Assembly (NCBI RefSeq): GCF_020905345.1
Contig: NZ_JAJJMO010000001.1
Coordinates: 682,001-746,000 of the forward strand
DNA from: Flavobacterium pisciphilum
GTDB lineage: Bacteria > Bacteroidota > Bacteroidia > Flavobacteriales > Flavobacteriaceae
Length of the DNA stretch: 64,000 bases
Reading direction: 5' to 3'
The notes beneath the pieces are model-generated. The model did not search any database, was not told the DNA's origin, and saw nothing but the letters and a program-made list of their open reading frames with translations. Shown one piece after another: positions 1 to 64,000 of the stretch; position 1 is the stretch's first letter, and every line of letters begins with the position of its first letter. A program made the position numbers and the translations under genes.

Positions 1-2459
1 TATGCTTCGTAAAAAGTAAATAATTCCTCTTCAAGAATATTAGTTGACCAACCATCACTTGCTATATGGTGAATATTGAGTAATAAAAAAGTTTTACCTA
101 CTTCTTCATTTGACTTAATAGTATAGAATTTAATTCTAATAGGATACTCTTTACTTAAATCAAAAGGACGGTTAATGTCTTCTTTAATTAATAATTCATA
201 ATTCTCTTTATTCATTAAAGTGATCTCATCAATAATTAATGGATCATCATGTACAACCTGTATGCCCTGACCTAAATCATCAACCTGAACAATTGTAGTC
301 CTTAATATTTCATGTCTGGTTACTATTTGTTGAAACGCATATTTTATTCCTTCTTTATCTGTATCAACCCCAAGTTCATATATTTCAGGTAGATGATAAG
401 CACTAGACCCTTCTTCGTACTGATCAAGAAACCATAAACGTTCTTGAGCGAAAGAAAGAGCAACTTGATTGGAGTTTATTTTAGGTATAATCAGTTGTGA
501 TTGACCTGTTGCATGAATTAGTAATTGAGTAATGCATTTATATTTAAAAATATCAGCCACTTTTACATTACATTCTAGCAACTCACTCATGCGATGTGAT
601 ACTTGTATAGCCAAAATAGAGTCGCCACCTAATCTAAAAAAATCATCCGTGATTCCCACTTGATCTAATCCCATTAGTGCCATCCAGATCTCACAAACTG
701 CTATTTCTGTTTCGGTGCTTGGAGCAACATAATCTACTAAAGAAGAAGTAAATTCCGGGTCAGGTAAGGCACGTTTATCTAATTTACCATTGATTGTTAA
801 TGGAAAGGATTCCATTGCCACAAAAGCTGTGGGAACCATATAATCTGGCAAGACTTCCAATAATCTATTTTGAATAGCAATCGAAGTCATATCGCAATCC
901 GATACATAATAACCTACCAAATATTTAATACTGGATGTCTCTGTCTTTCTTTCTTTAGCTAGTACACACGCTTGCTTAATTCCATCCACCTGACACATCT
1001 CATACTCTATCTCCCCTATCTCTACACGATAGCCACGTATTTTTACCTGATCATCATTTCTACCAATGTATTCTATATTGCCATCTGCTTGCCATCTCAC
1101 TAAATCACCTGTTTTGTACAAATGCGTATATCCTTTAGCTATATCTGCTTCGGTAGCAAAAGGATTTATAACGAAACGCTCAGCTGTTAGCTCTGGACGA
1201 TTCAAATACCCTCTAGCCAAACCTGCACCGCCAATATGTAATTCGGCAATTACACCAATGGGAACAGGGTTTTTATCTAAATCAAGGACATAAATTCTAG
1301 TATTATCCAAAGGTTTCCCTATTGGTATATTTTTTTCTAATCCACTTAATTTACTGGTACCATTTATTTCAAAACACGTTGCATCAACAGTATATTCTGT
1401 AGGACCGTAGGTATTAATAATTGAAAGTTCGGATGGGAGATTTTTTCTTAAAAAATTGGAAACCACATCTGTTAAAAGATTCTCTCCTCCAATATTTATT
1501 AATTTTAAATTAAAATCTTGATAATTATCAAATGGTAATATCAAATACGAAAATAGTATTGGTGTTATTTCAAATACCTCAATTTTATTTACTTTCAAAT
1601 AAGTATTAAATTCTATTGGACTTAATAATAAACTATTAGATATTATATGCAGTTTGTGTCCAAATAAAATAGTGCTGAAAATTTGTTGTACCGAAAAATC
1701 AAAAATATAATTTGATAGTAATGCTACCTGAAGATAGGTGGATAATTTTGAATATCTCTCATTATGAAAATTAATTAAATTAACAACTGATTGATTATTT
1801 ATTAATACTCCTTTTGGTTTACCTGTTGTCCCTGAAGTATAAATCACATAAGCAAGATTGTTAACTGCACTATATTGGGGTAGATTTACTTTAGACTCTT
1901 CTTTATATAATTCTTCTGTTAAATCAATATGTATTACATCCAATTTAGGGAATTGATTACCAGTAGCCTCTATAAGATGTTTTTGAGTAAGTAAAATTTC
2001 TAACCTAGTATCTTCAAGTATATAATCTATCCTTTCCTTAGGATAACTTGAATCCATTGGTACATATGTAGCCCCTGCTTTTAGAACTGCTAGTATACCT
2101 ACCACCATTTCTAAACTTCTATCGAGACATAAGCCAATAAGCGTATCAGGAGTAAGGGATTTTTGCGTTCTTTTTCTATATTGAGCTCTAATGTGTCTTG
2201 CTAACTGATTGCTCCTTTGATTAAGCTGATTATAAGTTAATTCCTTTCCTTCACATTCTAAAGCAATACTATTTGGTTTCTTTTCTACCTGTTCTTGAAA
2301 TAGTTCTTGAAGGGTTTTATTTTTAGGATACTCTTTGTCAGTTGCATTCCATTCATAAATAATTTTATTGTATTCCTCTTGACTTAAAATAGAATGATTA
2401 TTTTCTGGGAGATTGGTCGTCTTTTGTGAAATATTCGAATAATTTAAGTTTTTCTTCAT
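1..2459 (-). CDS. NRPS, A-T-C..., partial at left edge
   Basis: N-terminal part of a nonribosomal peptide synthetase, open through the left edge. It starts at an ATG only about 35 residues before the adenylation (A) core and has no condensation domain or docking helix in front, like loading synthetases of the GrsA/TycA type. Visible order: A domain (ATP loop TSGTTGKPKG near residue 206, FDFSVQQ near 250, YGPTEYT, then RGYRVEIGE); carrier domain with FRLGGDS near 606; condensation domain with HHIASDG near 795, cut by the edge. The binding-pocket residues read by eye are D-F-Q-E-N-G-T-V-D, which I cannot match to a known substrate code; Glu278 with Asp331 would fit a basic side chain, but this is weak. 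It may be the first synthetase of another cluster, or the partner of a C-terminal condensation domain at 37612 or 49091. NRPS identity is certain; substrate unknown. Confidence 0.95.
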   Translation of the reverse strand, partial: MKKNLNYSNISQKTTNLPENNHSILSQEEYNKIIYEWNATDKEYPKNKTLQELFQEQVEKKPNSIALECEGKELTYNQLNQRSNQLARHIRAQYRKRTQKSLTPDTLIGLCLDRSLEMVVGILAVLKAGATYVPMDSSYPKERIDYILEDTRLEILLTQKHLIEATGNQFPKLDVIHIDLTEELYKEESKVNLPQYSAVNNLAYVIYTSGTTGKPKGVLINNQSVVNLINFHNERYSKLSTYLQVALLSNYIFDFSVQQIFSTILFGHKLHIISNSLLLSPIEFNTYLKVNKIEVFEITPILFSYLILPFDNYQDFNLKLINIGGENLLTDVVSNFLRKNLPSELSIINTYGPTEYTVDATCFEINGTSKLSGLEKNIPIGKPLDNTRIYVLDLDKNPVPIGVIAELHIGGAGLARGYLNRPELTAERFVINPFATEADIAKGYTHLYKTGDLVRWQADGNIEYIGRNDDQVKIRGYRVEIGEIEYEMCQVDGIKQACVLAKERKTETSSIKYLVGYYVSDCDMTSIAIQNRLLEVLPDYMVPTAFVAMESFPLTINGKLDKRALPDPEFTSSLVDYVAPSTETEIAVCEIWMALMGLDQVGITDDFFRLGGDSILAIQVSHRMSELLECNVKVADIFKYKCITQLLIHATGQSQLIIPKINSNQVALSFAQERLWFLDQYEEGSSAYHLPEIYELGVDTDKEGIKYAFQQIVTRHEILRTTIVQVDDLGQGIQVVHDDPLIIDEITLMNKENYELLIKEDINRPFDLSKEYPIRIKFYTIKSNEEVGKTFLLLNIHHIASDGWSTNILEEELFTFYEA

Positions 2460-2835
2460 ATAAAAATGGTATGCAATAAGAGTTCTTTTTTTGGAATAAT
2501 TTTTCAGTATCCGTTTGCTAATGTATGTATCGTTAAGGGTTCGGACAATACCCACTTTTAGTGATTTTATAACTAAAAGCATAAACATAACACATATATG
2601 TAACAAATTTGTTATTTAAATACTGATTTTGACTTTAATTTCCAAAAAAAACGAATTTACAAAATCACATTAAAAAGACTCATATCCCAATAATAGCAAG
2701 ACTTAATCAAGAATTAAAACTACATTAATGTAGTTTTAATTCTACAACAAGCTCATCACTCTCTTTTGCAAAAAAATAACTTTGTAATAAACAATTGATA
2801 AAATAAAATAGCAATACACCAATTTTAATTTTTAA
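2460..2835. other. Non-coding leader region upstream of the left NRPS
   Basis: About 375 bp of very AT-rich DNA with no convincing open frame. It holds a perfect palindrome (2710-2743), a 14-bp palindrome TAACAAATTTGTTA (2601-2614) and an 8-bp inverted repeat CTTTTAGT/ACTAAAAG with a 9-base loop (2555-2579). The promoter of the minus-strand NRPS should lie here, but no clean TAnnTTTG box was found on that strand. The 14-bp palindrome about 140 bp before the start could be an operator; this is inference only. Confidence 0.5.
2710..2743. repeat. Perfect 34-bp palindrome
   Basis: Every base from 2710 to 2743 pairs with its mirror base; the centre is CATTAATG and the outer arms read AGAATTAAAAC and GTTTTAATTCT. 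There is no unpaired loop and no clean T-tract on either side, so it is not a textbook terminator. It lies between the GDSL/IS982 relics and the NRPS leader. It could be a bidirectional terminator acting as a cruciform or hairpin, or an operator. Confidence 0.8.
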
Positions 2836-3000
2836 ATTATTGTAAAAAGAGTAGCAATTTTTGGGGACAGTATGTCGGATTTTGGCATAAAAGAAACCAC
2901 CATGACGGGTAGAATGGCAAGATTATTCGGCTTGATAAGTGTGAATAGTATTGGTAAATATAGTGATTCCAAAAATTGGGCAGATTTCTTCCAACTAAAA
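2836..3000 (+). pseudogene. GDSL-type hydrolase fragment (N-terminal, no start codon)
   Basis: The plus-strand frame is open from 2836 and reads KRVAIFGDSMSDFG, followed by MTGRMARLFG and GKYSDSKNWADFF. FGDSxSDxG is the nucleophile block I of GDSL esterases/lipases, and the later NG/GR and D-x-K-N-W elements fit the start of such a domain. The frame has a stop (2833-2835) instead of a start codon, and homology is lost at about 3000, where IS982-like sequence on the other strand begins. I read it as a remnant of a secreted or intracellular GDSL hydrolase gene cut by an insertion sequence. The identification rests on one short motif block, so it is moderate. Confidence 0.55.
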
Positions 3001-3283
3001 ACTTGGTCGCATAATTGTGAGAACAAAATCTCTGTTCTTTTTTTTGATTTCTAAAAAAACAAAGTTGTGTCTTATCGTTTTTTTGATTCTTCTTTTTTAG
3101 AATTTCCAATTGAATATTTGCAGTTTGAAATAAATTCAATTGAATTGTCTCAGATAAATATTCTCTATCTCCAAGAACTAAAAAAAACGACATTTCTTGT
3201 TTTATGTTCTTCAAAAAATAAACACCGTGAACTTCTGCATTTGTAATATCTAAAGAATGAAAAATCCAAATGCTAAACATCAT
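2990..3283 (-). pseudogene. IS982-family transposase remnant, frameshifted
   Basis: The minus-strand translation gives HSLDITNAEVHGVYFLKNIK, then LGDREYLSETIQLNLFQTAN, then in another frame KSKKRTEILFSQLCDQ. This is the order and wording of the C-terminal half of IS982-family transposases (GD-x-GYLS block, FQTAN block, RKR.ETLFSQLCDQ block). A one-base shift near 3048, in a homopolymeric A/T run, separates the last block from the rest. The N-terminal half and the final RRNYA...TRILSKI segment are absent. No terminal inverted repeats were recognised. It is a dead relic lying against a GDSL-like fragment. Confidence 0.75.
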
Positions 3284-3367
3284 TTTCGTAAACGATCAAA
3301 AGGCGCTTTAGAAACTATTTTAATTGGATTGTGAAAGTGGAAAAGGTTTTATAAATACTAAAAATGA

Positions 3368-3565
3368 ATAACTTGTATTTACAGAGAATCAGGCTTTACT
3401 ATTCCAGTAAATAAATCTCATTTCTATAATTCTAATTCTTTTAAACCTTGGTGTGTCTATTGGATTGATTATAAGGGTACAGAAACTTTATTACGTTCAT
3501 CTGAATCCCTTTTAATGGGGCTAAATTCTGCATTGTGGAGTAACAGAACAAGTATTACAAAAAAA
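3368..3565 (+). pseudogene. Coding-like tail of unknown gene, no start
   Basis: A plus-strand frame opens after a stop at 3365 and reads FTIPVNKSHFYNSNSFKPW, CVYWIDYKGTETLLRSSESL and GLNSALWSNRTSITKK. The composition is protein-like, and the frame runs straight into a strong terminator, as a gene's 3' end would. It has no start codon before an internal Met. It may be the far part of the same plus-strand gene whose GDSL-like start lies on the other side of the IS982 relic, or the end of an unrelated deleted gene. I do not recognise a family. Confidence 0.35.
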
Positions 3566-3592
3566 CGAGTTAAATATCTTAACTCGTTTTTT
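3560..3592. terminator. Bidirectional hairpin terminator
   Basis: The stem CGAGTTAA (3566-3573) pairs with TTAACTCG (3579-3586) around a 5-base loop, flanked by an A-run on the left and a T-run on the right. It can terminate the relic transcript from the left and the minus-strand gene that stops at 3593. Confidence 0.8.
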
Positions 3593-3814
3593 TTATTTTT
3601 TATTTTCTGCTTTTAATTTTTCAATGTAACTACTTGAATTTCCATTCCAATAACATTTTACACAACGATTATTTACGAATTTATGTTTGCAATTTTCATA
3701 ACCATATAAAATGCTTGAACATTCAGAGCAAATATGTTTCATTGAAGATGAATCTTTGTAAAATTCACTTCCACATTCATCACAACTATTCATTTTAGAT
3801 ATTTCAGAATTCAT
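3593..3814 (-). CDS. Small Cys-rich zinc-ribbon-like protein
   Basis: 73 residues with three paired-Cys knots: CDEC (about residue 11), CSEC (about 29) and CVKC (about 56), plus an isolated Cys-Lys-His. Spaced CxxC pairs are typical of zinc-binding ribbons, so a structural zinc is likely; function is unknown. There is no signal peptide or membrane segment. It starts at ATG and ends right at the 3560-3592 hairpin. It may share a transcript with the hypothetical gene 67 bp upstream. I do not recognise the family. Confidence 0.6.
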   Translation of the reverse strand: MNSEISKMNSCDECGSEFYKDSSSMKHICSECSSILYGYENCKHKFVNNRCVKCYWNGNSSSYIEKLKAENKK

Positions 3815-3881
3815 TTATTTTTAGATAATTTTAGGTCTTATAATCTTCATTTTGAGTATATCTACTAACTTTTATTACGAT

Positions 3882-4313
3882 TCATATTTTCAACCACCAT
3901 TTCATTGTTTGTATTTTTTTTGTTTGTATATCATTCAATTTTTGAGCATCAAATTCAGTCAACGCATTTTTGAGTGATTCAAGCCCATAATTTTCCTTTA
4001 ACCAAAAAGGAAATTCTTCAACGCTTTCGTTCCAATTTTCGATTGTGGATTTTAGAACAATGTTTAAATCAATTTCTGTTTTGAGTTTTAACTTATTCAA
4101 TATTATTCCAGCATTTTTTTGGTCAATATATTGAGTATTTGGTCGGTTAACATTTTTGAATATTTTAATTATTCCGCTTACTATTATTTCGTCCATAACT
4201 TTATCTAATCTATAAATAAGTTGTCCGATTCTTAAATCTCCTATTTTATCCATTAGGTCAATAGATGAATAAAATTCATTTTGAAAATCATCTGCAGTTT
4301 TTGGAATATTCAT
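3882..4313 (-). CDS. Hypothetical protein, 143 aa
   Basis: A soluble, acidic/lysine-rich protein with no signal peptide, beginning MNIPKTADDFQNEFY and ending in MKWWLKI. Predicted to be mostly helical from its composition. The ATG is 8 bases from the repeated intergenic sequence at 4321-4430, which fills the whole gap to the next gene. Small soluble genes of this look often occur singly in accessory regions, sometimes as immunity-type genes, but nothing here proves that. No family recognised. Confidence 0.6.
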   Translation of the reverse strand: MNIPKTADDFQNEFYSSIDLMDKIGDLRIGQLIYRLDKVMDEIIVSGIIKIFKNVNRPNTQYIDQKNAGIILNKLKLKTEIDLNIVLKSTIENWNESVEEFPFWLKENYGLESLKNALTEFDAQKLNDIQTKKIQTMKWWLKI

Positions 4314-4320
4314 CTTTTTT

Positions 4321-4430
4321 CAGCTTGTAGGTAACTAGTATATAGGCAAAACCAAGCCTTGGTATGTACATCAGTTTTGACTCATTTAAGCAAAAGTTTA
4401 TTTCGCCTTATTCATATTTCAAATATAAAA
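4321..4430. repeat. Intergenic repeat copy A
   Basis: This sequence fills the gap between two minus-strand genes. Its segment TAACTAGTATATAGGCAAAA and the following CCAAGCCTTGG line up with TAGCTAGTTTATAAACAAAA and the following bases at 7618-7650, about 24 of 31 positions by eye. The distal parts share AAAGTTTnTTTCGC and TTCAAATATA. CCAAGCCTTGG is itself a short palindrome. See copy B at 7596-7714. Confidence 0.6.
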
Positions 4431-5003
4431 TTACTCATCAATATCTTCAAATTTCAGTTCGTTTTCAATTTTACTTATTGACACTCTCCTAAAAGTTGGT
4501 GCATACCCTTTTTGTCCGCTTGGCTTAAAATATTCTGTAACATATGAATTTTTAGTTTCATAGTTTTGAGTAATTTTTGATCCAAAATATCTATCTTGTT
4601 CTTGATAAAGTAAATTCTTAATTAAAGAATTTTCAGTTTTGAAATTGTTATCATTTTTTATTTTCAAGATTGCATTTTGTTTATCACGCTCTGATATTTT
4701 TAATGTAAAAGTGTGATAATAGTCGCCAATTGCTGACATAGATTTATTTTCTTTCAACTCAAATTTGTCTTTCAATAAAATTTGCTGTTCTTCTACAAGT
4801 TCTTTTGCGTTGCTTTTTGTAAAAAGGTCATCTTCAAAAACAGTCCATAAAACAATTGTCAATACAAATAGTCCAAAGATTATTGTCAAATACTTTCCTG
4901 TCTTTGGATATCCAAGCTTTTTTGGAACAAAATAGAATAAAAGCCCTAGTCCGATTGGAAGTCCAGCTAAAATTAAAAGTCCTATAAATAGTATTGAATC
5001 CAA
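4431..5003 (-). CDS. Hypothetical membrane protein, 190 aa
   Basis: Two hydrophobic segments near the N-terminus (about residues 4-25 and 38-57) are followed by a soluble, lysine-rich domain of about 130 residues with no recognised motif. The only usable start is TTG at 5003: an in-frame stop sits immediately upstream, and the first internal ATG is 88 codons in and would remove the membrane part. This suggests a two-TM protein with a cytoplasmic or periplasmic C-terminal domain. It lies between the intergenic repeat and the trmH-like gene. Confidence 0.55.
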   Translation of the reverse strand: MDSILFIGLLILAGLPIGLGLLFYFVPKKLGYPKTGKYLTIIFGLFVLTIVLWTVFEDDLFTKSNAKELVEEQQILLKDKFELKENKSMSAIGDYYHTFTLKISERDKQNAILKIKNDNNFKTENSLIKNLLYQEQDRYFGSKITQNYETKNSYVTEYFKPSGQKGYAPTFRRVSISKIENELKFEDIDE

Positions 5004-5040
5004 ATGTTAATATCAGTTTTGCTGTTATTTAAATTTCATT

Positions 5041-5499
5041 TTAAGAACGCGGTTTAGGCAAGTTTCTGTCGTACATAATAATAGTACCTGCCACGGCTAC
5101 GTTTAAACTTTTTTCAGATTTAAATTTTACTAAATGATGGCATTTATCCATTGCTTTTTTAGATAAGCCATGATCTTCTGCTCCTAATAAATAGACACAA
5201 CGTCTTGGATGCTCAAAGGTTTCTAAATCGGAAGCATTTTCATCTAATTCAACACCAACCAATCGTGCTCCTTTTGGCAAGTTTTCAAAAAAAGCTTCAA
5301 AATTTTCATAATGAAAATAAGGAATTGCTTTTACGGCATCATGAGTATCACAGGCTTGTTTGGCATATCGATTACCTATAGTAAATATAAAAGTAGCGCC
5401 TAGGTTTTGAGCCGATCGCCACAAAACACCCAAATTTTCAGGAGTTTTACCATTTTGTATTCCTATTCCGAAATATTCATTTATAAAGTTATCATTCAT
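5041..5499 (-). CDS. TrmH/SpoU-family RNA methyltransferase
   Basis: A 152-residue SPOUT-fold enzyme that would 2'-O-methylate an RNA ribose using S-adenosylmethionine. All three family motifs are present: N..NLGVLWRSAQNLGA (motif 1, about residues 20-34), CVYLLGAEDHGLS (motif 2, about 102-114) and SLNVAVAGTIIMYDR (motif 3, about 129-144), which form the knotted SAM site. The frame extends 19 codons upstream, but the start MNDNFINEYFG at 5499 is preferred: it fits the family, and a TAnnTTTG promoter lies directly in front of it. The exact RNA target cannot be told. It is the one core-looking gene among hypothetical neighbours. Confidence 0.88.
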   Translation of the reverse strand: MNDNFINEYFGIGIQNGKTPENLGVLWRSAQNLGATFIFTIGNRYAKQACDTHDAVKAIPYFHYENFEAFFENLPKGARLVGVELDENASDLETFEHPRRCVYLLGAEDHGLSKKAMDKCHHLVKFKSEKSLNVAVAGTIIMYDRNLPKPRS

Positions 5500-5504
5500 A
5501 ACCG

Positions 5505-5535
5505 CAAAAATACAAACTGTAAGTACATAAATCAA
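5505..5535 (-). promoter_or_regulatory. Bacteroidota-type promoter of the trmH-like gene
   Basis: On the minus strand, TATTTTTG (5505-5512) matches the -7 box TAnnTTTG, with a TTG (5533-5535) 20 bases upstream as the -33 element. Only five bases separate the box from the ATG at 5499, so transcription would start at or next to the start codon, giving a leaderless or nearly leaderless mRNA. Confidence 0.6.
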
Positions 5536-5607
5536 TTTTTTATTAAATTGAAACAAAGAAATGTCTTTGATAATATACTGGATAAGATAGATTGATTTGC
5601 CTTAATT

Positions 5608-5628
5608 TAGCTAGATGGGTGCTAGCTA
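5608..5628. repeat. Short inverted repeat TAGCTAG/CTAGCTA
   Basis: TAGCTAG (5608-5614) and CTAGCTA (5622-5628) flank a 7-base spacer. The right half, GGGTGCTAGCTA, resembles the GGTAACTAG/GGTAATAGCTA core of the intergenic repeats at 4321 and 7596, so it may be a truncated member of that family. Confidence 0.45.
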
Positions 5629-5634
5629 CGATTT

Positions 5635-6297
5635 TTAATTCTTTTCTATTTTTAGAACATAATTATAACCTAAAATTCCTTTTTTAACTGTCAACAATAC
5701 AATTTGATTGTCGTTTATTGATTCGTAAAACTCTTTTTCAATTTCCAATCTTTCATTATTGTCGTACTCAGTTTTGATGAAAATTTCATAACTATCTTCA
5801 CCTCTTGAGTGATGATTTATATTTTTATAGCTAATTTCTATTTTCTGTTTATTTTCAGTTTGATTACTTACGTTTTTATTAATGAATATTCCAATATTTG
5901 GTATTAAAAGAAAAAAACAAATACTGATACTTACTATATTATAAAATCTTTTTTCATTTCTAAAATCATAAAACTTGTTTAAAATAAAAACACATAATAC
6001 ACTAAAAATCAGACTAAAGAACGAGAGTTTCCAAAATAAAACATAACCGCCTATAGTTTGTTCAAAATCTCTCAACGTAAAAAAAATTGATACAATGCCA
6101 ATCATACAAATAAGCTCAAAGTTCTTATCTCTTTTATTCTTATTTTCTGTTTTATCCACAAATTTCAAAAACAAATCAGATAGATTATAGGATAAGATTA
6201 AAAAAATTGGCATTGACAAAAACAGATACCCAAATTCTTCAATACTGAAATAAAGAATAAAGATTGAGATAAAGATTAAGATTATATTTTTATACAT
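5635..6297 (-). CDS. Hypothetical multi-pass membrane protein, 220 aa
   Basis: About four or five hydrophobic segments fill the first 140 residues (roughly 2-20, 22-45, 62-78, 85-108 and 118-138). A soluble C-terminal domain of about 80 residues follows, ending in GYNYVLKIEKN. No known motif. It has the same layout as its neighbours at 6352 and 6973: a short membrane part plus a small soluble domain. All are on the same strand with gaps under 60 bp, so they are probably co-transcribed. Function unknown. Confidence 0.6.
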   Translation of the reverse strand: MYKNIILIFISIFILYFSIEEFGYLFLSMPIFLILSYNLSDLFLKFVDKTENKNKRDKNFELICMIGIVSIFFTLRDFEQTIGGYVLFWKLSFFSLIFSVLCVFILNKFYDFRNEKRFYNIVSISICFFLLIPNIGIFINKNVSNQTENKQKIEISYKNINHHSRGEDSYEIFIKTEYDNNERLEIEKEFYESINDNQIVLLTVKKGILGYNYVLKIEKN

Positions 6298-6351
6298 TTT
6301 TTATTAAGTATCGATTTTTCAAAAGCAGGAACTACTATCCGATTTGTATTT

Positions 6352-6948
6352 TTAGTTATTATGTTTTCCAATTACGGAAATCAATAACCCTAAAGTCAAT
6401 ATCACAATAAAAATTAACCACCCATATCCTTGTGTGCTTTTTGAGTTTTGATTTTCAATTCTCAATTTAAAATATGATCTAGTAATGTTTTTTAAATTGG
6501 ATGCTAGTAAATTGTAATTAGTTACTTCAAAAGATGTAATGACTATTTTTTTAGATTCAAACAACTCAAGTGTAATTTTTCGACCGTTATAAATTTCAAC
6601 TTTTCTAAAATCTTGTGAAGATTGTACATTATAATTTCCTTCTGTAACCTTACGAACATCATCAAAATCAATTATTTTTGTTTGAAAAATATATGGATAG
6701 GTGATTGATAAAGTCTCAGCTGTTAATTCTACTCTTTTGGAACTTAATAACATATAAAAAGAGGCTAATGCAAAAAAACAAAATAAAGAAATGAGTATCC
6801 ATATTAGCGTATTATCAGATTCTTCATCGATTATCCATTCAGAATCATAAATAAAATAGGCTATTGTTGAAAAAAAAAACATTCCGAAAATACTAAAACC
6901 TATTTGAAGTGTGCTGGGATTTGCAATTATTCTGTTATTCTCGTCCAT
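6352..6948 (-). CDS. Hypothetical membrane protein with PH-like middle, 198 aa
   Basis: Two N-terminal hydrophobic segments (about residues 15-33 and 48-68) and one C-terminal segment (about 175-192) enclose a soluble middle, KRVELTAETLSITYPYIF through LASNLKNI. The pattern of beta strands then an amphipathic helix resembles bacterial PH-like (bPH/YcxB-type) domains; this is a resemblance, not proof. Function unknown. It begins just before a short piece of the recurrent GGTAATAATTAG sequence at 6952. Confidence 0.6.
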   Translation of the reverse strand: MDENNRIIANPSTLQIGFSIFGMFFFSTIAYFIYDSEWIIDEESDNTLIWILISLFCFFALASFYMLLSSKRVELTAETLSITYPYIFQTKIIDFDDVRKVTEGNYNVQSSQDFRKVEIYNGRKITLELFESKKIVITSFEVTNYNLLASNLKNITRSYFKLRIENQNSKSTQGYGWLIFIVILTLGLLISVIGKHNN

Positions 6949-6972
6949 CTTTGGTAATAATTAGTTGCTATT

Positions 6973-7584
6973 TTATTTTTTTGAAATTGTATATCCATCA
7001 ACAAGATAATGGTTCCAAATTCCTTTGTGAACTTTAATCTCAAGTTTATAATTGTTAGAGTTTTCGTCTTCGTATTGTTTTATTACAGAATATTCTACTT
7101 TAAAATTTTCAGGTCTATCATTCAGTTTGAAATCAATTTTTGAGTTTCTTTTTGACCAAAATCTTTCTACGTCGCAAACAATTATTTCTTGAGGATTTCG
7201 CTGTGCTTCGCGATAGTTTATAGCATCCCAACCAATCTGGGCCAATTGACCAAAACTTAAATACGAAAATATAATTCCTTGAAGCAAAAAGAAGAAAATC
7301 ATAAATGTACGTTCCCCAAATCCTTTGTTGTTTAAAAAATTATCTATTAAAAATTGCCTACGATATATGCCAAGAATTATCATTCCAAAAATTGTAGGAA
7401 TCAAAAATACAAATATTGTATTTCTTAAGTCATGACCGATTGTTTTAGGCTGAATAAGAAAATGATACCCAACAGCTATAATCGCCAATACAATTATTAT
7501 CCTATAATGTATCTCTTCAAGTTTTTTCTCTTTATTAATGAAATCTCTATTTTCAGTAGCTTTTTGTATTCTTCTTTTTTTCAC
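6973..7584 (-). CDS. Hypothetical membrane protein, 203 aa
   Basis: A charged N-terminus (KKRRIQKATENR) is followed by about three hydrophobic segments (roughly residues 27-45, 55-75 and 92-112) and a soluble C-terminal domain ending LVDGYTISKK. The start is a GTG at 7584. It is the first gene of the minus-strand row, and its 5' flank is intergenic repeat copy B. No family recognised. The end of the protein (KGIWNHYLVDGY) resembles in style the end of the 220-aa neighbour (KGILGYNYVLKI), so the two may be distant relatives. Confidence 0.55.
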   Translation of the reverse strand: MKKRRIQKATENRDFINKEKKLEEIHYRIIIVLAIIAVGYHFLIQPKTIGHDLRNTIFVFLIPTIFGMIILGIYRRQFLIDNFLNNKGFGERTFMIFFFLLQGIIFSYLSFGQLAQIGWDAINYREAQRNPQEIIVCDVERFWSKRNSKIDFKLNDRPENFKVEYSVIKQYEDENSNNYKLEIKVHKGIWNHYLVDGYTISKK

Positions 7585-7595
7585 TCTTGGATTTA

Positions 7596-7714
7596 TGCAG
7601 TTGTTGGTAATAGCTACTAGCTAGTTTATAAACAAAACAAACCTTCGCTTATACTCCTATTTTAGGATAGAATATCGAAAGTTTGTTTCGCTAAATATGG
7701 GTTCAAATATATTG
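7596..7714. repeat. Intergenic repeat copy B
   Basis: Related to copy A (4321-4430). It begins CAGTTGTTGGTAATAGC and contains TAGCTAGTTTATAAACAAAA. It can fold: CAAACCTTCG (about 7639-7648) pairs with CGAAAGTTTG (about 7675-7684) with one mismatch, enclosing a smaller TCCTA/TAGGA stem. It lies directly upstream of the first gene of the minus-strand row. Confidence 0.6.
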
Positions 7715-8203
7715 CATTTTTCTCGCAAACATTTAAATATTTTTTTCAAAAAAAAACATATTTAAATCTTCAATTACCCATCATTAAATTATTGCAAATC
7801 CAATATATAACACACTAATTCTTACTTTGATTTAGAAGGCTCTACAAAAAACATAACTCATTATTTATAAGCATCTTATAGGTCATAATTCTTTTTAAAT
7901 TTTCCATTATTCAACCTGAATTTTAATTTAAAAATTGACACTTTGGAGAATTATTATTTTTAAATGGTATTACTTATAGATAAAAACTACTATTCAACGA
8001 GTATTTAAGTAATTCAAGGACAAATAAAATCAAAACAAAATAAACATTATAATTTTGATATCGTAATTAATATGTTAATTTTTTAAGATAACAATAATAC
8101 CGATCTCAACATATTATCGCTCATAATTTTAATCAAACTCAAACTGATTAAAAAAGACAAAAATTTCATAGTACATAGTGTTAAAATTTAAAAATTAGAG
8201 ATT
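7715..8203. other. Divergent intergenic region before the giant adhesin
   Basis: About 490 bp of AT-rich DNA without an open frame. A TAnnTTTG match (TAATTTTG, 8050-8057) lies about 147 bp before the adhesin start, which would give a long 5' leader. No matching -33 TTG was found at the usual distance, so the promoter call is weak. Confidence 0.4.
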
Positions 8204-11200
8204 ATGAAAAACATTACTTCTTTTTTTAAAAATATGAAAAACGTTTTTATAACGTTAATTCTAATATTTAATATTCATTTTTCCTTTTCACAAGTAGATT
8301 TAAGAACATGCGGTTTTGCTTGTACATCAAACAATTACACTCTAACAGATGTGTACCTAAGTCTTACTGGTGTAAATGGAGTTCCTATCACTAATACAAC
8401 CTGCACCATTGGACAAGTACAGCAGGTTTATATTTATCTTAATTATTCTTCAAACTCAAATTCTAGTATTCACTTCGCAAGACTAAATTCTGATTTAACT
8501 ATTGGTGGAACTACCACTTTTTTAAATGTTTTATTAGGAGATATTGTCCCTGGTAGTAACACAAAGTTAATATATGGCCCATTTAATTGGACTTGTGGAG
8601 ATGAATTAAGCCTTACAAATACAATAATAGCATGGAAAACGAATAGTAATAATGATCCTGGACCAAACTATCAATGTAGTAGCTTTTCAAATTCTCAATG
8701 TGATTTTACAAATTCATTTATTATTTCTAAACCTTTAGCTGTTCAATTCACATATAAAGCATGCAAGGTTGGTACAAATACGACAGTTAGCTTTACATCA
8801 ACAACAAATGGAGGTAAAACTCCATATACCTATGCTTGGGATTTTAAAAATGATGGTGGAGTCCCCGATTCGACTTTACCTAATCCAACATATACTTACA
8901 CAACTTCAAATAATACGGCAAAATTAACCGTCACGGACTCTCAAAACATATCAAATTCATATACCCTTCTGATAATTGAGCCAGCAGAGCTAATGTTAAG
9001 TGAAACCCATACTAATGTAGGTTGTAGCGGAGGGACCTCATCTATCACATTAAATGTTACTGGTGGTACACCCAATTATACTTATTTATGGAATACTGGT
9101 GCAACTACAAAAGATTTAGCAAATGTTGCTCCTGGAACTTATACTGTTACCGTTACTGATAGTAACAATTGTACAAAACAACTTTCTGTAACAATAACTA
9201 GTGGAGATACAATCAAACCAATAGTTGCTCCACTCCCTGCTCCTTCAACAATTAATTGTCCGAATGTACCTGTATTTGATCAAGCAACAGCTACCGACAA
9301 TAGTGGAACAGTCACTTCTCTTACATTTGTTGATGTAAATACTCCTGGATCCTGTCTTGGTACATACTCAATAACTAGAACATGGACAGCAAAAGACGCC
9401 TGTAATAATATTTCACTTCCAGTAAGTCAAACAATAAATGTTGTAGATAATACACCTCCAACTTGGACTACTGCACCAACAGCGCTTAATGTAACTTTGG
9501 AATGCAGTGATACCGCAGGGTTAACAGCTGCCCAAAACCAAGCTCCTGTGGCAACTGATGCATGCTCTACTGTAACGTATACTAAAACTAGCGGAACTTT
9601 CGTAGTTTCTCCATCTTGTGCTAATGCAGGTACTTATACTAATACTTGGATTGCTAAAGATGTATGTAACAACTCCTCTACTGTTTTTACTCAAGTAATC
9701 ACCATTCAAGATACCACTGTACCAACTTGGACCACTGCGCCAAGTGCACTTAATGTAACTTTGGAATGTAGTGATGCTGCTGGGTTAACAGCTGCCCAAG
9801 CTAGTACGCCTGTAGCAACTGATTCTTGTAGTGGAACTGTAACATATACTAAAACTAGTGGAACTTTCATAGTTTCTCTAACTTGTGCTAATGCAGGTAC
9901 TTATACTAATACTTGGGTTGCTAAAGATGTTTGTAACAACTCTTCTACAATTTTTACTCAAGTAATAACTATACAAGATACCACTGTCCCAACTTGGACT
10001 ACTGCGCCAACAGCACTTAATGTAACTTTGGAATGTAGTGATGCTGCTGGGTTAACAACTGCTCAAAATCAAGCCCCTATAGCAACTGATTCTTGTAGTG
10101 GAACTGTAACATACGCTAAAACTAGCGGGCCTTTCGTAGTTTCACCATCTTGCGCTAATGCAGGGACTTATACCAATACTTGGATTGCTAAAGATGTATG
10201 TAACAACTCTTCAACCACTTTTACTCAAGTAATAACTATTCAAGATACCACTGTTCCAACTTGGACTACTGCGCCAACAGCACTTAATGTAACTCTTGAA
10301 TGTAGTGATGCTGCTGGGTTAACAACTGCTCAAAGTCAAACTCCTGTAGCAACTGATTCTTGTAGTGGAACTGTAACGTACACTAAAACTAGCGGAACTT
10401 TCATAGTTTCACCATCTTGTGCCAATGCAGGTACTTATACTAATACTTGGATTGCCAAAGATGTTTGTAACAACTCTTCTACAATTTTTACTCAAGTAAT
10501 CACTATACAAGATACTACACCTCCTACTTGGACTACTGCGCCAACAGCTCTTAATGTAACACTACAATGTAGTGATGCAGCTGGTTTGACAGCTGCCCAA
10601 GCTAGTACGCCTGTAGCTACTGATTCTTGTAGTGGAACTGTAACATACACTAAAACTAGCGGAACTTTCGTAGTTTCACCATCTTGTGCCAATGCAGGTA
10701 CTTATACTAATACTTGGATTGCTAAAGATGTATGTAACAACTCTTCTACCACTTTTACTCAAGTAATAACTATTCAAGATACCACTGTACCAACTTGGAC
10801 TACTGCGCCAACAGCACTTAATGTAACTTTGGAATGTAGTGATGCTGCTGGGTTAACAACTGCTCAAAATCAAGCCCCTATAGCAACTGATTCTTGTAGT
10901 GGAACTGTAACGTATACTAAAACTAGTGGGATTTTCGTAGTTTCACCATCTTGTGCCAATGCAGGTACTTATACTAATACTTGGATTGCTAAAGATGTAT
11001 GTAACAACTCTTCTACCACTTTTACTCAAGTAATCACTATTCAAGATACCACTGTACCAACTTGGACTACTGCGCCAACAGCACTTAATGTAACTCTTGA
11101 ATGTAGTGATGCTGCTGGGTTAACAACTGCTCAAAATCAAGCCCCTATAGCAACTGATTCTTGTAGTGGAACTGTAACGTACACTAAAACTAGTGGAACT

Positions 11201-14200
11201 TTCATAGTTTCACCATCTTGTGCCAATGCAGGTACTTATACTAATACTTGGATTGCTAAAGATGTATGTAACAACTCTTCTACCACTTTTACTCAAGTAA
11301 TAACTATTCAAGATACCACTGTGCCAACTTGGACTACTGCACCAACAGCACTTAATGTAACTTTGGAATGTAGTGATGCTGCTGGTTTAACAACTGCTCA
11401 AAGTCAAGCTCCTGTAGCAACTGATTCTTGTAGTGGAACTGTAACATACACTAAAACTAGCGGAACTTTCATAGTTTCTCCAACTTGTGCTAATGCAGGT
11501 ACTTATACTAATACTTGGGTTGCTAAAGATGTTTGTAACAATTCATCTACCACTTTTACTCAAGTAATAACTATTCAAGATACCACTGTGCCAACTTGGA
11601 CCACTGCGCCAACAGCTCTTGACGTAACACTACAATGTAGTGACACTAATGGCCTAAATACTGCACAAGCTAGTGCGCCTGTAGCAACTGATAATTGTAG
11701 TGGAACTGTAACGTATACTAAAACTAGTGGTGTTTTCCAAAGAGGAGCATGTGGAAGCACAGGTACCTATACTAATACTTGGACTGCAACTGATGTTTGT
11801 AACAATACTTCATCAATCTTTACACAAGTAATCACTATTCAAGATACTGCTATTCCTACTTGGGTTACTGCACCAACAGCTCTTGATGTAACTCTTGAAT
11901 GTAGTGATACTGCAGGATTAACAACTGCGCAAAATCAAGCACCAACTGCAACTGCAAATTGTTCAATAGTAACTTATACTAAAACAAGTGGTCAATTTTT
12001 GCCATCACAATCATGTTCTAATGCAGGTACTTATACTAATACTTGGGTTGCTAAAGATGATTGTGGAAATACTACAGCTGCTTTCACTCAAATAATTACT
12101 ATTCAAGATACAACAGCACCAACTTGGACCACAGCACCAACTGCTCTTAATGTAACTCTTGAATGTAGTGATACCGCTGGGTTAACAACTGCACAAGCTG
12201 ATGCACCTGTAGCAACTGATAATTGTAGTGGAACTGTAACGTACACTAAAACTAGCGGAGCTTTTGTAGTTTCTCAAACTTGTGCCAATGCAGGTACTTA
12301 TACTAATACTTGGATTGCTAAGGATGTATGTAACAATTCATCTACCATTTTTACTCAAGTAATAACTATTCAAGATACAACTGTGCCAACTTGGACCACT
12401 GCGCCAACTGCACTTAATGTAATTTTAGAATGTAGTGATGCTCCTGGGTTAACAACTGCACAAGCTGATTCACCTGTAGCAACTGATAATTGTAGCGGAA
12501 CTGTCACCTATACTAAAACTAGTGGAACTTTCGTAGTTTCTTCTACTTGTGCTAATGCAGGTACTTATACTAATACTTGGATTGCTAAAGATATATGTAA
12601 CAACTCTTCTACAACTTTCACTCAAGTAATAACTATTCAAGATACAACTGTACCAACTTGGACCACTGCACCAACAGCACTTAATGTAACTCTTGAATGT
12701 AGTGATACAGCTGGATTAACAACTGCACAAGCTGATGCACCAATAGCAACTGATTCTTGTAATGGAACTGTAACCTATACTAAAACTAGTGGAACTTTCG
12801 TAGTTTCTCCAACTTGTGCTAATGCAGGTACCTATACTAATACTTGGGTGGCTAAAGATATATGTAACAACTCTTCTATCGCTTTTACTCAAGTAATAAC
12901 TATTCAAGATACAACTGCACCAATTTGGACTACTGCACCAACGGCTCTTGATGTAACGCTACAATGTAGTGATACTAATGGTTTAAATACTGCACAGGCT
13001 GATGCTCCTGTGGCAACTGATAATTGTGGAACCGTTACTTATACTAAAACTAGTGGTGTTCTCCAAAGAGGAGCGTGTGGAAGCACAGGTACTTACACTA
13101 ATACTTGGATTGCAACTGATGTTTGTAACAATGCTTCATCAATCTTTACACAAGTAATAACTATTCAAGATACTGCCATTCCTACTTGGATTACACAAGT
13201 CGGTGCTCTAAATGTTACATTACAATGTAGCGATGCCGCTGGTTTAACAACTGCACAAAATCAAGCACCAACTGCAACTGCAAATTGTTCAATAGTAACT
13301 TATACTAAAACAAGTGGTCAATTTTTGCCATCGCAATCATGTTCTAATGCAGGTACCTATACCAATACTTGGATTGCCAAAGATGATTGTGGAAATACCA
13401 CAGCTGCTTTCACGCAAGTAATTACTATTGAAGATACAACTAAGCCAACATGGACAACTGCTCCAACGGATCTTAATGTAACATTACAATGTAGTGATGC
13501 TGCTGGTTTGACAACTGCTCAAGCTAATGCTCCAATAGCAACCGATAATTGTGATAGCGATGTAACCAACATTGTAAAAGTAAGTGGCTTGTTTGTAGCT
13601 TCTCAATCTTGTGGCAATTCTGGTACATATACTAACACATGGACAGTTACTGATAATTGTGGCAATCTATCTGATACGTTTACGCAAATAATTACTATCG
13701 AAGATACAACTAAACCAACTTGGACAACTGCTCCAACGGATCTTAATGTAACATTACAATGTAGTGATGCTGCTGGTTTGACAACCGCTCAAGCTAATGC
13801 TCCAATAGCAACCGATAATTGTGATAGCGATGTAACCAACATTGTAAAAGTAAGTGGCTTGTTTGTAGCTTCTCAATCTTGTGGCAATTCTGGTACATAC
13901 ACTAACACATGGACTGTTACTGATAATTGTGGTAATGTTTCAGATACTTTTACTCAAGTAATTACTATTGAAGATACAACTGCGCCAACTTGGACTACTG
14001 TACCAACAGCACTTAATGTAACTTTGGAATGTAGTGATGCTGCTGGTTTAACAACAGCTCAAAGCCAAGCTCCTATAGCAACTGATTCTTGTAGTGGAAC
14101 TGTAACCTATACTAAAACTAGCGGAACTTTCGTGGTTTCTCCAACTTGTGCCAATGCAGGAACTTATACTAATACTTGGGTTGCTAAAGATGTATGTAAC

Positions 14201-17200
14201 AACTCTTCTACAATTTTCACTCAAGTAATCACTATACAAGATACAACTGCACCAACTTGGACTACTGCGCCAACAGCGCTTAATGTAACATTACAATGTA
14301 GTGATACTGCTGGTTTAAATACTGCTCAAGCTGATGCTCCTGTAGCAACTGATAATTGTAGTGGAACCGTTACTTATACTAAAACTAGTGGTGTTTTCCA
14401 AAGAGGAGCATGTGGAAGCACAGGTACCTATACTAATACTTGGATTGCTAAAGATGTATGTAACAATAGTTCATCAATCTTTACACAAGTAATAACTGTT
14501 CAGGATACTGCTATTCCTACTTGGGTTACTGCGCCAACAGCTCTTAATGTAACATTACAATGTAGTGATACTGCTGGTTTAACAGCTGCGCAAAATCAAG
14601 CACCAACTGCAACTGCAAATTGTTCAATAGTAACTTACACTAAAACAAGTGGTCAATTTTTGCCATCACAATCATGTTCTAATGCAGGTACTTATACTAA
14701 TACTTGGGTTGCTAAAGATGATTGTGGAAATACTACAGCTACTTTCACTCAAGTGATTACTATCGAAGATACTACTAAACCAACTTGGACAACGGCTCCA
14801 ACTGCTCTTAATGTAACTTTACAATGTAGTGATGCTTCTGGTTTGACTACTGCACAAACTAGCACTCCTATTGCAACTGATAATTGCGATAGTGATGTAA
14901 CCAATATTGTGAAAGTAAGCGGTCAGTTTGTAGCTTCTGAGTCTTGTGGTAATTCTGGAACATACACTAACACATGGACTGTTACTGATAATTGTGGTAA
15001 CCTATCTGATACGTTTACGCAAATAATTACTATCGAAGATACTACTAAACCAACTTGGACAACGGCTCCAACTGCTCTTAATGTAACTTTACAATGTAGT
15101 GATGCTTCTGGTTTGACTACTGCACAAACTAGCACTCCTATTGCAACTGATAATTGTGATAGTGATGTAGCCAATATTGTGAAAGTAAGTGGTCAGTTTG
15201 TAGCTTCTGAGTCTTGTGGTAACTCTGGAACATATACTAACACATGGACTGTTACTGATAATTGTGGTAATCTATCTGATACGTTCACACAAGTGATAAC
15301 TATCGAAGATACTACTAAACCAACTTGGACAACGGCTCCAACTGCTCTTAATGTAACTTTACAATGTAGTGATGCTTCTGGTTTGACTACTGCACAAACT
15401 AGCACTCCTATTGCAACTGATAATTGTGATAGTGATGTAGCCAATATTGTGAAAGTAAGTGGTCAGTTTGTAGCTTCTGAGTCTTGTGGTAATTCTGGAA
15501 CATATACTAACACATGGACTGTTACTGATAATTGTGGTAACCTATCTGATACGTTCACACAAGTGATAACTATCGAAGATACTACTAAACCAACTTGGAC
15601 AACTGCTCCAACTGCTCTTAATGTAACTTTACAATGTAGTGATGCTTCTGGTTTGACTACTGCACAAACTAGCACTCCTATTGCAACTGATAATTGTGAT
15701 AGTGATGTAGCCAATATTGTGAAAGTAAGCGGTCAGTTTGTAGCTTCTGAGTCTTGTGGTAATTCTGGAACATACACTAACACATGGACTGTTACGGATA
15801 ATTGTGGTAACCTATCTGATACGTTCACTCAGGTGATTACTATCGAAGATACCACTAAACCAACTTGGACTACTCAAGCAGGATCATTAGATATAAAATT
15901 ACAATGTAGCGATGCTTCTGGTTTGTCTACTGCGCAAGCTAGCACTCCTATTGCTACAGATAATTGCGATGGTAATCTTATCAATATTGTAAAAACAAGC
16001 GGTCAGTTTGTAGCTTCTGAGTCTTGTGCTAATGCAGGAACCTATACTAATACTTGGACCGTTACTGATAATTGTGGTAACGCTTCTGATACATTCACAC
16101 AAGTAATTACTATCGAAGACACTACTAAACCAACATTCAACCAAGAGCTTCCTGCTGATATTACTGTATCATGCGATAAAGTTCCTGAAGTTGCTACTAT
16201 AACAGCATCTGATAATTGTAATGTTGATGTACCTGTAGTTTACTCTGAAGTAAAAAGTAATATCGAAAACGAATGTAGTACAAACTATACTTTGACTCGT
16301 AAATGGACCACTAGTGATTGTTCTGGTAACACCACTTCATTTACTCAAGTAATTACAGTTAAAGATACTACCCCTCCAACGGGAACTGCTCCAGCTGATA
16401 TAACCAACTTGAATAGCATATCAGATATTCCTGTTGCTGATCCTAAGGCTGTAACTGATGCTGCTGATAATTGTAGCCAAACTGTAAATATAACAGTAAG
16501 TGATTCTAACAACGGAGGTACTGGTTGCGCAGGCAGCCCTTACATTTTGACAAGAACATATACCTTGTCTGATTGTGCTGGCAATACAACCATACTAGTA
16601 CAAACAATAACAATTAGCCATGATGTTATAGAGCCAAGGGTGTTCTATCCTTCTCAAGCGTGTAATGCTGATGATTCAACTGTTGATTTATTTGTTCCAC
16701 TGCCAAGAAATACAACTACTGTAGGTACATGGATAGATACAGATAATACTCATGCCTTACAAGGTAATACTGTTACAACTTACGGGCTTCCTGTTGGTAC
16801 TTACAATTTTGAATATCAAATACAAGATGAAGTTTGTCCAAGAAGTTTATTTGTAACTCTTGCTGTGAATGATGACTGTAAAGTTCTAGCATGTGGAAAC
16901 ATAGTAGTTCATAATGCATTCTCCCCTAATGGTGACAGCTTCAATAATAAATTTGTTATTGATAATATAGAAGATACAACCTGTTATCCTGACAATTCTG
17001 TCGAAATATATAACCGTTGGGGAATACTTGTATTTGAAACTAGAAACTATAATAACACAACAAATGCTTTTGATGGATTCTCAAGAGGAAGAACAACTGT
17101 AAGCCAACCATCTGGTCTTCCAACAGGAACTTACTTTTATATTCTAAATTATACTTCTGTTGATGGAAACGGTGCAATTCAAACCAATAAAAAAGATGGA

Positions 17201-17221
17201 TTTTTATATCTAACTAGATAA
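8204..17221 (+). CDS. Giant repetitive T9SS-secreted surface protein (SprB-like adhesin)
   Basis: 3005 residues. Signal peptide at about 1-29 (hydrophobic run ending SFSQ); a unique N-terminal region; a PKD-like domain near 190-260 (YAWDFKNDGG); one SprB-type repeat near 265-330 (GGTPNYTYLWNTGATTKDL); 25 tandem units of about 89 residues from about 419 to 2642; two divergent HYR-like units; and a C-terminal T9SS type B (CHU_C) sorting domain over the last 100 residues (NAFSPNGDSFNNKF, EIYNRWG, GTYFYILNY). Most units carry four Cys at fixed places (L.CSD, D.CSG, SCANAG, DVCNN), suggesting disulfide-pinned beta-sandwich modules in a long extracellular filament. The PorP/SprF and OmpA-type genes that follow are its likely secretion and anchoring partners. 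SprB moves on the cell surface in gliding; whether this paralogue does so or only adheres is unknown. Confidence 0.93.
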   Translation: MKNITSFFKNMKNVFITLILIFNIHFSFSQVDLRTCGFACTSNNYTLTDVYLSLTGVNGVPITNTTCTIGQVQQVYIYLNYSSNSNSSIHFARLNSDLTIGGTTTFLNVLLGDIVPGSNTKLIYGPFNWTCGDELSLTNTIIAWKTNSNNDPGPNYQCSSFSNSQCDFTNSFIISKPLAVQFTYKACKVGTNTTVSFTSTTNGGKTPYTYAWDFKNDGGVPDSTLPNPTYTYTTSNNTAKLTVTDSQNISNSYTLLIIEPAELMLSETHTNVGCSGGTSSITLNVTGGTPNYTYLWNTGATTKDLANVAPGTYTVTVTDSNNCTKQLSVTITSGDTIKPIVAPLPAPSTINCPNVPVFDQATATDNSGTVTSLTFVDVNTPGSCLGTYSITRTWTAKDACNNISLPVSQTINVVDNTPPTWTTAPTALNVTLECSDTAGLTAAQNQAPVATDACSTVTYTKTSGTFVVSPSCANAGTYTNTWIAKDVCNNSSTVFTQVITIQDTTVPTWTTAPSALNVTLECSDAAGLTAAQASTPVATDSCSGTVTYTKTSGTFIVSLTCANAGTYTNTWVAKDVCNNSSTIFTQVITIQDTTVPTWTTAPTALNVTLECSDAAGLTTAQNQAPIATDSCSGTVTYAKTSGPFVVSPSCANAGTYTNTWIAKDVCNNSSTTFTQVITIQDTTVPTWTTAPTALNVTLECSDAAGLTTAQSQTPVATDSCSGTVTYTKTSGTFIVSPSCANAGTYTNTWIAKDVCNNSSTIFTQVITIQDTTPPTWTTAPTALNVTLQCSDAAGLTAAQASTPVATDSCSGTVTYTKTSGTFVVSPSCANAGTYTNTWIAKDVCNNSSTTFTQVITIQDTTVPTWTTAPTALNVTLECSDAAGLTTAQNQAPIATDSCSGTVTYTKTSGIFVVSPSCANAGTYTNTWIAKDVCNNSSTTFTQVITIQDTTVPTWTTAPTALNVTLECSDAAGLTTAQNQAPIATDSCSGTVTYTKTSGTFIVSPSCANAGTYTNTWIAKDVCNNSSTTFTQVITIQDTTVPTWTTAPTALNVTLECSDAAGLTTAQSQAPVATDSCSGTVTYTKTSGTFIVSPTCANAGTYTNTWVAKDVCNNSSTTFTQVITIQDTTVPTWTTAPTALDVTLQCSDTNGLNTAQASAPVATDNCSGTVTYTKTSGVFQRGACGSTGTYTNTWTATDVCNNTSSIFTQVITIQDTAIPTWVTAPTALDVTLECSDTAGLTTAQNQAPTATANCSIVTYTKTSGQFLPSQSCSNAGTYTNTWVAKDDCGNTTAAFTQIITIQDTTAPTWTTAPTALNVTLECSDTAGLTTAQADAPVATDNCSGTVTYTKTSGAFVVSQTCANAGTYTNTWIAKDVCNNSSTIFTQVITIQDTTVPTWTTAPTALNVILECSDAPGLTTAQADSPVATDNCSGTVTYTKTSGTFVVSSTCANAGTYTNTWIAKDICNNSSTTFTQVITIQDTTVPTWTTAPTALNVTLECSDTAGLTTAQADAPIATDSCNGTVTYTKTSGTFVVSPTCANAGTYTNTWVAKDICNNSSIAFTQVITIQDTTAPIWTTAPTALDVTLQCSDTNGLNTAQADAPVATDNCGTVTYTKTSGVLQRGACGSTGTYTNTWIATDVCNNASSIFTQVITIQDTAIPTWITQVGALNVTLQCSDAAGLTTAQNQAPTATANCSIVTYTKTSGQFLPSQSCSNAGTYTNTWIAKDDCGNTTAAFTQVITIEDTTKPTWTTAPTDLNVTLQCSDAAGLTTAQANAPIATDNCDSDVTNIVKVSGLFVASQSCGNSGTYTNTWTVTDNCGNLSDTFTQIITIEDTTKPTWTTAPTDLNVTLQCSDAAGLTTAQANAPIATDNCDSDVTNIVKVSGLFVASQSCGNSGTYTNTWTVTDNCGNVSDTFTQVITIEDTTAPTWTTVPTALNVTLECSDAAGLTTAQSQAPIATDSCSGTVTYTKTSGTFVVSPTCANAGTYTNTWVAKDVCNNSSTIFTQVITIQDTTAPTWTTAPTALNVTLQCSDTAGLNTAQADAPVATDNCSGTVTYTKTSGVFQRGACGSTGTYTNTWIAKDVCNNSSSIFTQVITVQDTAIPTWVTAPTALNVTLQCSDTAGLTAAQNQAPTATANCSIVTYTKTSGQFLPSQSCSNAGTYTNTWVAKDDCGNTTATFTQVITIEDTTKPTWTTAPTALNVTLQCSDASGLTTAQTSTPIATDNCDSDVTNIVKVSGQFVASESCGNSGTYTNTWTVTDNCGNLSDTFTQIITIEDTTKPTWTTAPTALNVTLQCSDASGLTTAQTSTPIATDNCDSDVANIVKVSGQFVASESCGNSGTYTNTWTVTDNCGNLSDTFTQVITIEDTTKPTWTTAPTALNVTLQCSDASGLTTAQTSTPIATDNCDSDVANIVKVSGQFVASESCGNSGTYTNTWTVTDNCGNLSDTFTQVITIEDTTKPTWTTAPTALNVTLQCSDASGLTTAQTSTPIATDNCDSDVANIVKVSGQFVASESCGNSGTYTNTWTVTDNCGNLSDTFTQVITIEDTTKPTWTTQAGSLDIKLQCSDASGLSTAQASTPIATDNCDGNLINIVKTSGQFVASESCANAGTYTNTWTVTDNCGNASDTFTQVITIEDTTKPTFNQELPADITVSCDKVPEVATITASDNCNVDVPVVYSEVKSNIENECSTNYTLTRKWTTSDCSGNTTSFTQVITVKDTTPPTGTAPADITNLNSISDIPVADPKAVTDAADNCSQTVNITVSDSNNGGTGCAGSPYILTRTYTLSDCAGNTTILVQTITISHDVIEPRVFYPSQACNADDSTVDLFVPLPRNTTTVGTWIDTDNTHALQGNTVTTYGLPVGTYNFEYQIQDEVCPRSLFVTLAVNDDCKVLACGNIVVHNAFSPNGDSFNNKFVIDNIEDTTCYPDNSVEIYNRWGILVFETRNYNNTTNAFDGFSRGRTTVSQPSGLPTGTYFYILNYTSVDGNGAIQTNKKDGFLYLTR
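9458..16129 (+). repeat. Array of 25 tandem ~267-bp HYR-like units
   Basis: 25 in-frame units counted from each PTW/PIW start. By sequence they fall into types: A (SCSGTVTYTKTSG), B (VFQRGACGSTG), C (TATANCSIVTYTKTSGQFL), D (CDSDVTNIVKVSG) and one D-like unit. The order is A x8, B C, A x3, B C, D D, A, B C, D x4, D-like. The B-C pair recurs three times (11591-12118, 12920-13444, 14252-14779), so expansion worked on pairs as well as on single units. Confidence 0.9.
14780..15859 (+). repeat. Four near-identical 270-bp repeats
   Basis: Type D units starting at 14780, 15050, 15320 and 15590 are exactly 270 bp apart and differ by only a few bases each, even at silent sites. Such low silent divergence points to very recent duplication or ongoing gene conversion, and makes the locus prone to gain or lose units and to assembly collapse. 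Confidence 0.9.
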
Positions 17222-17238
17222 TCAAAAAAAGAACACAA

Positions 17239-17280
17239 CTTACTGACAACAAATAAACTACATTGTCAGTAAGCTGTTTT
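17239..17280 (+). terminator. Hairpin after the adhesin gene
   Basis: CTTACTGACAA (17239-17249) pairs perfectly with TTGTCAGTAAG (17263-17273) around a 13-base loop and is followed by CTGTTTTTA. It probably terminates or attenuates transcription between the giant gene and the porP-like gene, which would keep adhesin and partner levels separate. Confidence 0.65.
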
Positions 17281-17296
17281 TAGGAAAAAAAATCTG

Positions 17297-17304
17297 TATT
17301 TTTG
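17297..17304 (+). promoter_or_regulatory. Possible promoter -7 box for the porP-like gene
   Basis: TATTTTTG matches TAnnTTTG about 75 bp before the start at 17380 and just after the hairpin. No clear -33 TTG is present at 19-21 bases, so support is partial. Confidence 0.35.
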
Positions 17305-17379
17305 ATATACAAACGTATTGACCCACTTTTATCATAAACAAGAAAAACAATTGCAATAATAAAATAATAAATATCTACT

Positions 17380-18297
17380 ATGAGAACAAAATTATTTTCT
17401 TTCGTTTTGATGTTTACAGCTATAGTAAGTTACGCGCAACAAGATGCACAATTTACACAATACATGTACAACACCATAAATATCAACCCTGCTTATGCTG
17501 GGTCGCGAGGAGCTCTAAGTATTTTTGGTTTATACCGTACTCAATGGGTAGGACTTGATGGTGCGCCTGAGACTAGTAGTTTTTCGGTAAATACACCAAT
17601 TAACAACAGTAATTTAGGTTTAGGAGTATCATTAGTTAATGACAAAATTGGTCCAACTAATGAGAATGATTTATCTGTAGACCTTTCTTATACTATACAA
17701 ACATCTGTAAATTATAAACTTTCCTTTGGTATTAAAGCCACTGGTAATTTATTCAATCTAGACATCAATAAATTAAATCCAGCGGATCAAGGCGATCCTC
17801 AATTTCAGAATTTCAATAGTGTCTTTAGACCAAATATTGGAGCTGGGGTTTATTATCACTCTGATAAAGCATACATTGGTTTATCGGTGCCTAACTTTAT
17901 CGAAACCAATCGCTATAATGATAATGATATTGCCATTTATAAAGACAAAATCAATTATTATGTTATGGCGGGTTATGTTTTTGATTTGGATAAATATGAA
18001 GATATCAAATTTAAACCTGCTGTACTTGCCAAAGTAGTAGAAGGTGCACCATTACAAGTTGATGTTTCTGCCAATTTTATGTTCATCAATAAGTTTGTAG
18101 TTGGGATAGCCTACAGATGGAGTGCTTCATTAAGCGCTATGGTTGGATTTCAAGTTAGCGATGGACTATATATCGGATATGGTTATGATCGAGAAACTAC
18201 CAACTTAAACAACTATAATTCTGGCTCGCATGAAATATTCTTGCGCTATGAATTATTCAAAAACAACGGTAAAATTACAACCCCTCGTTTCTTCTAA
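17380..18297 (+). CDS. PorP/SprF-family outer-membrane protein
   Basis: 305 residues with a signal peptide ending SYAQ. The family opening is unmistakable: QQDAQFTQYMYNTININPAYAGSRG, followed by FGLYRTQWVGLDGAPET. The remainder alternates like a beta-barrel and ends LRYELFKNN...PRFF. Family members (PorP; SprF in Flavobacterium) sit in the outer membrane and are needed for surface display of a partner type B T9SS substrate, usually encoded next door. Here the partner is clearly the 3005-aa protein immediately upstream, and the OmpA-type gene follows after 11 bp, probably in one transcript. Confidence 0.92.
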   Translation: MRTKLFSFVLMFTAIVSYAQQDAQFTQYMYNTININPAYAGSRGALSIFGLYRTQWVGLDGAPETSSFSVNTPINNSNLGLGVSLVNDKIGPTNENDLSVDLSYTIQTSVNYKLSFGIKATGNLFNLDINKLNPADQGDPQFQNFNSVFRPNIGAGVYYHSDKAYIGLSVPNFIETNRYNDNDIAIYKDKINYYVMAGYVFDLDKYEDIKFKPAVLAKVVEGAPLQVDVSANFMFINKFVVGIAYRWSASLSAMVGFQVSDGLYIGYGYDRETTNLNNYNSGSHEIFLRYELFKNNGKITTPRFF

Positions 18298-18308
18298 AAA
18301 TATTTATT

Positions 18309-20246
18309 ATGAAAAATTTTGCAATCCTATACATAACAATAATAAGTGTTTTTTCATTAAACAGTTATTCGCAACAAGGCAAAATTGCTTCTGGAGACAA
18401 GAAGTATGACAACTATGCCTATATAGATGCTATTAAAACCTATGAACGTGTAGCCGAAAAAGGATACAAATCTGTAGATATGTTCAAAAAATTAGGCAAC
18501 TCCTTTTACTTTAATTCTGAATTTGAAAAGGCTGCAAGATGGTATGGTGAATTGTTTGCCATGAATACCGAGGTTGAACCTGAGTATTACTACCGATATG
18601 CACAATCATTAAAATCAACTGGAGATACCGTCAAAGCCAATCAGATACTTGATTTATTTAATCAAAAATCAAAAAAAGATACGCGAGCCAAACTTTATCA
18701 AAATGACAAAGATTATCTGGAGCAAATCAAAGAAAACTCTGGACGTTATAAAATTGAAGATGCTGGTGTTAATAGCAAATACTCTGATTATGGAACGGCT
18801 TTTTATCTTAACAAAATAGTCTTTGCATCGGCTAGAGATACGGGTAACTTTAACCAAAGAATACACAAATGGACTGGAGAGCACTTTACGAATCTGTATC
18901 AATCTGATCTTGATGCTGATTTCAATCCAAATGCTCCAAAAAAATTTAAATCAAAAATAAATTCTAAATTTCACGAAGCTACTCCGGTTTTTACTAAAGA
19001 TGGAAAAACGGTGTATTTTACAAGAAACAATTACATTGATGGAAAAAAGGGAAAAGATGAAAATAAAATTACTTTAATAAAAATATACAAAGCTACACTG
19101 GTAAATGATAATTGGGATAATATAATGGAGGTTCCTTTTAACAGTAACAATTACAGTACGGCACATCCTGCACTAAGCCCAGATGAAAAAACATTATATT
19201 TTGCATCTGATATGCCAGGGACTTTTGGGCAATCGGATATATACAAAGTAACAATCAATAACAATGGTGGATTTGGTCCGCCAGAAAATTTAGGACCTGA
19301 AATTAATACTGAAGGGAAAGAAACTTTTCCTTTTGTAACCGATGAAAATGAAATTTATTTCTCATCTGATGGGCGTCCCGGCCTTGGGGGCTTAGATGTA
19401 TTTGTTGCTAAAATAGCAACTGATGGCTCTATAAGTAATATACAAAACGTGGGATCTGATATCAATTCTCCTCAGGATGATTTTGCCTATATCATTGATA
19501 CCAAATCCCGAAGAGGATTCTTTACATCAAACAAACAAGGAGGACAAGGATCTGACGATATCTATAAATTCCTTGAAACTAGAAGATTGGCTTGTGTTCA
19601 GGAATTATATGGTACTATAACCGATTTAGCTACTGGAGAGGCTTTACCTAATGCTAAACTGACCTTATATGACAATAACTTTAATATTGTAAAAACAGGT
19701 TATTCAGATCAAAATGGAAATTATACCTTCCCTGTAGAATGTGGTTTAACATACAATCTTAGAGCCGAAAAAGAAAAATATACAACCAAGGAACAAAACG
19801 TAGTTATTTTAAAAGAAAATGGAAGAACTCAGTTATCTATTGCTCTTGAAAAATCTGAATGCGTGGTAACAATTGGTGATGATTTAGGCAAATGTTTTGG
19901 TATCAAAATGATTTACTTCGATTTAGATAAATCAAACATTCGTCAAGAAGCAGCTCTGGATTTAGAGAAAATCTTAGATGTTTTAAATCAATATCCAACT
20001 ATGAAACTGGATATCCGTTCGCACACTGATAGTCGTGCAACTCATAAATACAATGAAGCTTTATCTGATAGAAGAGCTAAATCAACCATAAAATGGTTGG
20101 TGCAAAATGGTGTTGCTCCAAACAGATTAACCGGTAAAGGTTATGGAGAAACGCAGCTTGTTAATGGTTGCTCTGATGGAGTTAAATGTACCGAAGAACA
20201 ACATCAAATGAATAGACGAAGCGAATTTATAATTACTGCTATGTGA
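18309..20246 (+). CDS. OmpA-family protein with TPR, PD40 and carboxypeptidase-regulatory domains (PorE-like)
   Basis: 645 residues with a signal peptide (about 1-21, ...NSYSQ). TPR-like helices at about 30-130 (KLGNSFYFNSEFEKAARWYG); WD40/PD40 beta-propeller blades at about 215-420 (ALSPDEKTLYFASDMPG, ENEIYFSSDGRPGLGGLDV); a carboxypeptidase-regulatory-like beta-sandwich at about 435-505; and a C-terminal OmpA domain at about 530-645 with the peptidoglycan-binding signature (YFDLDKSNI, HTDSRATHKYNEALSDRRA, NRRSEF). The same domain order occurs in PorE of P. gingivalis, which links the T9SS to peptidoglycan. With the adhesin and the porP-like gene it forms a three-gene surface-display unit. 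The family assignment is firm; the exact role is inferred. Confidence 0.9.
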   Translation: MKNFAILYITIISVFSLNSYSQQGKIASGDKKYDNYAYIDAIKTYERVAEKGYKSVDMFKKLGNSFYFNSEFEKAARWYGELFAMNTEVEPEYYYRYAQSLKSTGDTVKANQILDLFNQKSKKDTRAKLYQNDKDYLEQIKENSGRYKIEDAGVNSKYSDYGTAFYLNKIVFASARDTGNFNQRIHKWTGEHFTNLYQSDLDADFNPNAPKKFKSKINSKFHEATPVFTKDGKTVYFTRNNYIDGKKGKDENKITLIKIYKATLVNDNWDNIMEVPFNSNNYSTAHPALSPDEKTLYFASDMPGTFGQSDIYKVTINNNGGFGPPENLGPEINTEGKETFPFVTDENEIYFSSDGRPGLGGLDVFVAKIATDGSISNIQNVGSDINSPQDDFAYIIDTKSRRGFFTSNKQGGQGSDDIYKFLETRRLACVQELYGTITDLATGEALPNAKLTLYDNNFNIVKTGYSDQNGNYTFPVECGLTYNLRAEKEKYTTKEQNVVILKENGRTQLSIALEKSECVVTIGDDLGKCFGIKMIYFDLDKSNIRQEAALDLEKILDVLNQYPTMKLDIRSHTDSRATHKYNEALSDRRAKSTIKWLVQNGVAPNRLTGKGYGETQLVNGCSDGVKCTEEQHQMNRRSEFIITAM

Positions 20247-20328
20247 TATTTTTTTGTGAAAAAGCAATTTTAGGTTCGGTTTTTGTTTTTTATCAATACA
20301 TTAATTAATCTAATAAAAAATTGAAATC

Positions 20329-20805
20329 ATGAAACCATTAAAATCTTTTTTTATAGGGATAGTATTTATTACTGTTAGTGCTTTACATGCTCAAGTGTCG
20401 GTCAATGTTAATATTGGATCTCCACCATCATGGGGTCCCGTGGGTTATACTGATGTACGCTATTATTACTTACCAGATCTTGAAATGTATTATGACATCA
20501 ATGCATCCAGTTACATTTACTTTAATAGTGGTAAATGGATAAGAACAAGAAATCTACCTAGAAATTATAGAAATTATGACCTATATAATGGATATAAAGT
20601 TGTTCTTACTGATTACAGAGGAAATACGCCATATAATAATTTCAATAACCATAAACTAAAATATGGTAAAGGTTATAAAGGAAAACCACAAGAAACTATT
20701 GGTCGAAAACCCGGTAAAGGAAATAATAAAGAATACTGGGATGATAAACATGGAAATGGACGTGGAAATGGACATGGACATGGACATGGAAACGGAAAAC
20801 ACTAA
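20329..20805 (+). CDS. Secreted protein with Gly/His-rich tail, 158 aa
   Basis: Signal peptide at about 1-22 (ALHAQ). A Tyr-rich middle (VRYYYLPDLEMYYDINASSY, IYFNSGKWIRTRNLP) resembles small periplasmic proteins of unknown function common in Flavobacteriaceae. The tail from about residue 105 is basic and turns into an alternating Gly-His-Asn run (HGNGRGNGHGHGHGNGKH), which could bind divalent metal or, being cationic, nucleic acid or polysaccharide. It stands alone, ended by the hairpins at 20819-20890. Function unknown. Confidence 0.75.
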   Translation: MKPLKSFFIGIVFITVSALHAQVSVNVNIGSPPSWGPVGYTDVRYYYLPDLEMYYDINASSYIYFNSGKWIRTRNLPRNYRNYDLYNGYKVVLTDYRGNTPYNNFNNHKLKYGKGYKGKPQETIGRKPGKGNNKEYWDDKHGNGRGNGHGHGHGNGKH

Positions 20806-20818
20806 CCTTTAAAATTAA

Positions 20819-20890
20819 AAAAAAGAAATCGAATCATTCGTTTCTTTTACTAACAAAAAAACCTATTCGTTTTAATGAATAGGTTTTTTT
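20819..20890. terminator. Two consecutive hairpins between convergent genes
   Basis: First hairpin: AAAAGAAA...CGAAT pairs with ATTCG...TTTCTTTT (about 20819-20847). Second: a 14-bp stem, AAAAAAACCTATTC (20855-20868) with GAATAGGTTTTTTT (20877-20890). The A and T flanks let the second work in both directions, for the plus-strand gene on the left and the minus-strand gene ending at 20923. Confidence 0.85.
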
Positions 20891-20922
20891 GTTATTTATC
20901 AATCAATCTTATATCGAACAGT

Positions 20923-21111
20923 TTAGTGTTTTTTCTGCTGACCTGGAGCATAAGCTTTTGCACTCTTACTTCCTGACATCTTTTTTGCTTGTCCTGGAGG
21001 AATTTTCCCAGAATTGGAAGTTGAAGTAGATGTATGGATACTACAGCTTGTAACAAATAGTGTTAACAAAATAGTAATGAATAAATATTTAAAAAATCCA
21101 GTAGCTTTCAT
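20923..21111 (-). CDS. Small lipoprotein with KIPPGQAKK motif, 62 aa
   Basis: An N-terminal hydrophobic segment ends in a lipobox (LFVTSCS; Cys at about residue 23). A short low-complexity Ser/Thr linker and a basic C-terminus with KIPPGQAKKMSGSKSAK and APGQQKKH follow. The KIPPGQAKK...APGQ arrangement recurs in very small lipoproteins of many Flavobacteriia, without assigned function as far as I know. The mature peptide would be only about 40 residues, tethered to a membrane. A TAnnTTTG box lies just upstream. Confidence 0.75.
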   Translation of the reverse strand: MKATGFFKYLFITILLTLFVTSCSIHTSTSTSNSGKIPPGQAKKMSGSKSAKAYAPGQQKKH

Positions 21112-21124
21112 AATTATTTTTTTT

Positions 21125-21132
21125 CAAAGTTA
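21125..21132 (-). promoter_or_regulatory. Promoter -7 box for the small lipoprotein
   Basis: On the minus strand TAACTTTG matches TAnnTTTG, 14 bp before the ATG. No clear -33 TTG was seen. Confidence 0.45.
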
Positions 21133-21618
21133 CATTTTTTGTTATAAATGTTTTATTTTTTTTATTTTGTAAATTCCATCATGTTGACAGATTAAAACAA
21201 GAATAAATAAAATTAACGAGCATTTATTTATAGACTCTGATAGCACCACTATTAAAGAGGTAACTAATTAATATTTTATTAATTAGAAAAGACTGAATAC
21301 ACATCCTTTCTCTAGAAAAACTTATCATTTAGCTGTAATTTTTAAAAATTTCCTTGTACATAAGTGGGTATTGTCTCATTCTTAACTTAAGAAAACTACC
21401 TTCTCTTGTAAAAATCTACGCTAAGTTAACGCATCTATTCTTTCATCTTAAAAGGTAACATCTTACAAAAAACATTTGTATCTTAGTAGCATTCAACTAT
21501 ATGAGTTTTTACTATCATCGATTTAGTACAAAACTGAATGTTTTAAATTTCTTCCACACCAAGCTAAAAAAAGTGTTCTTGGTATCCCTAAAAAATCTCA
21601 TTTAATAAATTAAAACTG
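21133..21618. other. Intergenic region before the amidohydrolase
   Basis: About 490 bp of AT-rich DNA without a supported gene, repeat or hairpin. It should contain the promoter of the amidohydrolase gene; none was identified with confidence. Confidence 0.5.
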
Positions 21619-23349
21619 ATGAATAAAATGAAAAAAACTACACTCCTTATTCTATCCTTGGTACTATTATTTAGTTGTGGAAAAAAAGAAAATAAAAATT
21701 TGGGGGAACAGAAAAATCCTGAGTCTCAACTATACTATAATGGACATATTATAACTATGGAGACAGATGAAATAAGCTATGCCGAAGCGATAGTGGAAAA
21801 AGAAGGAAAAATTGTATTTGTTGGTAATCTCAAAGAAGCAGAAAAATTATTCCCAGAAAGCACTAAAGTAGATTTGAATGGTAAAACTTTATTGCCAGGA
21901 TTTATAGATCCACACAGTCATTTCGGTATGGTTTCGAATACTATGGGGCAGGCAGACTTAAATCCACCACCCGTTGGTACTGTTTCAAGTATTCCTGAGA
22001 TGCTGGAAGTATTAAAAAAATATAAAGCAGACAACAAAATAAAAGATGGCGACTGGATATTTGGATGGGGATATGATGAAAGTCAATTAGCTGAAAAACG
22101 ACACCCAAACAAAACGGAATTAGATACTCTTTTCCCCAAAAACCCTGTTTATTTACAACACACTAGCGGACATATGGGAGTCGCTAATTCTTTGGCACTA
22201 AAAGAAATGAACATATCGAAGGATACACCAAACCCTCCAGGGGGAAATATAGGCAGATTTCCAAATACAAAAGAACCAAATGGATTAGTACAGGAAACTG
22301 CAATGTATCCGTTTGTAGGCAATATGCTTAAGATTCTTAGCACTAAACAAGAAGAATATTTTGATAAGACTCAAAATTATTATGCCGAAAATGGACTTAC
22401 AACTGCGCAAGATGGGATGACAGACCGTAATACAATTGCGTTTTTTCAAAAACAAGCCGATAGTGGTAAACTAAAAATAGATTTAATTTCATTGGGAGGA
22501 TACGCCGATTTAGATAAAAATATTGCTGATTCTTCTATTCATTTCAAACAGTATAAAAATGGATTTAAAGTGCAAGGAACAAAAATTGTAGCAGATGGCT
22601 CTCCACAAGGTAAAACAGCATTTTTTAGAAAACCATTTTTAACGCCTGTCCCTGACTGTACAAGTGATTGCAGAGGTCTTCCTAGCCTCACACAAGATAC
22701 GTTGAATAAAATTTTTAAAACTGCGTATGCTAACAACAATCAGATTTATATTCATTGTAATGGCGATGCTACTATTGATATGCTTATTGAGGCACACCAA
22801 TACGCTTGTAAGCAGCTTTCGCAACCATTAGATAAAGACCGAAGAACTATTGCTATTCATTCTCAATTTGTTCGCCCAAGTCAATTAGAAATCTATAAAA
22901 AATATAAAATTGAACCTTCATTTTTTACCAATCATGCCTATTTTTGGGGAGATGTACATGTAGAGAATTTAGGAAAAGAAAGAGCGTTTTTCTTAAGTCC
23001 GATAGCCACTGCCGCAAAAATGGGATTAAAATATACAAACCATTCTGATGCCACTGTGACACCTATCAACCCATTATTTACAGTTTGGACAGCAGTAAAT
23101 CGTACCTCAAGAACAGGAAAAGTAATTGGAGAAGCCGAAAGAGCAACCCCATATCAAGCCTTAAAAGCCATTACCATAAATGCCGCCTACGAATATTTTG
23201 ACGAAAATTTGAAAGGCTCTCTCAAAATAGGAAAAATGGCAGATTTTGTAATTTTAGATAAAAATCCACTTACTACAAACCCAACTGAATTAAAAGACAT
23301 CAAGGTGTTAGAAACCATCAAAGAAGGAAAAACTATATTCAAAAAATAA
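21619..23349 (+). CDS. Lipoprotein amidohydrolase (YtcJ-like, amidohydrolase 3 family)
   Basis: 576 residues. An N-terminal signal with lipobox (LLFSC, Cys about 20) places it in a membrane facing the periplasm or surface. The TIM-barrel metal-dependent hydrolase features follow the family order: a beta-sandwich start (YYNGHIITMETDE), the metal-binding HxH as FIDPHSHFG near residue 95, GWGYDESQLAEKRHPNKTELD, IHCNGDATIDM near 378, AIHSQFVRP near 414, a late acidic residue in NHSDATVTPINP, and the closing ADFVILDKNPL. Members hydrolyse amide or other C-N bonds of unknown small substrates. ATG at 21619 or the ATG three codons later would both keep the lipobox. A monocistronic unit ended by the 23419 palindrome. 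Confidence 0.88.
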   Translation: MNKMKKTTLLILSLVLLFSCGKKENKNLGEQKNPESQLYYNGHIITMETDEISYAEAIVEKEGKIVFVGNLKEAEKLFPESTKVDLNGKTLLPGFIDPHSHFGMVSNTMGQADLNPPPVGTVSSIPEMLEVLKKYKADNKIKDGDWIFGWGYDESQLAEKRHPNKTELDTLFPKNPVYLQHTSGHMGVANSLALKEMNISKDTPNPPGGNIGRFPNTKEPNGLVQETAMYPFVGNMLKILSTKQEEYFDKTQNYYAENGLTTAQDGMTDRNTIAFFQKQADSGKLKIDLISLGGYADLDKNIADSSIHFKQYKNGFKVQGTKIVADGSPQGKTAFFRKPFLTPVPDCTSDCRGLPSLTQDTLNKIFKTAYANNNQIYIHCNGDATIDMLIEAHQYACKQLSQPLDKDRRTIAIHSQFVRPSQLEIYKKYKIEPSFFTNHAYFWGDVHVENLGKERAFFLSPIATAAKMGLKYTNHSDATVTPINPLFTVWTAVNRTSRTGKVIGEAERATPYQALKAITINAAYEYFDENLKGSLKIGKMADFVILDKNPLTTNPTELKDIKVLETIKEGKTIFKK

Positions 23350-23418
23350 TCTGTTCAAATATTATGTCTTAGTGACACTTCACAATGATTCAATTTAAAC
23401 TGAACTTACATTAAAAAA

Positions 23419-23455
23419 AAAGCCTTTAAATACTAGTATTTAAAGGCTTTACGTT
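23419..23455 (+). terminator. Terminator after the amidohydrolase (32-bp palindrome)
   Basis: AAAGCCTTTAAATAC pairs with GTATTTAAAGGCTTT (23419-23450) with only TA between the arms; an A-run precedes it and TTTTTAT follows at 23454. Confidence 0.8.
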
Positions 23456-23567
23456 TTTATAGTTTATAAAATAATACATATAGCATCAAATTAGATGTAC
23501 AAATAAAAATCCACTATAAGTTAAGCTACAAATTTGTAATTCACTATTTGTATTGCTTTACCATACC

Positions 23568-23846
23568 TCAACATCTTTTCTGCATTTCAGGAAGCAATTT
23601 TCGTGTACTTTTATTAATAATGCTGCGTACCGATTTCTTTTTTAATTCATAGGTTTTAGCACATTTTTCAAGTTCAACATATAACAAATGAAATTTATCA
23701 TATAGAGCATCAAGCTCTTCCATAGCTTTTCGCGTCTTATCATCTTCTTCCTCTTCTATTTTATTTTCAGCTATTTTAGACAGGTATTCAAATTTATGAA
23801 ATGCTGTTAGCAGAATTCGATGCTCTCTTGAATTAATTCCTTGCAT
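23568..23846 (-). CDS. Hypothetical helical protein, 92 aa
   Basis: A short, charged, mainly helical protein with no signal peptide: HRILLTAFHKFEYLSKIAE, then an acidic patch EEEEDDKTRK, then a Lys/Arg-rich end. Possibly coiled-coil. It lies downstream of the S41 peptidase gene on the same strand, with a 106-bp gap. No family recognised. Confidence 0.55.
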   Translation of the reverse strand: MQGINSREHRILLTAFHKFEYLSKIAENKIEEEEDDKTRKAMEELDALYDKFHLLYVELEKCAKTYELKKKSVRSIINKSTRKLLPEMQKRC

Positions 23847-23952
23847 AATATGGTAATCTAATATTGATAAAATATACTGTTCCTTTTAAAGTGTTTTTCT
23901 TTATTTATTAATCAATAACATAACGCTATAAAACTTTAAATAAAACGAGAAT

Positions 23953-25305
23953 TTATGGGGTAAAACGTAGCATAGAATCTGCATCGTTGTATATTTTTGA
24001 TGAAGGCAATAAATGTAATTTTGTAACCTTTATTTTGCCAGCATTTCCGGATATAAGTCCCAATGCTGTACTTAGCAAAACCTCTGAACGATTGCCTAAG
24101 TTGTAGACTTCAAGCTCCTGAATTTCGTTCAAATATATGGAGGGCTCTATCCCTTTTGAATAATTACCTTCGTGATTTGCATTAAATAATTTATAAATCG
24201 AAGGATACAACACCCAACCTTTTGTTCCAGTTATTCGATTATCTTCGATAGGAAATCCAGCTACATCCTTACCAATCGTTTTCTCTCCTATGGTGACCAC
24301 ATCCATATAAGGTTTGAGGTTATTGATAATTAATTCTGATGCAGATGCGGTACGATTTCCGCACAATACATATACTTTATTGATCGAAGGATGTGCATTT
24401 TGTAATGCCTCAAAACTTATTTGAGATTCATTACTTTCTAATGCTTGTTTAAATGAATGATTTACATTCCCACCATTTTTATTCCCTTCAAACGTTATAA
24501 AAAGATCACTAGCTCGGACATTAGGCGCTAAGGCTATACTAAGTGCTGTAGCCGATGAGATATCTCCTCCTCCGTTGTATCTTAAGTCCAAAACTAGCTC
24601 TGTTATTGCTTTGCTCTTTAACTCCTGAAAAATTTGCAGGAATTGTTGTGCTTGTCCAACATCAAAATGAGGAATTTGGATATACCCTATCTTTATATTT
24701 TTATCTGCAATTACCTGATAAGTAATTGGTTGTAAGAAAGTAAATCCTGACAATAACGAAATGTCTTTTGAACTAGAAAAACCTGATTCTGTCGAATAGG
24801 ATTTTATACGTAAAATCAACTGGGCTGAAGTTATCATGTTTTTGTACAAGTTATCGTAATTGCCTTGATTTAAATCTGTTCCATTTATTTGAGTAATAAG
24901 TTGTCCTCTTCTTAAACCATTATTTTTGGCTGGAGAATCTTCTAATACATACAATATAACTCCATAATATTTCCCTTCAAACGCTACAAAAGTAATCTCA
25001 AATCCAAATTTACGTCTTAAACTTTGTGGAGCTGTATCTGGCATTGCTGGGTGTAAGGCATAAGAAAAAACATCATCTTTCTGTAATAATTTTGAAAAAT
25101 ACTCTTTTGGAGGAACTGACAAATTTCCTTGAGTCGGCATCGTTTCATTCCAGCGATAATATTTTTTCATCTGCTGATACATCCACTCATTAGCATATTC
25201 GTTTGTACCTTCTTTATAGACTTGAGATGAATAATCATCTGGTGAGCATGAAGAGAATATGCCTTGTAGAAAAAGATATATAATAAAAATAAAAGAGTGC
25301 TTCAT
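23953..25305 (-). CDS. S41-family peptidase lipoprotein with PDZ domain
   Basis: 450 residues. Signal sequence with lipobox (GIFSSCSPDD, Cys about 19). Order: N-terminal cap; PDZ-like segment at about 130-165 (LEDSPAKNNGLRRGQLITQI); S41 protease domain with LVLDLRYNGGGDISSA near 240, the catalytic Ser in RTASASEL near 318, and the Lys in EKTIGKDVAG near 345. C-terminal-processing-protease relatives in Bacteroidota are often outer-membrane-anchored. It is the last gene of the sigma/FecR/receptor block, so it may process peptides or proteins linked to that receptor. Family sure; substrate unknown. Confidence 0.9.
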   Translation of the reverse strand: MKHSFIFIIYLFLQGIFSSCSPDDYSSQVYKEGTNEYANEWMYQQMKKYYRWNETMPTQGNLSVPPKEYFSKLLQKDDVFSYALHPAMPDTAPQSLRRKFGFEITFVAFEGKYYGVILYVLEDSPAKNNGLRRGQLITQINGTDLNQGNYDNLYKNMITSAQLILRIKSYSTESGFSSSKDISLLSGFTFLQPITYQVIADKNIKIGYIQIPHFDVGQAQQFLQIFQELKSKAITELVLDLRYNGGGDISSATALSIALAPNVRASDLFITFEGNKNGGNVNHSFKQALESNESQISFEALQNAHPSINKVYVLCGNRTASASELIINNLKPYMDVVTIGEKTIGKDVAGFPIEDNRITGTKGWVLYPSIYKLFNANHEGNYSKGIEPSIYLNEIQELEVYNLGNRSEVLLSTALGLISGNAGKIKVTKLHLLPSSKIYNDADSMLRFTP

Positions 25306-25367
25306 ATTTTATTCTTAAAATTTATATTTTGGGATTTGTTTGTATCTTTTAAGCAACTGTTTATTGG

Positions 25368-26189
25368 CTATTTAAAAACAAAATAATCAACTAGGTTCAA
25401 ATTCCCATCTACACCTGAGAAAGCTCCGTTTGCATCCTGTTTTTCTTCTAATACAATTAATTTTGATTTATTAACTGACATAGTTAATGTAACTGTAATT
25501 TTCTTTCCTGTAACATAAGATTCAGTTGTGCCATGTTTTACAAGTTCCATTATGATTGTGGGAGGAGAACTAAATGGAAACTCAATAAAAGGGCTAAATT
25601 GATCTTTACTTATATTCTCAACAACTCCCAACACTTGTCCATTAATTTTACGAATAATTCCGTCTAGTTTGCCTTCGTATCCACTATTAGAATATCTGTT
25701 TTGAGTAGGGAAAATAAATTTAAATCCGTTATTTCCTTGCTTGCTTAAAATTCCTGGTTTTAATGAGGTAACTTTATCTACCCATAATTTTTCTTTGGCA
25801 AAAAAGGAAAGCGTATCCTTAGGAGTTAGTGAGCTAAAATGGTATGTACGCAATAATTCTTTTGTTACTTTATTCGTAATTTTAATAGTTTTCTCTTCCT
25901 TTCCATGGTAAACAAATTCATACTCTTTTTCAATTTTTTTTATGAAGGCTGTTTTCTTGTCCTTTCCTATCTCAATGGGTTTTCCATCTACTGATATTTG
26001 AAGGGAATCATTAAAAGCACTATATCCTATTATGACTACTTTTCCGGGTTGGTTCGTCTCATTACCATAATAAGGTGTTAATTCATCATTGGCACAAGAT
26101 TCCAAAAGTGCTATTATAATCAAGAAAGTTAGTATTCTAGTTACTATATTATTCATATTCATTTTTTTCATTGTAGTCATTTTGCTCAT
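25368..26189 (-). CDS. Hypothetical lipoprotein
   Basis: Several Met codons crowd the start (ATG at 26189; others within the next 12 codons), so the exact start is open; all keep the lipobox LLESC. The mature part is beta-rich: a segment VVIIGYSAFNDSLQISVDGK resembling DUF4397-like or Ig-type modules, then a second domain ending LNLVDYFVFK. It sits 25 bp downstream of the T9SS protein gene and 62 bp before the S41 gene, in line with co-expression as cell-surface accessory proteins of the receptor at 28863. Function unknown. Confidence 0.7.
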   Translation of the reverse strand: MSKMTTMKKMNMNNIVTRILTFLIIIALLESCANDELTPYYGNETNQPGKVVIIGYSAFNDSLQISVDGKPIEIGKDKKTAFIKKIEKEYEFVYHGKEEKTIKITNKVTKELLRTYHFSSLTPKDTLSFFAKEKLWVDKVTSLKPGILSKQGNNGFKFIFPTQNRYSNSGYEGKLDGIIRKINGQVLGVVENISKDQFSPFIEFPFSSPPTIIMELVKHGTTESYVTGKKITVTLTMSVNKSKLIVLEEKQDANGAFSGVDGNLNLVDYFVFK

Positions 26190-26217
26190 CAAAAAATTAT
26201 AAAAGGTTTTGTCGATA

Positions 26218-27072
26218 CTATTTTTTGATAAATTTTATTGTTTTTGAAATTCCATTATTAGATACTAAAAGGAAATAGATGCCTTGTGTCAAATCATCAA
26301 CAGCCAAACCTTCTTTTTTATAGGCAGCTTCTTTAACTATCATTCCCCCTACTGTGTAAATTTTTAGGACTGTTTCATCATTCTGAAATTGTTCTCCTAA
26401 CTCTAAACTCAAATTCCCCTCAACTGGATTTTGTACTAGTTTGCAAACTTGTGCTTTAAGTTCCATGTCATCAACTCCTAACAAGCCTTCTGCTGTAATA
26501 GAAATTTTATCAATTTCATAACCTATAAAACCATTTGAAAGGTTATTTCCTAGGGCTATATATACTTCTTTTTTACCTGAAAACGATGAGATATCAACAG
26601 TATAATCTTTAAACTCTACAGCATCTATTTTTTCTCTTTCTAATGTAATTGTTTTTATAAGTGTAAATGATGCTGGGTCTGGAGTTGTAGATCCATATAC
26701 TGATAAATCTTGATTGCTATCATAAATACTAGGCTGAGCATTTAGTATTAAGGAAATTTTTCCTGAATAAAATGATGTATCAAAAGAAGGGGTTATTGCT
26801 AAATTATTTTCTAAAGTTTCTAATGGTGATCCTGTTGCAAAATCTATATTATAAGTTCCTAAAACATCAATTGTACCATCTCCAATACTTCCTGTGTTTG
26901 CATCTAACTGTATATTTTTTCTGGCTATCCAATTGCTCCCATTTCCATCTTTATCTAATAAAGTCCAATCTGAAGCTTCGGCATCATCAAAGTCATCTTC
27001 CCAAATTGTGTATTGTGCTGATGCTGCACTTGTAACCATCATAAATAATACTAAAAGTAAATATCTTTTCAT
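26218..27072 (-). CDS. T9SS type A secreted protein, 284 aa
   Basis: Signal peptide ending SAASAQ (about 1-19). A jelly-roll-like domain follows, opening IWEDDFDDAEASDWTLLDKD as in secreted 'choice-of-anchor J' proteins. The last 75 residues are a T9SS type A sorting domain: VQNPVEGNLSLEL, KIYTVGGMIVKE, LTQGIYFLLV, KTIKFIKK. The protein is therefore exported through the T9SS to the surface or medium. The start is 72 bp from the upstream lipoprotein gene, with a hairpin in between. Ligand or substrate unknown. Confidence 0.82.
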   Translation of the reverse strand: MKRYLLLVLFMMVTSAASAQYTIWEDDFDDAEASDWTLLDKDGNGSNWIARKNIQLDANTGSIGDGTIDVLGTYNIDFATGSPLETLENNLAITPSFDTSFYSGKISLILNAQPSIYDSNQDLSVYGSTTPDPASFTLIKTITLEREKIDAVEFKDYTVDISSFSGKKEVYIALGNNLSNGFIGYEIDKISITAEGLLGVDDMELKAQVCKLVQNPVEGNLSLELGEQFQNDETVLKIYTVGGMIVKEAAYKKEGLAVDDLTQGIYFLLVSNNGISKTIKFIKK

Positions 27073-27085
27073 TTTTTTAGTTTTT

Positions 27086-27117
27086 TAAAAACATGGGCAG
27101 AATAATACTGCCCATGT
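27086..27117 (-). terminator. Intra-operon terminator/attenuator
   Basis: ACATGGGCAG (27091-27100) pairs with CTGCCCATGT (27108-27117) around a 7-base loop. On the minus strand the hairpin is followed by TTTTTAAAAAAC. It lies between the 433-aa lipoprotein gene and the T9SS gene and should lower expression of the three distal genes relative to the receptor. Confidence 0.75.
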
Positions 27118-27144
27118 TCAATTTTAATAAATAACTATTTGCAA

Positions 27145-28446
27145 TTAAAAATTTGAAAACTTAGTCCAAGAACCAGTCCAGTTAGATTCTGTTTTGAATG
27201 CTCCTGTAGCTCCTGTGAAACTTAAAGGACCATCATTAAAGAATGGTTGGCTAAGTGACCATTTAGTAGCTGGATTTGCATTTGAAATAGCATTACCTAT
27301 ACCTCCTAAAAGAGTTCCTACAGGGAAAAGTGGATTTTTAAATCCATGAATTGATACTCTTGTCCATGTAGAACCTGCAGGTACAGAAGGTGAATCCCAT
27401 CTAATTCCTATGTTATATCCAGTAACTGTAACATCTGTAAGGCTTATGTTACCAGCTCTGCGCACGTGAATAGCATTTTCATATAAATCAGCAACTGTAG
27501 CAGAGCTAACACCAATAATTGATAATTGTGATATAACTGGACGTGTAATAATTGTAGTAATCGCTCCTGTTGCGTTGTTATCTAATTCAATACCATTTGA
27601 ATCTGGACTTCCACCACTTAAACTATGAGTTGAATTACTGTCTGCAATTGCTATAGCTTTTGTAATATTTCCTGTATAACCAAAATCAAAATCGAAGTTA
27701 TCATCATCTGGTGCAAATGAAACTAAGTGACTTGCATTTACTTTTCCTCCAAAAAATTCAAATGAATCATCTTTACCATAAGATACTTGGATATGATCAA
27801 CTACTGTTCCGCTACCAACACCTGCTAAAGTTAAACCGTTGATTTCAACATCTGTGTCTAAGATACGACCAGCAAATTCTATACGTACATAGTTTAAAGC
27901 TCCTGCACTATGTGCATTATTTGAACCACCATAATAGAATTCAGCATAATTAGGTTGATCATCTAATCCTTCAACAATATTCGTAACTGAACCTGTATTA
28001 ACTTCTGCATCTCCTAAAAGTACTACACCTCCAAAATCTCCAGGAGCTGCTATAGTATTTGCGTTACCATCTAATAAATTAAAACTTGTAAAAATTACTG
28101 GAGCCGTTGCAGTACCTTGAGCATCAATTTGACCTGTTTTTGTAATAACAAGAACTCCTGTAGCTATACCAGCAGCTAAAGGTTTAGCTTTAATAAAAGT
28201 ACCTGCTTGGATTGTAAGTTTAGCACCGTCTTTTACTGTAATTACACCATCAATTTCCCATACTCGGTCATTTGTCCAAGTTGTATTAGCAGTAATAGCA
28301 CCACTTACTGTTTGAACAGTTGCTGGATACCCTGTGTAATCTGCACCGGAAGCTTTCATTGAAAAAGAAGAATCTGTAGAAGACTCATCATTTTGGCAAG
28401 AGCTCACAACTAGAGCTACCATTGCGAATAGAAAAAATTTTTTCAT
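27145..28446 (-). CDS. Beta-helix-like surface lipoprotein, 433 aa
   Basis: Lipobox VVSSCQ (Cys about 17). The rest reads like a right-handed beta-helix: VKDGAKLTIQAGTFIKA, GQIDAQGTATAPVIFTS, GVVLLGDAEV, NYVRIEFAGR, GLTLAGVGSGTVVDHIQVSY, DSFEFFGGKVNASHLVS. This type is encoded next to TonB-dependent receptors in many Bacteroidota and is sometimes mislabelled 'multidrug transporter'; there is no transporter feature here. It is probably an extracellular ligand- or polymer-binding partner of the receptor encoded 416 bp upstream. Confidence 0.75.
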   Translation of the reverse strand: MKKFFLFAMVALVVSSCQNDESSTDSSFSMKASGADYTGYPATVQTVSGAITANTTWTNDRVWEIDGVITVKDGAKLTIQAGTFIKAKPLAAGIATGVLVITKTGQIDAQGTATAPVIFTSFNLLDGNANTIAAPGDFGGVVLLGDAEVNTGSVTNIVEGLDDQPNYAEFYYGGSNNAHSAGALNYVRIEFAGRILDTDVEINGLTLAGVGSGTVVDHIQVSYGKDDSFEFFGGKVNASHLVSFAPDDDNFDFDFGYTGNITKAIAIADSNSTHSLSGGSPDSNGIELDNNATGAITTIITRPVISQLSIIGVSSATVADLYENAIHVRRAGNISLTDVTVTGYNIGIRWDSPSVPAGSTWTRVSIHGFKNPLFPVGTLLGGIGNAISNANPATKWSLSQPFFNDGPLSFTGATGAFKTESNWTGSWTKFSNF

Positions 28447-28862
28447 AATAATTTAATTATTGCTATATTTGCCGCTATTACAAACTAGACCTTTGGAGAG
28501 AGCAGCAAAATATCTTTCCTTGGGTCTTTCTCTTTTTTAGTAAAGTTTTTTTGATAAACAATCCCGCTTTACTATCGGGGTCTATACCTACTGAATCCTT
28601 CTTTCGCTCTTAGGATTTTTCTATCGCAGTGAAAGGCTATCTTTCCATTCTTTTTAAAATTTTTATTTAGCAAAATTTTAAAAAGACTATATGAAGTATT
28701 TCAATAACTCTTTGCTTAATGCATTAAAGGAAAAAGAAATTTAACACTTACAACTACATACATTAGCTTTTAAAAAACCAAAATATCATGTCTTTTTTTA
28801 TTGTTAACGGTTTCTTAATATTCAGAGATTACAACACTTAAACCCGCCTGAAATACTTTAAT
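28447..28862. other. Non-coding gap holding a REP-like element
   Basis: 416 bp without a gene. The segment 28553-28646 is less AT-rich than its surroundings and contains two small inverted repeats: AATCCT/AGGATT around the 28594-28617 region, and CCCG/CGGG flanking 28563-28580. In style (CCCCGATAG...AGCGGGA) it resembles the short REP-like intergenic elements scattered through Flavobacterium genomes. I have only one copy here, so repetition is not shown. Confidence 0.4.
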
Positions 28863-31800
28863 TTAGAATGAATAGTTAACGGATACACTTATTGTTCTAC
28901 CACTCCATGCTTTGAATATTACTTGGTCAATGCCCTCGTCATATTTGTTTGTTGCATTGGCTCCTAAACTATATCTGTCTCTTGGATTTGATCCGTAAGG
29001 AACGTCTTCTATATGAGAGTAACTGTTGGCATTATTATAGGTTTGAATGCCTGCATCAAACATATTTTTCATACTACATTTTAACTCTAGATTTTTTTCT
29101 TTAAAAAACTTATAACTCACTTGAGCATCAGTAACGGCATAAGGCATTCTAATTTCTTCTTTTGAATAATCAAATCCTACCAAGATGTATTGATCTCCAA
29201 TAGCATTATGTCTTACACTAAATCCCATACGATCTCCTACGTAATCTAATCCTAAATTATAAGTATAAGGGGATTGCCCATATAAAGGTCTGTTGGCTTT
29301 ATAAAGCCCACCAGTTCCGTCTACATTTACATACGAGGTTACTTTTGTGGCATTAAAAGAAGCATTTCCTGAAACGAATAGCTTTTTCAAAATTGGTCCT
29401 TCACCTAGAAAAGAAAGACTTTTATAGAACTCCATTTCTATTCCCCAAAGTTTAGCATTATTAGAATTTAGATTATAGATAATACCCGAATTTCCGTTTA
29501 TTGTACCAATAGATTCTATTGGATCATCAATGTTTTTATGATAAACCCCAAAAGATAAAATTTCGCCTCCTGAAGGATACCATTCGAACTTTAAATCATA
29601 ATTATTAGATACACTTGAAATCATTCCTGCTGACCAGTTTAAGATTTTGGCAGATCGAATAGGGTCGTAATATGGAGTACCTACACGTTCAGCAAATTGA
29701 GGTCGTAACACCGATTTATTATATCCCAATCTAACATTCATTTTATTAGTTGGGCTAATTGTTAAACTTGCAGAAGGTAAAAATTGCCATTTCTTATCTT
29801 CCTTTTCTAATGGAAAAGCGCCTGGAGCTTCAAATTGATTTGATATTTCGCTATAGATATAACTTTCTGCTCTTGCTCCCCAAACCAGTCTTAAGAAACT
29901 ACCAATCTTATTATCCAGCATCAAATAAGGCGAATGAACTTTTACATCTCCTTCATATTTATTTCCATACTTCCCATAGTCTTCCCAACCAAAACCACCA
30001 TAATAATATTGAGAGCCATCAAGAAATTTGGATAGTGGATCATAAATATCCGCCCTATTTGTTGTCCCTTGACCAACAGTTACTAATTTTGCAGATCGCT
30101 GTTGATTTGTTGCTTTTTTGTATGTTCCAAAATAACCTGCCTTAATATCATTTGTAGCTATTTCACCAAGATTAAAAGAATAATCAAAATTAATCGCCCA
30201 GTTATAATCAGATTCGTCATTAGTATAATTATCTCTACTAAATGGAAACCTTCCCCCACTGTTATACACCTGATGATAAACCAATTCATCATCTCCTACT
30301 TTCTTGCGAAATGTTTCTAAAAAAGTAGCGTCTTTTGTATCTTTTGATAATTTACCATAAGCTGTATACCAGTTTATTTCTAATTTTTCAAAACGATGAT
30401 TTCCTTCTATTTTATTCTGAATAAAAGTTTGATAAACAGGATAATTCGTTTCTGTTGTACTTGGAAGACCAGTACCATTTAAAATTTCAGGCAGTTCTGT
30501 GCCTTTATCCCAACCTGTAATTTGGTTTAGCTGATTATTGTAAATATGCATTGCAGTATTACGAGTCGTTATTTTATGTTTACCGAGCTGAATCGCCGCA
30601 TTGAACATTCCTCCCAGAGTAGAATTATAATTGTAATTTGCTCCCCTGTTTTTGAATCCGTATTTTTCAAAAACTGAATATTGTCTTCCTACTACTCCTT
30701 CTTGAGAAAATCTTGTATTTGAAAGAAACCGACCTCTTTCTGTATGTTCTATATCTAATTTCTCTTGTGTGTTTTTAAAAAGTAATGAGCCTACAAATCC
30801 CCATTTGTTATTATCCTTCAAACTATATGATCGTCCCAATGCAAATTGGAGTGTTGTTCCTGGTGCAGCATACGTTTTATAAGTAGAAAAATTATCTTCT
30901 GTAAATTTTTTAGATTGTTCTATAAAAGGACCAGATGCTGCTTCATTGATTGGTACCTCTATTGGAGACATATACGGATAATCACGTCTTCCGTCATCAA
31001 AACCTAAATAATCATAATCTCCTTCTTGCTTAGTAAGTCTTTCCTTAAATGCGCTACGACTGTTATAAGAGGAACTTACTGAGAAACTAGTAAAATTCTC
31101 CTTAGGAATATCTTTCGTTTTAATTTCTACATATCCTCCAGCAAAATTGGCATACATATCTGGAGTAGCTGTTTTACTTACCACAATGCTTTCTACCATT
31201 GCTGTCGGAATAATATCAAAAGAAAAGTTTTGCTGATAAGCATCGGTACTAGGAAGCGAAATTCCGTCCATTACCGCTTGATTCCAGCGTTCTCCCATAG
31301 AACGCACCACAACATATTTATTATCGATAGTTGTTACTCCTGTGATACGTTTAAGCGAACTTCCTACATCCTTATCTGGGGTTCTTGCAATTTGTTCAGC
31401 CGAAATACCATCTGAAAATTGTGCTGCCTTTTTTTGCTGTAATAACAATCCTTGTACTGAAGCTGTTGCTTGCTTATAATTTTGAATAATTACGACTTCA
31501 TTCAGTGATTCTGCATCTTCTTTTAAGGAAACTACCAAAGGTACTTCTCCTCCCTCACTAACTTTTACACCAGTGATTTTTTGAGATTGAAAAGATATAA
31601 TACTAACTTCTATTGAATATTCTCCAGGATCTAATTCTACAACATAGCTTCCATCAATATCCGATTGTACGCCAAAACCTGCTTCTATTACTTTGATATT
31701 TGCTCCAGGTAATGAAAGCCCATTTGCATCGACAACCTTACCTACGATTTTGCCCTTCTTTTTTTTTTTGCCTACATCTTTTCTATTTACAGCTATATTG

Positions 31801-32093
31801 TTTTCATTTCTTCTGAAATTTAAATTGGTCTGATTTTGCAAATCGTTTAGAATTTCATCAATTGTAACATTTTCTTTTTTTAGTGTAACTAGAGGTAAAC
31901 TTAGATCTAAATCTTTTTGGTAAATAAATTGATATGGAGTTCTGGATTTTAAATTATCAATAATTTTTTGTGGTGAAGAATTTTTAAAATCAACCGAAAC
32001 TGTTCCGGTTTGTGAATAAATAGTATTTGCTCCGAAGAATAATCCGAGAAACAAAACCCAAAAGGCAAATTGCCTTGAAAAATCATTGTTCAT
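28863..32093 (-). CDS. TonB-dependent receptor with STN signalling domain (FecA-like)
   Basis: 1076 residues. Signal peptide (about 1-27); secretin/TonB short N-terminal (STN) domain at about 30-100 (IIDNLKSRTPYQFIYQ, EILNDLQNQTNLNF); carboxypeptidase-regulatory-like domain at about 112-195 (GKIVGKVVDANGLSLPGANI); plug at about 215-325 (DKDVGSSLKRITGVT, YVEIKTKD); then a long outer-membrane barrel ending in aromatic ISVSVNYSF. The STN domain contacts FecR, so ligand uptake can signal to the sigma factor encoded just upstream. With FecR and sigma this is a classic surface-signalling set. Ligand unknown; nothing in the barrel tells whether it is a siderophore, peptide or glycan. Confidence 0.92.
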   Translation of the reverse strand: MNNDFSRQFAFWVLFLGLFFGANTIYSQTGTVSVDFKNSSPQKIIDNLKSRTPYQFIYQKDLDLSLPLVTLKKENVTIDEILNDLQNQTNLNFRRNENNIAVNRKDVGKKKKKGKIVGKVVDANGLSLPGANIKVIEAGFGVQSDIDGSYVVELDPGEYSIEVSIISFQSQKITGVKVSEGGEVPLVVSLKEDAESLNEVVIIQNYKQATASVQGLLLQQKKAAQFSDGISAEQIARTPDKDVGSSLKRITGVTTIDNKYVVVRSMGERWNQAVMDGISLPSTDAYQQNFSFDIIPTAMVESIVVSKTATPDMYANFAGGYVEIKTKDIPKENFTSFSVSSSYNSRSAFKERLTKQEGDYDYLGFDDGRRDYPYMSPIEVPINEAASGPFIEQSKKFTEDNFSTYKTYAAPGTTLQFALGRSYSLKDNNKWGFVGSLLFKNTQEKLDIEHTERGRFLSNTRFSQEGVVGRQYSVFEKYGFKNRGANYNYNSTLGGMFNAAIQLGKHKITTRNTAMHIYNNQLNQITGWDKGTELPEILNGTGLPSTTETNYPVYQTFIQNKIEGNHRFEKLEINWYTAYGKLSKDTKDATFLETFRKKVGDDELVYHQVYNSGGRFPFSRDNYTNDESDYNWAINFDYSFNLGEIATNDIKAGYFGTYKKATNQQRSAKLVTVGQGTTNRADIYDPLSKFLDGSQYYYGGFGWEDYGKYGNKYEGDVKVHSPYLMLDNKIGSFLRLVWGARAESYIYSEISNQFEAPGAFPLEKEDKKWQFLPSASLTISPTNKMNVRLGYNKSVLRPQFAERVGTPYYDPIRSAKILNWSAGMISSVSNNYDLKFEWYPSGGEILSFGVYHKNIDDPIESIGTINGNSGIIYNLNSNNAKLWGIEMEFYKSLSFLGEGPILKKLFVSGNASFNATKVTSYVNVDGTGGLYKANRPLYGQSPYTYNLGLDYVGDRMGFSVRHNAIGDQYILVGFDYSKEEIRMPYAVTDAQVSYKFFKEKNLELKCSMKNMFDAGIQTYNNANSYSHIEDVPYGSNPRDRYSLGANATNKYDEGIDQVIFKAWSGRTISVSVNYSF

Positions 32094-32271
32094 AATTGAT
32101 AATTGTTAGTTTGTTATTGGTGTTATTTTTATATGATATTTAAGGTTAATATTTTTATAAAATTGCAATACTCCCCCTAGCAGTTCGCCATCAGATTACC
32201 CTTTCCCTCTGATTTTATTTCTGCTAAGAATCTTGTATTAAAATGTATTTTTGATATATATAGAACTGCGA

Positions 32272-33120
32272 TTACCTACTAATCAGATACGTATTGTTTC
32301 CGATTGGTCTAATCTTAATTTCTAAAGCAAAAGCAATTGTTTGAAGCATTTCATAAAATCCTTGTCTTGTATCAAGTGTTCCTTGTACTTTTAGATTTTT
32401 TAAATCTTCATCTAAATAATTTACTGCAAAATCATGGTCTACTTTTAGTTTCTCTATAACTTGTGCAAGAGTTAAACCATCTACATAAATCAAAACTTTT
32501 TTCCATTCTGGATCTAGTAAAGTAGTTTTTTGCTTATTAATCTTTGCATTAGTAGTATCATAAGTAGCCTTATCTCCTCGTACAAGAAAAACAACATCTT
32601 TATTACTCTCTACTTTTACTTTACCTGTTCTTACATTTACTTCTGACACTTTGTTAGTATAAGAACTGATGTTAAATGAAGTCCCTAAAACTGTAGTTTT
32701 TATAGAACCTGATGTAATCACAAATGGTCGTGATTCGTCTCTTTTTACTTCAAAGAACGCTTCTCCTGTTAGTTTTACTGTTCTTTCATTTTCAGCAAAT
32801 TCACTTGGATATTCTATTAAAGTATTCTCATTTAACCATACACGTGTGCCATCTGGTAAACATAAAAGACGGATATCTTTACTAAATGTTTTTGTTGAAG
32901 TGATTTCAATTGGAGAATGATTTGATTGAGTAAAAAATTGATATCCAACAATTGAAAAAACAAAAACGGCACATGCAACTGCAACCCAATTATAAAAGCT
33001 TTTGTATTTATTAATTGTAGCTTTTTGAATATTATCCCACATACGAGATGCAATTTCATCAGGAAGGATTCCTCTATTGGGTATTGCATTCCATTCTTTT
33101 TTAAATCTTTTGGATTTCAT
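32272..33120 (-). CDS. FecR-family anti-sigma factor
   Basis: About 282 residues. A cytoplasmic N-terminus with R..W..I (about 20-35) precedes one membrane segment at about 42-62 (VAVACAVFVFSIVGYQFF). The periplasmic FecR domain follows (LPDGTRVWLNENTLIEYP, LTGEAFFEVKRDE, TTVLGTSFNI, VNVRTGKVKV), then a C-terminal DUF4974-type STN-interacting domain (LTLAQVIEKLKVDHDFAVNY). The frame extends three codons up to a TTG, but the ATG at 33120 is the better start. A TAAATTTG box ends 6 bp before it, so a separate promoter is possible. It relays receptor occupancy to the ECF sigma factor. Confidence 0.9.
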   Translation of the reverse strand: MKSKRFKKEWNAIPNRGILPDEIASRMWDNIQKATINKYKSFYNWVAVACAVFVFSIVGYQFFTQSNHSPIEITSTKTFSKDIRLLCLPDGTRVWLNENTLIEYPSEFAENERTVKLTGEAFFEVKRDESRPFVITSGSIKTTVLGTSFNISSYTNKVSEVNVRTGKVKVESNKDVVFLVRGDKATYDTTNAKINKQKTTLLDPEWKKVLIYVDGLTLAQVIEKLKVDHDFAVNYLDEDLKNLKVQGTLDTRQGFYEMLQTIAFALEIKIRPIGNNTYLISR

Positions 33121-33347
33121 TACAATCAAATTTACTATTGAAAAATTATATATGAATTTTACTAATTCAATTACATTAGATTCCTAGTCTATTAAATATC
33201 ATGGGGTCACATTCTTATTAACGTTTTCTTAATCTAGGGAGCGATTTCAGTATCATTCATTTTATGGTAAAAACAAGAAATCATCCTAAGTAAAATAAAA
33301 AGAATAGATTACTAATAGGTTTCTAAAGAAGTAAACAGCATGTATTA

Positions 33348-33926
33348 TTATGAAATCAAGCTTGGCTGGCTTATAAAAAATAGTGCAAACCAATAGAGTT
33401 CATGATTTTGCACTGAATTTTTTTTAAGAAATTGTAATGTCTTCGAAATTTGATTGGCAACAGCACTTGGAGACATATCCATCTCTAATGCAATTTCTTT
33501 ATAGCTCAAGTCTTCGAATTTATGGAGATTGAATATTTTCCTTCTTTTTGGTGGAATTTTATTGAGGAGATATTCTATTTTTTCTAGTTTGGAACTAACA
33601 TCTTCTTCCGCTTCTAATGGGCTGTCTAGTTCTTTAATCAACTGATCATTTTCAACAGAAAAAATCCTATTTTGTTTTTTATACCATTTAGAAATTTCCT
33701 GCTTTGAGCTTTTAAACAAGATTGCCTCTAAGTTTACATTGGGATCTAACTTGGCTCTATATTTCCAAAGATGAATAAATACATTTTGTGTCACATCTTC
33801 GGAGTCTGCTAGTTGCGACGTATATTTCTTTACAAAACAAAAAACCTTATAATGATATAGATTATAAATTTCTTTGAAACAGGAATCATCTCCCTCTCTT
33901 AATCTTATTATCAAATTAGAACTCAT
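33348..33926 (-). CDS. ECF sigma factor (FecI-like)
   Basis: 192 residues: region 2 at about 8-75 (FKEIYNLYHYKVFCFVKKY, DSEDVTQNVFIHLW), linker, and region 4 at about 120-170 (LLNKIPPKRRKIFNLHKFE, LSYKEIALEMDMSPSAVANQ), which recognises the -35 element. Typical for Bacteroidota sigma factors paired with FecR. It is probably held inactive by the FecR at 32272 and drives the receptor operon, and perhaps itself. The hydrophobic last 20 residues (YWFALFFISQPSLIS) are unusual and could be a membrane-seeking tail. Confidence 0.92.
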   Translation of the reverse strand: MSSNLIIRLREGDDSCFKEIYNLYHYKVFCFVKKYTSQLADSEDVTQNVFIHLWKYRAKLDPNVNLEAILFKSSKQEISKWYKKQNRIFSVENDQLIKELDSPLEAEEDVSSKLEKIEYLLNKIPPKRRKIFNLHKFEDLSYKEIALEMDMSPSAVANQISKTLQFLKKNSVQNHELYWFALFFISQPSLIS

Positions 33927-33959
33927 ATTGAAATTTTTAATTATAAAAGGAGACCCTCA

Positions 33960-33967
33960 CAAAAGTA
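33960..33967 (-). promoter_or_regulatory. Promoter -7 box for the sigma factor operon
   Basis: Minus-strand TACTTTTG matches TAnnTTTG, 33 bp upstream of the ATG at 33926, followed by TGAGGGTCTCC. A -33 TTG at the normal distance is not evident. Confidence 0.5.
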
Positions 33968-34119
33968 AGATTAAACCTTTATTAAAATTTTTATGATTTA
34001 TTCATTTAATAATTTATTAATATTGTTACATCTCATCTGCTAAACACGAACCAATTCATTTTAAAAAAAATCATTTTATACTATCCTTTTGCAGGATGAT
34101 TTAAACCTAGTAAGACATT

Positions 34120-34155
34120 CTTTAAAATAAAAAAACTCACGAAAAATCGTGAGTT
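34120..34155 (-). terminator. Terminator of the NRPS operon
   Basis: AACTCACG (34134-34141) pairs with CGTGAGTT (34148-34155) around a 6-base loop. On the minus strand the stem is followed by TTTTTATTTTAAAG. It lies 25 bp after the stop of the ATP-grasp gene and marks the right-to-left end of the biosynthetic cluster. Confidence 0.88.
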
Positions 34156-34180
34156 AAATATATTACTAAGAAAAAAGAAA

Positions 34181-35551
34181 TTAATTCAGGATTTCAAATA
34201 CAATTGCTTCTACTGCTCCTGTTGCCGAATTAATAACACCAACATCTGTTTTTACTTCTGACATTCTTACCCAAACACCTCCATAAAAATCTCCAAATCC
34301 AAATGCTCCCCAGATAAGTTTATGTGGAGTCCATTCGTTTTGCTCATTTGGTGCCATAAACCCAAGAGAATCACTAAATTCCTGTGCAATAAAAAAACCA
34401 TTTTTTAAAGCTATTTCTAATACTTCTTCCCATTCGGCATCTGTCTGGAACTTGCCTATAAAAACATCTTTCCCTTGATATCCTCTAGCTGCTTTTATCA
34501 CAAATCTATCTTTATTTGCTTTTAGCAAATCACATAGATTATATTCTTTCCCCTTAAAGAACGTCTTTTTTTCTTCAACTGGAGAAGTCCAAGGGATATT
34601 CCTAAGCATTAGCGCATTATCTTCTGGTGAAAATTTTCCTAATTCTGCCAATTCTCTTAATATTGCTAGATTTCTTTTATCTCCCAGCATCCTAAGTCCT
34701 ACGTGATCTGGAAAATATATTTTATCCATAATAAATGCTCTGAAAATTGCTGGACTAATCTCAACATCCAAGGCTAAAATTATCACTCCATGAATGATTG
34801 TGTCGTCAAGACATAAGTTACCACCGATTAGTTCCAATGATTTTATATCCGCTCCATACGCACTGCCTTTTAAGCCTCTCTTCTTCAACTCTTGTCTGTA
34901 AAAATTATCGAAGAAGTATATATTTTTTTCTTTTTCAGAACTTTCAATATCTCTCATATCTATAAATAGATTAAGAGTATTATTTTCTTTACCAACTTGA
35001 TTTATAATCTGTTCTACAAGGTACTCCATATAAATCTCTAGTGTATTCCTTGTTTTGTAATTAAAAGATTTATCCTTATCCCATAGCTCTGGGTGGTTTC
35101 TTCTAATTACAGATTCCAAGCTATGTATCTGCCATCCTCCTAAAGAAGATCCCATGTTGACTTCTAAAATTTTAAAACCCTCATCTGTATAAGTCAAATC
35201 TAATCTACAACCAATTTGAACCTTTTTTTCATGACACATCATTCCAAATTCTGAGAGTATTTCATTACCATCAAAATAAAAATCAGCAATTTTTCTATTA
35301 TCATTATTAAAATATAAAGACGGTATTTTATGTAATAATTTAGGAATTCTATGGCACAGCTCTTTTAGCTCATCTGTCATTTCCTTATTAATAAGTATAG
35401 GCCATGACGCTACAGGATACTCATAGTTTTTAAACACTTCAGGAACCGTGTCGTCATTTGTGTTAATTCTTGAAGGAAATTGAATGTCATTTTTAAATTC
35501 TGAAAATTTATCTGAAAGGATAGTATATCCTTCTGTTAAGTTCTCTATCAT
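34181..35551 (-). CDS. Circularly permuted ATP-grasp-like ligase
   Basis: 456 residues, soluble, no signal peptide. Segments LDLTYTDEGFKILEVNMGSS-LGGWQ (about 115-133), FVIKAARGYQGKDVFIGKF (about 349-367) and FIAQEFSDSLGFM (about 385) look like the acidic metal-binding strand, the nucleotide-binding Lys/Gly-rich loop and the adenine-side strand of an ATP-grasp fold, in the permuted order seen in glutathionylspermidine-synthase-like enzymes. ATP-grasp ligases join a carboxylate to an amine via an acyl phosphate. As the last gene of the NRPS operon it could add an amino acid or polyamine to the peptide, or make a precursor. Fold likely; reaction inferred. Confidence 0.6.
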   Translation of the reverse strand: MIENLTEGYTILSDKFSEFKNDIQFPSRINTNDDTVPEVFKNYEYPVASWPILINKEMTDELKELCHRIPKLLHKIPSLYFNNDNRKIADFYFDGNEILSEFGMMCHEKKVQIGCRLDLTYTDEGFKILEVNMGSSLGGWQIHSLESVIRRNHPELWDKDKSFNYKTRNTLEIYMEYLVEQIINQVGKENNTLNLFIDMRDIESSEKEKNIYFFDNFYRQELKKRGLKGSAYGADIKSLELIGGNLCLDDTIIHGVIILALDVEISPAIFRAFIMDKIYFPDHVGLRMLGDKRNLAILRELAELGKFSPEDNALMLRNIPWTSPVEEKKTFFKGKEYNLCDLLKANKDRFVIKAARGYQGKDVFIGKFQTDAEWEEVLEIALKNGFFIAQEFSDSLGFMAPNEQNEWTPHKLIWGAFGFGDFYGGVWVRMSEVKTDVGVINSATGAVEAIVFEILN

Positions 35552-35639
35552 GATTAAGTGTTTTTTGTGGTTTGTTGTTTTTTTGATTATTCTTTGCTAT
35601 CAAGATGAAATAAGTAATTTACTACTGCAATTATGTTTT

Positions 35640-37580
35640 TTATATAATTCCCCAATAAAATAAATAGGTGGCTAGTAGTATATTTGAAAAGATTACCGAG
35701 AAAACTATCCCTCTTTGATTTGTTTTTTTGATGGTAAAAAGAAAATATAAGAATGTTAACATCAGGCAACCTAGAAATCCAAAAAGTAATGAGAACACAT
35801 AGTCGAAATTTTCTGGTAAGCCAAAAGCCAAAATAAAGAAGTTCTGTTTTGAGACATTTAATATTGCCATAATTAGACTAACAAAAAGTCCTAATCCTAC
35901 GACAGAAGTAATAATTAAACATAACCTGATTATTTTATCCTGAATTATCGCATATCTTCTTTTCATTAATTTTATGAAATATATAAAAATGAAAATCAGC
36001 ATGATTCCTAAAGCAATTACAAGAGGAAATAAAAAGACTGGGTTAAATTCTCCTATACTATTTCCTGCTTTAGCAATGCCTTTGTTAATGATAACTCCCG
36101 TAACAAAAAGTATTGGTTTAGCTTTCTGAAAAGCATTAAGATCTAATTTTTCTTCTGGATGATCAATGAATTTTTCTGCTACTTCACGCCCTATTGTTGT
36201 AAAGCTAGGTACATGTCCATAGGTTTTTGCTTCAACAGTATGGACATTCTTAAATTTCGCTGCTACTTTTTGACCATTTGTTTGAGGCGTAATGGGATCA
36301 AATTCTCCTGAGAAAATTAGAACCGGGTATTTAGCCAAAGCAAGATTTGAAAGATCATAATGCGCCTTTAATGCTTCATTTCTATTTTTATTCCAAGCAT
36401 CACAAACTTTAAAATCTGACTTATAAAATGAAATTCCTCCATTTAAGCCTTTAAATTTTGATGCATTTTTTTGATATTCTGAAAAACTGTTGTTTGGAAG
36501 TGCTTCATTACAACTTACGCAATAGTAAAACCCATAATCCAACTCTAATAAACTTGAAAAAGCACTTACCAAATTTCCTAATGATTCTCCTTTTCTTTCA
36601 TGAAACTGATAAATCAATAATGGAATAATTTCTACTAATTGCTTGTTGTATAAGGCTTGTTGAATCGCTACTTTAAAATCTTCTGAATTGTAGGTAAATG
36701 TCCCAGATGGTATTATAGATTTATCTACAAATACGGTCAGGGGGTTTTTCTCTAAATCAGCAATAACTTCATAATAGGTTTTTTCTAAATCAGGATATTC
36801 TTTATTGTATTTCTCTTCTTTTTTACAGATTTCAAAAACTTTATTTAAACTGTTGATATAATTAGCTGTATTATCTACATAATAGGACGATATATCATCT
36901 ATGGCAGAATCTAATACTAATGATTTTATATCTTCAGGATAATTGCTTGCATATACCTGTGCTACATAAGTTCCGTAAGAAACGCCATAAATGCTCCAGT
37001 TTTTATAGTTTAATTTAGATTTTAGGGCATGCAAATCATTTGCAACAGAAAGACTGTTGTATGCATTAATGTTAATGCCTCTGTTTATAAGTTCTTGTCT
37101 GTATAACATTACGGCATCTACTTTTTGCTTTTCATCTTCTTCTACGGATTGATTTTTAGCCAAAATATCTAAAAACTTTTCTCCTAAATCATCCGATAAT
37201 CTGGGTTTGCATAATCCTGTACCGCGTGCATCAAACAAAATTATATCGTTGTTTTTTCGTAGAGGATGATTAATCCATGACCAAATATTAACAATCCCTC
37301 CTGCTCCGGGTCCTCCTTGTATAAAAACAACTGCATTGGATGTTTTTAAGTTAGATGTGTTTTTTAAAATAGCTACTGCAACTTTTATCATTTTTCCATC
37401 TTTTGCCCCCCAAGTTTCTGGAACATTTAGATATCCCCAGGTAATCTCTTTTGGGCTAGAATCTTTAAACTGAGGCAAAAAAGGATCTGCTTTTTCAAAA
37501 GTTATATTTTGAGCCACTATATTGGTTAGAAAGCCTATCCATAAAATAATAATAATACTAAATGTTGTTTTTAATTTCAT
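35640..37580 (-). CDS. S33-type alpha/beta hydrolase with C-terminal membrane anchor
   Basis: 646 residues. Signal peptide at about 1-24 (TNIVAQ); an alpha/beta-hydrolase core like tripeptidyl aminopeptidase/proline iminopeptidase: oxyanion loop FIQGGPGAGG near 85, LFDARGTGLC near 112, nucleophile elbow GVSYGTY with Ser near 200, Asp in FSGEFDPITP near 426, His in TYGHVPSF near 452. A TAP-like C-terminal lobe is followed by four hydrophobic segments at about 505-646 that would tether it in the inner membrane, active site in the periplasm. In an NRPS operon such an enzyme could remove a leader or acyl group from exported peptide, give self-protection, or degrade the product; this is inference. 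Confidence 0.8.
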   Translation of the reverse strand: MKLKTTFSIIIILWIGFLTNIVAQNITFEKADPFLPQFKDSSPKEITWGYLNVPETWGAKDGKMIKVAVAILKNTSNLKTSNAVVFIQGGPGAGGIVNIWSWINHPLRKNNDIILFDARGTGLCKPRLSDDLGEKFLDILAKNQSVEEDEKQKVDAVMLYRQELINRGININAYNSLSVANDLHALKSKLNYKNWSIYGVSYGTYVAQVYASNYPEDIKSLVLDSAIDDISSYYVDNTANYINSLNKVFEICKKEEKYNKEYPDLEKTYYEVIADLEKNPLTVFVDKSIIPSGTFTYNSEDFKVAIQQALYNKQLVEIIPLLIYQFHERKGESLGNLVSAFSSLLELDYGFYYCVSCNEALPNNSFSEYQKNASKFKGLNGGISFYKSDFKVCDAWNKNRNEALKAHYDLSNLALAKYPVLIFSGEFDPITPQTNGQKVAAKFKNVHTVEAKTYGHVPSFTTIGREVAEKFIDHPEEKLDLNAFQKAKPILFVTGVIINKGIAKAGNSIGEFNPVFLFPLVIALGIMLIFIFIYFIKLMKRRYAIIQDKIIRLCLIITSVVGLGLFVSLIMAILNVSKQNFFILAFGLPENFDYVFSLLFGFLGCLMLTFLYFLFTIKKTNQRGIVFSVIFSNILLATYLFYWGII

Positions 37581-37611
37581 GTTCTTGTTTTTATATTTTT
37601 ATAATTTTAAT

Positions 37612-40600
37612 TTAGAAATTCAGGTCTATCTCAATTGCTTTTTCTTTTTCAAAAGGCAGTTCTATATCTATTAATTTTAACGGACTATTTAATTCTTTAA
37701 TAATTTCGATCAGTAACATCTCATATTTTAAATGAATCAATTCAATAGTTTCTCTGGTATAATTTTGAGCATTATAGCTTATATCTCCAATTAAATTTTC
37801 TTCGGCTACTACGAAATTTAGTAATAGCGGTAATCTGCTATAATACTCATCCACAGGCAATATTTGCAAATACAGTTCGTTGTTAATAGCGATATTATCA
37901 TAATCAAATGAAGGATTTTGCAATACAAGCAAAGCATCTATTTTAATTTGGTTTTCTATTGTTTCGGGTATGTCTTGAAATTCATTTATGAGCAGTAAAT
38001 CCTGATGTGTTTGAAGAATTATCTTAAGAATAGTTTGTTCTGGATTTATGCGTGATCTTAATGGTAGTGTTTTTACAAACATTCCTATTTGATTGTGTAA
38101 TTCCTGATGTACTCTTCCTGAATTGACAGTTCCGACACAAAAATCATCCTTACTATACATTTTGTAGATCAGAATATTAAATGCTGAAACCAATAACGTG
38201 TGAAGAGATATCTTGTATTTGTTCACAAAAGCATTTAACTCCGATATTTTTACTGATTCATATAGAAAACGCTTTTTTACTCCGGTAAGTTCTTCTTTTA
38301 CATGAATGTTATCAAAAGATATTTTATTTTCCCAAGTATATCCTTCCAAGTAATTACTCCAAAAATTAAGGGCTTTTACATGGGTCAGTTTCATTTGATT
38401 TTCATGCCAAACAGCATAATCTTTAAACTGAAACTTCAATTGGTCATTATTCTTTTTATACTCTCCTGTTATTACTCTGTATTTGTTGAGAAAGTCTGTT
38501 ATTAAAATTTCAAGAGACCATCCGTCCATTATGATATGGTGCGTAGAGAATACCAAATAGGAATACCCATTACTTGTATAAAATAATGCAACTCTTAAAA
38601 GTGGGTCTTTTTCTAAATCAAATACTTTGTTTACATATTTTTTAAGAGCTCCTGAGATTTCCTTTTCTTCATGAAAAAACTCATCCGAAAAGAAGCTAAT
38701 TTCGTCAGCATCCTTAATCTTTTGGCATGGAATTCCTTTTTCTTCAATAAAATTTGTTCGTAATGATTCGTATTTTTGCTGTATCTCCTTAAATATCTGA
38801 TCTAAAATCGACTTGTCTAACTGCCCATTTATTCCAAATGCAGCTGACATATTATAAGCGATCGATTTTTCTTTTTGCTGAGAAGCCAGCCAAATCTTAT
38901 ATTGAGAAGAAGTTAGTTTATAAAACTTTTTTTCTCCTACTCGTTCAATATTTATTCTCCCTGTAATCTCTTTGTCTTTAAGATAGTTTGACAGTTTATA
39001 TATTGTTGGATAATCAAAAACATTCTTTAAGGTTATCTGGTAAAGCAGTTTCTCATTAATTTTATTTATTAATTTAACTGCATTTAATGAATGCCCTCCA
39101 AGCGCAAAAAAGTTATCTGTAATATCAATTTCTTCTTTAATTTCGAGTACTTCTTTATAAAAATCATGAAGATTAATTTCTAATGCTGTTACAGGTTTTT
39201 TATAAGATTCTTTTGTTTTTGCACTTATTATTTCTCGTAATGAGAGATTCTTTCTGTCAATCTTTTTATTTGGTGTCAAAGGAAATTCATCTAATTGCAT
39301 TATTGCATATGGGACCATATATTCCGGCAACTCTTCTCTTAATCTATTACTGATAGTAAGAGGATCAAATTCTTTATTTTGTGTAATGACATAGGCTATT
39401 AACAAAGCTTCCTGTTCTTTGTTTTTCTGTGCAACAACCACTGAGGCTTTTACATCTTTTATCTGGTTCAGTTTGGTTTCGATTTCACCAAGTTCAATTC
39501 GATATCCTCTAATTTTTACCTGATTGTCATTACGTCCTAAAAACTCTATTTCTCCTTTTTCATTCCAGCGTCCCAAATCGCCCGTATTGTATATTTTTTT
39601 ATTTTGGTTAAACGGACTTTGAACGAATTTTTCATCTGTGAGTTCCTGATTTTTAAAATACCCCTGAGCTAATCCGTCTCCGCCAATATAAATTGTTCCG
39701 GCACTCCCGATTGGGAGAAGCTGCATACTTTTATCAAGGATATAAAGTTTTGTGTTATTGATTGGTTTACCAATATTAGAAGCTTCGTTTGCTTGTGTTA
39801 TTTTTTTGCAACTTGACCAGATTGTTGTTTCTGTCGGTCCATACATGTTCCATAATTCCCCATTTGTCTCTAACAATTTTTGTGATAATATTTCGCTTAG
39901 TAAATCTCCACCACATAAAATTTTCACCGACTTATTTCCTTTCCATCCAGCATTGTAAAGCATTTGATAAAAACTTGGAGTTGCCTGGATTATGGTTGGT
40001 TTCAATTCGTCTACGACTCTTACAATCGCTAAAGGATCTGATAAAAGTTCCTCACTTGCAATATAAAGTCCCGCACCAGCAATTAATGGTGTAAAAAATT
40101 CAAGTATCGAGATATCAAAAGATTGTGTTGTAACAGAAAACAGATAATCATTCTCTTCAATTTTAGGTTCCTTTTGTATACTCACCAAAAAATTGAGCAA
40201 TGATTTGTGACTAATTGCTACTCCTTTAGGATTACCTGTTGATCCTGAAGTATAAATAATATAAGCAGTGTTTTTAGAAAGTGGATTCTTCAATACCTCT
40301 TCTTTTAAATCAATTGCTTCATTTGAAACTGATTCAATATCTATAATTTCCCTGTTAATGCCTATACTTTGTTTTAGATCTTGTGTGGAAATAATTTGCT
40401 GTACTTCGCTGTGATCAATAATATATTCTAAACGGTCTTTAGGAAAGGATGGGTCTAATGGAATGTAAGCGCTCCCTGATTTTAAAACTCCCAACAAAGT
40501 AGCTACAAGATTTGCAGAACGATTCATCAAAACCGCAATCGGGGCTGGTTGCTCTTTATTCACATTTTTTTGTAAATGAAAAGCAATTGCATCCGAAAAC

Positions 40601-42057
40601 AAGTCCAGTTCCTGATAAGTAAATCCTTTTTCCTGATCTTTTAATGCAATCTTATTTGGATTTTTGCTTACTTGACCTTTAAAAGCATCTAATAATGTCG
40701 CCTCTGAATCATAATCAAATTGTGTGGTGTTGAATTTATCCAGTAACTGCTCTTTTTCAACTGCTGTAATATATTGGTAATCTGAAAGTGTTTTTTTAGG
40801 ATTACCAATAACCTCTGAAAGCAATGCTTCAAAATGTACTGCTACTCTGTTAATATCAGCTTGATTAAAATAATTAACATTATAGTCAAAATCAATTTTC
40901 ACATCTTCAAGTTGATCAAATTCACGAATATAAATAGCCAATGCAACACGCTCTGAATGATGTGATAGTGGAATTACTTTTGTTTCGGTATTAATAAAAT
41001 GATCCGCATAATTCTGCTTTTCATAAGACAATGTAATGTTAAACAATGTTTTGTTTTCTTGAAATAAACCAAGTTCTTTAATCAGTTTTCCTAGAGGGAA
41101 TCTTTGATGACGATAATCCTGACGCAATTGCTGTTTAATATTTCTAATCAGCTCTTCAAAAGTATCTTGCGGGTCAGATTGTATTCTTAATGGTGAAACT
41201 CCCATAAAAAGGCCAACTGTTTTCTTAAATACTGATTTGCCTCTGTTCAATACAGGAAGTCCAATAGTTAAATCATTATTTTGATGTTTTCTTCCAAAAT
41301 AAAGATATAAAGCTCCAAGTATTAAGTGAAATGTTGTGCACCCCAAGTCTTTACCTGTTTGCTCTAATTGATTATAAACAGAGCGCTCTACAATAATTTC
41401 TTTTCTTTGACTTTTATTTTCTTTATCGGTATGGCCTGTTTTCTCAAACAATTGTTCCTGTAACTGCTTAAATCTATTTTTCCAGTAATCCTTATCGTCT
41501 TTATAACTTTCGGATAAAAAATAAACCTCATCATCATGAACAAAATCTTTATAACTATATGGATAACAAGAAATTACTTTTCCATGATTCATAATTTCAT
41601 TATAATTTCTCACTAATCGCTGAAACATTAAAGAAGTTCCCCATCCATCTGTAATAATATGATGGTATACAGAAAATAAATAATGAAACCTTTCACTTAC
41701 TTTTATAAGGATAAATTTGTGGAGCAATTCTTTCGTATTTAATTTCATAGCTACCTCAAACCTTTGCTGCATAAATTTATTAGCTTCAAAATCTGGATTC
41801 TGTTCTGAAGAAAAATCCATATATTCTAAAAAAGAATCATGCTTTTCTAAAAGATGAATTGTTGTTTCTTCATCAGATTGAGCTATAATACTTCTATAAG
41901 AATCATGCTGATCAATTAAACAGATATAAGCTTTATTTAATATTTCATAAGAAATATCTCCATCAATCGAAATCTTTGCACCTATATTGTAAATAGGGTC
42001 TTCAGGATACATAAGTTGCTCAAAATAAACATCTTGCTGAGGAAGTGTAAGTTTCAT
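37612..42057 (-). CDS. NRPS, C-A(Gly)-T-C
   Basis: 1481 residues, no docking helix. First condensation domain (HHIITDG near 130, opening LTLPQQDVYFEQLMYPEDP); A domain (TSGSTGNPKG near 601, FDISILE near 648, CGGD, NMYGPTETTIW, RGYRIELGE near 870); carrier FFALGGHS near 986; second condensation domain (LTSSQYKIW, HHIIMDG near 1172, then NQIGMFVKTLPLR) that closes the protein with no thioesterase. Pocket residues read by eye: D-I-L-Q-L-G-M-I-W, one step from the glycine code DILQLGLIW. The end in a catalytic-looking C domain means it either passes the chain to a synthetase that starts with an A domain (such as the one at 1-2459) or releases the product by condensation with an amine or an internal nucleophile. 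Confidence 0.95.
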   Translation of the reverse strand: MKLTLPQQDVYFEQLMYPEDPIYNIGAKISIDGDISYEILNKAYICLIDQHDSYRSIIAQSDEETTIHLLEKHDSFLEYMDFSSEQNPDFEANKFMQQRFEVAMKLNTKELLHKFILIKVSERFHYLFSVYHHIITDGWGTSLMFQRLVRNYNEIMNHGKVISCYPYSYKDFVHDDEVYFLSESYKDDKDYWKNRFKQLQEQLFEKTGHTDKENKSQRKEIIVERSVYNQLEQTGKDLGCTTFHLILGALYLYFGRKHQNNDLTIGLPVLNRGKSVFKKTVGLFMGVSPLRIQSDPQDTFEELIRNIKQQLRQDYRHQRFPLGKLIKELGLFQENKTLFNITLSYEKQNYADHFINTETKVIPLSHHSERVALAIYIREFDQLEDVKIDFDYNVNYFNQADINRVAVHFEALLSEVIGNPKKTLSDYQYITAVEKEQLLDKFNTTQFDYDSEATLLDAFKGQVSKNPNKIALKDQEKGFTYQELDLFSDAIAFHLQKNVNKEQPAPIAVLMNRSANLVATLLGVLKSGSAYIPLDPSFPKDRLEYIIDHSEVQQIISTQDLKQSIGINREIIDIESVSNEAIDLKEEVLKNPLSKNTAYIIYTSGSTGNPKGVAISHKSLLNFLVSIQKEPKIEENDYLFSVTTQSFDISILEFFTPLIAGAGLYIASEELLSDPLAIVRVVDELKPTIIQATPSFYQMLYNAGWKGNKSVKILCGGDLLSEILSQKLLETNGELWNMYGPTETTIWSSCKKITQANEASNIGKPINNTKLYILDKSMQLLPIGSAGTIYIGGDGLAQGYFKNQELTDEKFVQSPFNQNKKIYNTGDLGRWNEKGEIEFLGRNDNQVKIRGYRIELGEIETKLNQIKDVKASVVVAQKNKEQEALLIAYVITQNKEFDPLTISNRLREELPEYMVPYAIMQLDEFPLTPNKKIDRKNLSLREIISAKTKESYKKPVTALEINLHDFYKEVLEIKEEIDITDNFFALGGHSLNAVKLINKINEKLLYQITLKNVFDYPTIYKLSNYLKDKEITGRINIERVGEKKFYKLTSSQYKIWLASQQKEKSIAYNMSAAFGINGQLDKSILDQIFKEIQQKYESLRTNFIEEKGIPCQKIKDADEISFFSDEFFHEEKEISGALKKYVNKVFDLEKDPLLRVALFYTSNGYSYLVFSTHHIIMDGWSLEILITDFLNKYRVITGEYKKNNDQLKFQFKDYAVWHENQMKLTHVKALNFWSNYLEGYTWENKISFDNIHVKEELTGVKKRFLYESVKISELNAFVNKYKISLHTLLVSAFNILIYKMYSKDDFCVGTVNSGRVHQELHNQIGMFVKTLPLRSRINPEQTILKIILQTHQDLLLINEFQDIPETIENQIKIDALLVLQNPSFDYDNIAINNELYLQILPVDEYYSRLPLLLNFVVAEENLIGDISYNAQNYTRETIELIHLKYEMLLIEIIKELNSPLKLIDIELPFEKEKAIEIDLNF

Positions 42058-42146
42058 TTTAATTTAAAATAGAGGTTAGAATTCCTGCAATCCTCATTGT
42101 TGTAAAGATTGTAAGTGTAGTAATCGATTTGAAATGAGCTTAAGCT

Positions 42147-43784
42147 TTAAGCCCAGATATTCTCTGCCAATTCTTTTTTGTTGGTCGTTTTTATCTCTTT
42201 AACAATATGACCGTAATCAAACTTGATTATTCTGTCTGCCAAGTGAAAGTAAGCGTCGTCGTGAGTAACAGCAATTATGGTTTTGCCTTCTTCTTTAAAT
42301 TTTGGCAAAAGAAATTCATAAAAGTATTTTCTAAAATGTGGATCCTGATCAGCTGCCCATTCGTCTAAAACCATCACAGGTTTATCTTCCAGCAAATTGA
42401 ATATCAATGACATTCTTTTGCTTTGTCCTTTTGAAAATTTTCTTCGTGTAGAAATATCTTTATCGTCGGCAATGACTTTATCCATTTCCATTATTTTCAA
42501 TAATTCAGCATAGACTTTATTATTTTCTAAAATATAGTTATCATAGTTTTTAGAGAACAAATGATTATCTGTAAATACTGCTGCAATCAGGTCTTGTATA
42601 TTTTCTTCCGCTTTATTGTCTTGCTGTCTGGTGTCAATAGTTATTTCACCTTCTGTAGGTTTATATAATCCTGTAAGTAAATTTATAAATGTACTTTTTC
42701 CAGATCCGTTTCCTCCAACTATAAAAATGGTTTCTCCTTTTTCGATATTTAAGTTTATCGGACCCAATTTAAAAGACGATTCATCATCTTTACTTGGATA
42801 AGAAAAAACTACATCACGAAAGTTCAAGGCATTAAAATCATTAATCTTTATTTCTCCAGATTCTGTTTCTTCATGACTCACTTCAAAGTCTTTGATAAAA
42901 TTTGAAATTCTTGTATTTGCTACAAAAAAACGGGTGTAGAGCTGTTGAAGATTAATTATATTGTTGATTGGCCCGGATATAAATAAAATAATTACAACAT
43001 ATGCAATAACATCTTCTCTTGTAAGGAGTTCAAATGCCGGCAATACAAATAAAATTATCGATACTACAAAATACAATCCATATTGGCTGATAAGATTTAT
43101 AGACAGGAACACATAGTTTATATTGAAATCTAAATTCATTGCTTCATCTCTGTTTGGTACAATAAACTTATTCATTAAATTATCTCGTCTTAAAAAACTA
43201 ATTTTTAACTCTTTAAATCCTCTAATAACGTCATCAACAGATTTATAGTAGCCGTCATTGTATTCTCTTAATTGATTTACTTTTTTTGACATTGTGTTCA
43301 TTACAATAAAGTAACATGCACCTACCAAAACGATCAGAGCTACCACTATCAAAGCTGATATCCATGAAAGTGTAAACATGTAAATTAAACACAATACAAG
43401 CATAAGCACAGAATTGATTGTATGTGTAACCGTATAGGGCAATAAGGAAAAAGTTCTTAAATCCTCAACAACTGTATAAAATCTTTGTGATCCGTATTGT
43501 TCTAGTTTCAATAACGGTACACTTAATATCTGTTTAAAGATTTTTTTTTCATTTTCATAAAGCATATTGAAGGAAAACTTATTGAGCTTTTTCTGAAAAA
43601 TAACATTCAAAAGATATGTATATACGAGAATAGAACTAAACACAATTCCCATATAATTATTAAGGAAGGCTTTATTTCCAGCCATTACATTGTTAATAAT
43701 ATATACTATTGCAAATGTCAATATGGTATTTGGAATGGCATATAACAACAAATAAAGAATCTCTTTGTTTTTTATTTTTAGCAC
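42147..43784 (-). CDS. Peptide-export ABC transporter (PvdE/SyrD type)
   Basis: 545 residues as a fused half-transporter: about six membrane segments over residues 8-300, then the ATPase. Walker A GGNGSGKST near 355; signature loop as SKGQSKR near 449 in place of LSGGQ; Walker B VMVLDEWAADQDP near 467; H-loop AVTHDD near 512. The FSKGQSKR and DEWAADQDPHFR wording is specific to transporters of cyclic peptides and siderophore precursors (SyrD, PvdE family). It probably carries the NRPS product across the inner membrane as a homodimer. The start is GTG at 43784. It sits 12 bp after the small unknown gene. Confidence 0.92.
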   Translation of the reverse strand: MLKIKNKEILYLLLYAIPNTILTFAIVYIINNVMAGNKAFLNNYMGIVFSSILVYTYLLNVIFQKKLNKFSFNMLYENEKKIFKQILSVPLLKLEQYGSQRFYTVVEDLRTFSLLPYTVTHTINSVLMLVLCLIYMFTLSWISALIVVALIVLVGACYFIVMNTMSKKVNQLREYNDGYYKSVDDVIRGFKELKISFLRRDNLMNKFIVPNRDEAMNLDFNINYVFLSINLISQYGLYFVVSIILFVLPAFELLTREDVIAYVVIILFISGPINNIINLQQLYTRFFVANTRISNFIKDFEVSHEETESGEIKINDFNALNFRDVVFSYPSKDDESSFKLGPINLNIEKGETIFIVGGNGSGKSTFINLLTGLYKPTEGEITIDTRQQDNKAEENIQDLIAAVFTDNHLFSKNYDNYILENNKVYAELLKIMEMDKVIADDKDISTRRKFSKGQSKRMSLIFNLLEDKPVMVLDEWAADQDPHFRKYFYEFLLPKFKEEGKTIIAVTHDDAYFHLADRIIKFDYGHIVKEIKTTNKKELAENIWA

Positions 43785-43796
43785 GTTATTATATGT

Positions 43797-44156
43797 TTAG
43801 GTTAGTATTAGTTTAAACTCCATTCTTTCTGCATCAATCAGATTGATTTTCTCTTCAATATCAATTAGAGAGGTATTCCCTTCAAACATTTTTGTCATTT
43901 TAAATAATAACTTGACGATGTTTACTATCTGACTATGTTTTTTCTTTTTGTCAGTTTCTGTTAAAATGGTTTCATTAAGCATAAAGTTTAGGCTTCCTAA
44001 AATATATTTAAACTTCATTGACAAATGCTCTGAAATTGCCACATTGTTTATTGAAATTGGTTCAAACTCGCCTTTTACCTGTATATTGGTTTTTATGTCA
44101 AATATGTATATATGGCCGTTTGCGATATAATATACTTCTTCTGTTGTATTATCCAT
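43797..44156 (-). CDS. Hypothetical protein in the NRPS operon, 119 aa
   Basis: A small soluble protein with no signal peptide: a beta-rich first half (EVYYIANGHIYIFDIK, VKGEFEPISIN) and a helical second half (KHSQIVNIVKLLFKMTKMFE). It lies between the thioesterase and the exporter genes, 12 bp from the latter, which favours a role tied to the cluster. It is not an MbtH-like protein: the length is wrong and the conserved Trp residues are absent. Family not recognised. Confidence 0.65.
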   Translation of the reverse strand: MDNTTEEVYYIANGHIYIFDIKTNIQVKGEFEPISINNVAISEHLSMKFKYILGSLNFMLNETILTETDKKKKHSQIVNIVKLLFKMTKMFEGNTSLIDIEEKINLIDAERMEFKLILT

Positions 44157-44257
44157 AATTGTCTTTTTGATTTTAGTTAGTAAACTTCTATATTGGTTTA
44201 TTAGGGAAACGCATAAATTGATACTGGTTTTAGAAAAAATGAAGCAATTAAAATAAT

Positions 44258-44959
44258 TCAGGCATCACTTAATTTTAGGAAAGAACTTCTTAATACTTTT
44301 GAAATTTCCTCTGGATGATTGTAAATAAAAAAGTGATTTCCTTCTAAAATTTTATGCTTAAAACGAGATCCGGTAAATCTGTTCCAATTTTCAATTTCCG
44401 GACTAGTTTCCTCTTCATGCCCCATTATAGCATAAAGAGGTGTTTGTATCATGATTTCATTTTCAAATGACATATCGTTTTCAAGGCATTCAAAATCAGC
44501 TCTAATGATAGGAGAAAAATAGCTGTAGAGTTCATCATTCAAAAGAACTTCTTCAGGGACACCACCAAGTTTTCTCAGCTCTTCTTTGAATTCTGAGTCG
44601 CCTAGCAAATGCTTTGTAATTTTTCTTTTTTCTTTGGCACCTGGTCCTGCATTTCCAGTAACAATAATTTGTTCTGGAAAATGACCTTCATGCTCTAGTT
44701 TTGATACCAGGCTTAACCCTAATGTAGCTCCCATGCTATGCCCGTAAATAACAAATGGTGACTGATTTCGCAATTTTATAATCTGATTGAAATAATCTTC
44801 AACAGCTTCCTTTTTATTTCTTATCAATTTTTCTACAGATCGTTTTCCTCTTCCGGGCAATTCTAATGGTATGAATTGTATATCGGTCTTAATGTGCTTT
44901 TTGAGAAAATCAAAAGAATAAATGCTACCTCCGGCAAAATGTAATAAAAACAACTGCAT
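44258..44959 (-). CDS. Type II (editing) thioesterase
   Basis: 233 residues, typical length for external NRPS thioesterases. Opening LFLLHFAGGS and PLELPGRGKR, then the nucleophile elbow GHSMGA with Ser75, and the C-terminal catalytic His in EGNHFFIYNH near 208; the acidic residue is in GHEEETSPE. Such enzymes hydrolyse mis-primed or stalled acyl groups from carrier domains and so keep the assembly line running. It begins 12 bp after the TonB-receptor gene. No other thioesterase is visible in the cluster, so a role in product release cannot be excluded. Confidence 0.9.
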   Translation of the reverse strand: MQLFLLHFAGGSIYSFDFLKKHIKTDIQFIPLELPGRGKRSVEKLIRNKKEAVEDYFNQIIKLRNQSPFVIYGHSMGATLGLSLVSKLEHEGHFPEQIIVTGNAGPGAKEKRKITKHLLGDSEFKEELRKLGGVPEEVLLNDELYSYFSPIIRADFECLENDMSFENEIMIQTPLYAIMGHEEETSPEIENWNRFTGSRFKHKILEGNHFFIYNHPEEISKVLRSSFLKLSDA

Positions 44960-44971
44960 AAAATTTGATTT

Positions 44972-47404
44972 TTAATTTCTGTTACTCTCTTTTATCTGTC
45001 TTTCTTTAAATTGTTTTTCTGCAAAACGATATAGAAGTGAAAGGGTGAATTGTCTTCCATTTCGATTAGAAATTCTATTTATTGTATAGCTGTCATTTAT
45101 CGTAGTTACCTTTTCTTTTCTGGTATCTAAAACGTTGATAGCATTGACACCAACAGTTAATTTATTGGATAAAAAACTTTTGTTTACTGATAAATTCAGG
45201 TAATAAATAGCTGCTGTTGTTGTCTGAGCGTTTTGAATTTTTCCGCTATAACTCCAAAACCCCTGAAAATTAAGATCTTTAGGCAGTTTTACCTGTGCTC
45301 TTATCTGAAACTGCCAGTATTGACTTGAAAAATCGAAATCCTGTCCTTCATATATTCCTTTTTGTGAGAACTTATAAATATTAAAGCTGGAATAAAGACT
45401 GATTCTTTTTATTGGATTGTAATTCAATGTAGCTTCGAGTCCGTATTTATCTTCTGAGTCTAAGTTGACCGGTACAGTAACAAAAGAATTTTCTCCATCC
45501 TGATACACATAATACTGCATAACATCTTTTGTTCTATGATAATATATGGAACTGCTCAGGTATACCTTTTCAAAATTTTTATTGGCTCCAAATTCATACG
45601 CATCCACATATTCCGGATTCAAATCTGGATTACCAGCAAGTTGATAAGTAAAATCTTTTATTTCATTAAAAGGATTCAGATCCCAGATCGAAGGCCTGTT
45701 TATTCTTTTACTATAACTTAGTTGTAATCCCGCTTTTTCGGAAAAAGCGTAACCTAAATGTACTGTAGGAAACAACCGATTGTAATCGATACTTTTTGTA
45801 AATTCCTGTTTGTCATCTTCAATTTTAACAGATGTATATTCATCTCTTAAACCTAGCTGATAGTTAAATTTTCCCCATTCACTTCCATACTGAATGTAGG
45901 CTGCTCCAATTGTTTCTTTATAATCTAAATCATTATCCAGTCCTTTAAAAACTTCCCACTGATCTGAAATCAGGTTTTCGGCGAGGTATTTATTTGTAAC
46001 ATTACGATGCTCTCCTTTTAAACCAAATTCTAAATTTCCTTTTTCTTTTACGGGTGTAACATAATCTGTCTGTAAAACATAATCTTTATTACCATTTTGG
46101 TTATTAGTTCTCAATTGCATCGGGTTTTCTACATCCGGTATTGTTTTTTGCGTACTAATATTCCAGTCTTTGGTACTATCCCAGAAATCATATTGAAAAT
46201 CGATCGTAAATTTTCTTCCTTTTTTATCAAAATTCTTTAAATAATTTAGTTCTATCTGATTGTAACTCCTGTTTTCCAGAGACTTTGTATTTCTATTAAA
46301 AATACTGTCTGCCACATTTCCTGTGTTATAATTATATCCTAATGCAGACTTATCTTTGTCTTTTGTTACATTAATATTATAGGCAAGAGTAATGCTTTCC
46401 TTATCTGTAAAATAATAGTCAAAACCACCATAGAACAAAGCTCCGTCATCGTGTCTGTTTTCTTTTTCAAACTGATATAAATTTCTGTTTGGACCTAACT
46501 CATCAGATACTTGATTCGAACTGTATTTTCCTTTATAATCTGTGTAACGTTCTCCAACAGTGGCAAAAAAATTGAATTTATTTGTTTTGTAGTTTATAGA
46601 ACTTCCTATCCTTGAATCTATAGGAACTCCATATCTTAACGTTAATTGACCATTTACACCATCTTTTTTGTTTTTCTTCAGGATAATGTTCAATATTCCG
46701 GCAGAACCTGTTGCCTCATATCGGGCAGAAGGATTAGTAATGATCTCTACTCTGTCTATATTTATGGCAGGAATTTGATCTAAAGCATTGTTTAAGGTCA
46801 GTCCGCTTCGTCTTCCGTCTATTAATACTGTTACATTCGAGCTTCCTCTTAAACTTACCTGTCCGCTAGCATCAACCGTAACTGATGGTATGTTTTCTAA
46901 TATTTCGAGTGCAGAATTACTTTGTGCAAGGATGTCTTTGCCCACAGTAAAAACTTTTTTATCTCTTTTATAAGAAAGCGTGCTTTTTTGACCTGCAACC
47001 ACAACCTCGTTAAGAATGTTTATATTGGCCTGAAGCTTTATCTCTCCCAGATGAGCTTTTTTATTAGCGTTATCCAGAGTTAATTTTTTTGAAAATGTAG
47101 AATAATCGTTATAGCTTACCTCAACAATGATATTTTGTAAAGGAGCCTGCATTTCAAATGTTCCATTGGCCTCTGTTATTCCGGCGATCAAAAACTTTCT
47201 ATTTGAGTCTAATACGGCTACATTCGCATAAGGCATTGGTTCAGATTTCTCATTAACGACTTTACCCGAAATAGTTCCTTTGAAACTAACATTAGTTTGT
47301 GTACTCGTTTTTGTACTAGTCTGTGCATTGATTTGCACATTGGTTAATATGCTAAAAAAAAGCAAGATGAGTATAGCAATTCTAGTCCTGATTTTATATT
47401 TCAT
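44972..47404 (-). CDS. TonB-dependent outer-membrane receptor-like protein (OMP_b-brl_3 type)
   Basis: 810 residues. Signal peptide at about 1-28 (QINAQ); carboxypeptidase-regulatory-like domain at about 42-130 (GTISGKVVNEKSEPMPYANV); plug at about 150-255 (SALEILENIPSVTVD, SNVTVLIDGRR, IDRVEIITNPSARYEA, AGILNIILKKN); then a barrel of about 530 residues ending FTLSLLYRF followed by a charged tail. No STN domain, so unlike the FecA-like receptor it should not signal through FecR. Embedded in the NRPS operon (40 bp after the hydroxylase gene, 12 bp before the thioesterase), it likely moves the peptide or its metal complex across the outer membrane; direction is not known. Confidence 0.88.
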   Translation of the reverse strand: MKYKIRTRIAILILLFFSILTNVQINAQTSTKTSTQTNVSFKGTISGKVVNEKSEPMPYANVAVLDSNRKFLIAGITEANGTFEMQAPLQNIIVEVSYNDYSTFSKKLTLDNANKKAHLGEIKLQANINILNEVVVAGQKSTLSYKRDKKVFTVGKDILAQSNSALEILENIPSVTVDASGQVSLRGSSNVTVLIDGRRSGLTLNNALDQIPAINIDRVEIITNPSARYEATGSAGILNIILKKNKKDGVNGQLTLRYGVPIDSRIGSSINYKTNKFNFFATVGERYTDYKGKYSSNQVSDELGPNRNLYQFEKENRHDDGALFYGGFDYYFTDKESITLAYNINVTKDKDKSALGYNYNTGNVADSIFNRNTKSLENRSYNQIELNYLKNFDKKGRKFTIDFQYDFWDSTKDWNISTQKTIPDVENPMQLRTNNQNGNKDYVLQTDYVTPVKEKGNLEFGLKGEHRNVTNKYLAENLISDQWEVFKGLDNDLDYKETIGAAYIQYGSEWGKFNYQLGLRDEYTSVKIEDDKQEFTKSIDYNRLFPTVHLGYAFSEKAGLQLSYSKRINRPSIWDLNPFNEIKDFTYQLAGNPDLNPEYVDAYEFGANKNFEKVYLSSSIYYHRTKDVMQYYVYQDGENSFVTVPVNLDSEDKYGLEATLNYNPIKRISLYSSFNIYKFSQKGIYEGQDFDFSSQYWQFQIRAQVKLPKDLNFQGFWSYSGKIQNAQTTTAAIYYLNLSVNKSFLSNKLTVGVNAINVLDTRKEKVTTINDSYTINRISNRNGRQFTLSLLYRFAEKQFKERQIKESNRN

Positions 47405-47444
47405 TATTTAATTTTTAAACTATTCGGATTATTATTTTATCAAA

Positions 47445-49082
47445 CTAATTTGTTACGACTTCATTCATTTCAGATTTGTACTCGATTATTTTTTCACCAA
47501 ACAATCTTTCTGATTCTACACCTTTGTTTCGACAATATTCTAAAAGCTGATTTGATTGTACAATTGGTTCTGATTCACTGGTATATTTAATAGAACTTAT
47601 GTGTTTTAGCCATGGCTCCATACCCATTGCGTAGACAAATACATTTTTGGCAGAGAACACATCAATCAATGCTTTTGCCTGTTCAAAATTACATCCTGCC
47701 AATCTTCTGGATTCATCCATATCTCTCTGAATTGGATTAGGCAATAATGGTCCGTAAAGCCATGATAAAGGTGCTCCATGACATTCCATTCCTAAAAATA
47801 CTACATCAATGTCTCCTATTACCTTGTGAATTCTTTCATATAATTTTGGGGCTATATTACAGGAGTCAGCAGCAAATAACATTTTAAGTCCATCATTATA
47901 TTCGATGCTATGACAGATCTTACTTCTAACATCCAGATCACAATGTTCTCCAATGAATGGAAGACCAGTGATTTTAAAATCAGGGAAATGTTTAACTTCC
48001 ATATCGCCTAATTCTATAATGTTTTTGAATCCGATTTTTTCAAACATAATTTTCAAACTTGGATCCTGAATACTTCCTCCACCACATTTAGGAACAATAA
48101 TATTACCTATTCTTCCTCTTATTCTCAATAATGTTTCGAATAGAATATGATCCTGATGATTGTGTGTGATAAGTATATAATCTATTTTTTCCGGTAAATC
48201 TTCATATGAAAATCTCGAAATATCGGTTTCATAACCATAACTGATGATTGGGTCAACCAAAATTGTTGTTTCTTTTGTTTCTGTTAAGATACAGGCATGT
48301 CCAAAATATCTCGTTAATACTCCTTCCCCATCGTATTTTTTGTATTCTTTAGGTTTTTCTGTTGTAAAAAATGTTCTAAACAAAATTTCCTCATCTTCAT
48401 CTGTTATCTCAAATATTTCTAATATTTCACTATACTTTTTAGGTTTTAGAGACATTCCAAATAAACGGTCTATTTTATCGCTTTTAAACGGAAGGTCTAA
48501 TCTCAAAATTTCAGGAGATGCTAATTTTGGTGTGCTTAGAACAAAACTTCTAGAATCATCATCTAAAACTAAAAATAAATTGACACTTTGTATTTTTTCA
48601 TCATAATACTCCGTTTCATATAATAAAGCTTCGAAAAAGCGAAAAGAAGGATTGTTATTGATATCATACACTAATTCTACCAGCCCCTGAAGACTTTCTG
48701 GTATTTTTGCATACAAATCGATTAAAGCATAACCCTTTGCATTATTTTTTAATAAGCTATGTAGTTCCAGTATGTCGTCATTAAGTTCTAATAGCTTAGC
48801 ACATCTTTCTGTAGTAATATCAATTAATGATTGAATCTCGTCAACACGCTCCCCATTATAATCAATAAATGGTCCACCAAGCATTTTTGGGTTTTTTACA
48901 GCTGCCGCATGAATCATTGGATTCTGAACATATGATTTCATAATTTTTAGATGTCTCGATGTGATGTTCATTGCAGCTGTGGCAGGCGAAACAATATGCG
49001 GCCATGCATACCAGTTATCAATTAACGGCTCGATTACTAAATTAGGCTTGATGTAAACTAAATCTTCATTATGTACTCTCAT
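47445..49082 (-). CDS. CmlA-type di-iron beta-hydroxylase (MBL-fold)
   Basis: 545 residues. The N-terminal half, with VYIKPNLVIEPLIDNWYAWPH and SPATAAMNIT in the first 45 residues, matches the substrate-carrier-recognising domain of CmlA, the chloramphenicol-pathway enzyme that beta-hydroxylates an amino acid while it is bound to a carrier domain. The C-terminal half has the metallo-beta-lactamase motif HNHQDH near residue 306, further ligand candidates at GEHCD and FAADSCN, and GMECHGAPLSWLYG near 429, the family block with a conserved Glu. In CmlA this fold holds an oxygen-activating di-iron centre rather than zinc. Encoded 8 bp after the NRPS with the odd terminal domain, it should hydroxylate the beta carbon of one carrier-bound residue. 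Which residue is not known. Confidence 0.82.
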   Translation of the reverse strand: MRVHNEDLVYIKPNLVIEPLIDNWYAWPHIVSPATAAMNITSRHLKIMKSYVQNPMIHAAAVKNPKMLGGPFIDYNGERVDEIQSLIDITTERCAKLLELNDDILELHSLLKNNAKGYALIDLYAKIPESLQGLVELVYDINNNPSFRFFEALLYETEYYDEKIQSVNLFLVLDDDSRSFVLSTPKLASPEILRLDLPFKSDKIDRLFGMSLKPKKYSEILEIFEITDEDEEILFRTFFTTEKPKEYKKYDGEGVLTRYFGHACILTETKETTILVDPIISYGYETDISRFSYEDLPEKIDYILITHNHQDHILFETLLRIRGRIGNIIVPKCGGGSIQDPSLKIMFEKIGFKNIIELGDMEVKHFPDFKITGLPFIGEHCDLDVRSKICHSIEYNDGLKMLFAADSCNIAPKLYERIHKVIGDIDVVFLGMECHGAPLSWLYGPLLPNPIQRDMDESRRLAGCNFEQAKALIDVFSAKNVFVYAMGMEPWLKHISSIKYTSESEPIVQSNQLLEYCRNKGVESERLFGEKIIEYKSEMNEVVTN

Positions 49083-49090
49083 GATATTTG

Positions 49091-52000
49091 TTATTTTTCT
49101 GTTGATAAAAATTTTTCTTGATTTTTTGGTAGTTTTGCAAATCGGCTTTCTGTATTAATTTCGATAATCAGCCCGTTATCGAACATGCTACTTTTAATTT
49201 CTAAAGGATAATTCTGTTTTCTTAACAGGTTTGTCACTTTTATTTCATTATTATCCAATTCAATATCCGGATTTTGAGTACCAGATAGGTCTAAATTGTT
49301 AAACGACCCTAAAGTAAACTGACTTAGTTTAAAGTTGTTTTTGTTGTAAAAGGCTTGGTTTAATAAACCATACGGAATTTGCTGATATTCTTTTGAAACC
49401 AAATAATTTCTTTGAATTTCTGAAGCTGTAATCTCCATAGAAGCACTATTTTCTAACCTAACCGGTACCGGAATTGTATTTGTAAACTGTCCTATTCTAT
49501 TTTCCAGATCAAAACCCATTAATTGGGTATCTCTTGAATTAACTGTTATCTCAATCAGGAATGTTGAATTCATTCTTATGTAATTCTTCAGACAGTATGA
49601 TAGAATATAATTACTTAACAATATTCCGTTTGATCGGCAGAATTGTTTTATTTCATTTAATTCGATTTCACCAATTTTCACCAAGATCTTTTTAGATTCT
49701 GTTTCTGCTTTTCTATCAAAAGGATGTGTTAGCAAATCATTCGATTGATTGTTTTCCAAAATATCAGAAAGTGATACTATTCTATTCTCAAGTGATTTTT
49801 TAAAATAAGCTGAGTCAATATATTTCTTTTGAATTTTGGCAAAAATTCCATTACCTCCAACTTTAAGACTAATACTGTTTTCATTTCCGTTGTATTGATC
49901 ATGAATGTATTGCATTAACATATTATTGGATTGAAAATCAGTAATAATATGATGAATCGTGATTTGTACAATAGCATTTACATCATCATGACAAATATCG
50001 ATATGACACATATCTCCTTTATCCAATTCAAATGGTTTGTTTTTTGCTTTTAACAAATATTCCTGAATATTTTTACGGTCTGCCAGATTAGTCAGATTGT
50101 ATATAACATGTGGTGTAAACTCAGCAATAGGAATCAGTTCCTGATAATTTTCATCACCATCTTTAATTATTTTAATTCTTAATTCTGGAATTAATTCAAA
50201 TATTTTAAAAATGGTCTTAGCAAATTTCTCTTTATCAAAAGGAGTTAATTCAAATGTGAAATATTGAATTGGATGCTCGTAAATGCCATCATTTGTATAT
50301 ACCTTTTGATTCTCTGATAATGCAATTCGTTCTTTATAAACATTTAGTTCGTCTACATCTACCAACACTACATCCTCTTTTTCGAGATGTTGTGCTAATT
50401 CGTTTATTTTTGGATACTTTAAAATTTTAAGTACCGGCAATATATATCCTTCTTTTTTTAATCTTGCAGCCACCTGAATAGACATCAATGAGTTTCCGCC
50501 TACTTCATAAAAATTATCGTCGATTCCTATTTTCTCAATTCCAAGAACCTGTTGCCATATTTCTACCATTTTCTTTTCGACTTCATTTCTCGGGGCTGTA
50601 TATTCTTTTCTGATAATGTCTTCTCCAGTAATATCAGGTAATAATTTGCGGTCTACTTTTCCGTTAGAATTTAATGGCATAGATACCAGCTCTACATAGA
50701 AACCAGGAATCATATAATCTGGGAGGTTTTGGGCTAAATAGGATCTTAATTCTGATTTATCTATAGTATTTGATACTGATACATAATAAGCAACTAGTAC
50801 TTTTTCTCCTTTAATTTCTTTTGCAACAACAACAACTTGCTTTAAGGATTCTGAATAATCAATTATTCTGGCTTCTATTTCTCCTAATTCTATTCTGAAT
50901 CCGCGAATTTTTACCTGTTGATCTTTTCTGCCTAAAAACTCTATATTTCCATCTGGCAACCATGCTCCCAAATCTCCAGTATCATACATTTTAGTTCCGG
51001 GCTTAAATGGATTTTCTATAAACTTTTCAGCAGTTAATTCTGGTTTGTTCAAATATCCTCTTGTTATTCCTGCCCCTGATAAATATATTTTACCCGGAAT
51101 ACCTACCGGAACTAATTTTAACTGTTCGTCTACAATATAAGTTTGTGTATTAGTGATTGGCTTTCCTATAGGAATAGACAAATAATCTTTTCTGTCAATC
51201 TTAAAATAAGTGCTGTATGTAGTATCTTCTGTAGGGCCATATAAATTATAAACCTCAGCAGTTTCTAAAGGTAATCGTTGAAGAATATCATAAGATATAG
51301 GTTCACCTGCCATATTTAATATCGCAACTTTATTCCATGAAACTCCTTCTTCTAATATTTCCCTCACCACAGAAGGTACTGTATTTATCAATATTTTATC
51401 TTCTTTTTCGATAAAGTCACGAATCTCTAACCCATGTTGCAATACTCTCAGTTTTTTTCCTATTGATAGTGTATAAAACATTTCATATACCGATAAATCA
51501 AAGCAATAAGAAGTTGCAGCAAATACGATATCAAAGGCATCTGAATCAAATAGTTTATCAGACCATTGTATCAGCTCTACTGTATTTCTATGTTCTACCA
51601 TTACCCCTTTTGGATTACCTGTTGTTCCTGAAGTATAAATTACATAAGCCAAATCTTGTGGCGAACTGATATTTTCGAGATTTGATTTTGAAAAACGTTC
51701 CTGATTTGCATAAAACAATTCTAATTCTTCATGATCCAAAATCAACTTGCAATTACTGTCTTTTTCGATATAATCAATACGTTCCTGAGGATATGCCGTG
51801 TCTATAGGAACATAAGCTCCTCCTGATTTTAATATTCCGAAAATAGCCAGAATCATTTTCTCGTTTCTATCCAGCCTTATTCCTATCAAATCATTAGGTT
51901 TAATATTAAATTTGTCTCTTAAATAGCTTCCTAACTGGTTTGCTTTTTGATTCAATTCATTGTAGGTAAGGCTTTTATTCTCAAAAAGAACTGCAATACT

Positions 52001-55000
52001 TTCCGGTGTTCTTTTTACCTGATCTTCAAATAAACTGATAATTGTATCTTGGTTGGCATGTAAATATTCTGTGTCGTTAAATCTGGTCAACAATTCTTCT
52101 TTCTCCTCTGCCGAAATAATAAAATTCCTGTCAAGAATATTTTCAGGTTGCTTTATTAAGATATCTAGAAACGCTGTATAATAGTTTTGAAGCTTTGCTA
52201 TTGTGATGCCATCTTTTAATTTTCTCTGCTGACGCCATGATACTTTTATACCATTACCAATTGGTCGCACAAACAGATCTAAAAAAGTATTTGTGGCTTC
52301 GAAACTGATATCATCAAATTGAGATTCCTTGATTTCCTCTATGTGTTTTAAATCAAGTTCATTGTAAATATGAAAATCAATATAATTAAACATGGTATCA
52401 AAAAAAGGATTCTCTTCTCTGTTACTTTTTGAAAAACGGGTATGCAATTCAAATAAACTAATGCCTTCAAATTGTTTTTGGATATTGATGAGTTGATTTA
52501 TTTCCTTTACAAATTGCAGTATTGAACCTTCTGTTCTTTTTATTCTAAATGGAATCGTATTTAAAAAACACCCCAGCACTTTATCTCCATCTTCAGATAA
52601 TGGTCTGCCACTTGTAACAATACCTGCCACAACATCATTGTCGTATGTGAGCATTTGCAATGTATACAGATAGGCTGCAAAAGTTATTGTTTTAAGGCTA
52701 ATAGATTGATTTACACTAAATTCTTGTAATGCATTATATCTATCACCATTCAGAACAAAATCAGTATTTTTAACAACTATTTCTTCTGTAAAAATGTCCA
52801 GACGCTTGTAATCTTCAAGCATGTTAGCCCAATATAGATTATGGCTTTCGCTTTTCTTGATGCATCTTTGTTCAAATACATACTCTTTATACGTTAGTGA
52901 TAGTCTTTTTAATGATGGAATTTCTCTTTTTTCCAAAATTGCAACATAAGTATTGTTGAGTTCTGTCATTAAAGATGCTACGCTCCAGCCGTCAAGTATA
53001 GCATGGTGAAACTGAAATAACAAATGCCACTCATTTTGGGCAGTTTTATAGATTTTCATTCTCCATAATCCTGGTTTTGTTATTTCAAAAGGGTTTTCTG
53101 TTCGCTCCTGAATCATAAATGTTTGAATTTTATGATGCTGGTCTTCCTTATTTTCATTAGAAATATCTTCAAATCCCAATTGAGTTTTAATGCTATTATA
53201 AACAAGATGAACTGGTTCACTATAGTTTTCTAAATCGTAGGCCGTGCGCAGGATTTCATGTTTTTTTGTCAAAACAGTCATTGCTTCAGTAAATAAATCC
53301 TGTTGAAAATTTGATGTGGGTACAGGAAAGAAAAACTGGTCATGATATACTCCGTTATTTCCGTTTATAGAAGAAGCATATAACATACCTAATTCTATAT
53401 CGCTCATAGGAAAAATCGAAGCAATATTTTTTTCATCCAATCTCAGTTCTTCTGATAAACGTTGAAAATCTTCCTCTATTTTTATTTTTACAATAGGAGG
53501 TATTTCACTTTCTATACGTTCCAGTTGTATAGACAATAGTTCTTTGATGGATAATAAAGCATAAATATCAGCTAGTTTATAATTTAGCCCCAATTCTTTA
53601 TTAATTCGACTCAGTATTCTTATCGATCGTATGGAATCACCGCCCAGTTCAAAGAAATTATCCGTAATACCTATTCTTTCAACTCCCAGAACATCTTGCC
53701 AGATTTCTGTTATTTTTCTCTCTGTTTCATTTGAGGGTGCTACATATTCTTTACGTATCAGATCTTCTCCTATTATTTCTGGCAGTGCTTTTTTATCAAT
53801 TTTTCCACTTGATGTTAATGGTACGTTTTCTAGAACAACATAAAAGCCCGGAACCATGTATTCTGGTAATTTTTGCTGCAGATAATTGCGCATTGCTGCT
53901 TTATCAATTTCCTGCTCCTGCAAATAATAGGCTACAAGTTTCTTCTCGCTGTTTATTTCTTTGGTGGTCACCACGACTTTTTTAATTCCCGGATAGTCCA
54001 TGGTCGCTTTTTCGACTTCTCCTAATTCAATCCTGTTCCCTCTAATTTTTACCTGATTGTCTATTCTTCCAATATACTGTATAGTACCATCCGGCTTCCA
54101 TTGTGCGATATCACCGGTTCTGTATACATAATATCCCTCTCTAAACGGATCCGGAATAAATCGTTCCTGAGTAAGCTGATTTAGGTTTAAATATCCTTTG
54201 GCTACTTGAATTCCGGAGATTAACAATTCGCCTGCAACACCCATGGGCTGAAGTTGAAATGCATCGTTAACAATATATATTTTTGTATTCGCTATTGGTT
54301 TACCAATACTTACTCCCTCGCGAATTGTATCAACATTGGTAAGATCGATAGCTGTTACATCTATAGCAGCTTCTGTAGGTCCATAAAGATTATGAAGGCG
54401 TGTCTTTGGAAATTTTTCTTTACAGTTGTATGCCATAACTGCAGGCAATTCTTCTCCACTACAAACAATATGTGACAAACTACTTGCACTAACTGTTGTG
54501 TTTTCTAATAAAAATACACCCAGCATAGAAGGTACAAAATGAATGATTGAAACTCTTTTTTCTTCAATCACATTTTGCAAATAATAAGGATCTTTGTGTC
54601 CATCTGGCTTTGCTATTACCAATGTGCTTCCAGTTATAAACGGTAAAATCAATTCCCAGACTGAAACATCAAAAGTATAAGGTGTTTTTTGAAGAAATAC
54701 ATCTTTTTCAGTAACTTCAAGGTAATCTTTCATCCACATCAAACGATTGTATAGACCTGCATGATGATTCAATACTCCTTTTGGGTTTCCTGTTGAACCA
54801 GAGGTGTAAATACAATACGCTAAATTTTGCGTTTTGGCGGTTACTATATCATTTGTTTTACTGTAATTTTCCTGAAGATTTTTAAATTTTTGAAATTCAT
54901 TCTCATCCAAACAAGTTTTCAAATTACCATCTTTGATAATATAAGTTATTCTATCTTTTGGATAAGTAGTATCTATAGGAACATAAGCTCCTCCTGATTT

Positions 55001-56800
55001 TAGTATTGCAAATATGCACACGATCATTCTTTCACTGCGATCTAAGAGTATTCCAACCAAATCGTTTGGCTGAATCGCATAGAAATCTTTCAAATAATGA
55101 GCCAATTGGTTAGATTGTTCTTCTAACGCTCTATAAGTAATTTCTTTATCCTCAAAAATAATGGCAATATTATCAGGTGTTTTTTGTGCCTGTTCTTCAA
55201 ATAATTTTACTATTGTTTTGTCTTTTGGATAATCAACCAATGTATCATTTAAACCAAACAGCAAATGATTTTTTTCTTCCTGAGAAACATAATCAATCTC
55301 CTGAAGTAAAACATTAGGATTTTTTAAAGCCTGAATAAATATATTTTCTAAATGTGAAAAGATTTGATTTATCTGACTGAATTCATAAACATCAGTATTA
55401 TAAATGATATTTAGTGCTAATCCTTCTTCAGATTCTGTAAAGATAAATTCGATATCAAATTTCGAGCTATTAGTGCCTTTTCCGTACCCTTCAACTTTCA
55501 GGTCTTTTACAGACTCTTCATTGCTGAGATTACTCAACTGACTTTGATTTTGTAAAACAATCATAATATCAAACAAGGTAGATCTGCTTCGGTCGTGTTT
55601 AAGGTTCAGTTTATCTACCAGCTCATCAAACGGATAGGTTTGATGCTCATAAGCTTCAAGCAATATCGTTTTTTCTGCTTTTAATAATTCTAAAAAACTT
55701 TGATTTTCAGTTATTCTTGTTCGTATAGCCAAGGTATTCAGAAATAATCCTATTTGCTGTTCTAAATCCGGGTGCTCTCTTCCAGCTATTGGCGTACCAA
55801 TAATAAGATCTGTTTGAGAAGAATATTTATAGAGTAATGTTTTTACTCCTGTCATCAAGGTCATAAACAAGGTTACATCCCGAGCTTTTGAAAAAGACTG
55901 TATCTGATCTAAAATTTGTTTTGAAAACAGGTATGAACAATTATTCCCATTATAGGTTTTAACTGTTGGTCGTGTTTTAAAACTTGGTAAATCAAGTACT
56001 GGTAATTCTCCTGAAAACTGATTTAGCCAATATTTTTCAGAAAATTTCTGTTTTTCTTTCCCTATTTCGTTATTTAGCCATACAGCATAATCTTTATACT
56101 GTATTTTTAATTCGGGTAAATTGATTTCTTTTTCCTGAACCAATGAATTGTAAATCGTGATAATTTTAGAAACTAGTAATTGTATCGACCAGCCATCTCC
56201 AATTATATGGTGCATAGACAAGAAAAATATATGAATATCATTGCTTAAACGAATTATGGATGATTTTAGCAAAGGAGCTTGCTCCAAATTAAAAACCTCA
56301 TTGTTTTTTTGTAATAAATATTCATAAACGGAATGATCTGGGTTTATTTGATTGCCGAAGTCTTTTCTTTCTATCTTAAAATCAACAGTATGCATTGGTA
56401 CAACATACTGATGAACCTCTCCTTCTTCATTCGTTTTGAAATAAGTTCTTAAAATTTCATACTGTTCTATTAAAATCTGAAAAGAACGCTCTAGTTTAAC
56501 CAAATCAATGTTTCCTGTAAATTTTACGGTCAATGGCATATTATAAGCTAATGAACCGCCTTCAAACTGACTTAAAACCCACATTCTGTGCTGAGAAGCC
56601 GTTAATGGATAATATTCTTGTTCTGGAGCTTTTGCAATATGGGAAAAAGCAGAAAACATTCTGATCAAATCTTCCTTGTTCGCTTTTATTTCTTCGATAA
56701 GATCCGGAGTCAGCGCTCCTTTAGGCGCACTAATATCCAGTTTGCCATTTTGGGCATTCAGAATAATTCCTAATGATTTAAGTTTATTTAATATCTCCAT
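49091..56800 (-). CDS. NRPS, dock-C-A(Ser)-T-C-A(Ala-like)-T-C*
   Basis: 2569 residues. A TubC-type docking domain (about 1-50, ILNKLKSLGIILNAQNGKL) receives the upstream synthetase. Module 1: C with HHIIGDG near 196; A with TSGSTGNPKG near 663 and pocket D-V-W-H-V-S-L-I-D (the serine code); T with FFELGGDS near 1050. Module 2: C with HHAILDG near 1263; A with TSGTTGNPKG near 1720 and pocket D-L-Y-N-N-A-L-T-Y (one step from the alanine code DLFNNALTY); T with YEVGGNS near 2100. The last 430 residues form another condensation-like domain with HHIITDF near 2282, where Phe replaces the motif Gly, and IGQFTNTIPVPVRL later. No thioesterase. It may be a release, docking or tailoring-enzyme platform domain. 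Confidence 0.95.
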   Translation of the reverse strand: MEILNKLKSLGIILNAQNGKLDISAPKGALTPDLIEEIKANKEDLIRMFSAFSHIAKAPEQEYYPLTASQHRMWVLSQFEGGSLAYNMPLTVKFTGNIDLVKLERSFQILIEQYEILRTYFKTNEEGEVHQYVVPMHTVDFKIERKDFGNQINPDHSVYEYLLQKNNEVFNLEQAPLLKSSIIRLSNDIHIFFLSMHHIIGDGWSIQLLVSKIITIYNSLVQEKEINLPELKIQYKDYAVWLNNEIGKEKQKFSEKYWLNQFSGELPVLDLPSFKTRPTVKTYNGNNCSYLFSKQILDQIQSFSKARDVTLFMTLMTGVKTLLYKYSSQTDLIIGTPIAGREHPDLEQQIGLFLNTLAIRTRITENQSFLELLKAEKTILLEAYEHQTYPFDELVDKLNLKHDRSRSTLFDIMIVLQNQSQLSNLSNEESVKDLKVEGYGKGTNSSKFDIEFIFTESEEGLALNIIYNTDVYEFSQINQIFSHLENIFIQALKNPNVLLQEIDYVSQEEKNHLLFGLNDTLVDYPKDKTIVKLFEEQAQKTPDNIAIIFEDKEITYRALEEQSNQLAHYLKDFYAIQPNDLVGILLDRSERMIVCIFAILKSGGAYVPIDTTYPKDRITYIIKDGNLKTCLDENEFQKFKNLQENYSKTNDIVTAKTQNLAYCIYTSGSTGNPKGVLNHHAGLYNRLMWMKDYLEVTEKDVFLQKTPYTFDVSVWELILPFITGSTLVIAKPDGHKDPYYLQNVIEEKRVSIIHFVPSMLGVFLLENTTVSASSLSHIVCSGEELPAVMAYNCKEKFPKTRLHNLYGPTEAAIDVTAIDLTNVDTIREGVSIGKPIANTKIYIVNDAFQLQPMGVAGELLISGIQVAKGYLNLNQLTQERFIPDPFREGYYVYRTGDIAQWKPDGTIQYIGRIDNQVKIRGNRIELGEVEKATMDYPGIKKVVVTTKEINSEKKLVAYYLQEQEIDKAAMRNYLQQKLPEYMVPGFYVVLENVPLTSSGKIDKKALPEIIGEDLIRKEYVAPSNETERKITEIWQDVLGVERIGITDNFFELGGDSIRSIRILSRINKELGLNYKLADIYALLSIKELLSIQLERIESEIPPIVKIKIEEDFQRLSEELRLDEKNIASIFPMSDIELGMLYASSINGNNGVYHDQFFFPVPTSNFQQDLFTEAMTVLTKKHEILRTAYDLENYSEPVHLVYNSIKTQLGFEDISNENKEDQHHKIQTFMIQERTENPFEITKPGLWRMKIYKTAQNEWHLLFQFHHAILDGWSVASLMTELNNTYVAILEKREIPSLKRLSLTYKEYVFEQRCIKKSESHNLYWANMLEDYKRLDIFTEEIVVKNTDFVLNGDRYNALQEFSVNQSISLKTITFAAYLYTLQMLTYDNDVVAGIVTSGRPLSEDGDKVLGCFLNTIPFRIKRTEGSILQFVKEINQLINIQKQFEGISLFELHTRFSKSNREENPFFDTMFNYIDFHIYNELDLKHIEEIKESQFDDISFEATNTFLDLFVRPIGNGIKVSWRQQRKLKDGITIAKLQNYYTAFLDILIKQPENILDRNFIISAEEKEELLTRFNDTEYLHANQDTIISLFEDQVKRTPESIAVLFENKSLTYNELNQKANQLGSYLRDKFNIKPNDLIGIRLDRNEKMILAIFGILKSGGAYVPIDTAYPQERIDYIEKDSNCKLILDHEELELFYANQERFSKSNLENISSPQDLAYVIYTSGTTGNPKGVMVEHRNTVELIQWSDKLFDSDAFDIVFAATSYCFDLSVYEMFYTLSIGKKLRVLQHGLEIRDFIEKEDKILINTVPSVVREILEEGVSWNKVAILNMAGEPISYDILQRLPLETAEVYNLYGPTEDTTYSTYFKIDRKDYLSIPIGKPITNTQTYIVDEQLKLVPVGIPGKIYLSGAGITRGYLNKPELTAEKFIENPFKPGTKMYDTGDLGAWLPDGNIEFLGRKDQQVKIRGFRIELGEIEARIIDYSESLKQVVVVAKEIKGEKVLVAYYVSVSNTIDKSELRSYLAQNLPDYMIPGFYVELVSMPLNSNGKVDRKLLPDITGEDIIRKEYTAPRNEVEKKMVEIWQQVLGIEKIGIDDNFYEVGGNSLMSIQVAARLKKEGYILPVLKILKYPKINELAQHLEKEDVVLVDVDELNVYKERIALSENQKVYTNDGIYEHPIQYFTFELTPFDKEKFAKTIFKIFELIPELRIKIIKDGDENYQELIPIAEFTPHVIYNLTNLADRKNIQEYLLKAKNKPFELDKGDMCHIDICHDDVNAIVQITIHHIITDFQSNNMLMQYIHDQYNGNENSISLKVGGNGIFAKIQKKYIDSAYFKKSLENRIVSLSDILENNQSNDLLTHPFDRKAETESKKILVKIGEIELNEIKQFCRSNGILLSNYILSYCLKNYIRMNSTFLIEITVNSRDTQLMGFDLENRIGQFTNTIPVPVRLENSASMEITASEIQRNYLVSKEYQQIPYGLLNQAFYNKNNFKLSQFTLGSFNNLDLSGTQNPDIELDNNEIKVTNLLRKQNYPLEIKSSMFDNGLIIEINTESRFAKLPKNQEKFLSTEK

Positions 56801-56824
56801 TCTAAATGATGTTTTTTATAAAAG

Positions 56825-59800
56825 CTAAAGTGATATTTTTTCATATTCCTGTGTAGAGTCAACGGTCTGATTTTCATTCAGAAGAATGTAATCAATCACT
56901 TTAGACAATCCTTCAATATCTGGTGTTGAAAAAAAGTTTTTAATTTGAATTAGCACCCCAAATTCTTCATGAATCCTATTGATAATCTGAACAATAAGTA
57001 AACTATGACCTCCTAACTCAAAAAAGTTATCTGTAACACCTGCTTTTTCAATCCTGAATATTTCCTGCCATATCTCCACAAGTTTTTCTTCTGTTTTATT
57101 TCTGGGTGATACATACTCTTTTGTTGCCGTATTATTACCTGATATATCAGGAAGAGCTTTTCTATCTATTTTGCCATTAGGTGTCAATGGTAAGGATTCC
57201 AGCTTAAGATAAAATCCAGGAATCATATATTCCGGTAATTTTTTCAGCAAATAATCTCTAATTTCTGTAGTATCTTTTTCTGTTTCAGACACATAATAAG
57301 CAACTAATACTTTTTGTCCATTAAGATCATTTACATCTACAACAACTTGTTTTAAATCTTTAGAATATTGCAATAAAACTGATTCAATTTCCCCCAGTTC
57401 TATTCTAAAACCACGTATTTTAACCTGCTGGTCTTTTCTTCCTAAATATTCTATATTTCCATCAGGAAGCCATTTTGCAATATCACCAGTGTTATACATT
57501 CTGATTCCGTCTAAATTGGGATGATGTATAAATTTCTCGTTTGTCATAACCAGATTATTTCTATAACCTGGCGATAAACCAGCACCTGATAAGTATAATT
57601 GCCCTTCAACACCAAGAGGTAAAATATCTAAATTTTCGTCGAGTATAAAAGCTTTTGTATTTGCTATTGGTTTTCCAATAGGAACTGTTTTATACTGCTT
57701 TTGAGATAATTTGTATCCAGTACTATAGGTTGTATCTTCCGTTGGACCGTAAAGGTTTCTAACTTCAATTGAAAGCTCCGTAAGCTTATGAGCAATATCA
57801 GTTGGAAAAATTTCTCCGGCTAAATTGATCACAGAAACATTTTCAAGATTGTACCCTTGCTCCAGAATATATCTGATAGAAGAAGGAACTGTATTTAATA
57901 AAATAGCCTTTTCTTCTAAATACTGTCCGATTTGTAGAGAATCCCTTAAAATCCTTATTCTTTTTCCAATGGACAAAGTATAGAACATTTCAAAAATAGA
58001 AAGATCAAAACAATGTGATGTCGAAGCAAATACAACTTCAAATAAAGTGCTGTCAAATTCTTTTTCTGCCCAATTAATTAACTCCAAGGCATTGCTATGG
58101 CTAATCATAACTCCTTTAGGCAGACCTGTAGTTCCTGAAGTATAAATTGTATAAGCCAGTTCTTCCTTATGAATGACAACAGACGGATTCTGGTTTGAAA
58201 AATCGCTTTTTACTGCTTTAAAAAGATGCAGGACTTCATCTGTAATGATTAATTTGCATTTACTGTCTCTTTCAATATATTCGATTCGGTCTTCAGGATA
58301 GTTAATATCTAAAGGGATATAGGCAGCTCCAGTTTTTAAAACTCCTAAAATGGCGATCAGTAAATTTTCATTTCTTTCAAGTTTTACTCCAATTATATCT
58401 CCAACCTCTATTTTGTATTTTTGAATCAGATAATCTGCCAGCTGATTTGCTTCAATGTTAAGCTCTTTGTAACTTACATGGTTTTCACCAGAGCTTACAG
58501 CAATAGCATCAGGGATTACAGCAGCCTGTTTTTCAAATTTTTCGAATAACGAATTCGATTTTGAAACAGGAATCTGTGTAGCATTAAACTCTTCAATTAT
58601 GCTTTTACGAACTTCTTCAGAAAGAACTTCATAGCTGTTTATTACCGAATTGGGTTTATTAGCAATTAAATGCAATACTCTTTTGAAATTGGCAACAAAT
58701 TCCTTTGTTGTAATCCCTGATTTGAATTTTCGTTTTAGTTTAAAACTTCCTCTAATTCCGCCTCCGGTTCCGCTTAACGTAAAAATAAGATGAGTGTTTA
58801 CATTTTCGAATGAATTTACATCCAAGGAATCTGTTGATTCTTCGCCGTTATTTTCCTTTGTTTGATCCTTATCTCCATACCCTAAATTTTCATAAATATG
58901 AAAATTTACATAATTGAAAATACAGTCAAAAAAAGGATTGTCTAAAGAGGAATTGTTATTCACAACTTTATTGATGTGGGACAGAGAAAGTCTGTCTTTC
59001 CCTTTCAATCCATTCAGATTTTCCTGCAATGTTGTAATAAAATCTTTCCATGTGGCTGATTTTTCTATTCTCATTCTAAGAGGAATTGTATTCAGGAAAC
59101 AGCCTAAAACTTTGTCCCCATCCTCACTCATTGGTCTGTTATTAGATACCACCCCAACCATGATGTCTTTTTCGTAACGCAACAAGCTTAAAGTATACAG
59201 GTACGATCCGAGAAAAATATTTTTTAACGTTGTATTCCACTCTTTTGCTGCTTTTTCCAATTCGCGAATTTGTTCACTCTCAAAATATTCATCGTAGGCA
59301 TCTGCTGTTTCTTCTTCTGAAAAAATGTCCATTCTCTCGCTATTTTGAAGGTAATTTTTCCAAAAATCAGAATACTCCTTATTGTCTTTATCAATTAAGG
59401 AATCGATAATGCTTAATTTATTATTCGTTTTTAATGGTGCTACAACTACTTTTTCGTTTTTGGCCAGTTTAAAATAAACCTCAAACAATTCGGTATTAAG
59501 GGAAGCCAAACTCCAACCGTCTAAAATAGCATGATGAAATTGAAATACATACACCATTTTATCCGTAGAAACCCTAAAAATAGCGGCGCGCCAAAGCGGG
59601 GCATTTACAATATCGAACCTTACTTTTCTTTCTTCTTCCAGAAATATTCTGATGTGTTTTTCCTGTTGTTGTTTTTCTAAATGTGTTATATCATAACAGT
59701 TAACATAAAAATCGACTTCATTATTTACAATCTGAACTCCATCATATTGAGTAATATCAAAAGAAGTTCTAAGAGTTTCATGCTTTTGAATCAAATGACG

Positions 59801-62800
59801 AAAAGCTTCATTAAACGTATGCAGTTCGATGACTGGAATTACACACACAAACTGGTCGTGGTATACACTTTCCTTCTGATTCTTATAATACTCGTAAACC
59901 ATTCCTTTTTGAATATCGCTCATAGGATAAGCGTCTTCGATTTGTTTCGGATGTGTGTTTTTCAATACAATTTTGCTTTTTATCTCATCCAGTTCTATTA
60001 TTTTATGTTTTCGGACATCAGAAGTATTTCCTCCTTCTTGATTTTGAATATACTCAGCGAGATTTTTCAATACCGAACATTCGTATATTTTATGCAAATC
60101 GATTTCTTTCTTAAACTGCTTTTTCAGTTGTGTCAGCATCCTAATCAGTAGGATAGAATCCCCGCCGATAAGGAAGAAGTCATCGTTTACACTAATTTCT
60201 TCAGTATGCAATAACTCACTCCATATTTGAGCCAACTTCTTCTCATGAAATGTTTTGGGAGCTTCATAATTAACTTTTTCAAGTTCAAATGACTCTAAAA
60301 GTTTCTTTCTGTCTAACTTTCCATTGCTAGTAAAGGGAAATGATTCAGATTGAATAAATACATTCGGCACCATATATCTTGGCAATCTGTTTTTCAAGAA
60401 ATCTTTTAGTATTTCAATTAAAACTATTTCATTTGATGTAAAAAAAGCGACCAATTGTAGATGATTTTGATGTCCTTTTTTCACTAAAACTACAGCTGTG
60501 TTTATTTTATCAAATTCTTGTATGACAGTTTCAATCTCTCCAAGTTCCATTCGATAACCATTAATCTTAACCTGATTATCATTTCTGCCCAAGAACTCAA
60601 TTTCTCCTTTTGCATTCCATTTACCCACATCACCCGTCTCATAAATAAGCCCATCATCATGAAATGGGTTCTTAATGAATTTTTCATTGGTTAATGCTTC
60701 ATTTTTATAATATCCTTTCGCTAATCCTACTCCACCGATATATACTGCCCCAACTGTTCCTACCGGTTTTGGGCTTAAAAACTTATCCAATATATAAAAT
60801 TGGGTGTTGTTTATTGGTTTTCCTATGTTTGAAGCGTCTTTGGGTTGTTCAATTTTTTTGATACTTGACCAGATTGTTGTTTCTGTTGGTCCATACATAT
60901 TCCAAACTTCCAAACTATGAAGAACCAATTTTTCTGCCAAGGGTTCACTTAATAAATCCCCTCCGCACAATACTTTTAATTTCTTGTCTCCTTGCCAATC
61001 TGCATTAAATAACATCTGATAAAATCCCGGTGTAGCCTGAATTATCGTAGGCTTTATTTTCTCTATTTTTTGAATAATTAAATCCGGATCGGATAAAATA
61101 TCCTGACTTGCTATATATAGAGAAGCTCCTGATATTAATGGAGTAAAAAATTCTAATATAGAAATGTCGAAAGAATATGTTGTTACTGAAAATAGCATAT
61201 CATTTGAACTAAACCCTGGCTTTTGTTGCATACTAAACAGAAAGTTAACCAACGATTGATGTCCTATCTTAACACCCTTAGGTTTCCCAGTTGATCCTGA
61301 TGTGTAAATTATGTACATCAAATCAGAAGGCTTCAAATCTATGACAGGATTGTCCGTTGATTCATATTGAAAATCATCCCAATTATCAATATTCAAGCAG
61401 TTGCCTTTATTTTTTTCAGAGAGTTTTTCACTAATTCTACGAGTAGTAATTATAATTTTTGAATCAATATCCCCTAAAATATATTTTATTCTTTCTTCCG
61501 GATATGCAGGATCAACAGGCACGTAAGCAGCTCCAGCTTTCAATATTCCTAATAAGCCAACAATCATCTCTAATGATCTTTCCAAGTAAATGCCAATCAG
61601 ATCTCCTTTTTTTATTCCTTTATTAATAAGGCAATTTGCTAATTGATTAGATCGTTCATGCAATTCCTGATAGGTCAAACAATCGTCTTCAAATAGTACA
61701 GCCACTCGATTGGGTACCTGTTGCACTTGGTTTTTAAAAAGATCTAAAACGGTATTATTCTCTGGATATGAAACCTCTGTATTATTAAACTCATAAATCA
61801 ATTTATGCTTTTCTTGATCTGATACCAAATTGATGTTTTTCAGTTTTGCATTATCAGTACTGATAATCTGTTTCAATGTATACTCGAAATGACTAGCAAT
61901 CATTTCAATATATTCCTGATTGATAATACTTTGATTGAATTTAAAATGCACACACAATACTTCATGCAGATCTGCCTGAACAGATAACGGATAATTATTA
62001 TTTTCCTGAACGCTGTAATTCTGTATTTCTAAATCGTTTGGTGATTTTTTTCCTTTGTATTTGTTTATCGGAAAATTTCTAAAAACAAACAGAGTATCAA
62101 AAAAACCATGCTGGATATTGTTATATCTTTTAATACTACTTAATGCCGTATGCTGAAACTCTCTTGCTTTTACATGCTGATCCTGTAATACCTGCAACCA
62201 TGATGATACAGAATCATTTTCATCGATTCTGGCTCTAAAAGGAATTGTATTAATATACAGTCCTATTTTTTCTTCGTACTTAGTTTCTAGCGGTCTTCCT
62301 GAAACTGTAACTCCAAATACGATATCATTGTTTGATGTATATCTTGCCAATAGCAAAGCCCAAATACCCTGCAACAAAGTACTTACCGTTATATTAACCT
62401 GTTTCGTATATGCCGTAATTTTATCTGTAAACGGCTGATCAAAATCTAAATAAACATCTTTGTAATCTCCAATCGAATGCTGATGCTCTAATTGATTATT
62501 GACAAAAGGAAATAATGATGGTTCACTAAAATTTTCTAAATAAGATGTCCAAAACAATTTTTCCTGTTCCGGATTAATGCTTTTTAAATATTTTATATAA
62601 TCCTCAAATTTGTCTTCTTCACGTACTGGCGGAACTCCATTTTTTGTATAAATACTATAAGCCTCAACAAATTCTTTCATCAATATCTGTCCTGACCATC
62701 CATCCCATAGAATATGATGTTTTGTCCAGATCATTCTGACTGCTTTATCATTAACCTGCACCAAGGTAATACGCATTAACGGAGGATTCTTAAAGTCAAA

Positions 62801-63355
62801 CTCTTTAGATTGCTCATTTTGCAACAATGCCTCAAACTGATTTTCTAATTCCTCTTTCTCAAAATGTGTATAATCAACATGCTCATAATCAAAATTTATT
62901 TTTTTATAGACACATTGTACAGGTATATTCAATTGGTCATGAATAAAAGCTGTTCTCAAAATCGTGTGGTTTTTTATCACATATCCCCATGCTTTTCTAA
63001 AAGCATTTAGATCCAGCCCATCCGGAAATTCCATATTAAACTGTGTCTTATATGTAGTACTTTTGGGATTGTACAAACTATGAAACAAAATGCCTTCCTG
63101 TAATGGGCTCAATTCGTATAAAGCAGAAATATCTTCTTTGTTAATTTTGTGATCATTGGTATCAATATCCTTTTTTAAAAAGGCTACTAATTCACTTTTA
63201 TTACTTTTAATAAAAGTCATGATTTCAGCATCTTTTTTAATTAATTCAATCTCATTCGAAGATAATTTTCCCTCCGATCCTTTTAATATTAAATCATTAC
63301 CTTGTACTTCAAGAGTCAGCCCAAGAGCTGCTATTTTATTTAAAAATGGATTCAT
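56825..63355 (-). CDS. NRPS, dock-C-A(Gly)-T-C-A(Ala)-T
   Basis: 2176 residues. A TubC-type docking domain (about 1-65, FLNKIAALGLTLEVQGNDL). Module 1: C beginning ELSPLQEGILFHSLYNP with HHILWDG near 213, the wording of D-accepting condensation domains, which fits an epimerase domain at the end of the upstream protein; A with TSGSTGKPKG near 680 and pocket D-I-L-Q-L-G-M-I-W (Gly-like); T with FFLIGGDS near 1065. Module 2: C with HHAILDG near 1273; A with TSGTTGLPKG near 1738 and pocket D-L-F-N-N-A-L-T-Y (the alanine code); T with FFELGGHS near 2114. It ends in the carrier domain plus a short tail, handing the chain to the docking domain of the next gene, 24 bp downstream. Confidence 0.95.
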   Translation of the reverse strand: MNPFLNKIAALGLTLEVQGNDLILKGSEGKLSSNEIELIKKDAEIMTFIKSNKSELVAFLKKDIDTNDHKINKEDISALYELSPLQEGILFHSLYNPKSTTYKTQFNMEFPDGLDLNAFRKAWGYVIKNHTILRTAFIHDQLNIPVQCVYKKINFDYEHVDYTHFEKEELENQFEALLQNEQSKEFDFKNPPLMRITLVQVNDKAVRMIWTKHHILWDGWSGQILMKEFVEAYSIYTKNGVPPVREEDKFEDYIKYLKSINPEQEKLFWTSYLENFSEPSLFPFVNNQLEHQHSIGDYKDVYLDFDQPFTDKITAYTKQVNITVSTLLQGIWALLLARYTSNNDIVFGVTVSGRPLETKYEEKIGLYINTIPFRARIDENDSVSSWLQVLQDQHVKAREFQHTALSSIKRYNNIQHGFFDTLFVFRNFPINKYKGKKSPNDLEIQNYSVQENNNYPLSVQADLHEVLCVHFKFNQSIINQEYIEMIASHFEYTLKQIISTDNAKLKNINLVSDQEKHKLIYEFNNTEVSYPENNTVLDLFKNQVQQVPNRVAVLFEDDCLTYQELHERSNQLANCLINKGIKKGDLIGIYLERSLEMIVGLLGILKAGAAYVPVDPAYPEERIKYILGDIDSKIIITTRRISEKLSEKNKGNCLNIDNWDDFQYESTDNPVIDLKPSDLMYIIYTSGSTGKPKGVKIGHQSLVNFLFSMQQKPGFSSNDMLFSVTTYSFDISILEFFTPLISGASLYIASQDILSDPDLIIQKIEKIKPTIIQATPGFYQMLFNADWQGDKKLKVLCGGDLLSEPLAEKLVLHSLEVWNMYGPTETTIWSSIKKIEQPKDASNIGKPINNTQFYILDKFLSPKPVGTVGAVYIGGVGLAKGYYKNEALTNEKFIKNPFHDDGLIYETGDVGKWNAKGEIEFLGRNDNQVKINGYRMELGEIETVIQEFDKINTAVVLVKKGHQNHLQLVAFFTSNEIVLIEILKDFLKNRLPRYMVPNVFIQSESFPFTSNGKLDRKKLLESFELEKVNYEAPKTFHEKKLAQIWSELLHTEEISVNDDFFLIGGDSILLIRMLTQLKKQFKKEIDLHKIYECSVLKNLAEYIQNQEGGNTSDVRKHKIIELDEIKSKIVLKNTHPKQIEDAYPMSDIQKGMVYEYYKNQKESVYHDQFVCVIPVIELHTFNEAFRHLIQKHETLRTSFDITQYDGVQIVNNEVDFYVNCYDITHLEKQQQEKHIRIFLEEERKVRFDIVNAPLWRAAIFRVSTDKMVYVFQFHHAILDGWSLASLNTELFEVYFKLAKNEKVVVAPLKTNNKLSIIDSLIDKDNKEYSDFWKNYLQNSERMDIFSEEETADAYDEYFESEQIRELEKAAKEWNTTLKNIFLGSYLYTLSLLRYEKDIMVGVVSNNRPMSEDGDKVLGCFLNTIPLRMRIEKSATWKDFITTLQENLNGLKGKDRLSLSHINKVVNNNSSLDNPFFDCIFNYVNFHIYENLGYGDKDQTKENNGEESTDSLDVNSFENVNTHLIFTLSGTGGGIRGSFKLKRKFKSGITTKEFVANFKRVLHLIANKPNSVINSYEVLSEEVRKSIIEEFNATQIPVSKSNSLFEKFEKQAAVIPDAIAVSSGENHVSYKELNIEANQLADYLIQKYKIEVGDIIGVKLERNENLLIAILGVLKTGAAYIPLDINYPEDRIEYIERDSKCKLIITDEVLHLFKAVKSDFSNQNPSVVIHKEELAYTIYTSGTTGLPKGVMISHSNALELINWAEKEFDSTLFEVVFASTSHCFDLSIFEMFYTLSIGKRIRILRDSLQIGQYLEEKAILLNTVPSSIRYILEQGYNLENVSVINLAGEIFPTDIAHKLTELSIEVRNLYGPTEDTTYSTGYKLSQKQYKTVPIGKPIANTKAFILDENLDILPLGVEGQLYLSGAGLSPGYRNNLVMTNEKFIHHPNLDGIRMYNTGDIAKWLPDGNIEYLGRKDQQVKIRGFRIELGEIESVLLQYSKDLKQVVVDVNDLNGQKVLVAYYVSETEKDTTEIRDYLLKKLPEYMIPGFYLKLESLPLTPNGKIDRKALPDISGNNTATKEYVSPRNKTEEKLVEIWQEIFRIEKAGVTDNFFELGGHSLLIVQIINRIHEEFGVLIQIKNFFSTPDIEGLSKVIDYILLNENQTVDSTQEYEKISL

Positions 63356-63401
63356 ATCTTTAATCTAATGATGGGTTATGGTTAAAAAAGTAGTCAATAG
63401 G

Positions 63402-64000
63402 TTAGAATTTTATAACACCTTCTGTTTCAAAGTCATTATTTTCAAACAGGCTGTCAAGCTCTTCTATACTAATCTTTTCCTGTAGGTTAAAATCTGAAGG
63501 TGTAAAATCAGTAACTTCTTTGTTTACAGAATGATCTATTAGCCTAGTTAAATTTTTAACGAATTGCTGTGCCAGATTTTCTATTGTTTTTTGCTCATAT
63601 TGCTTATTTGAATAATCAAATGAAAAACCTAAAGTATTATTGACTATTGCCCCTTTTACTACCAATTTGTCACGTATTGGATAATTCTTATTGATATGCG
63701 AACCTGTATTTTCATCAGCGCCTAAGAACCAGTTGCTTTTATTGATTACATTGTCCATTTGTCCTAAATAATTAAATACCAGATCCCATGATTTTCCGGC
63801 TAACAGCCCATTGATTTCACTATCAGTATTAAGGTATTTTAGAGCCCCATAACCTAAGCCTTTATCAGGAACATTTCGTATTTTTTCTTTTACAGATTTG
63901 ATCAATTCTCCTTCTGTTTCAAAATCAGTTTGTAACAGTAAAGGGTATTTGTTTGTAAACCAACCTGTTGTATTTGTTATATCGATATCTTCTGAGAACA
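63402..64000 (-). CDS. NRPS C-terminus with epimerisation domain, partial at right edge
   Basis: The frame is open through the right edge. Visible motifs of an epimerisation domain: TNTTGWFTNKYPLLL, then IKSVKEKIRNVPDKGLGYG, FNYLGQMD, and DFTPSDF close to the end. Such domains convert the carrier-bound L-residue to D before condensation. A TTG-initiated reading from 63905 would cut the domain in half and is not a real start. The protein is the upstream partner of the synthetase at 56825, 46 bp away, whose first condensation domain has D-accepting wording. The substrate of this last module lies outside the window. Confidence 0.93.
   Translation of the reverse strand, partial: FSEDIDITNTTGWFTNKYPLLLQTDFETEGELIKSVKEKIRNVPDKGLGYGALKYLNTDSEINGLLAGKSWDLVFNYLGQMDNVINKSNWFLGADENTGSHINKNYPIRDKLVVKGAIVNNTLGFSFDYSNKQYEQKTIENLAQQFVKNLTRLIDHSVNKEVTDFTPSDFNLQEKISIEELDSLFENNDFETEGVIKF

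What the first reader, a model, noticed from the sequence alone, without database searches (positions are those of the whole stretch)
34181..64000. Unrecognised NRPS cluster predicting a D-residue-containing Gly/Ala/Ser-rich peptide
Seen: one operon-like run of eleven minus-strand genes ending in a strong terminator, with domain order ...E | dock-C-A-T-C-A-T | dock-C-A-T-C-A-T-C* | hydroxylase | TonB receptor | thioesterase II | unknown | exporter | C-A-T-C | S33 hydrolase | ATP-grasp. Codes read by eye: Gly, Ala, Ser, Ala-like, Gly. Known: DLFNNALTY, DVWH(L/V)SLID and DILQLGLIW are established Ala, Ser and Gly codes. Inference: the visible core is D-X, Gly, Ala, Ser, Ala, with another Gly whose place is unclear. 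The set of CmlA-type oxygenase, outer-membrane receptor, tethered S33 hydrolase and permuted ATP-grasp enzyme in one cluster is not one I know.
Basis: partly seen in the sequence, partly recalled or inferred. Interest (0 to 1): 0.8.

Follow-up and report, generated by a model that had tools for sequence, protein, structure and literature searches.

The report
Peptide factory with conserved start module
A Flavobacterium gene cluster builds an unidentified peptide, and its end carries a starter module, exporter and membrane-bound hydrolase that recur in related clusters whose peptides differ, which suggests that a removable cap is put on the peptide inside the cell and cut off outside.

Summary
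In detail: eleven minus-strand genes, the stated domains, codes and a terminator. The window shows part of a 64-kb cluster (genome C1:716181-780604): 8 NRPS proteins, 13 A domains, 5 of them in the window. 'Gly/Ala/Ser-rich' is a truncation effect; the rest adds Lys-, Asn-, Dab- and Asp-type codes.

The new point is the cluster's end. The 1481-aa C-A(Gly)-T-C protein (37612-42057, 'NRPS8') is most likely the initiation module. Its first C domain groups with the proven starter domain RzmA-Cs; the operon's first NRPS starts with an A domain in 13 of 13 clusters; in 6 of 14 the last other synthase protein ends in a thioesterase or reductase. NRPS8 goes with the membrane-tethered S33-like hydrolase: found in 6 of 6 further S33-positive genomes tested, 0 of 15 S33-negative, while core modules differ between clusters.

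Best reading: N-acyl-Gly is a transient cap that the S33-like enzyme removes after export. This works like ClbP/N-acyl-D-Asn prodrugs but uses another enzyme family and residue. Acylation and cap removal are inferred, not shown. The ATP-grasp enzyme is an accessory of one sublineage; its role is unknown.

The parts
34134..34155 (-). Terminator-like hairpin (9 pairs, T tail) closing the operon
   Evidence: 1 found, mean 0.1 in shuffles
34181..35551 (-). 456-aa ATP-grasp-like ligase, distant relative of circularly permuted ATP-grasp proteins; accessory (layout a only; layout a was found through this gene)
   Evidence: no Pfam, NCBIfam or PDB hit of its own
35640..37580 (-). S33/TAP-like alpha/beta hydrolase: putative signal peptide, Ser201-Asp428-His456, four conserved Cys, four C-terminal TM segments; candidate cap-removing enzyme
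37612..42057 (-). NRPS8: C-A(Gly, DILQLGMIW)-T-C, proposed initiation module
40744..42054 (-). NRPS8 first C domain (starter-type, HHIITDG)
   Evidence: groups with RzmA-Cs
39262..40680 (-). NRPS8 A domain, Gly code
37639..38931 (-). NRPS8 second C domain (elongation type, HHIIMDG), proposed to pass Gly to NRPS1
42147..43784 (-). ABC exporter of the cyclic-peptide family TIGR01194
43797..44156 (-). 119-aa protein, no family; found in 3 of 10 layout-a clusters
44258..44959 (-). Type II thioesterase
44972..47404 (-). TonB-dependent receptor (OMP_b-brl_3); 26-29% identical to the receptors of eight other clusters
47445..49082 (-). CmlA-type diiron beta-hydroxylase
49091..56800 (-). NRPS7: TubC dock-C-A(Ser)-T-C-A(Ala)-T-C*
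49115..50332 (-). C* of NRPS7: terminal degenerate C domain (HHIITDF), proposed release domain
56825..63355 (-). NRPS6: C(post-E type)-A(Gly)-T-C-A(Ala)-T
63402..64000 (-). 3' part of NRPS5 (C-A(Asp)-T-C-A(Asp)-T-E); gene continues beyond the window to genome C1:753375

Best explanation
This is the 3' half of a 64-kb NRPS cluster of Flavobacterium belonging to an apparently undescribed family of Bacteroidota clusters. NRPS8, encoded near the end, acts first: its starter-type C domain acylates Gly (inferred), and its second C domain passes acyl-Gly to NRPS1, which begins with an A domain. NRPS1-7 then add, by code, Ala, Leu-like, unassigned, Lys-like, D-Asn (perhaps beta-hydroxylated), Dab-like, Asp, D-Asp, Gly, Ala, Ser, Ala, and C* probably releases the chain. 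The cyclic-peptide-type ABC transporter exports the capped peptide, and the membrane-tethered S33-like hydrolase removes the N-acyl-Gly cap (or the acyl chain alone) outside the cytoplasm. Shown here by sequence: architecture, starter-type grouping of C1, pairing of NRPS8 with S33, differing cores. Inferred: acylation, export of a capped form, the cut and its exact bond. The ATP-grasp ligase is an accessory whose substrate I cannot name.
For: Initiation: in a tree of 182 C domains from ten clusters plus 5 solved references, RzmA-Cs is sister to the 10 NRPS8-C1 domains (0.976), TycC/DhbF/Txo1 fall among elongation domains and BacC's second C domain joins the 14 post-E domains (0.98); RzmA-Cs is a proven starter domain (PMC7804268, passages). 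The C1 profile gives RzmA-Cs 118 bits (third, best is TycC with 125); the C2 profile gives it 69 of a best 238. 15 of 15 internal A-start proteins follow a protein ending in a C domain (in 3 a C fragment after a full C); the first NRPS is A-start in 13 of 13 clusters with a left end. The last other synthase protein ends in TE (5) or reductase (1) in 6 of 14 clusters. Pairing: S33 has one full-length copy in each of 10 layout-a genomes, in the cassette; of 30 S33 loci 27 have an NRPS8-type C end upstream, and the other three genomes have NRPS8-C1 within 12 kb, broken in one; in all NRPS8-C1 was found (E<=1e-60) in 6 of 6 further S33-positive and 0 of 15 S33-negative genomes, and the one genome first found by NRPS8-C1 also has S33 beside it. 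Of 120 listed NRPS8 relatives 119 have a Gly-like code and 120 the C1 motif; of 120 listed S33 relatives 120 keep the Asp and 113 show four C-terminal TM segments. Between clusters S33 is 53-81% and ABC 61-90% identical; own TonB is 26-29% identical to the rest.
Against: No product, enzyme assay or acyl donor is known; nothing shows that the cap is removed. An A-start NRPS can be a plain loading module: the other large cluster of this genome starts with A (C1:676051-684606) without NRPS8, S33 or ATP-grasp. RzmA-Cs and NRPS8-C1 are long branches, so their grouping may be partly long-branch attraction; only one starter reference is in the tree; in pairwise scores some elongation domains reach RzmA-Cs as well (maximum 267) as NRPS8-C1 does (230-286); CDA's starter domain scores only 60 bits with the C1 profile. 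In 7 of 14 clusters the last synthase ends in the degenerate C*, and in G1340 the protein before NRPS8 ends in T. The TonB receptor is not uniformly variable: other pairs reach 51-68%. The hydrophobic N-terminus of S33 passed my hydropathy threshold in only 5 of 9. S33's nearest solved relatives (Hip1/carboxylesterase A 41 bits, prolyl aminopeptidase 26 bits) are too remote to fix a substrate. The structure predictor never ran.
Confidence: 0.58

Rival explanations
1. NRPS8 starts the chain with acyl-Gly, but the cap stays: the product is an ordinary lipopeptide, and S33 is a self-protection or turnover hydrolase (or acts on another bond).
For: S33-type hydrolases are broad; the nearest solved relatives are an envelope protease/carboxylesterase and prolyl aminopeptidases. 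Starter C domains commonly give lipopeptides that keep the acyl chain (abstract of PMC7804268; general knowledge).
Against: An enzyme acting on the core should vary with it; S33 is 53-81% identical across clusters whose cores share few codes and tracks NRPS8, the constant part.
Confidence: 0.22
2. NRPS8 is the last module: it adds a C-terminal Gly and its second C domain releases or cyclises the peptide; S33 and ATP-grasp process that C-terminus.
For: Gene order; NRPS8 starts with C and lies after the last NRPS; in G1340 the preceding protein ends in T; an ATP-grasp ligase next to it could act on a C-terminal Gly.
Against: The last other synthase protein already ends in TE or reductase in 6 of 14 clusters; NRPS8-C1 groups with a starter domain; NRPS1 would be the only A-start protein without an upstream C end; 24 of 30 S33 loci lack the ATP-grasp gene.
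Confidence: 0.1
3. The cluster makes a pyoverdine-like siderophore: hydroxylated residues bind iron, a product-specific TonB receptor takes it back, and S33 does what PvdQ does in the periplasm. Not exclusive of the best explanation.
For: CmlA-type and TauD-type hydroxylase genes beside NRPS genes, a receptor that in this cluster differs most from the relatives, exporter family TIGR01194 (its link to PvdE is recalled).
Against: No N-hydroxylating enzyme among the genes scanned; the receptor family OMP_b-brl_3 need not be a siderophore receptor; iron regulation was not tested.
Confidence: 0.25

Closest known systems
ClbP/ZmaM/XcnG-type NRPS prodrug activation (N-acyl-D-Asn cap)
   Same: One fixed acylated residue at the start, inner-membrane hydrolase with exported catalytic domain and C-terminal TM helices, partnership with a cyclic-peptide-type transporter (fused in ZmaM-like enzymes; PMC9889268, passages).
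   Different: Here an alpha/beta hydrolase (S33/TAP-like) with 4 TM segments, not S12 with 3; Gly and no E domain; NRPS8 is a separate C-A-T-C protein; Bacteroidota.
Leader peptides of tetrahydroisoquinoline NRPS (naphthyridinomycin NapG, dnacin DinC, saframycin)
   Same: NRPS-made N-terminal leader, thought to be removed by a membrane-bound peptidase (PMC7570522, passages; saframycin details recalled).
   Different: There the cores are related scaffolds; here one start module serves differing cores.
Fusaoctaxin A two-step maturation (Fusarium)
   Different: Fungal; internal cut into a tri- and a pentapeptide.
Pyoverdine assembly and PvdQ/PvdE maturation (recalled)
   Same: Acylated precursor, exporter of the same family, periplasmic hydrolase, strain-specific peptide and receptor.
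   Different: PvdQ is an NTN hydrolase; no PvdA/PvdF-type genes seen here.
Chitinopeptins (Chitinophaga lipodepsipeptides)
   Same: Bacteroidota NRPS with C-starter domains, ABC transporter and a metallo-beta-lactamase-fold (CmlA-like) hydroxylase (PMC9248904, passages).
   Different: Their conserved peptidase is S8 and they have a thioester reductase domain; the passages shown mention no NRPS8/S33 pair.

Membership tests
NRPS assembly line | C, A, T domains with core motifs | tested here: met
Starter (lipo-initiation) C domain | Groups with proven starter domains | tested here: met
   (one starter reference, RzmA-Cs, support 0.976); caveats in the Against line
Starter (lipo-initiation) C domain | Accepts acyl-CoA or acyl-ACP | not testable with these tools
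   needs enzyme assay
ClbP-type prodrug peptidase | S12 serine hydrolase (SxxK, YxN) | tested here: not met
   Pfam Abhydrolase_1 and TAP-like, GVSYG-Asp-His triad; S12 definition from PMC9889268
ClbP-type prodrug peptidase | Exported catalytic domain followed by C-terminal TM helices | tested here: inconclusive
   four C-terminal hydrophobic segments in 9 of 9 aligned and 113 of 120 listed; N-terminal segment over threshold in 5 of 9; localisation not tested
ClbP-type prodrug system | N-acyl-D-Asn starter module | tested here: not met
   Gly code and C-A-T-C without E domain
Pyoverdine-type siderophore cluster | Ornithine N-hydroxylase and PvdQ-type acylase | tested here: not met
   none among the cluster's genes scanned
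CmlA diiron beta-hydroxylase | CmlA_N domain plus metallo-beta-lactamase fold | tested here: met
   (403 bits to CmlA 4jo0)
Circularly permuted ATP-grasp | Sequence similarity to CP_ATPgrasp_2 | tested here: inconclusive
   no Pfam or PDB hit of its own; 27% identity over part of a protein that does match CP_ATPgrasp_2; structure prediction never ran

The most novel reading that the evidence does not exclude
Bacteroidota have their own NRPS cap-and-cut system: one conserved start cassette (acyl-Gly module NRPS8, PPTase, S33-like membrane hydrolase, exporter) serves otherwise differing assembly lines, so that one enzyme and one exporter type handle a whole family of peptides, the nonribosomal counterpart of a RiPP leader and leader peptidase, with a hydrolase family (S33/TAP-like) not used for this in any system I know.
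Probability: 0.5. Interest if true: 0.76.

Novelty: new variant of a known kind. Interest (0 to 1): 0.62.

Why it matters
If right, one sequence marker (NRPS8 near S33) finds a large set of Bacteroidota peptides (474 NRPS8-like proteins at E<=1e-60, 120 of them listed), tells where each chain begins although the gene lies last, and predicts that extracts must be searched for both capped and uncapped masses. It would add a second, unrelated enzyme family to NRPS prodrug removal and offer a generic cap-and-cut cassette for exporting peptides.

Tried and rejected
Rejected: a unique gene set (the cassette recurs). Rejected: ATP-grasp as a core part (6 of 398 genomes against 31 of 398 for S33). Rejected as universal: a fixed Gly-Ala-Leu-X leader; Ala comes second in 9 of 9 layout-a clusters with a left end, but the layout-b clusters have DASTIAAVC (aromatic-type, recalled) there, 4 of 4, and NRPS1 of G540 lacks the next two leader codes. 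Considered, no evidence found: ATP-grasp as macrocyclase or as C-terminal ligase. Led nowhere: PDB search with the ATP-grasp profile (0 hits at E<=10); literature searches for Flavobacterium NRPS with ATP-grasp (0 papers), for code strings (0), for acyl-glycine leaders (0; 4, of which only the RzmA paper bears on the subject), for aquimarin (688 papers with two of the terms, 'aquimarin' 0 times in the 15 listed). The A-domain code positions and the code-substrate links (Gly, Ala, Ser, Asp, Asn, Leu-like, Lys-like, Dab-like) are recalled, from no call. G304 was fetched but dropped from the architecture counts because its NRPS8 lies outside the stretch taken; G079 was left out of the left-end counts because its contig is cut there; G1187's S33 was missed by my filter.
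Full report
What is there. The window is C1:682001-746000 of a 5.46-Mb genome of the genus Flavobacterium (inferred from the named relative and the kinship column). The cluster continues to the right of the window. Read in the direction of transcription: PPTase (779963-780604), an epimerase-family gene, NRPS1 (2896 aa, A-T-C-A-T-C-A-T), NRPS2 (C-A-T-C), a TauD-type oxygenase, NRPS3 (C-like-A-T-E-C-C'), a class III aminotransferase, NRPS4 (A-T), NRPS5 (C-A-T-C-A-T-E), then the genes of the window, ending with ATP-grasp at 716181. Codes: NRPS1 DLYNNALTY, DAWYVGNVV, DAKHDGDIV; NRPS2 DTESIGTVC; NRPS3 DLTKIGEVG; NRPS4 DIWEINTDD; NRPS5 DLTKIGHIG twice; NRPS6 DILQLGMIW, DLFNNALTY; NRPS7 DVWHVSLID, DLYNNALTY; NRPS8 DILQLGMIW. 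By recalled code tables these are Ala, Leu-like, unassigned, Lys-like, Asn, Dab-like, Asp, Asp, Gly, Ala, Ser, Ala, and Gly.

Relatives. The ATP-grasp protein was searched in 398 Flavobacterium genomes (6 with a hit), 296 of the order (2), 395 of the phylum (25, of which all but the own genome and G540 are weak, partial matches of 22-37% identity) and 397 of the family (7, three of them weak); the own genome is counted each time. This gave ten clusters, own included, that I call layout a; they all have ATP-grasp by construction. I took the surrounding DNA and read gene content and domains. All ten end with TEII, ABC exporter, NRPS8, S33 and ATP-grasp in this order, in some with an extra gene in between (ATP-grasp single in eight, two copies in G1170, three in G1340). 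The middle modules differ from cluster to cluster, though F. shii's cluster (G198) shares more with this one than the others do. Nine have their left end in the data; all nine start with an NRPS1 whose first code is Ala, and eight of nine have Ala, DAWY(L/V)GNVV, DAKHDGDI(V/I). A two-component kinase and regulator like those beside this cluster were found in 7 of these 9 regions.

NRPS8 initiates. Four lines agree. First, C-domain typing: 182 C domains of the ten clusters with five solved references. The 14 domains that I had labelled post-E form one clade with BacC's second C domain, 18 of 19 labelled E domains form one clade (the 19th is an elongation-type domain that my motif mislabelled), and TycC, DhbF and Txo1 fall among elongation domains, so the tree recovers known types; RzmA-Cs is sister to the ten NRPS8-C1 domains (0.976). 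Profile scores agree: RzmA-Cs has 118 bits with C1 (third; the best hit is TycC, an elongation domain, with 125) but 69 against 238 with C2. Caveats: long branches, one starter reference in the tree, some elongation domains that score as well with RzmA-Cs pairwise, and a low score of CDA's starter domain (60 bits). Second, domain grammar: 15 of 15 internal proteins that begin with an A domain follow a protein that ends in a C domain (in three cases a C fragment after a full C); the first NRPS begins with an A domain, after about 250 residues that Pfam does not name in the one case tested (in G180 my model scored them as a C fragment), in 13 of 13 clusters with a left end, and NRPS8 ends in C. 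Third, release: the last other synthase protein ends in a thioesterase domain in five of 14 clusters (G079, below the Pfam cut-off but with a GFSYGG motif; G080, G122, G126, G180 with GxSxG motifs, two checked by Pfam at 83 and 55 bits) and in a thioester reductase in one (G312); seven end in the degenerate C*, and in G1340 the protein before NRPS8 ends in T. Fourth, invariance: of 120 listed NRPS8 relatives (474 in all at E<=1e-60), 118 are 1439-1532 aa (the other two are 918 and 1005 aa), the code is DILQLGMIW in 114 and Gly-like in 119, and the C1 motif HHxxTDG is intact in 120; C2 has HHxxxDG in 116, is altered in 2 and missing in 2. One counter-example to the grammar exists in this genome: the other large cluster starts with a plain A domain and has no NRPS8, S33 or ATP-grasp.

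S33 belongs to NRPS8. The hydrolase has a hydrophobic N-terminus (over my threshold in 5 of 9 relatives), the triad Ser201-Asp428-His456, four cysteines invariant in nine aligned relatives and four C-terminal hydrophobic segments in nine of nine. In 120 listed relatives Asp is kept in 120, the Gly-His pair in 117, and four segments are found in 113. It occurs once, full-length, in each of the ten layout-a genomes, in the cassette. Across 398 Flavobacterium genomes it occurs in 31 against 6 for ATP-grasp. Of 30 loci given, six are layout a; in the 24 others (layout b) a PPTase gene precedes S33 and no ATP-grasp is in the locus of up to 4.9 kb; an NRPS8-type C end lies upstream in 27 of the 30 (21 of the 24). 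The genomes of the three exceptions and three further S33-positive genomes were searched for NRPS8-C1 (E<=1e-60): 6 of 6 have it on the same contig as S33 within about 12 kb (in G262 it is broken; G137 has two pairs). Of 24 other genomes in that search, 15 are S33-negative members of the genus sample and none of them has NRPS8-C1 (I take the samples to be the same, as settings and counts agree); nine had not been tested for S33, and the one of these with NRPS8-C1, G520, proved to have S33 beside it. Contig lengths in the three protein lists also coincide: 43 contigs of 5 kb or more shared by ATP-grasp and S33, 24 by all three, from the 120 listed rows of each. Four layout-b clusters (G126, G180, G080, G122) were read whole: NRPS8 with Gly code, an A-start first NRPS.

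Mechanism. What stays most constant is the start module, the exporter and the hydrolase (S33 53-81%, ABC 61-90% identical between clusters); the core differs, and the receptor of this cluster is 26-29% identical to the others (other receptor pairs 24-68%). An enzyme that stays with the start module most simply acts on what the start module makes. I therefore propose acyl-Gly as a cap removed outside the cytoplasm. The parallel is ClbP: a fixed acylated residue, an inner-membrane hydrolase with TM helices, and partnership with a cyclic-peptide transporter in ZmaM-like forms (PMC9889268, passages); leader removal is also proposed for naphthyridinomycin/dnacin (PMC7570522, passages), and cutting during export is described for fusaoctaxin in fungi (PMC6563249, abstract). 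By membership it is not a ClbP system: alpha/beta hydrolase instead of S12, Gly instead of D-Asn. Whether the cut falls after Gly, before it, or after a longer stretch is open; because the residue after Gly differs between layouts a (Ala) and b (aromatic-type code), a cut at Gly is the simplest reading.

ATP-grasp. It has weak matches of 22-37% identity across Bacteroidota, two of which I scanned: one reaches the CP_ATPgrasp_2 cut-off, the other does not. All nine layout-a clusters with a left end also carry an A domain with code DAKHDGDI(V/I), in G540 at another place; a link between the two is a guess. Structure prediction could not be run.

Literature. The Flavobacteriaceae survey (PMC10734526, 12 of 45 places) and the Bacteroidetes survey (PMC9248904, 12 of 39 places) count NRPS clusters, and the passages shown mention no such cassette; in the listings of searches I saw no title or abstract that describes it (31 and 32 listed 25 of 1,942 and 25 of 241 papers). 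Subscription papers are not held, so absence from print is not shown.

Noticed in passing
Genome C1:762697-763914 (NRPS3 first domain, outside window) and C1:763986-764975 (TauD): NRPS3 begins with a C-like domain without HHxxxDG; it groups (support 1.0) with those of G259, G1170 and G1340, each directly after a TauD-type gene and before an Asn-code A domain: 4 of 4. Looks like an interface domain for Asn beta-hydroxylation (interface domains recalled).
   Followed up: partly
window 56825-63355 and 49091-56800, second C domains: Second C domains of NRPS6 and NRPS7 (HHAILDG) group next to post-E C domains, although no E domain precedes them; in this cluster they follow Gly and Ser. Could be dual-function or dehydrating domains.
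   Followed up: no
G312 C1:4563233-4568977: A second NRPS8 paralogue (52% identity, full length) with a broken S33 fragment beside it.
   Followed up: no
G1340 C1:391904-396102 and G1170 C16:227003-229788: Three and two tandem ATP-grasp genes in the cassette.
   Followed up: partly
Genome C1:609315-684606: A second very large NRPS cluster ends in the left part of the window (to about 2606); it has CmlA-, TauD-, TEII- and PPTase-like genes but no S33 or ATP-grasp.
   Followed up: no
window 28863-33926: ECF sigma factor, FecR-type anti-sigma and TonB receptor gene set directly downstream of the cluster; I saw none like it beside the cassette in the relatives read.
   Followed up: no
Genome C1:745402-753375 (NRPS5, mostly outside window): The two Asp modules of NRPS5 have almost identical A domains, by eye a recent module duplication.
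   Followed up: no
Genome C1:781081-784471: TPR histidine kinase and response regulator, found in 7 of 9 layout-a regions with a left end and near the cluster or S33 in some layout-b genomes; perhaps the cluster's regulators.
   Followed up: partly
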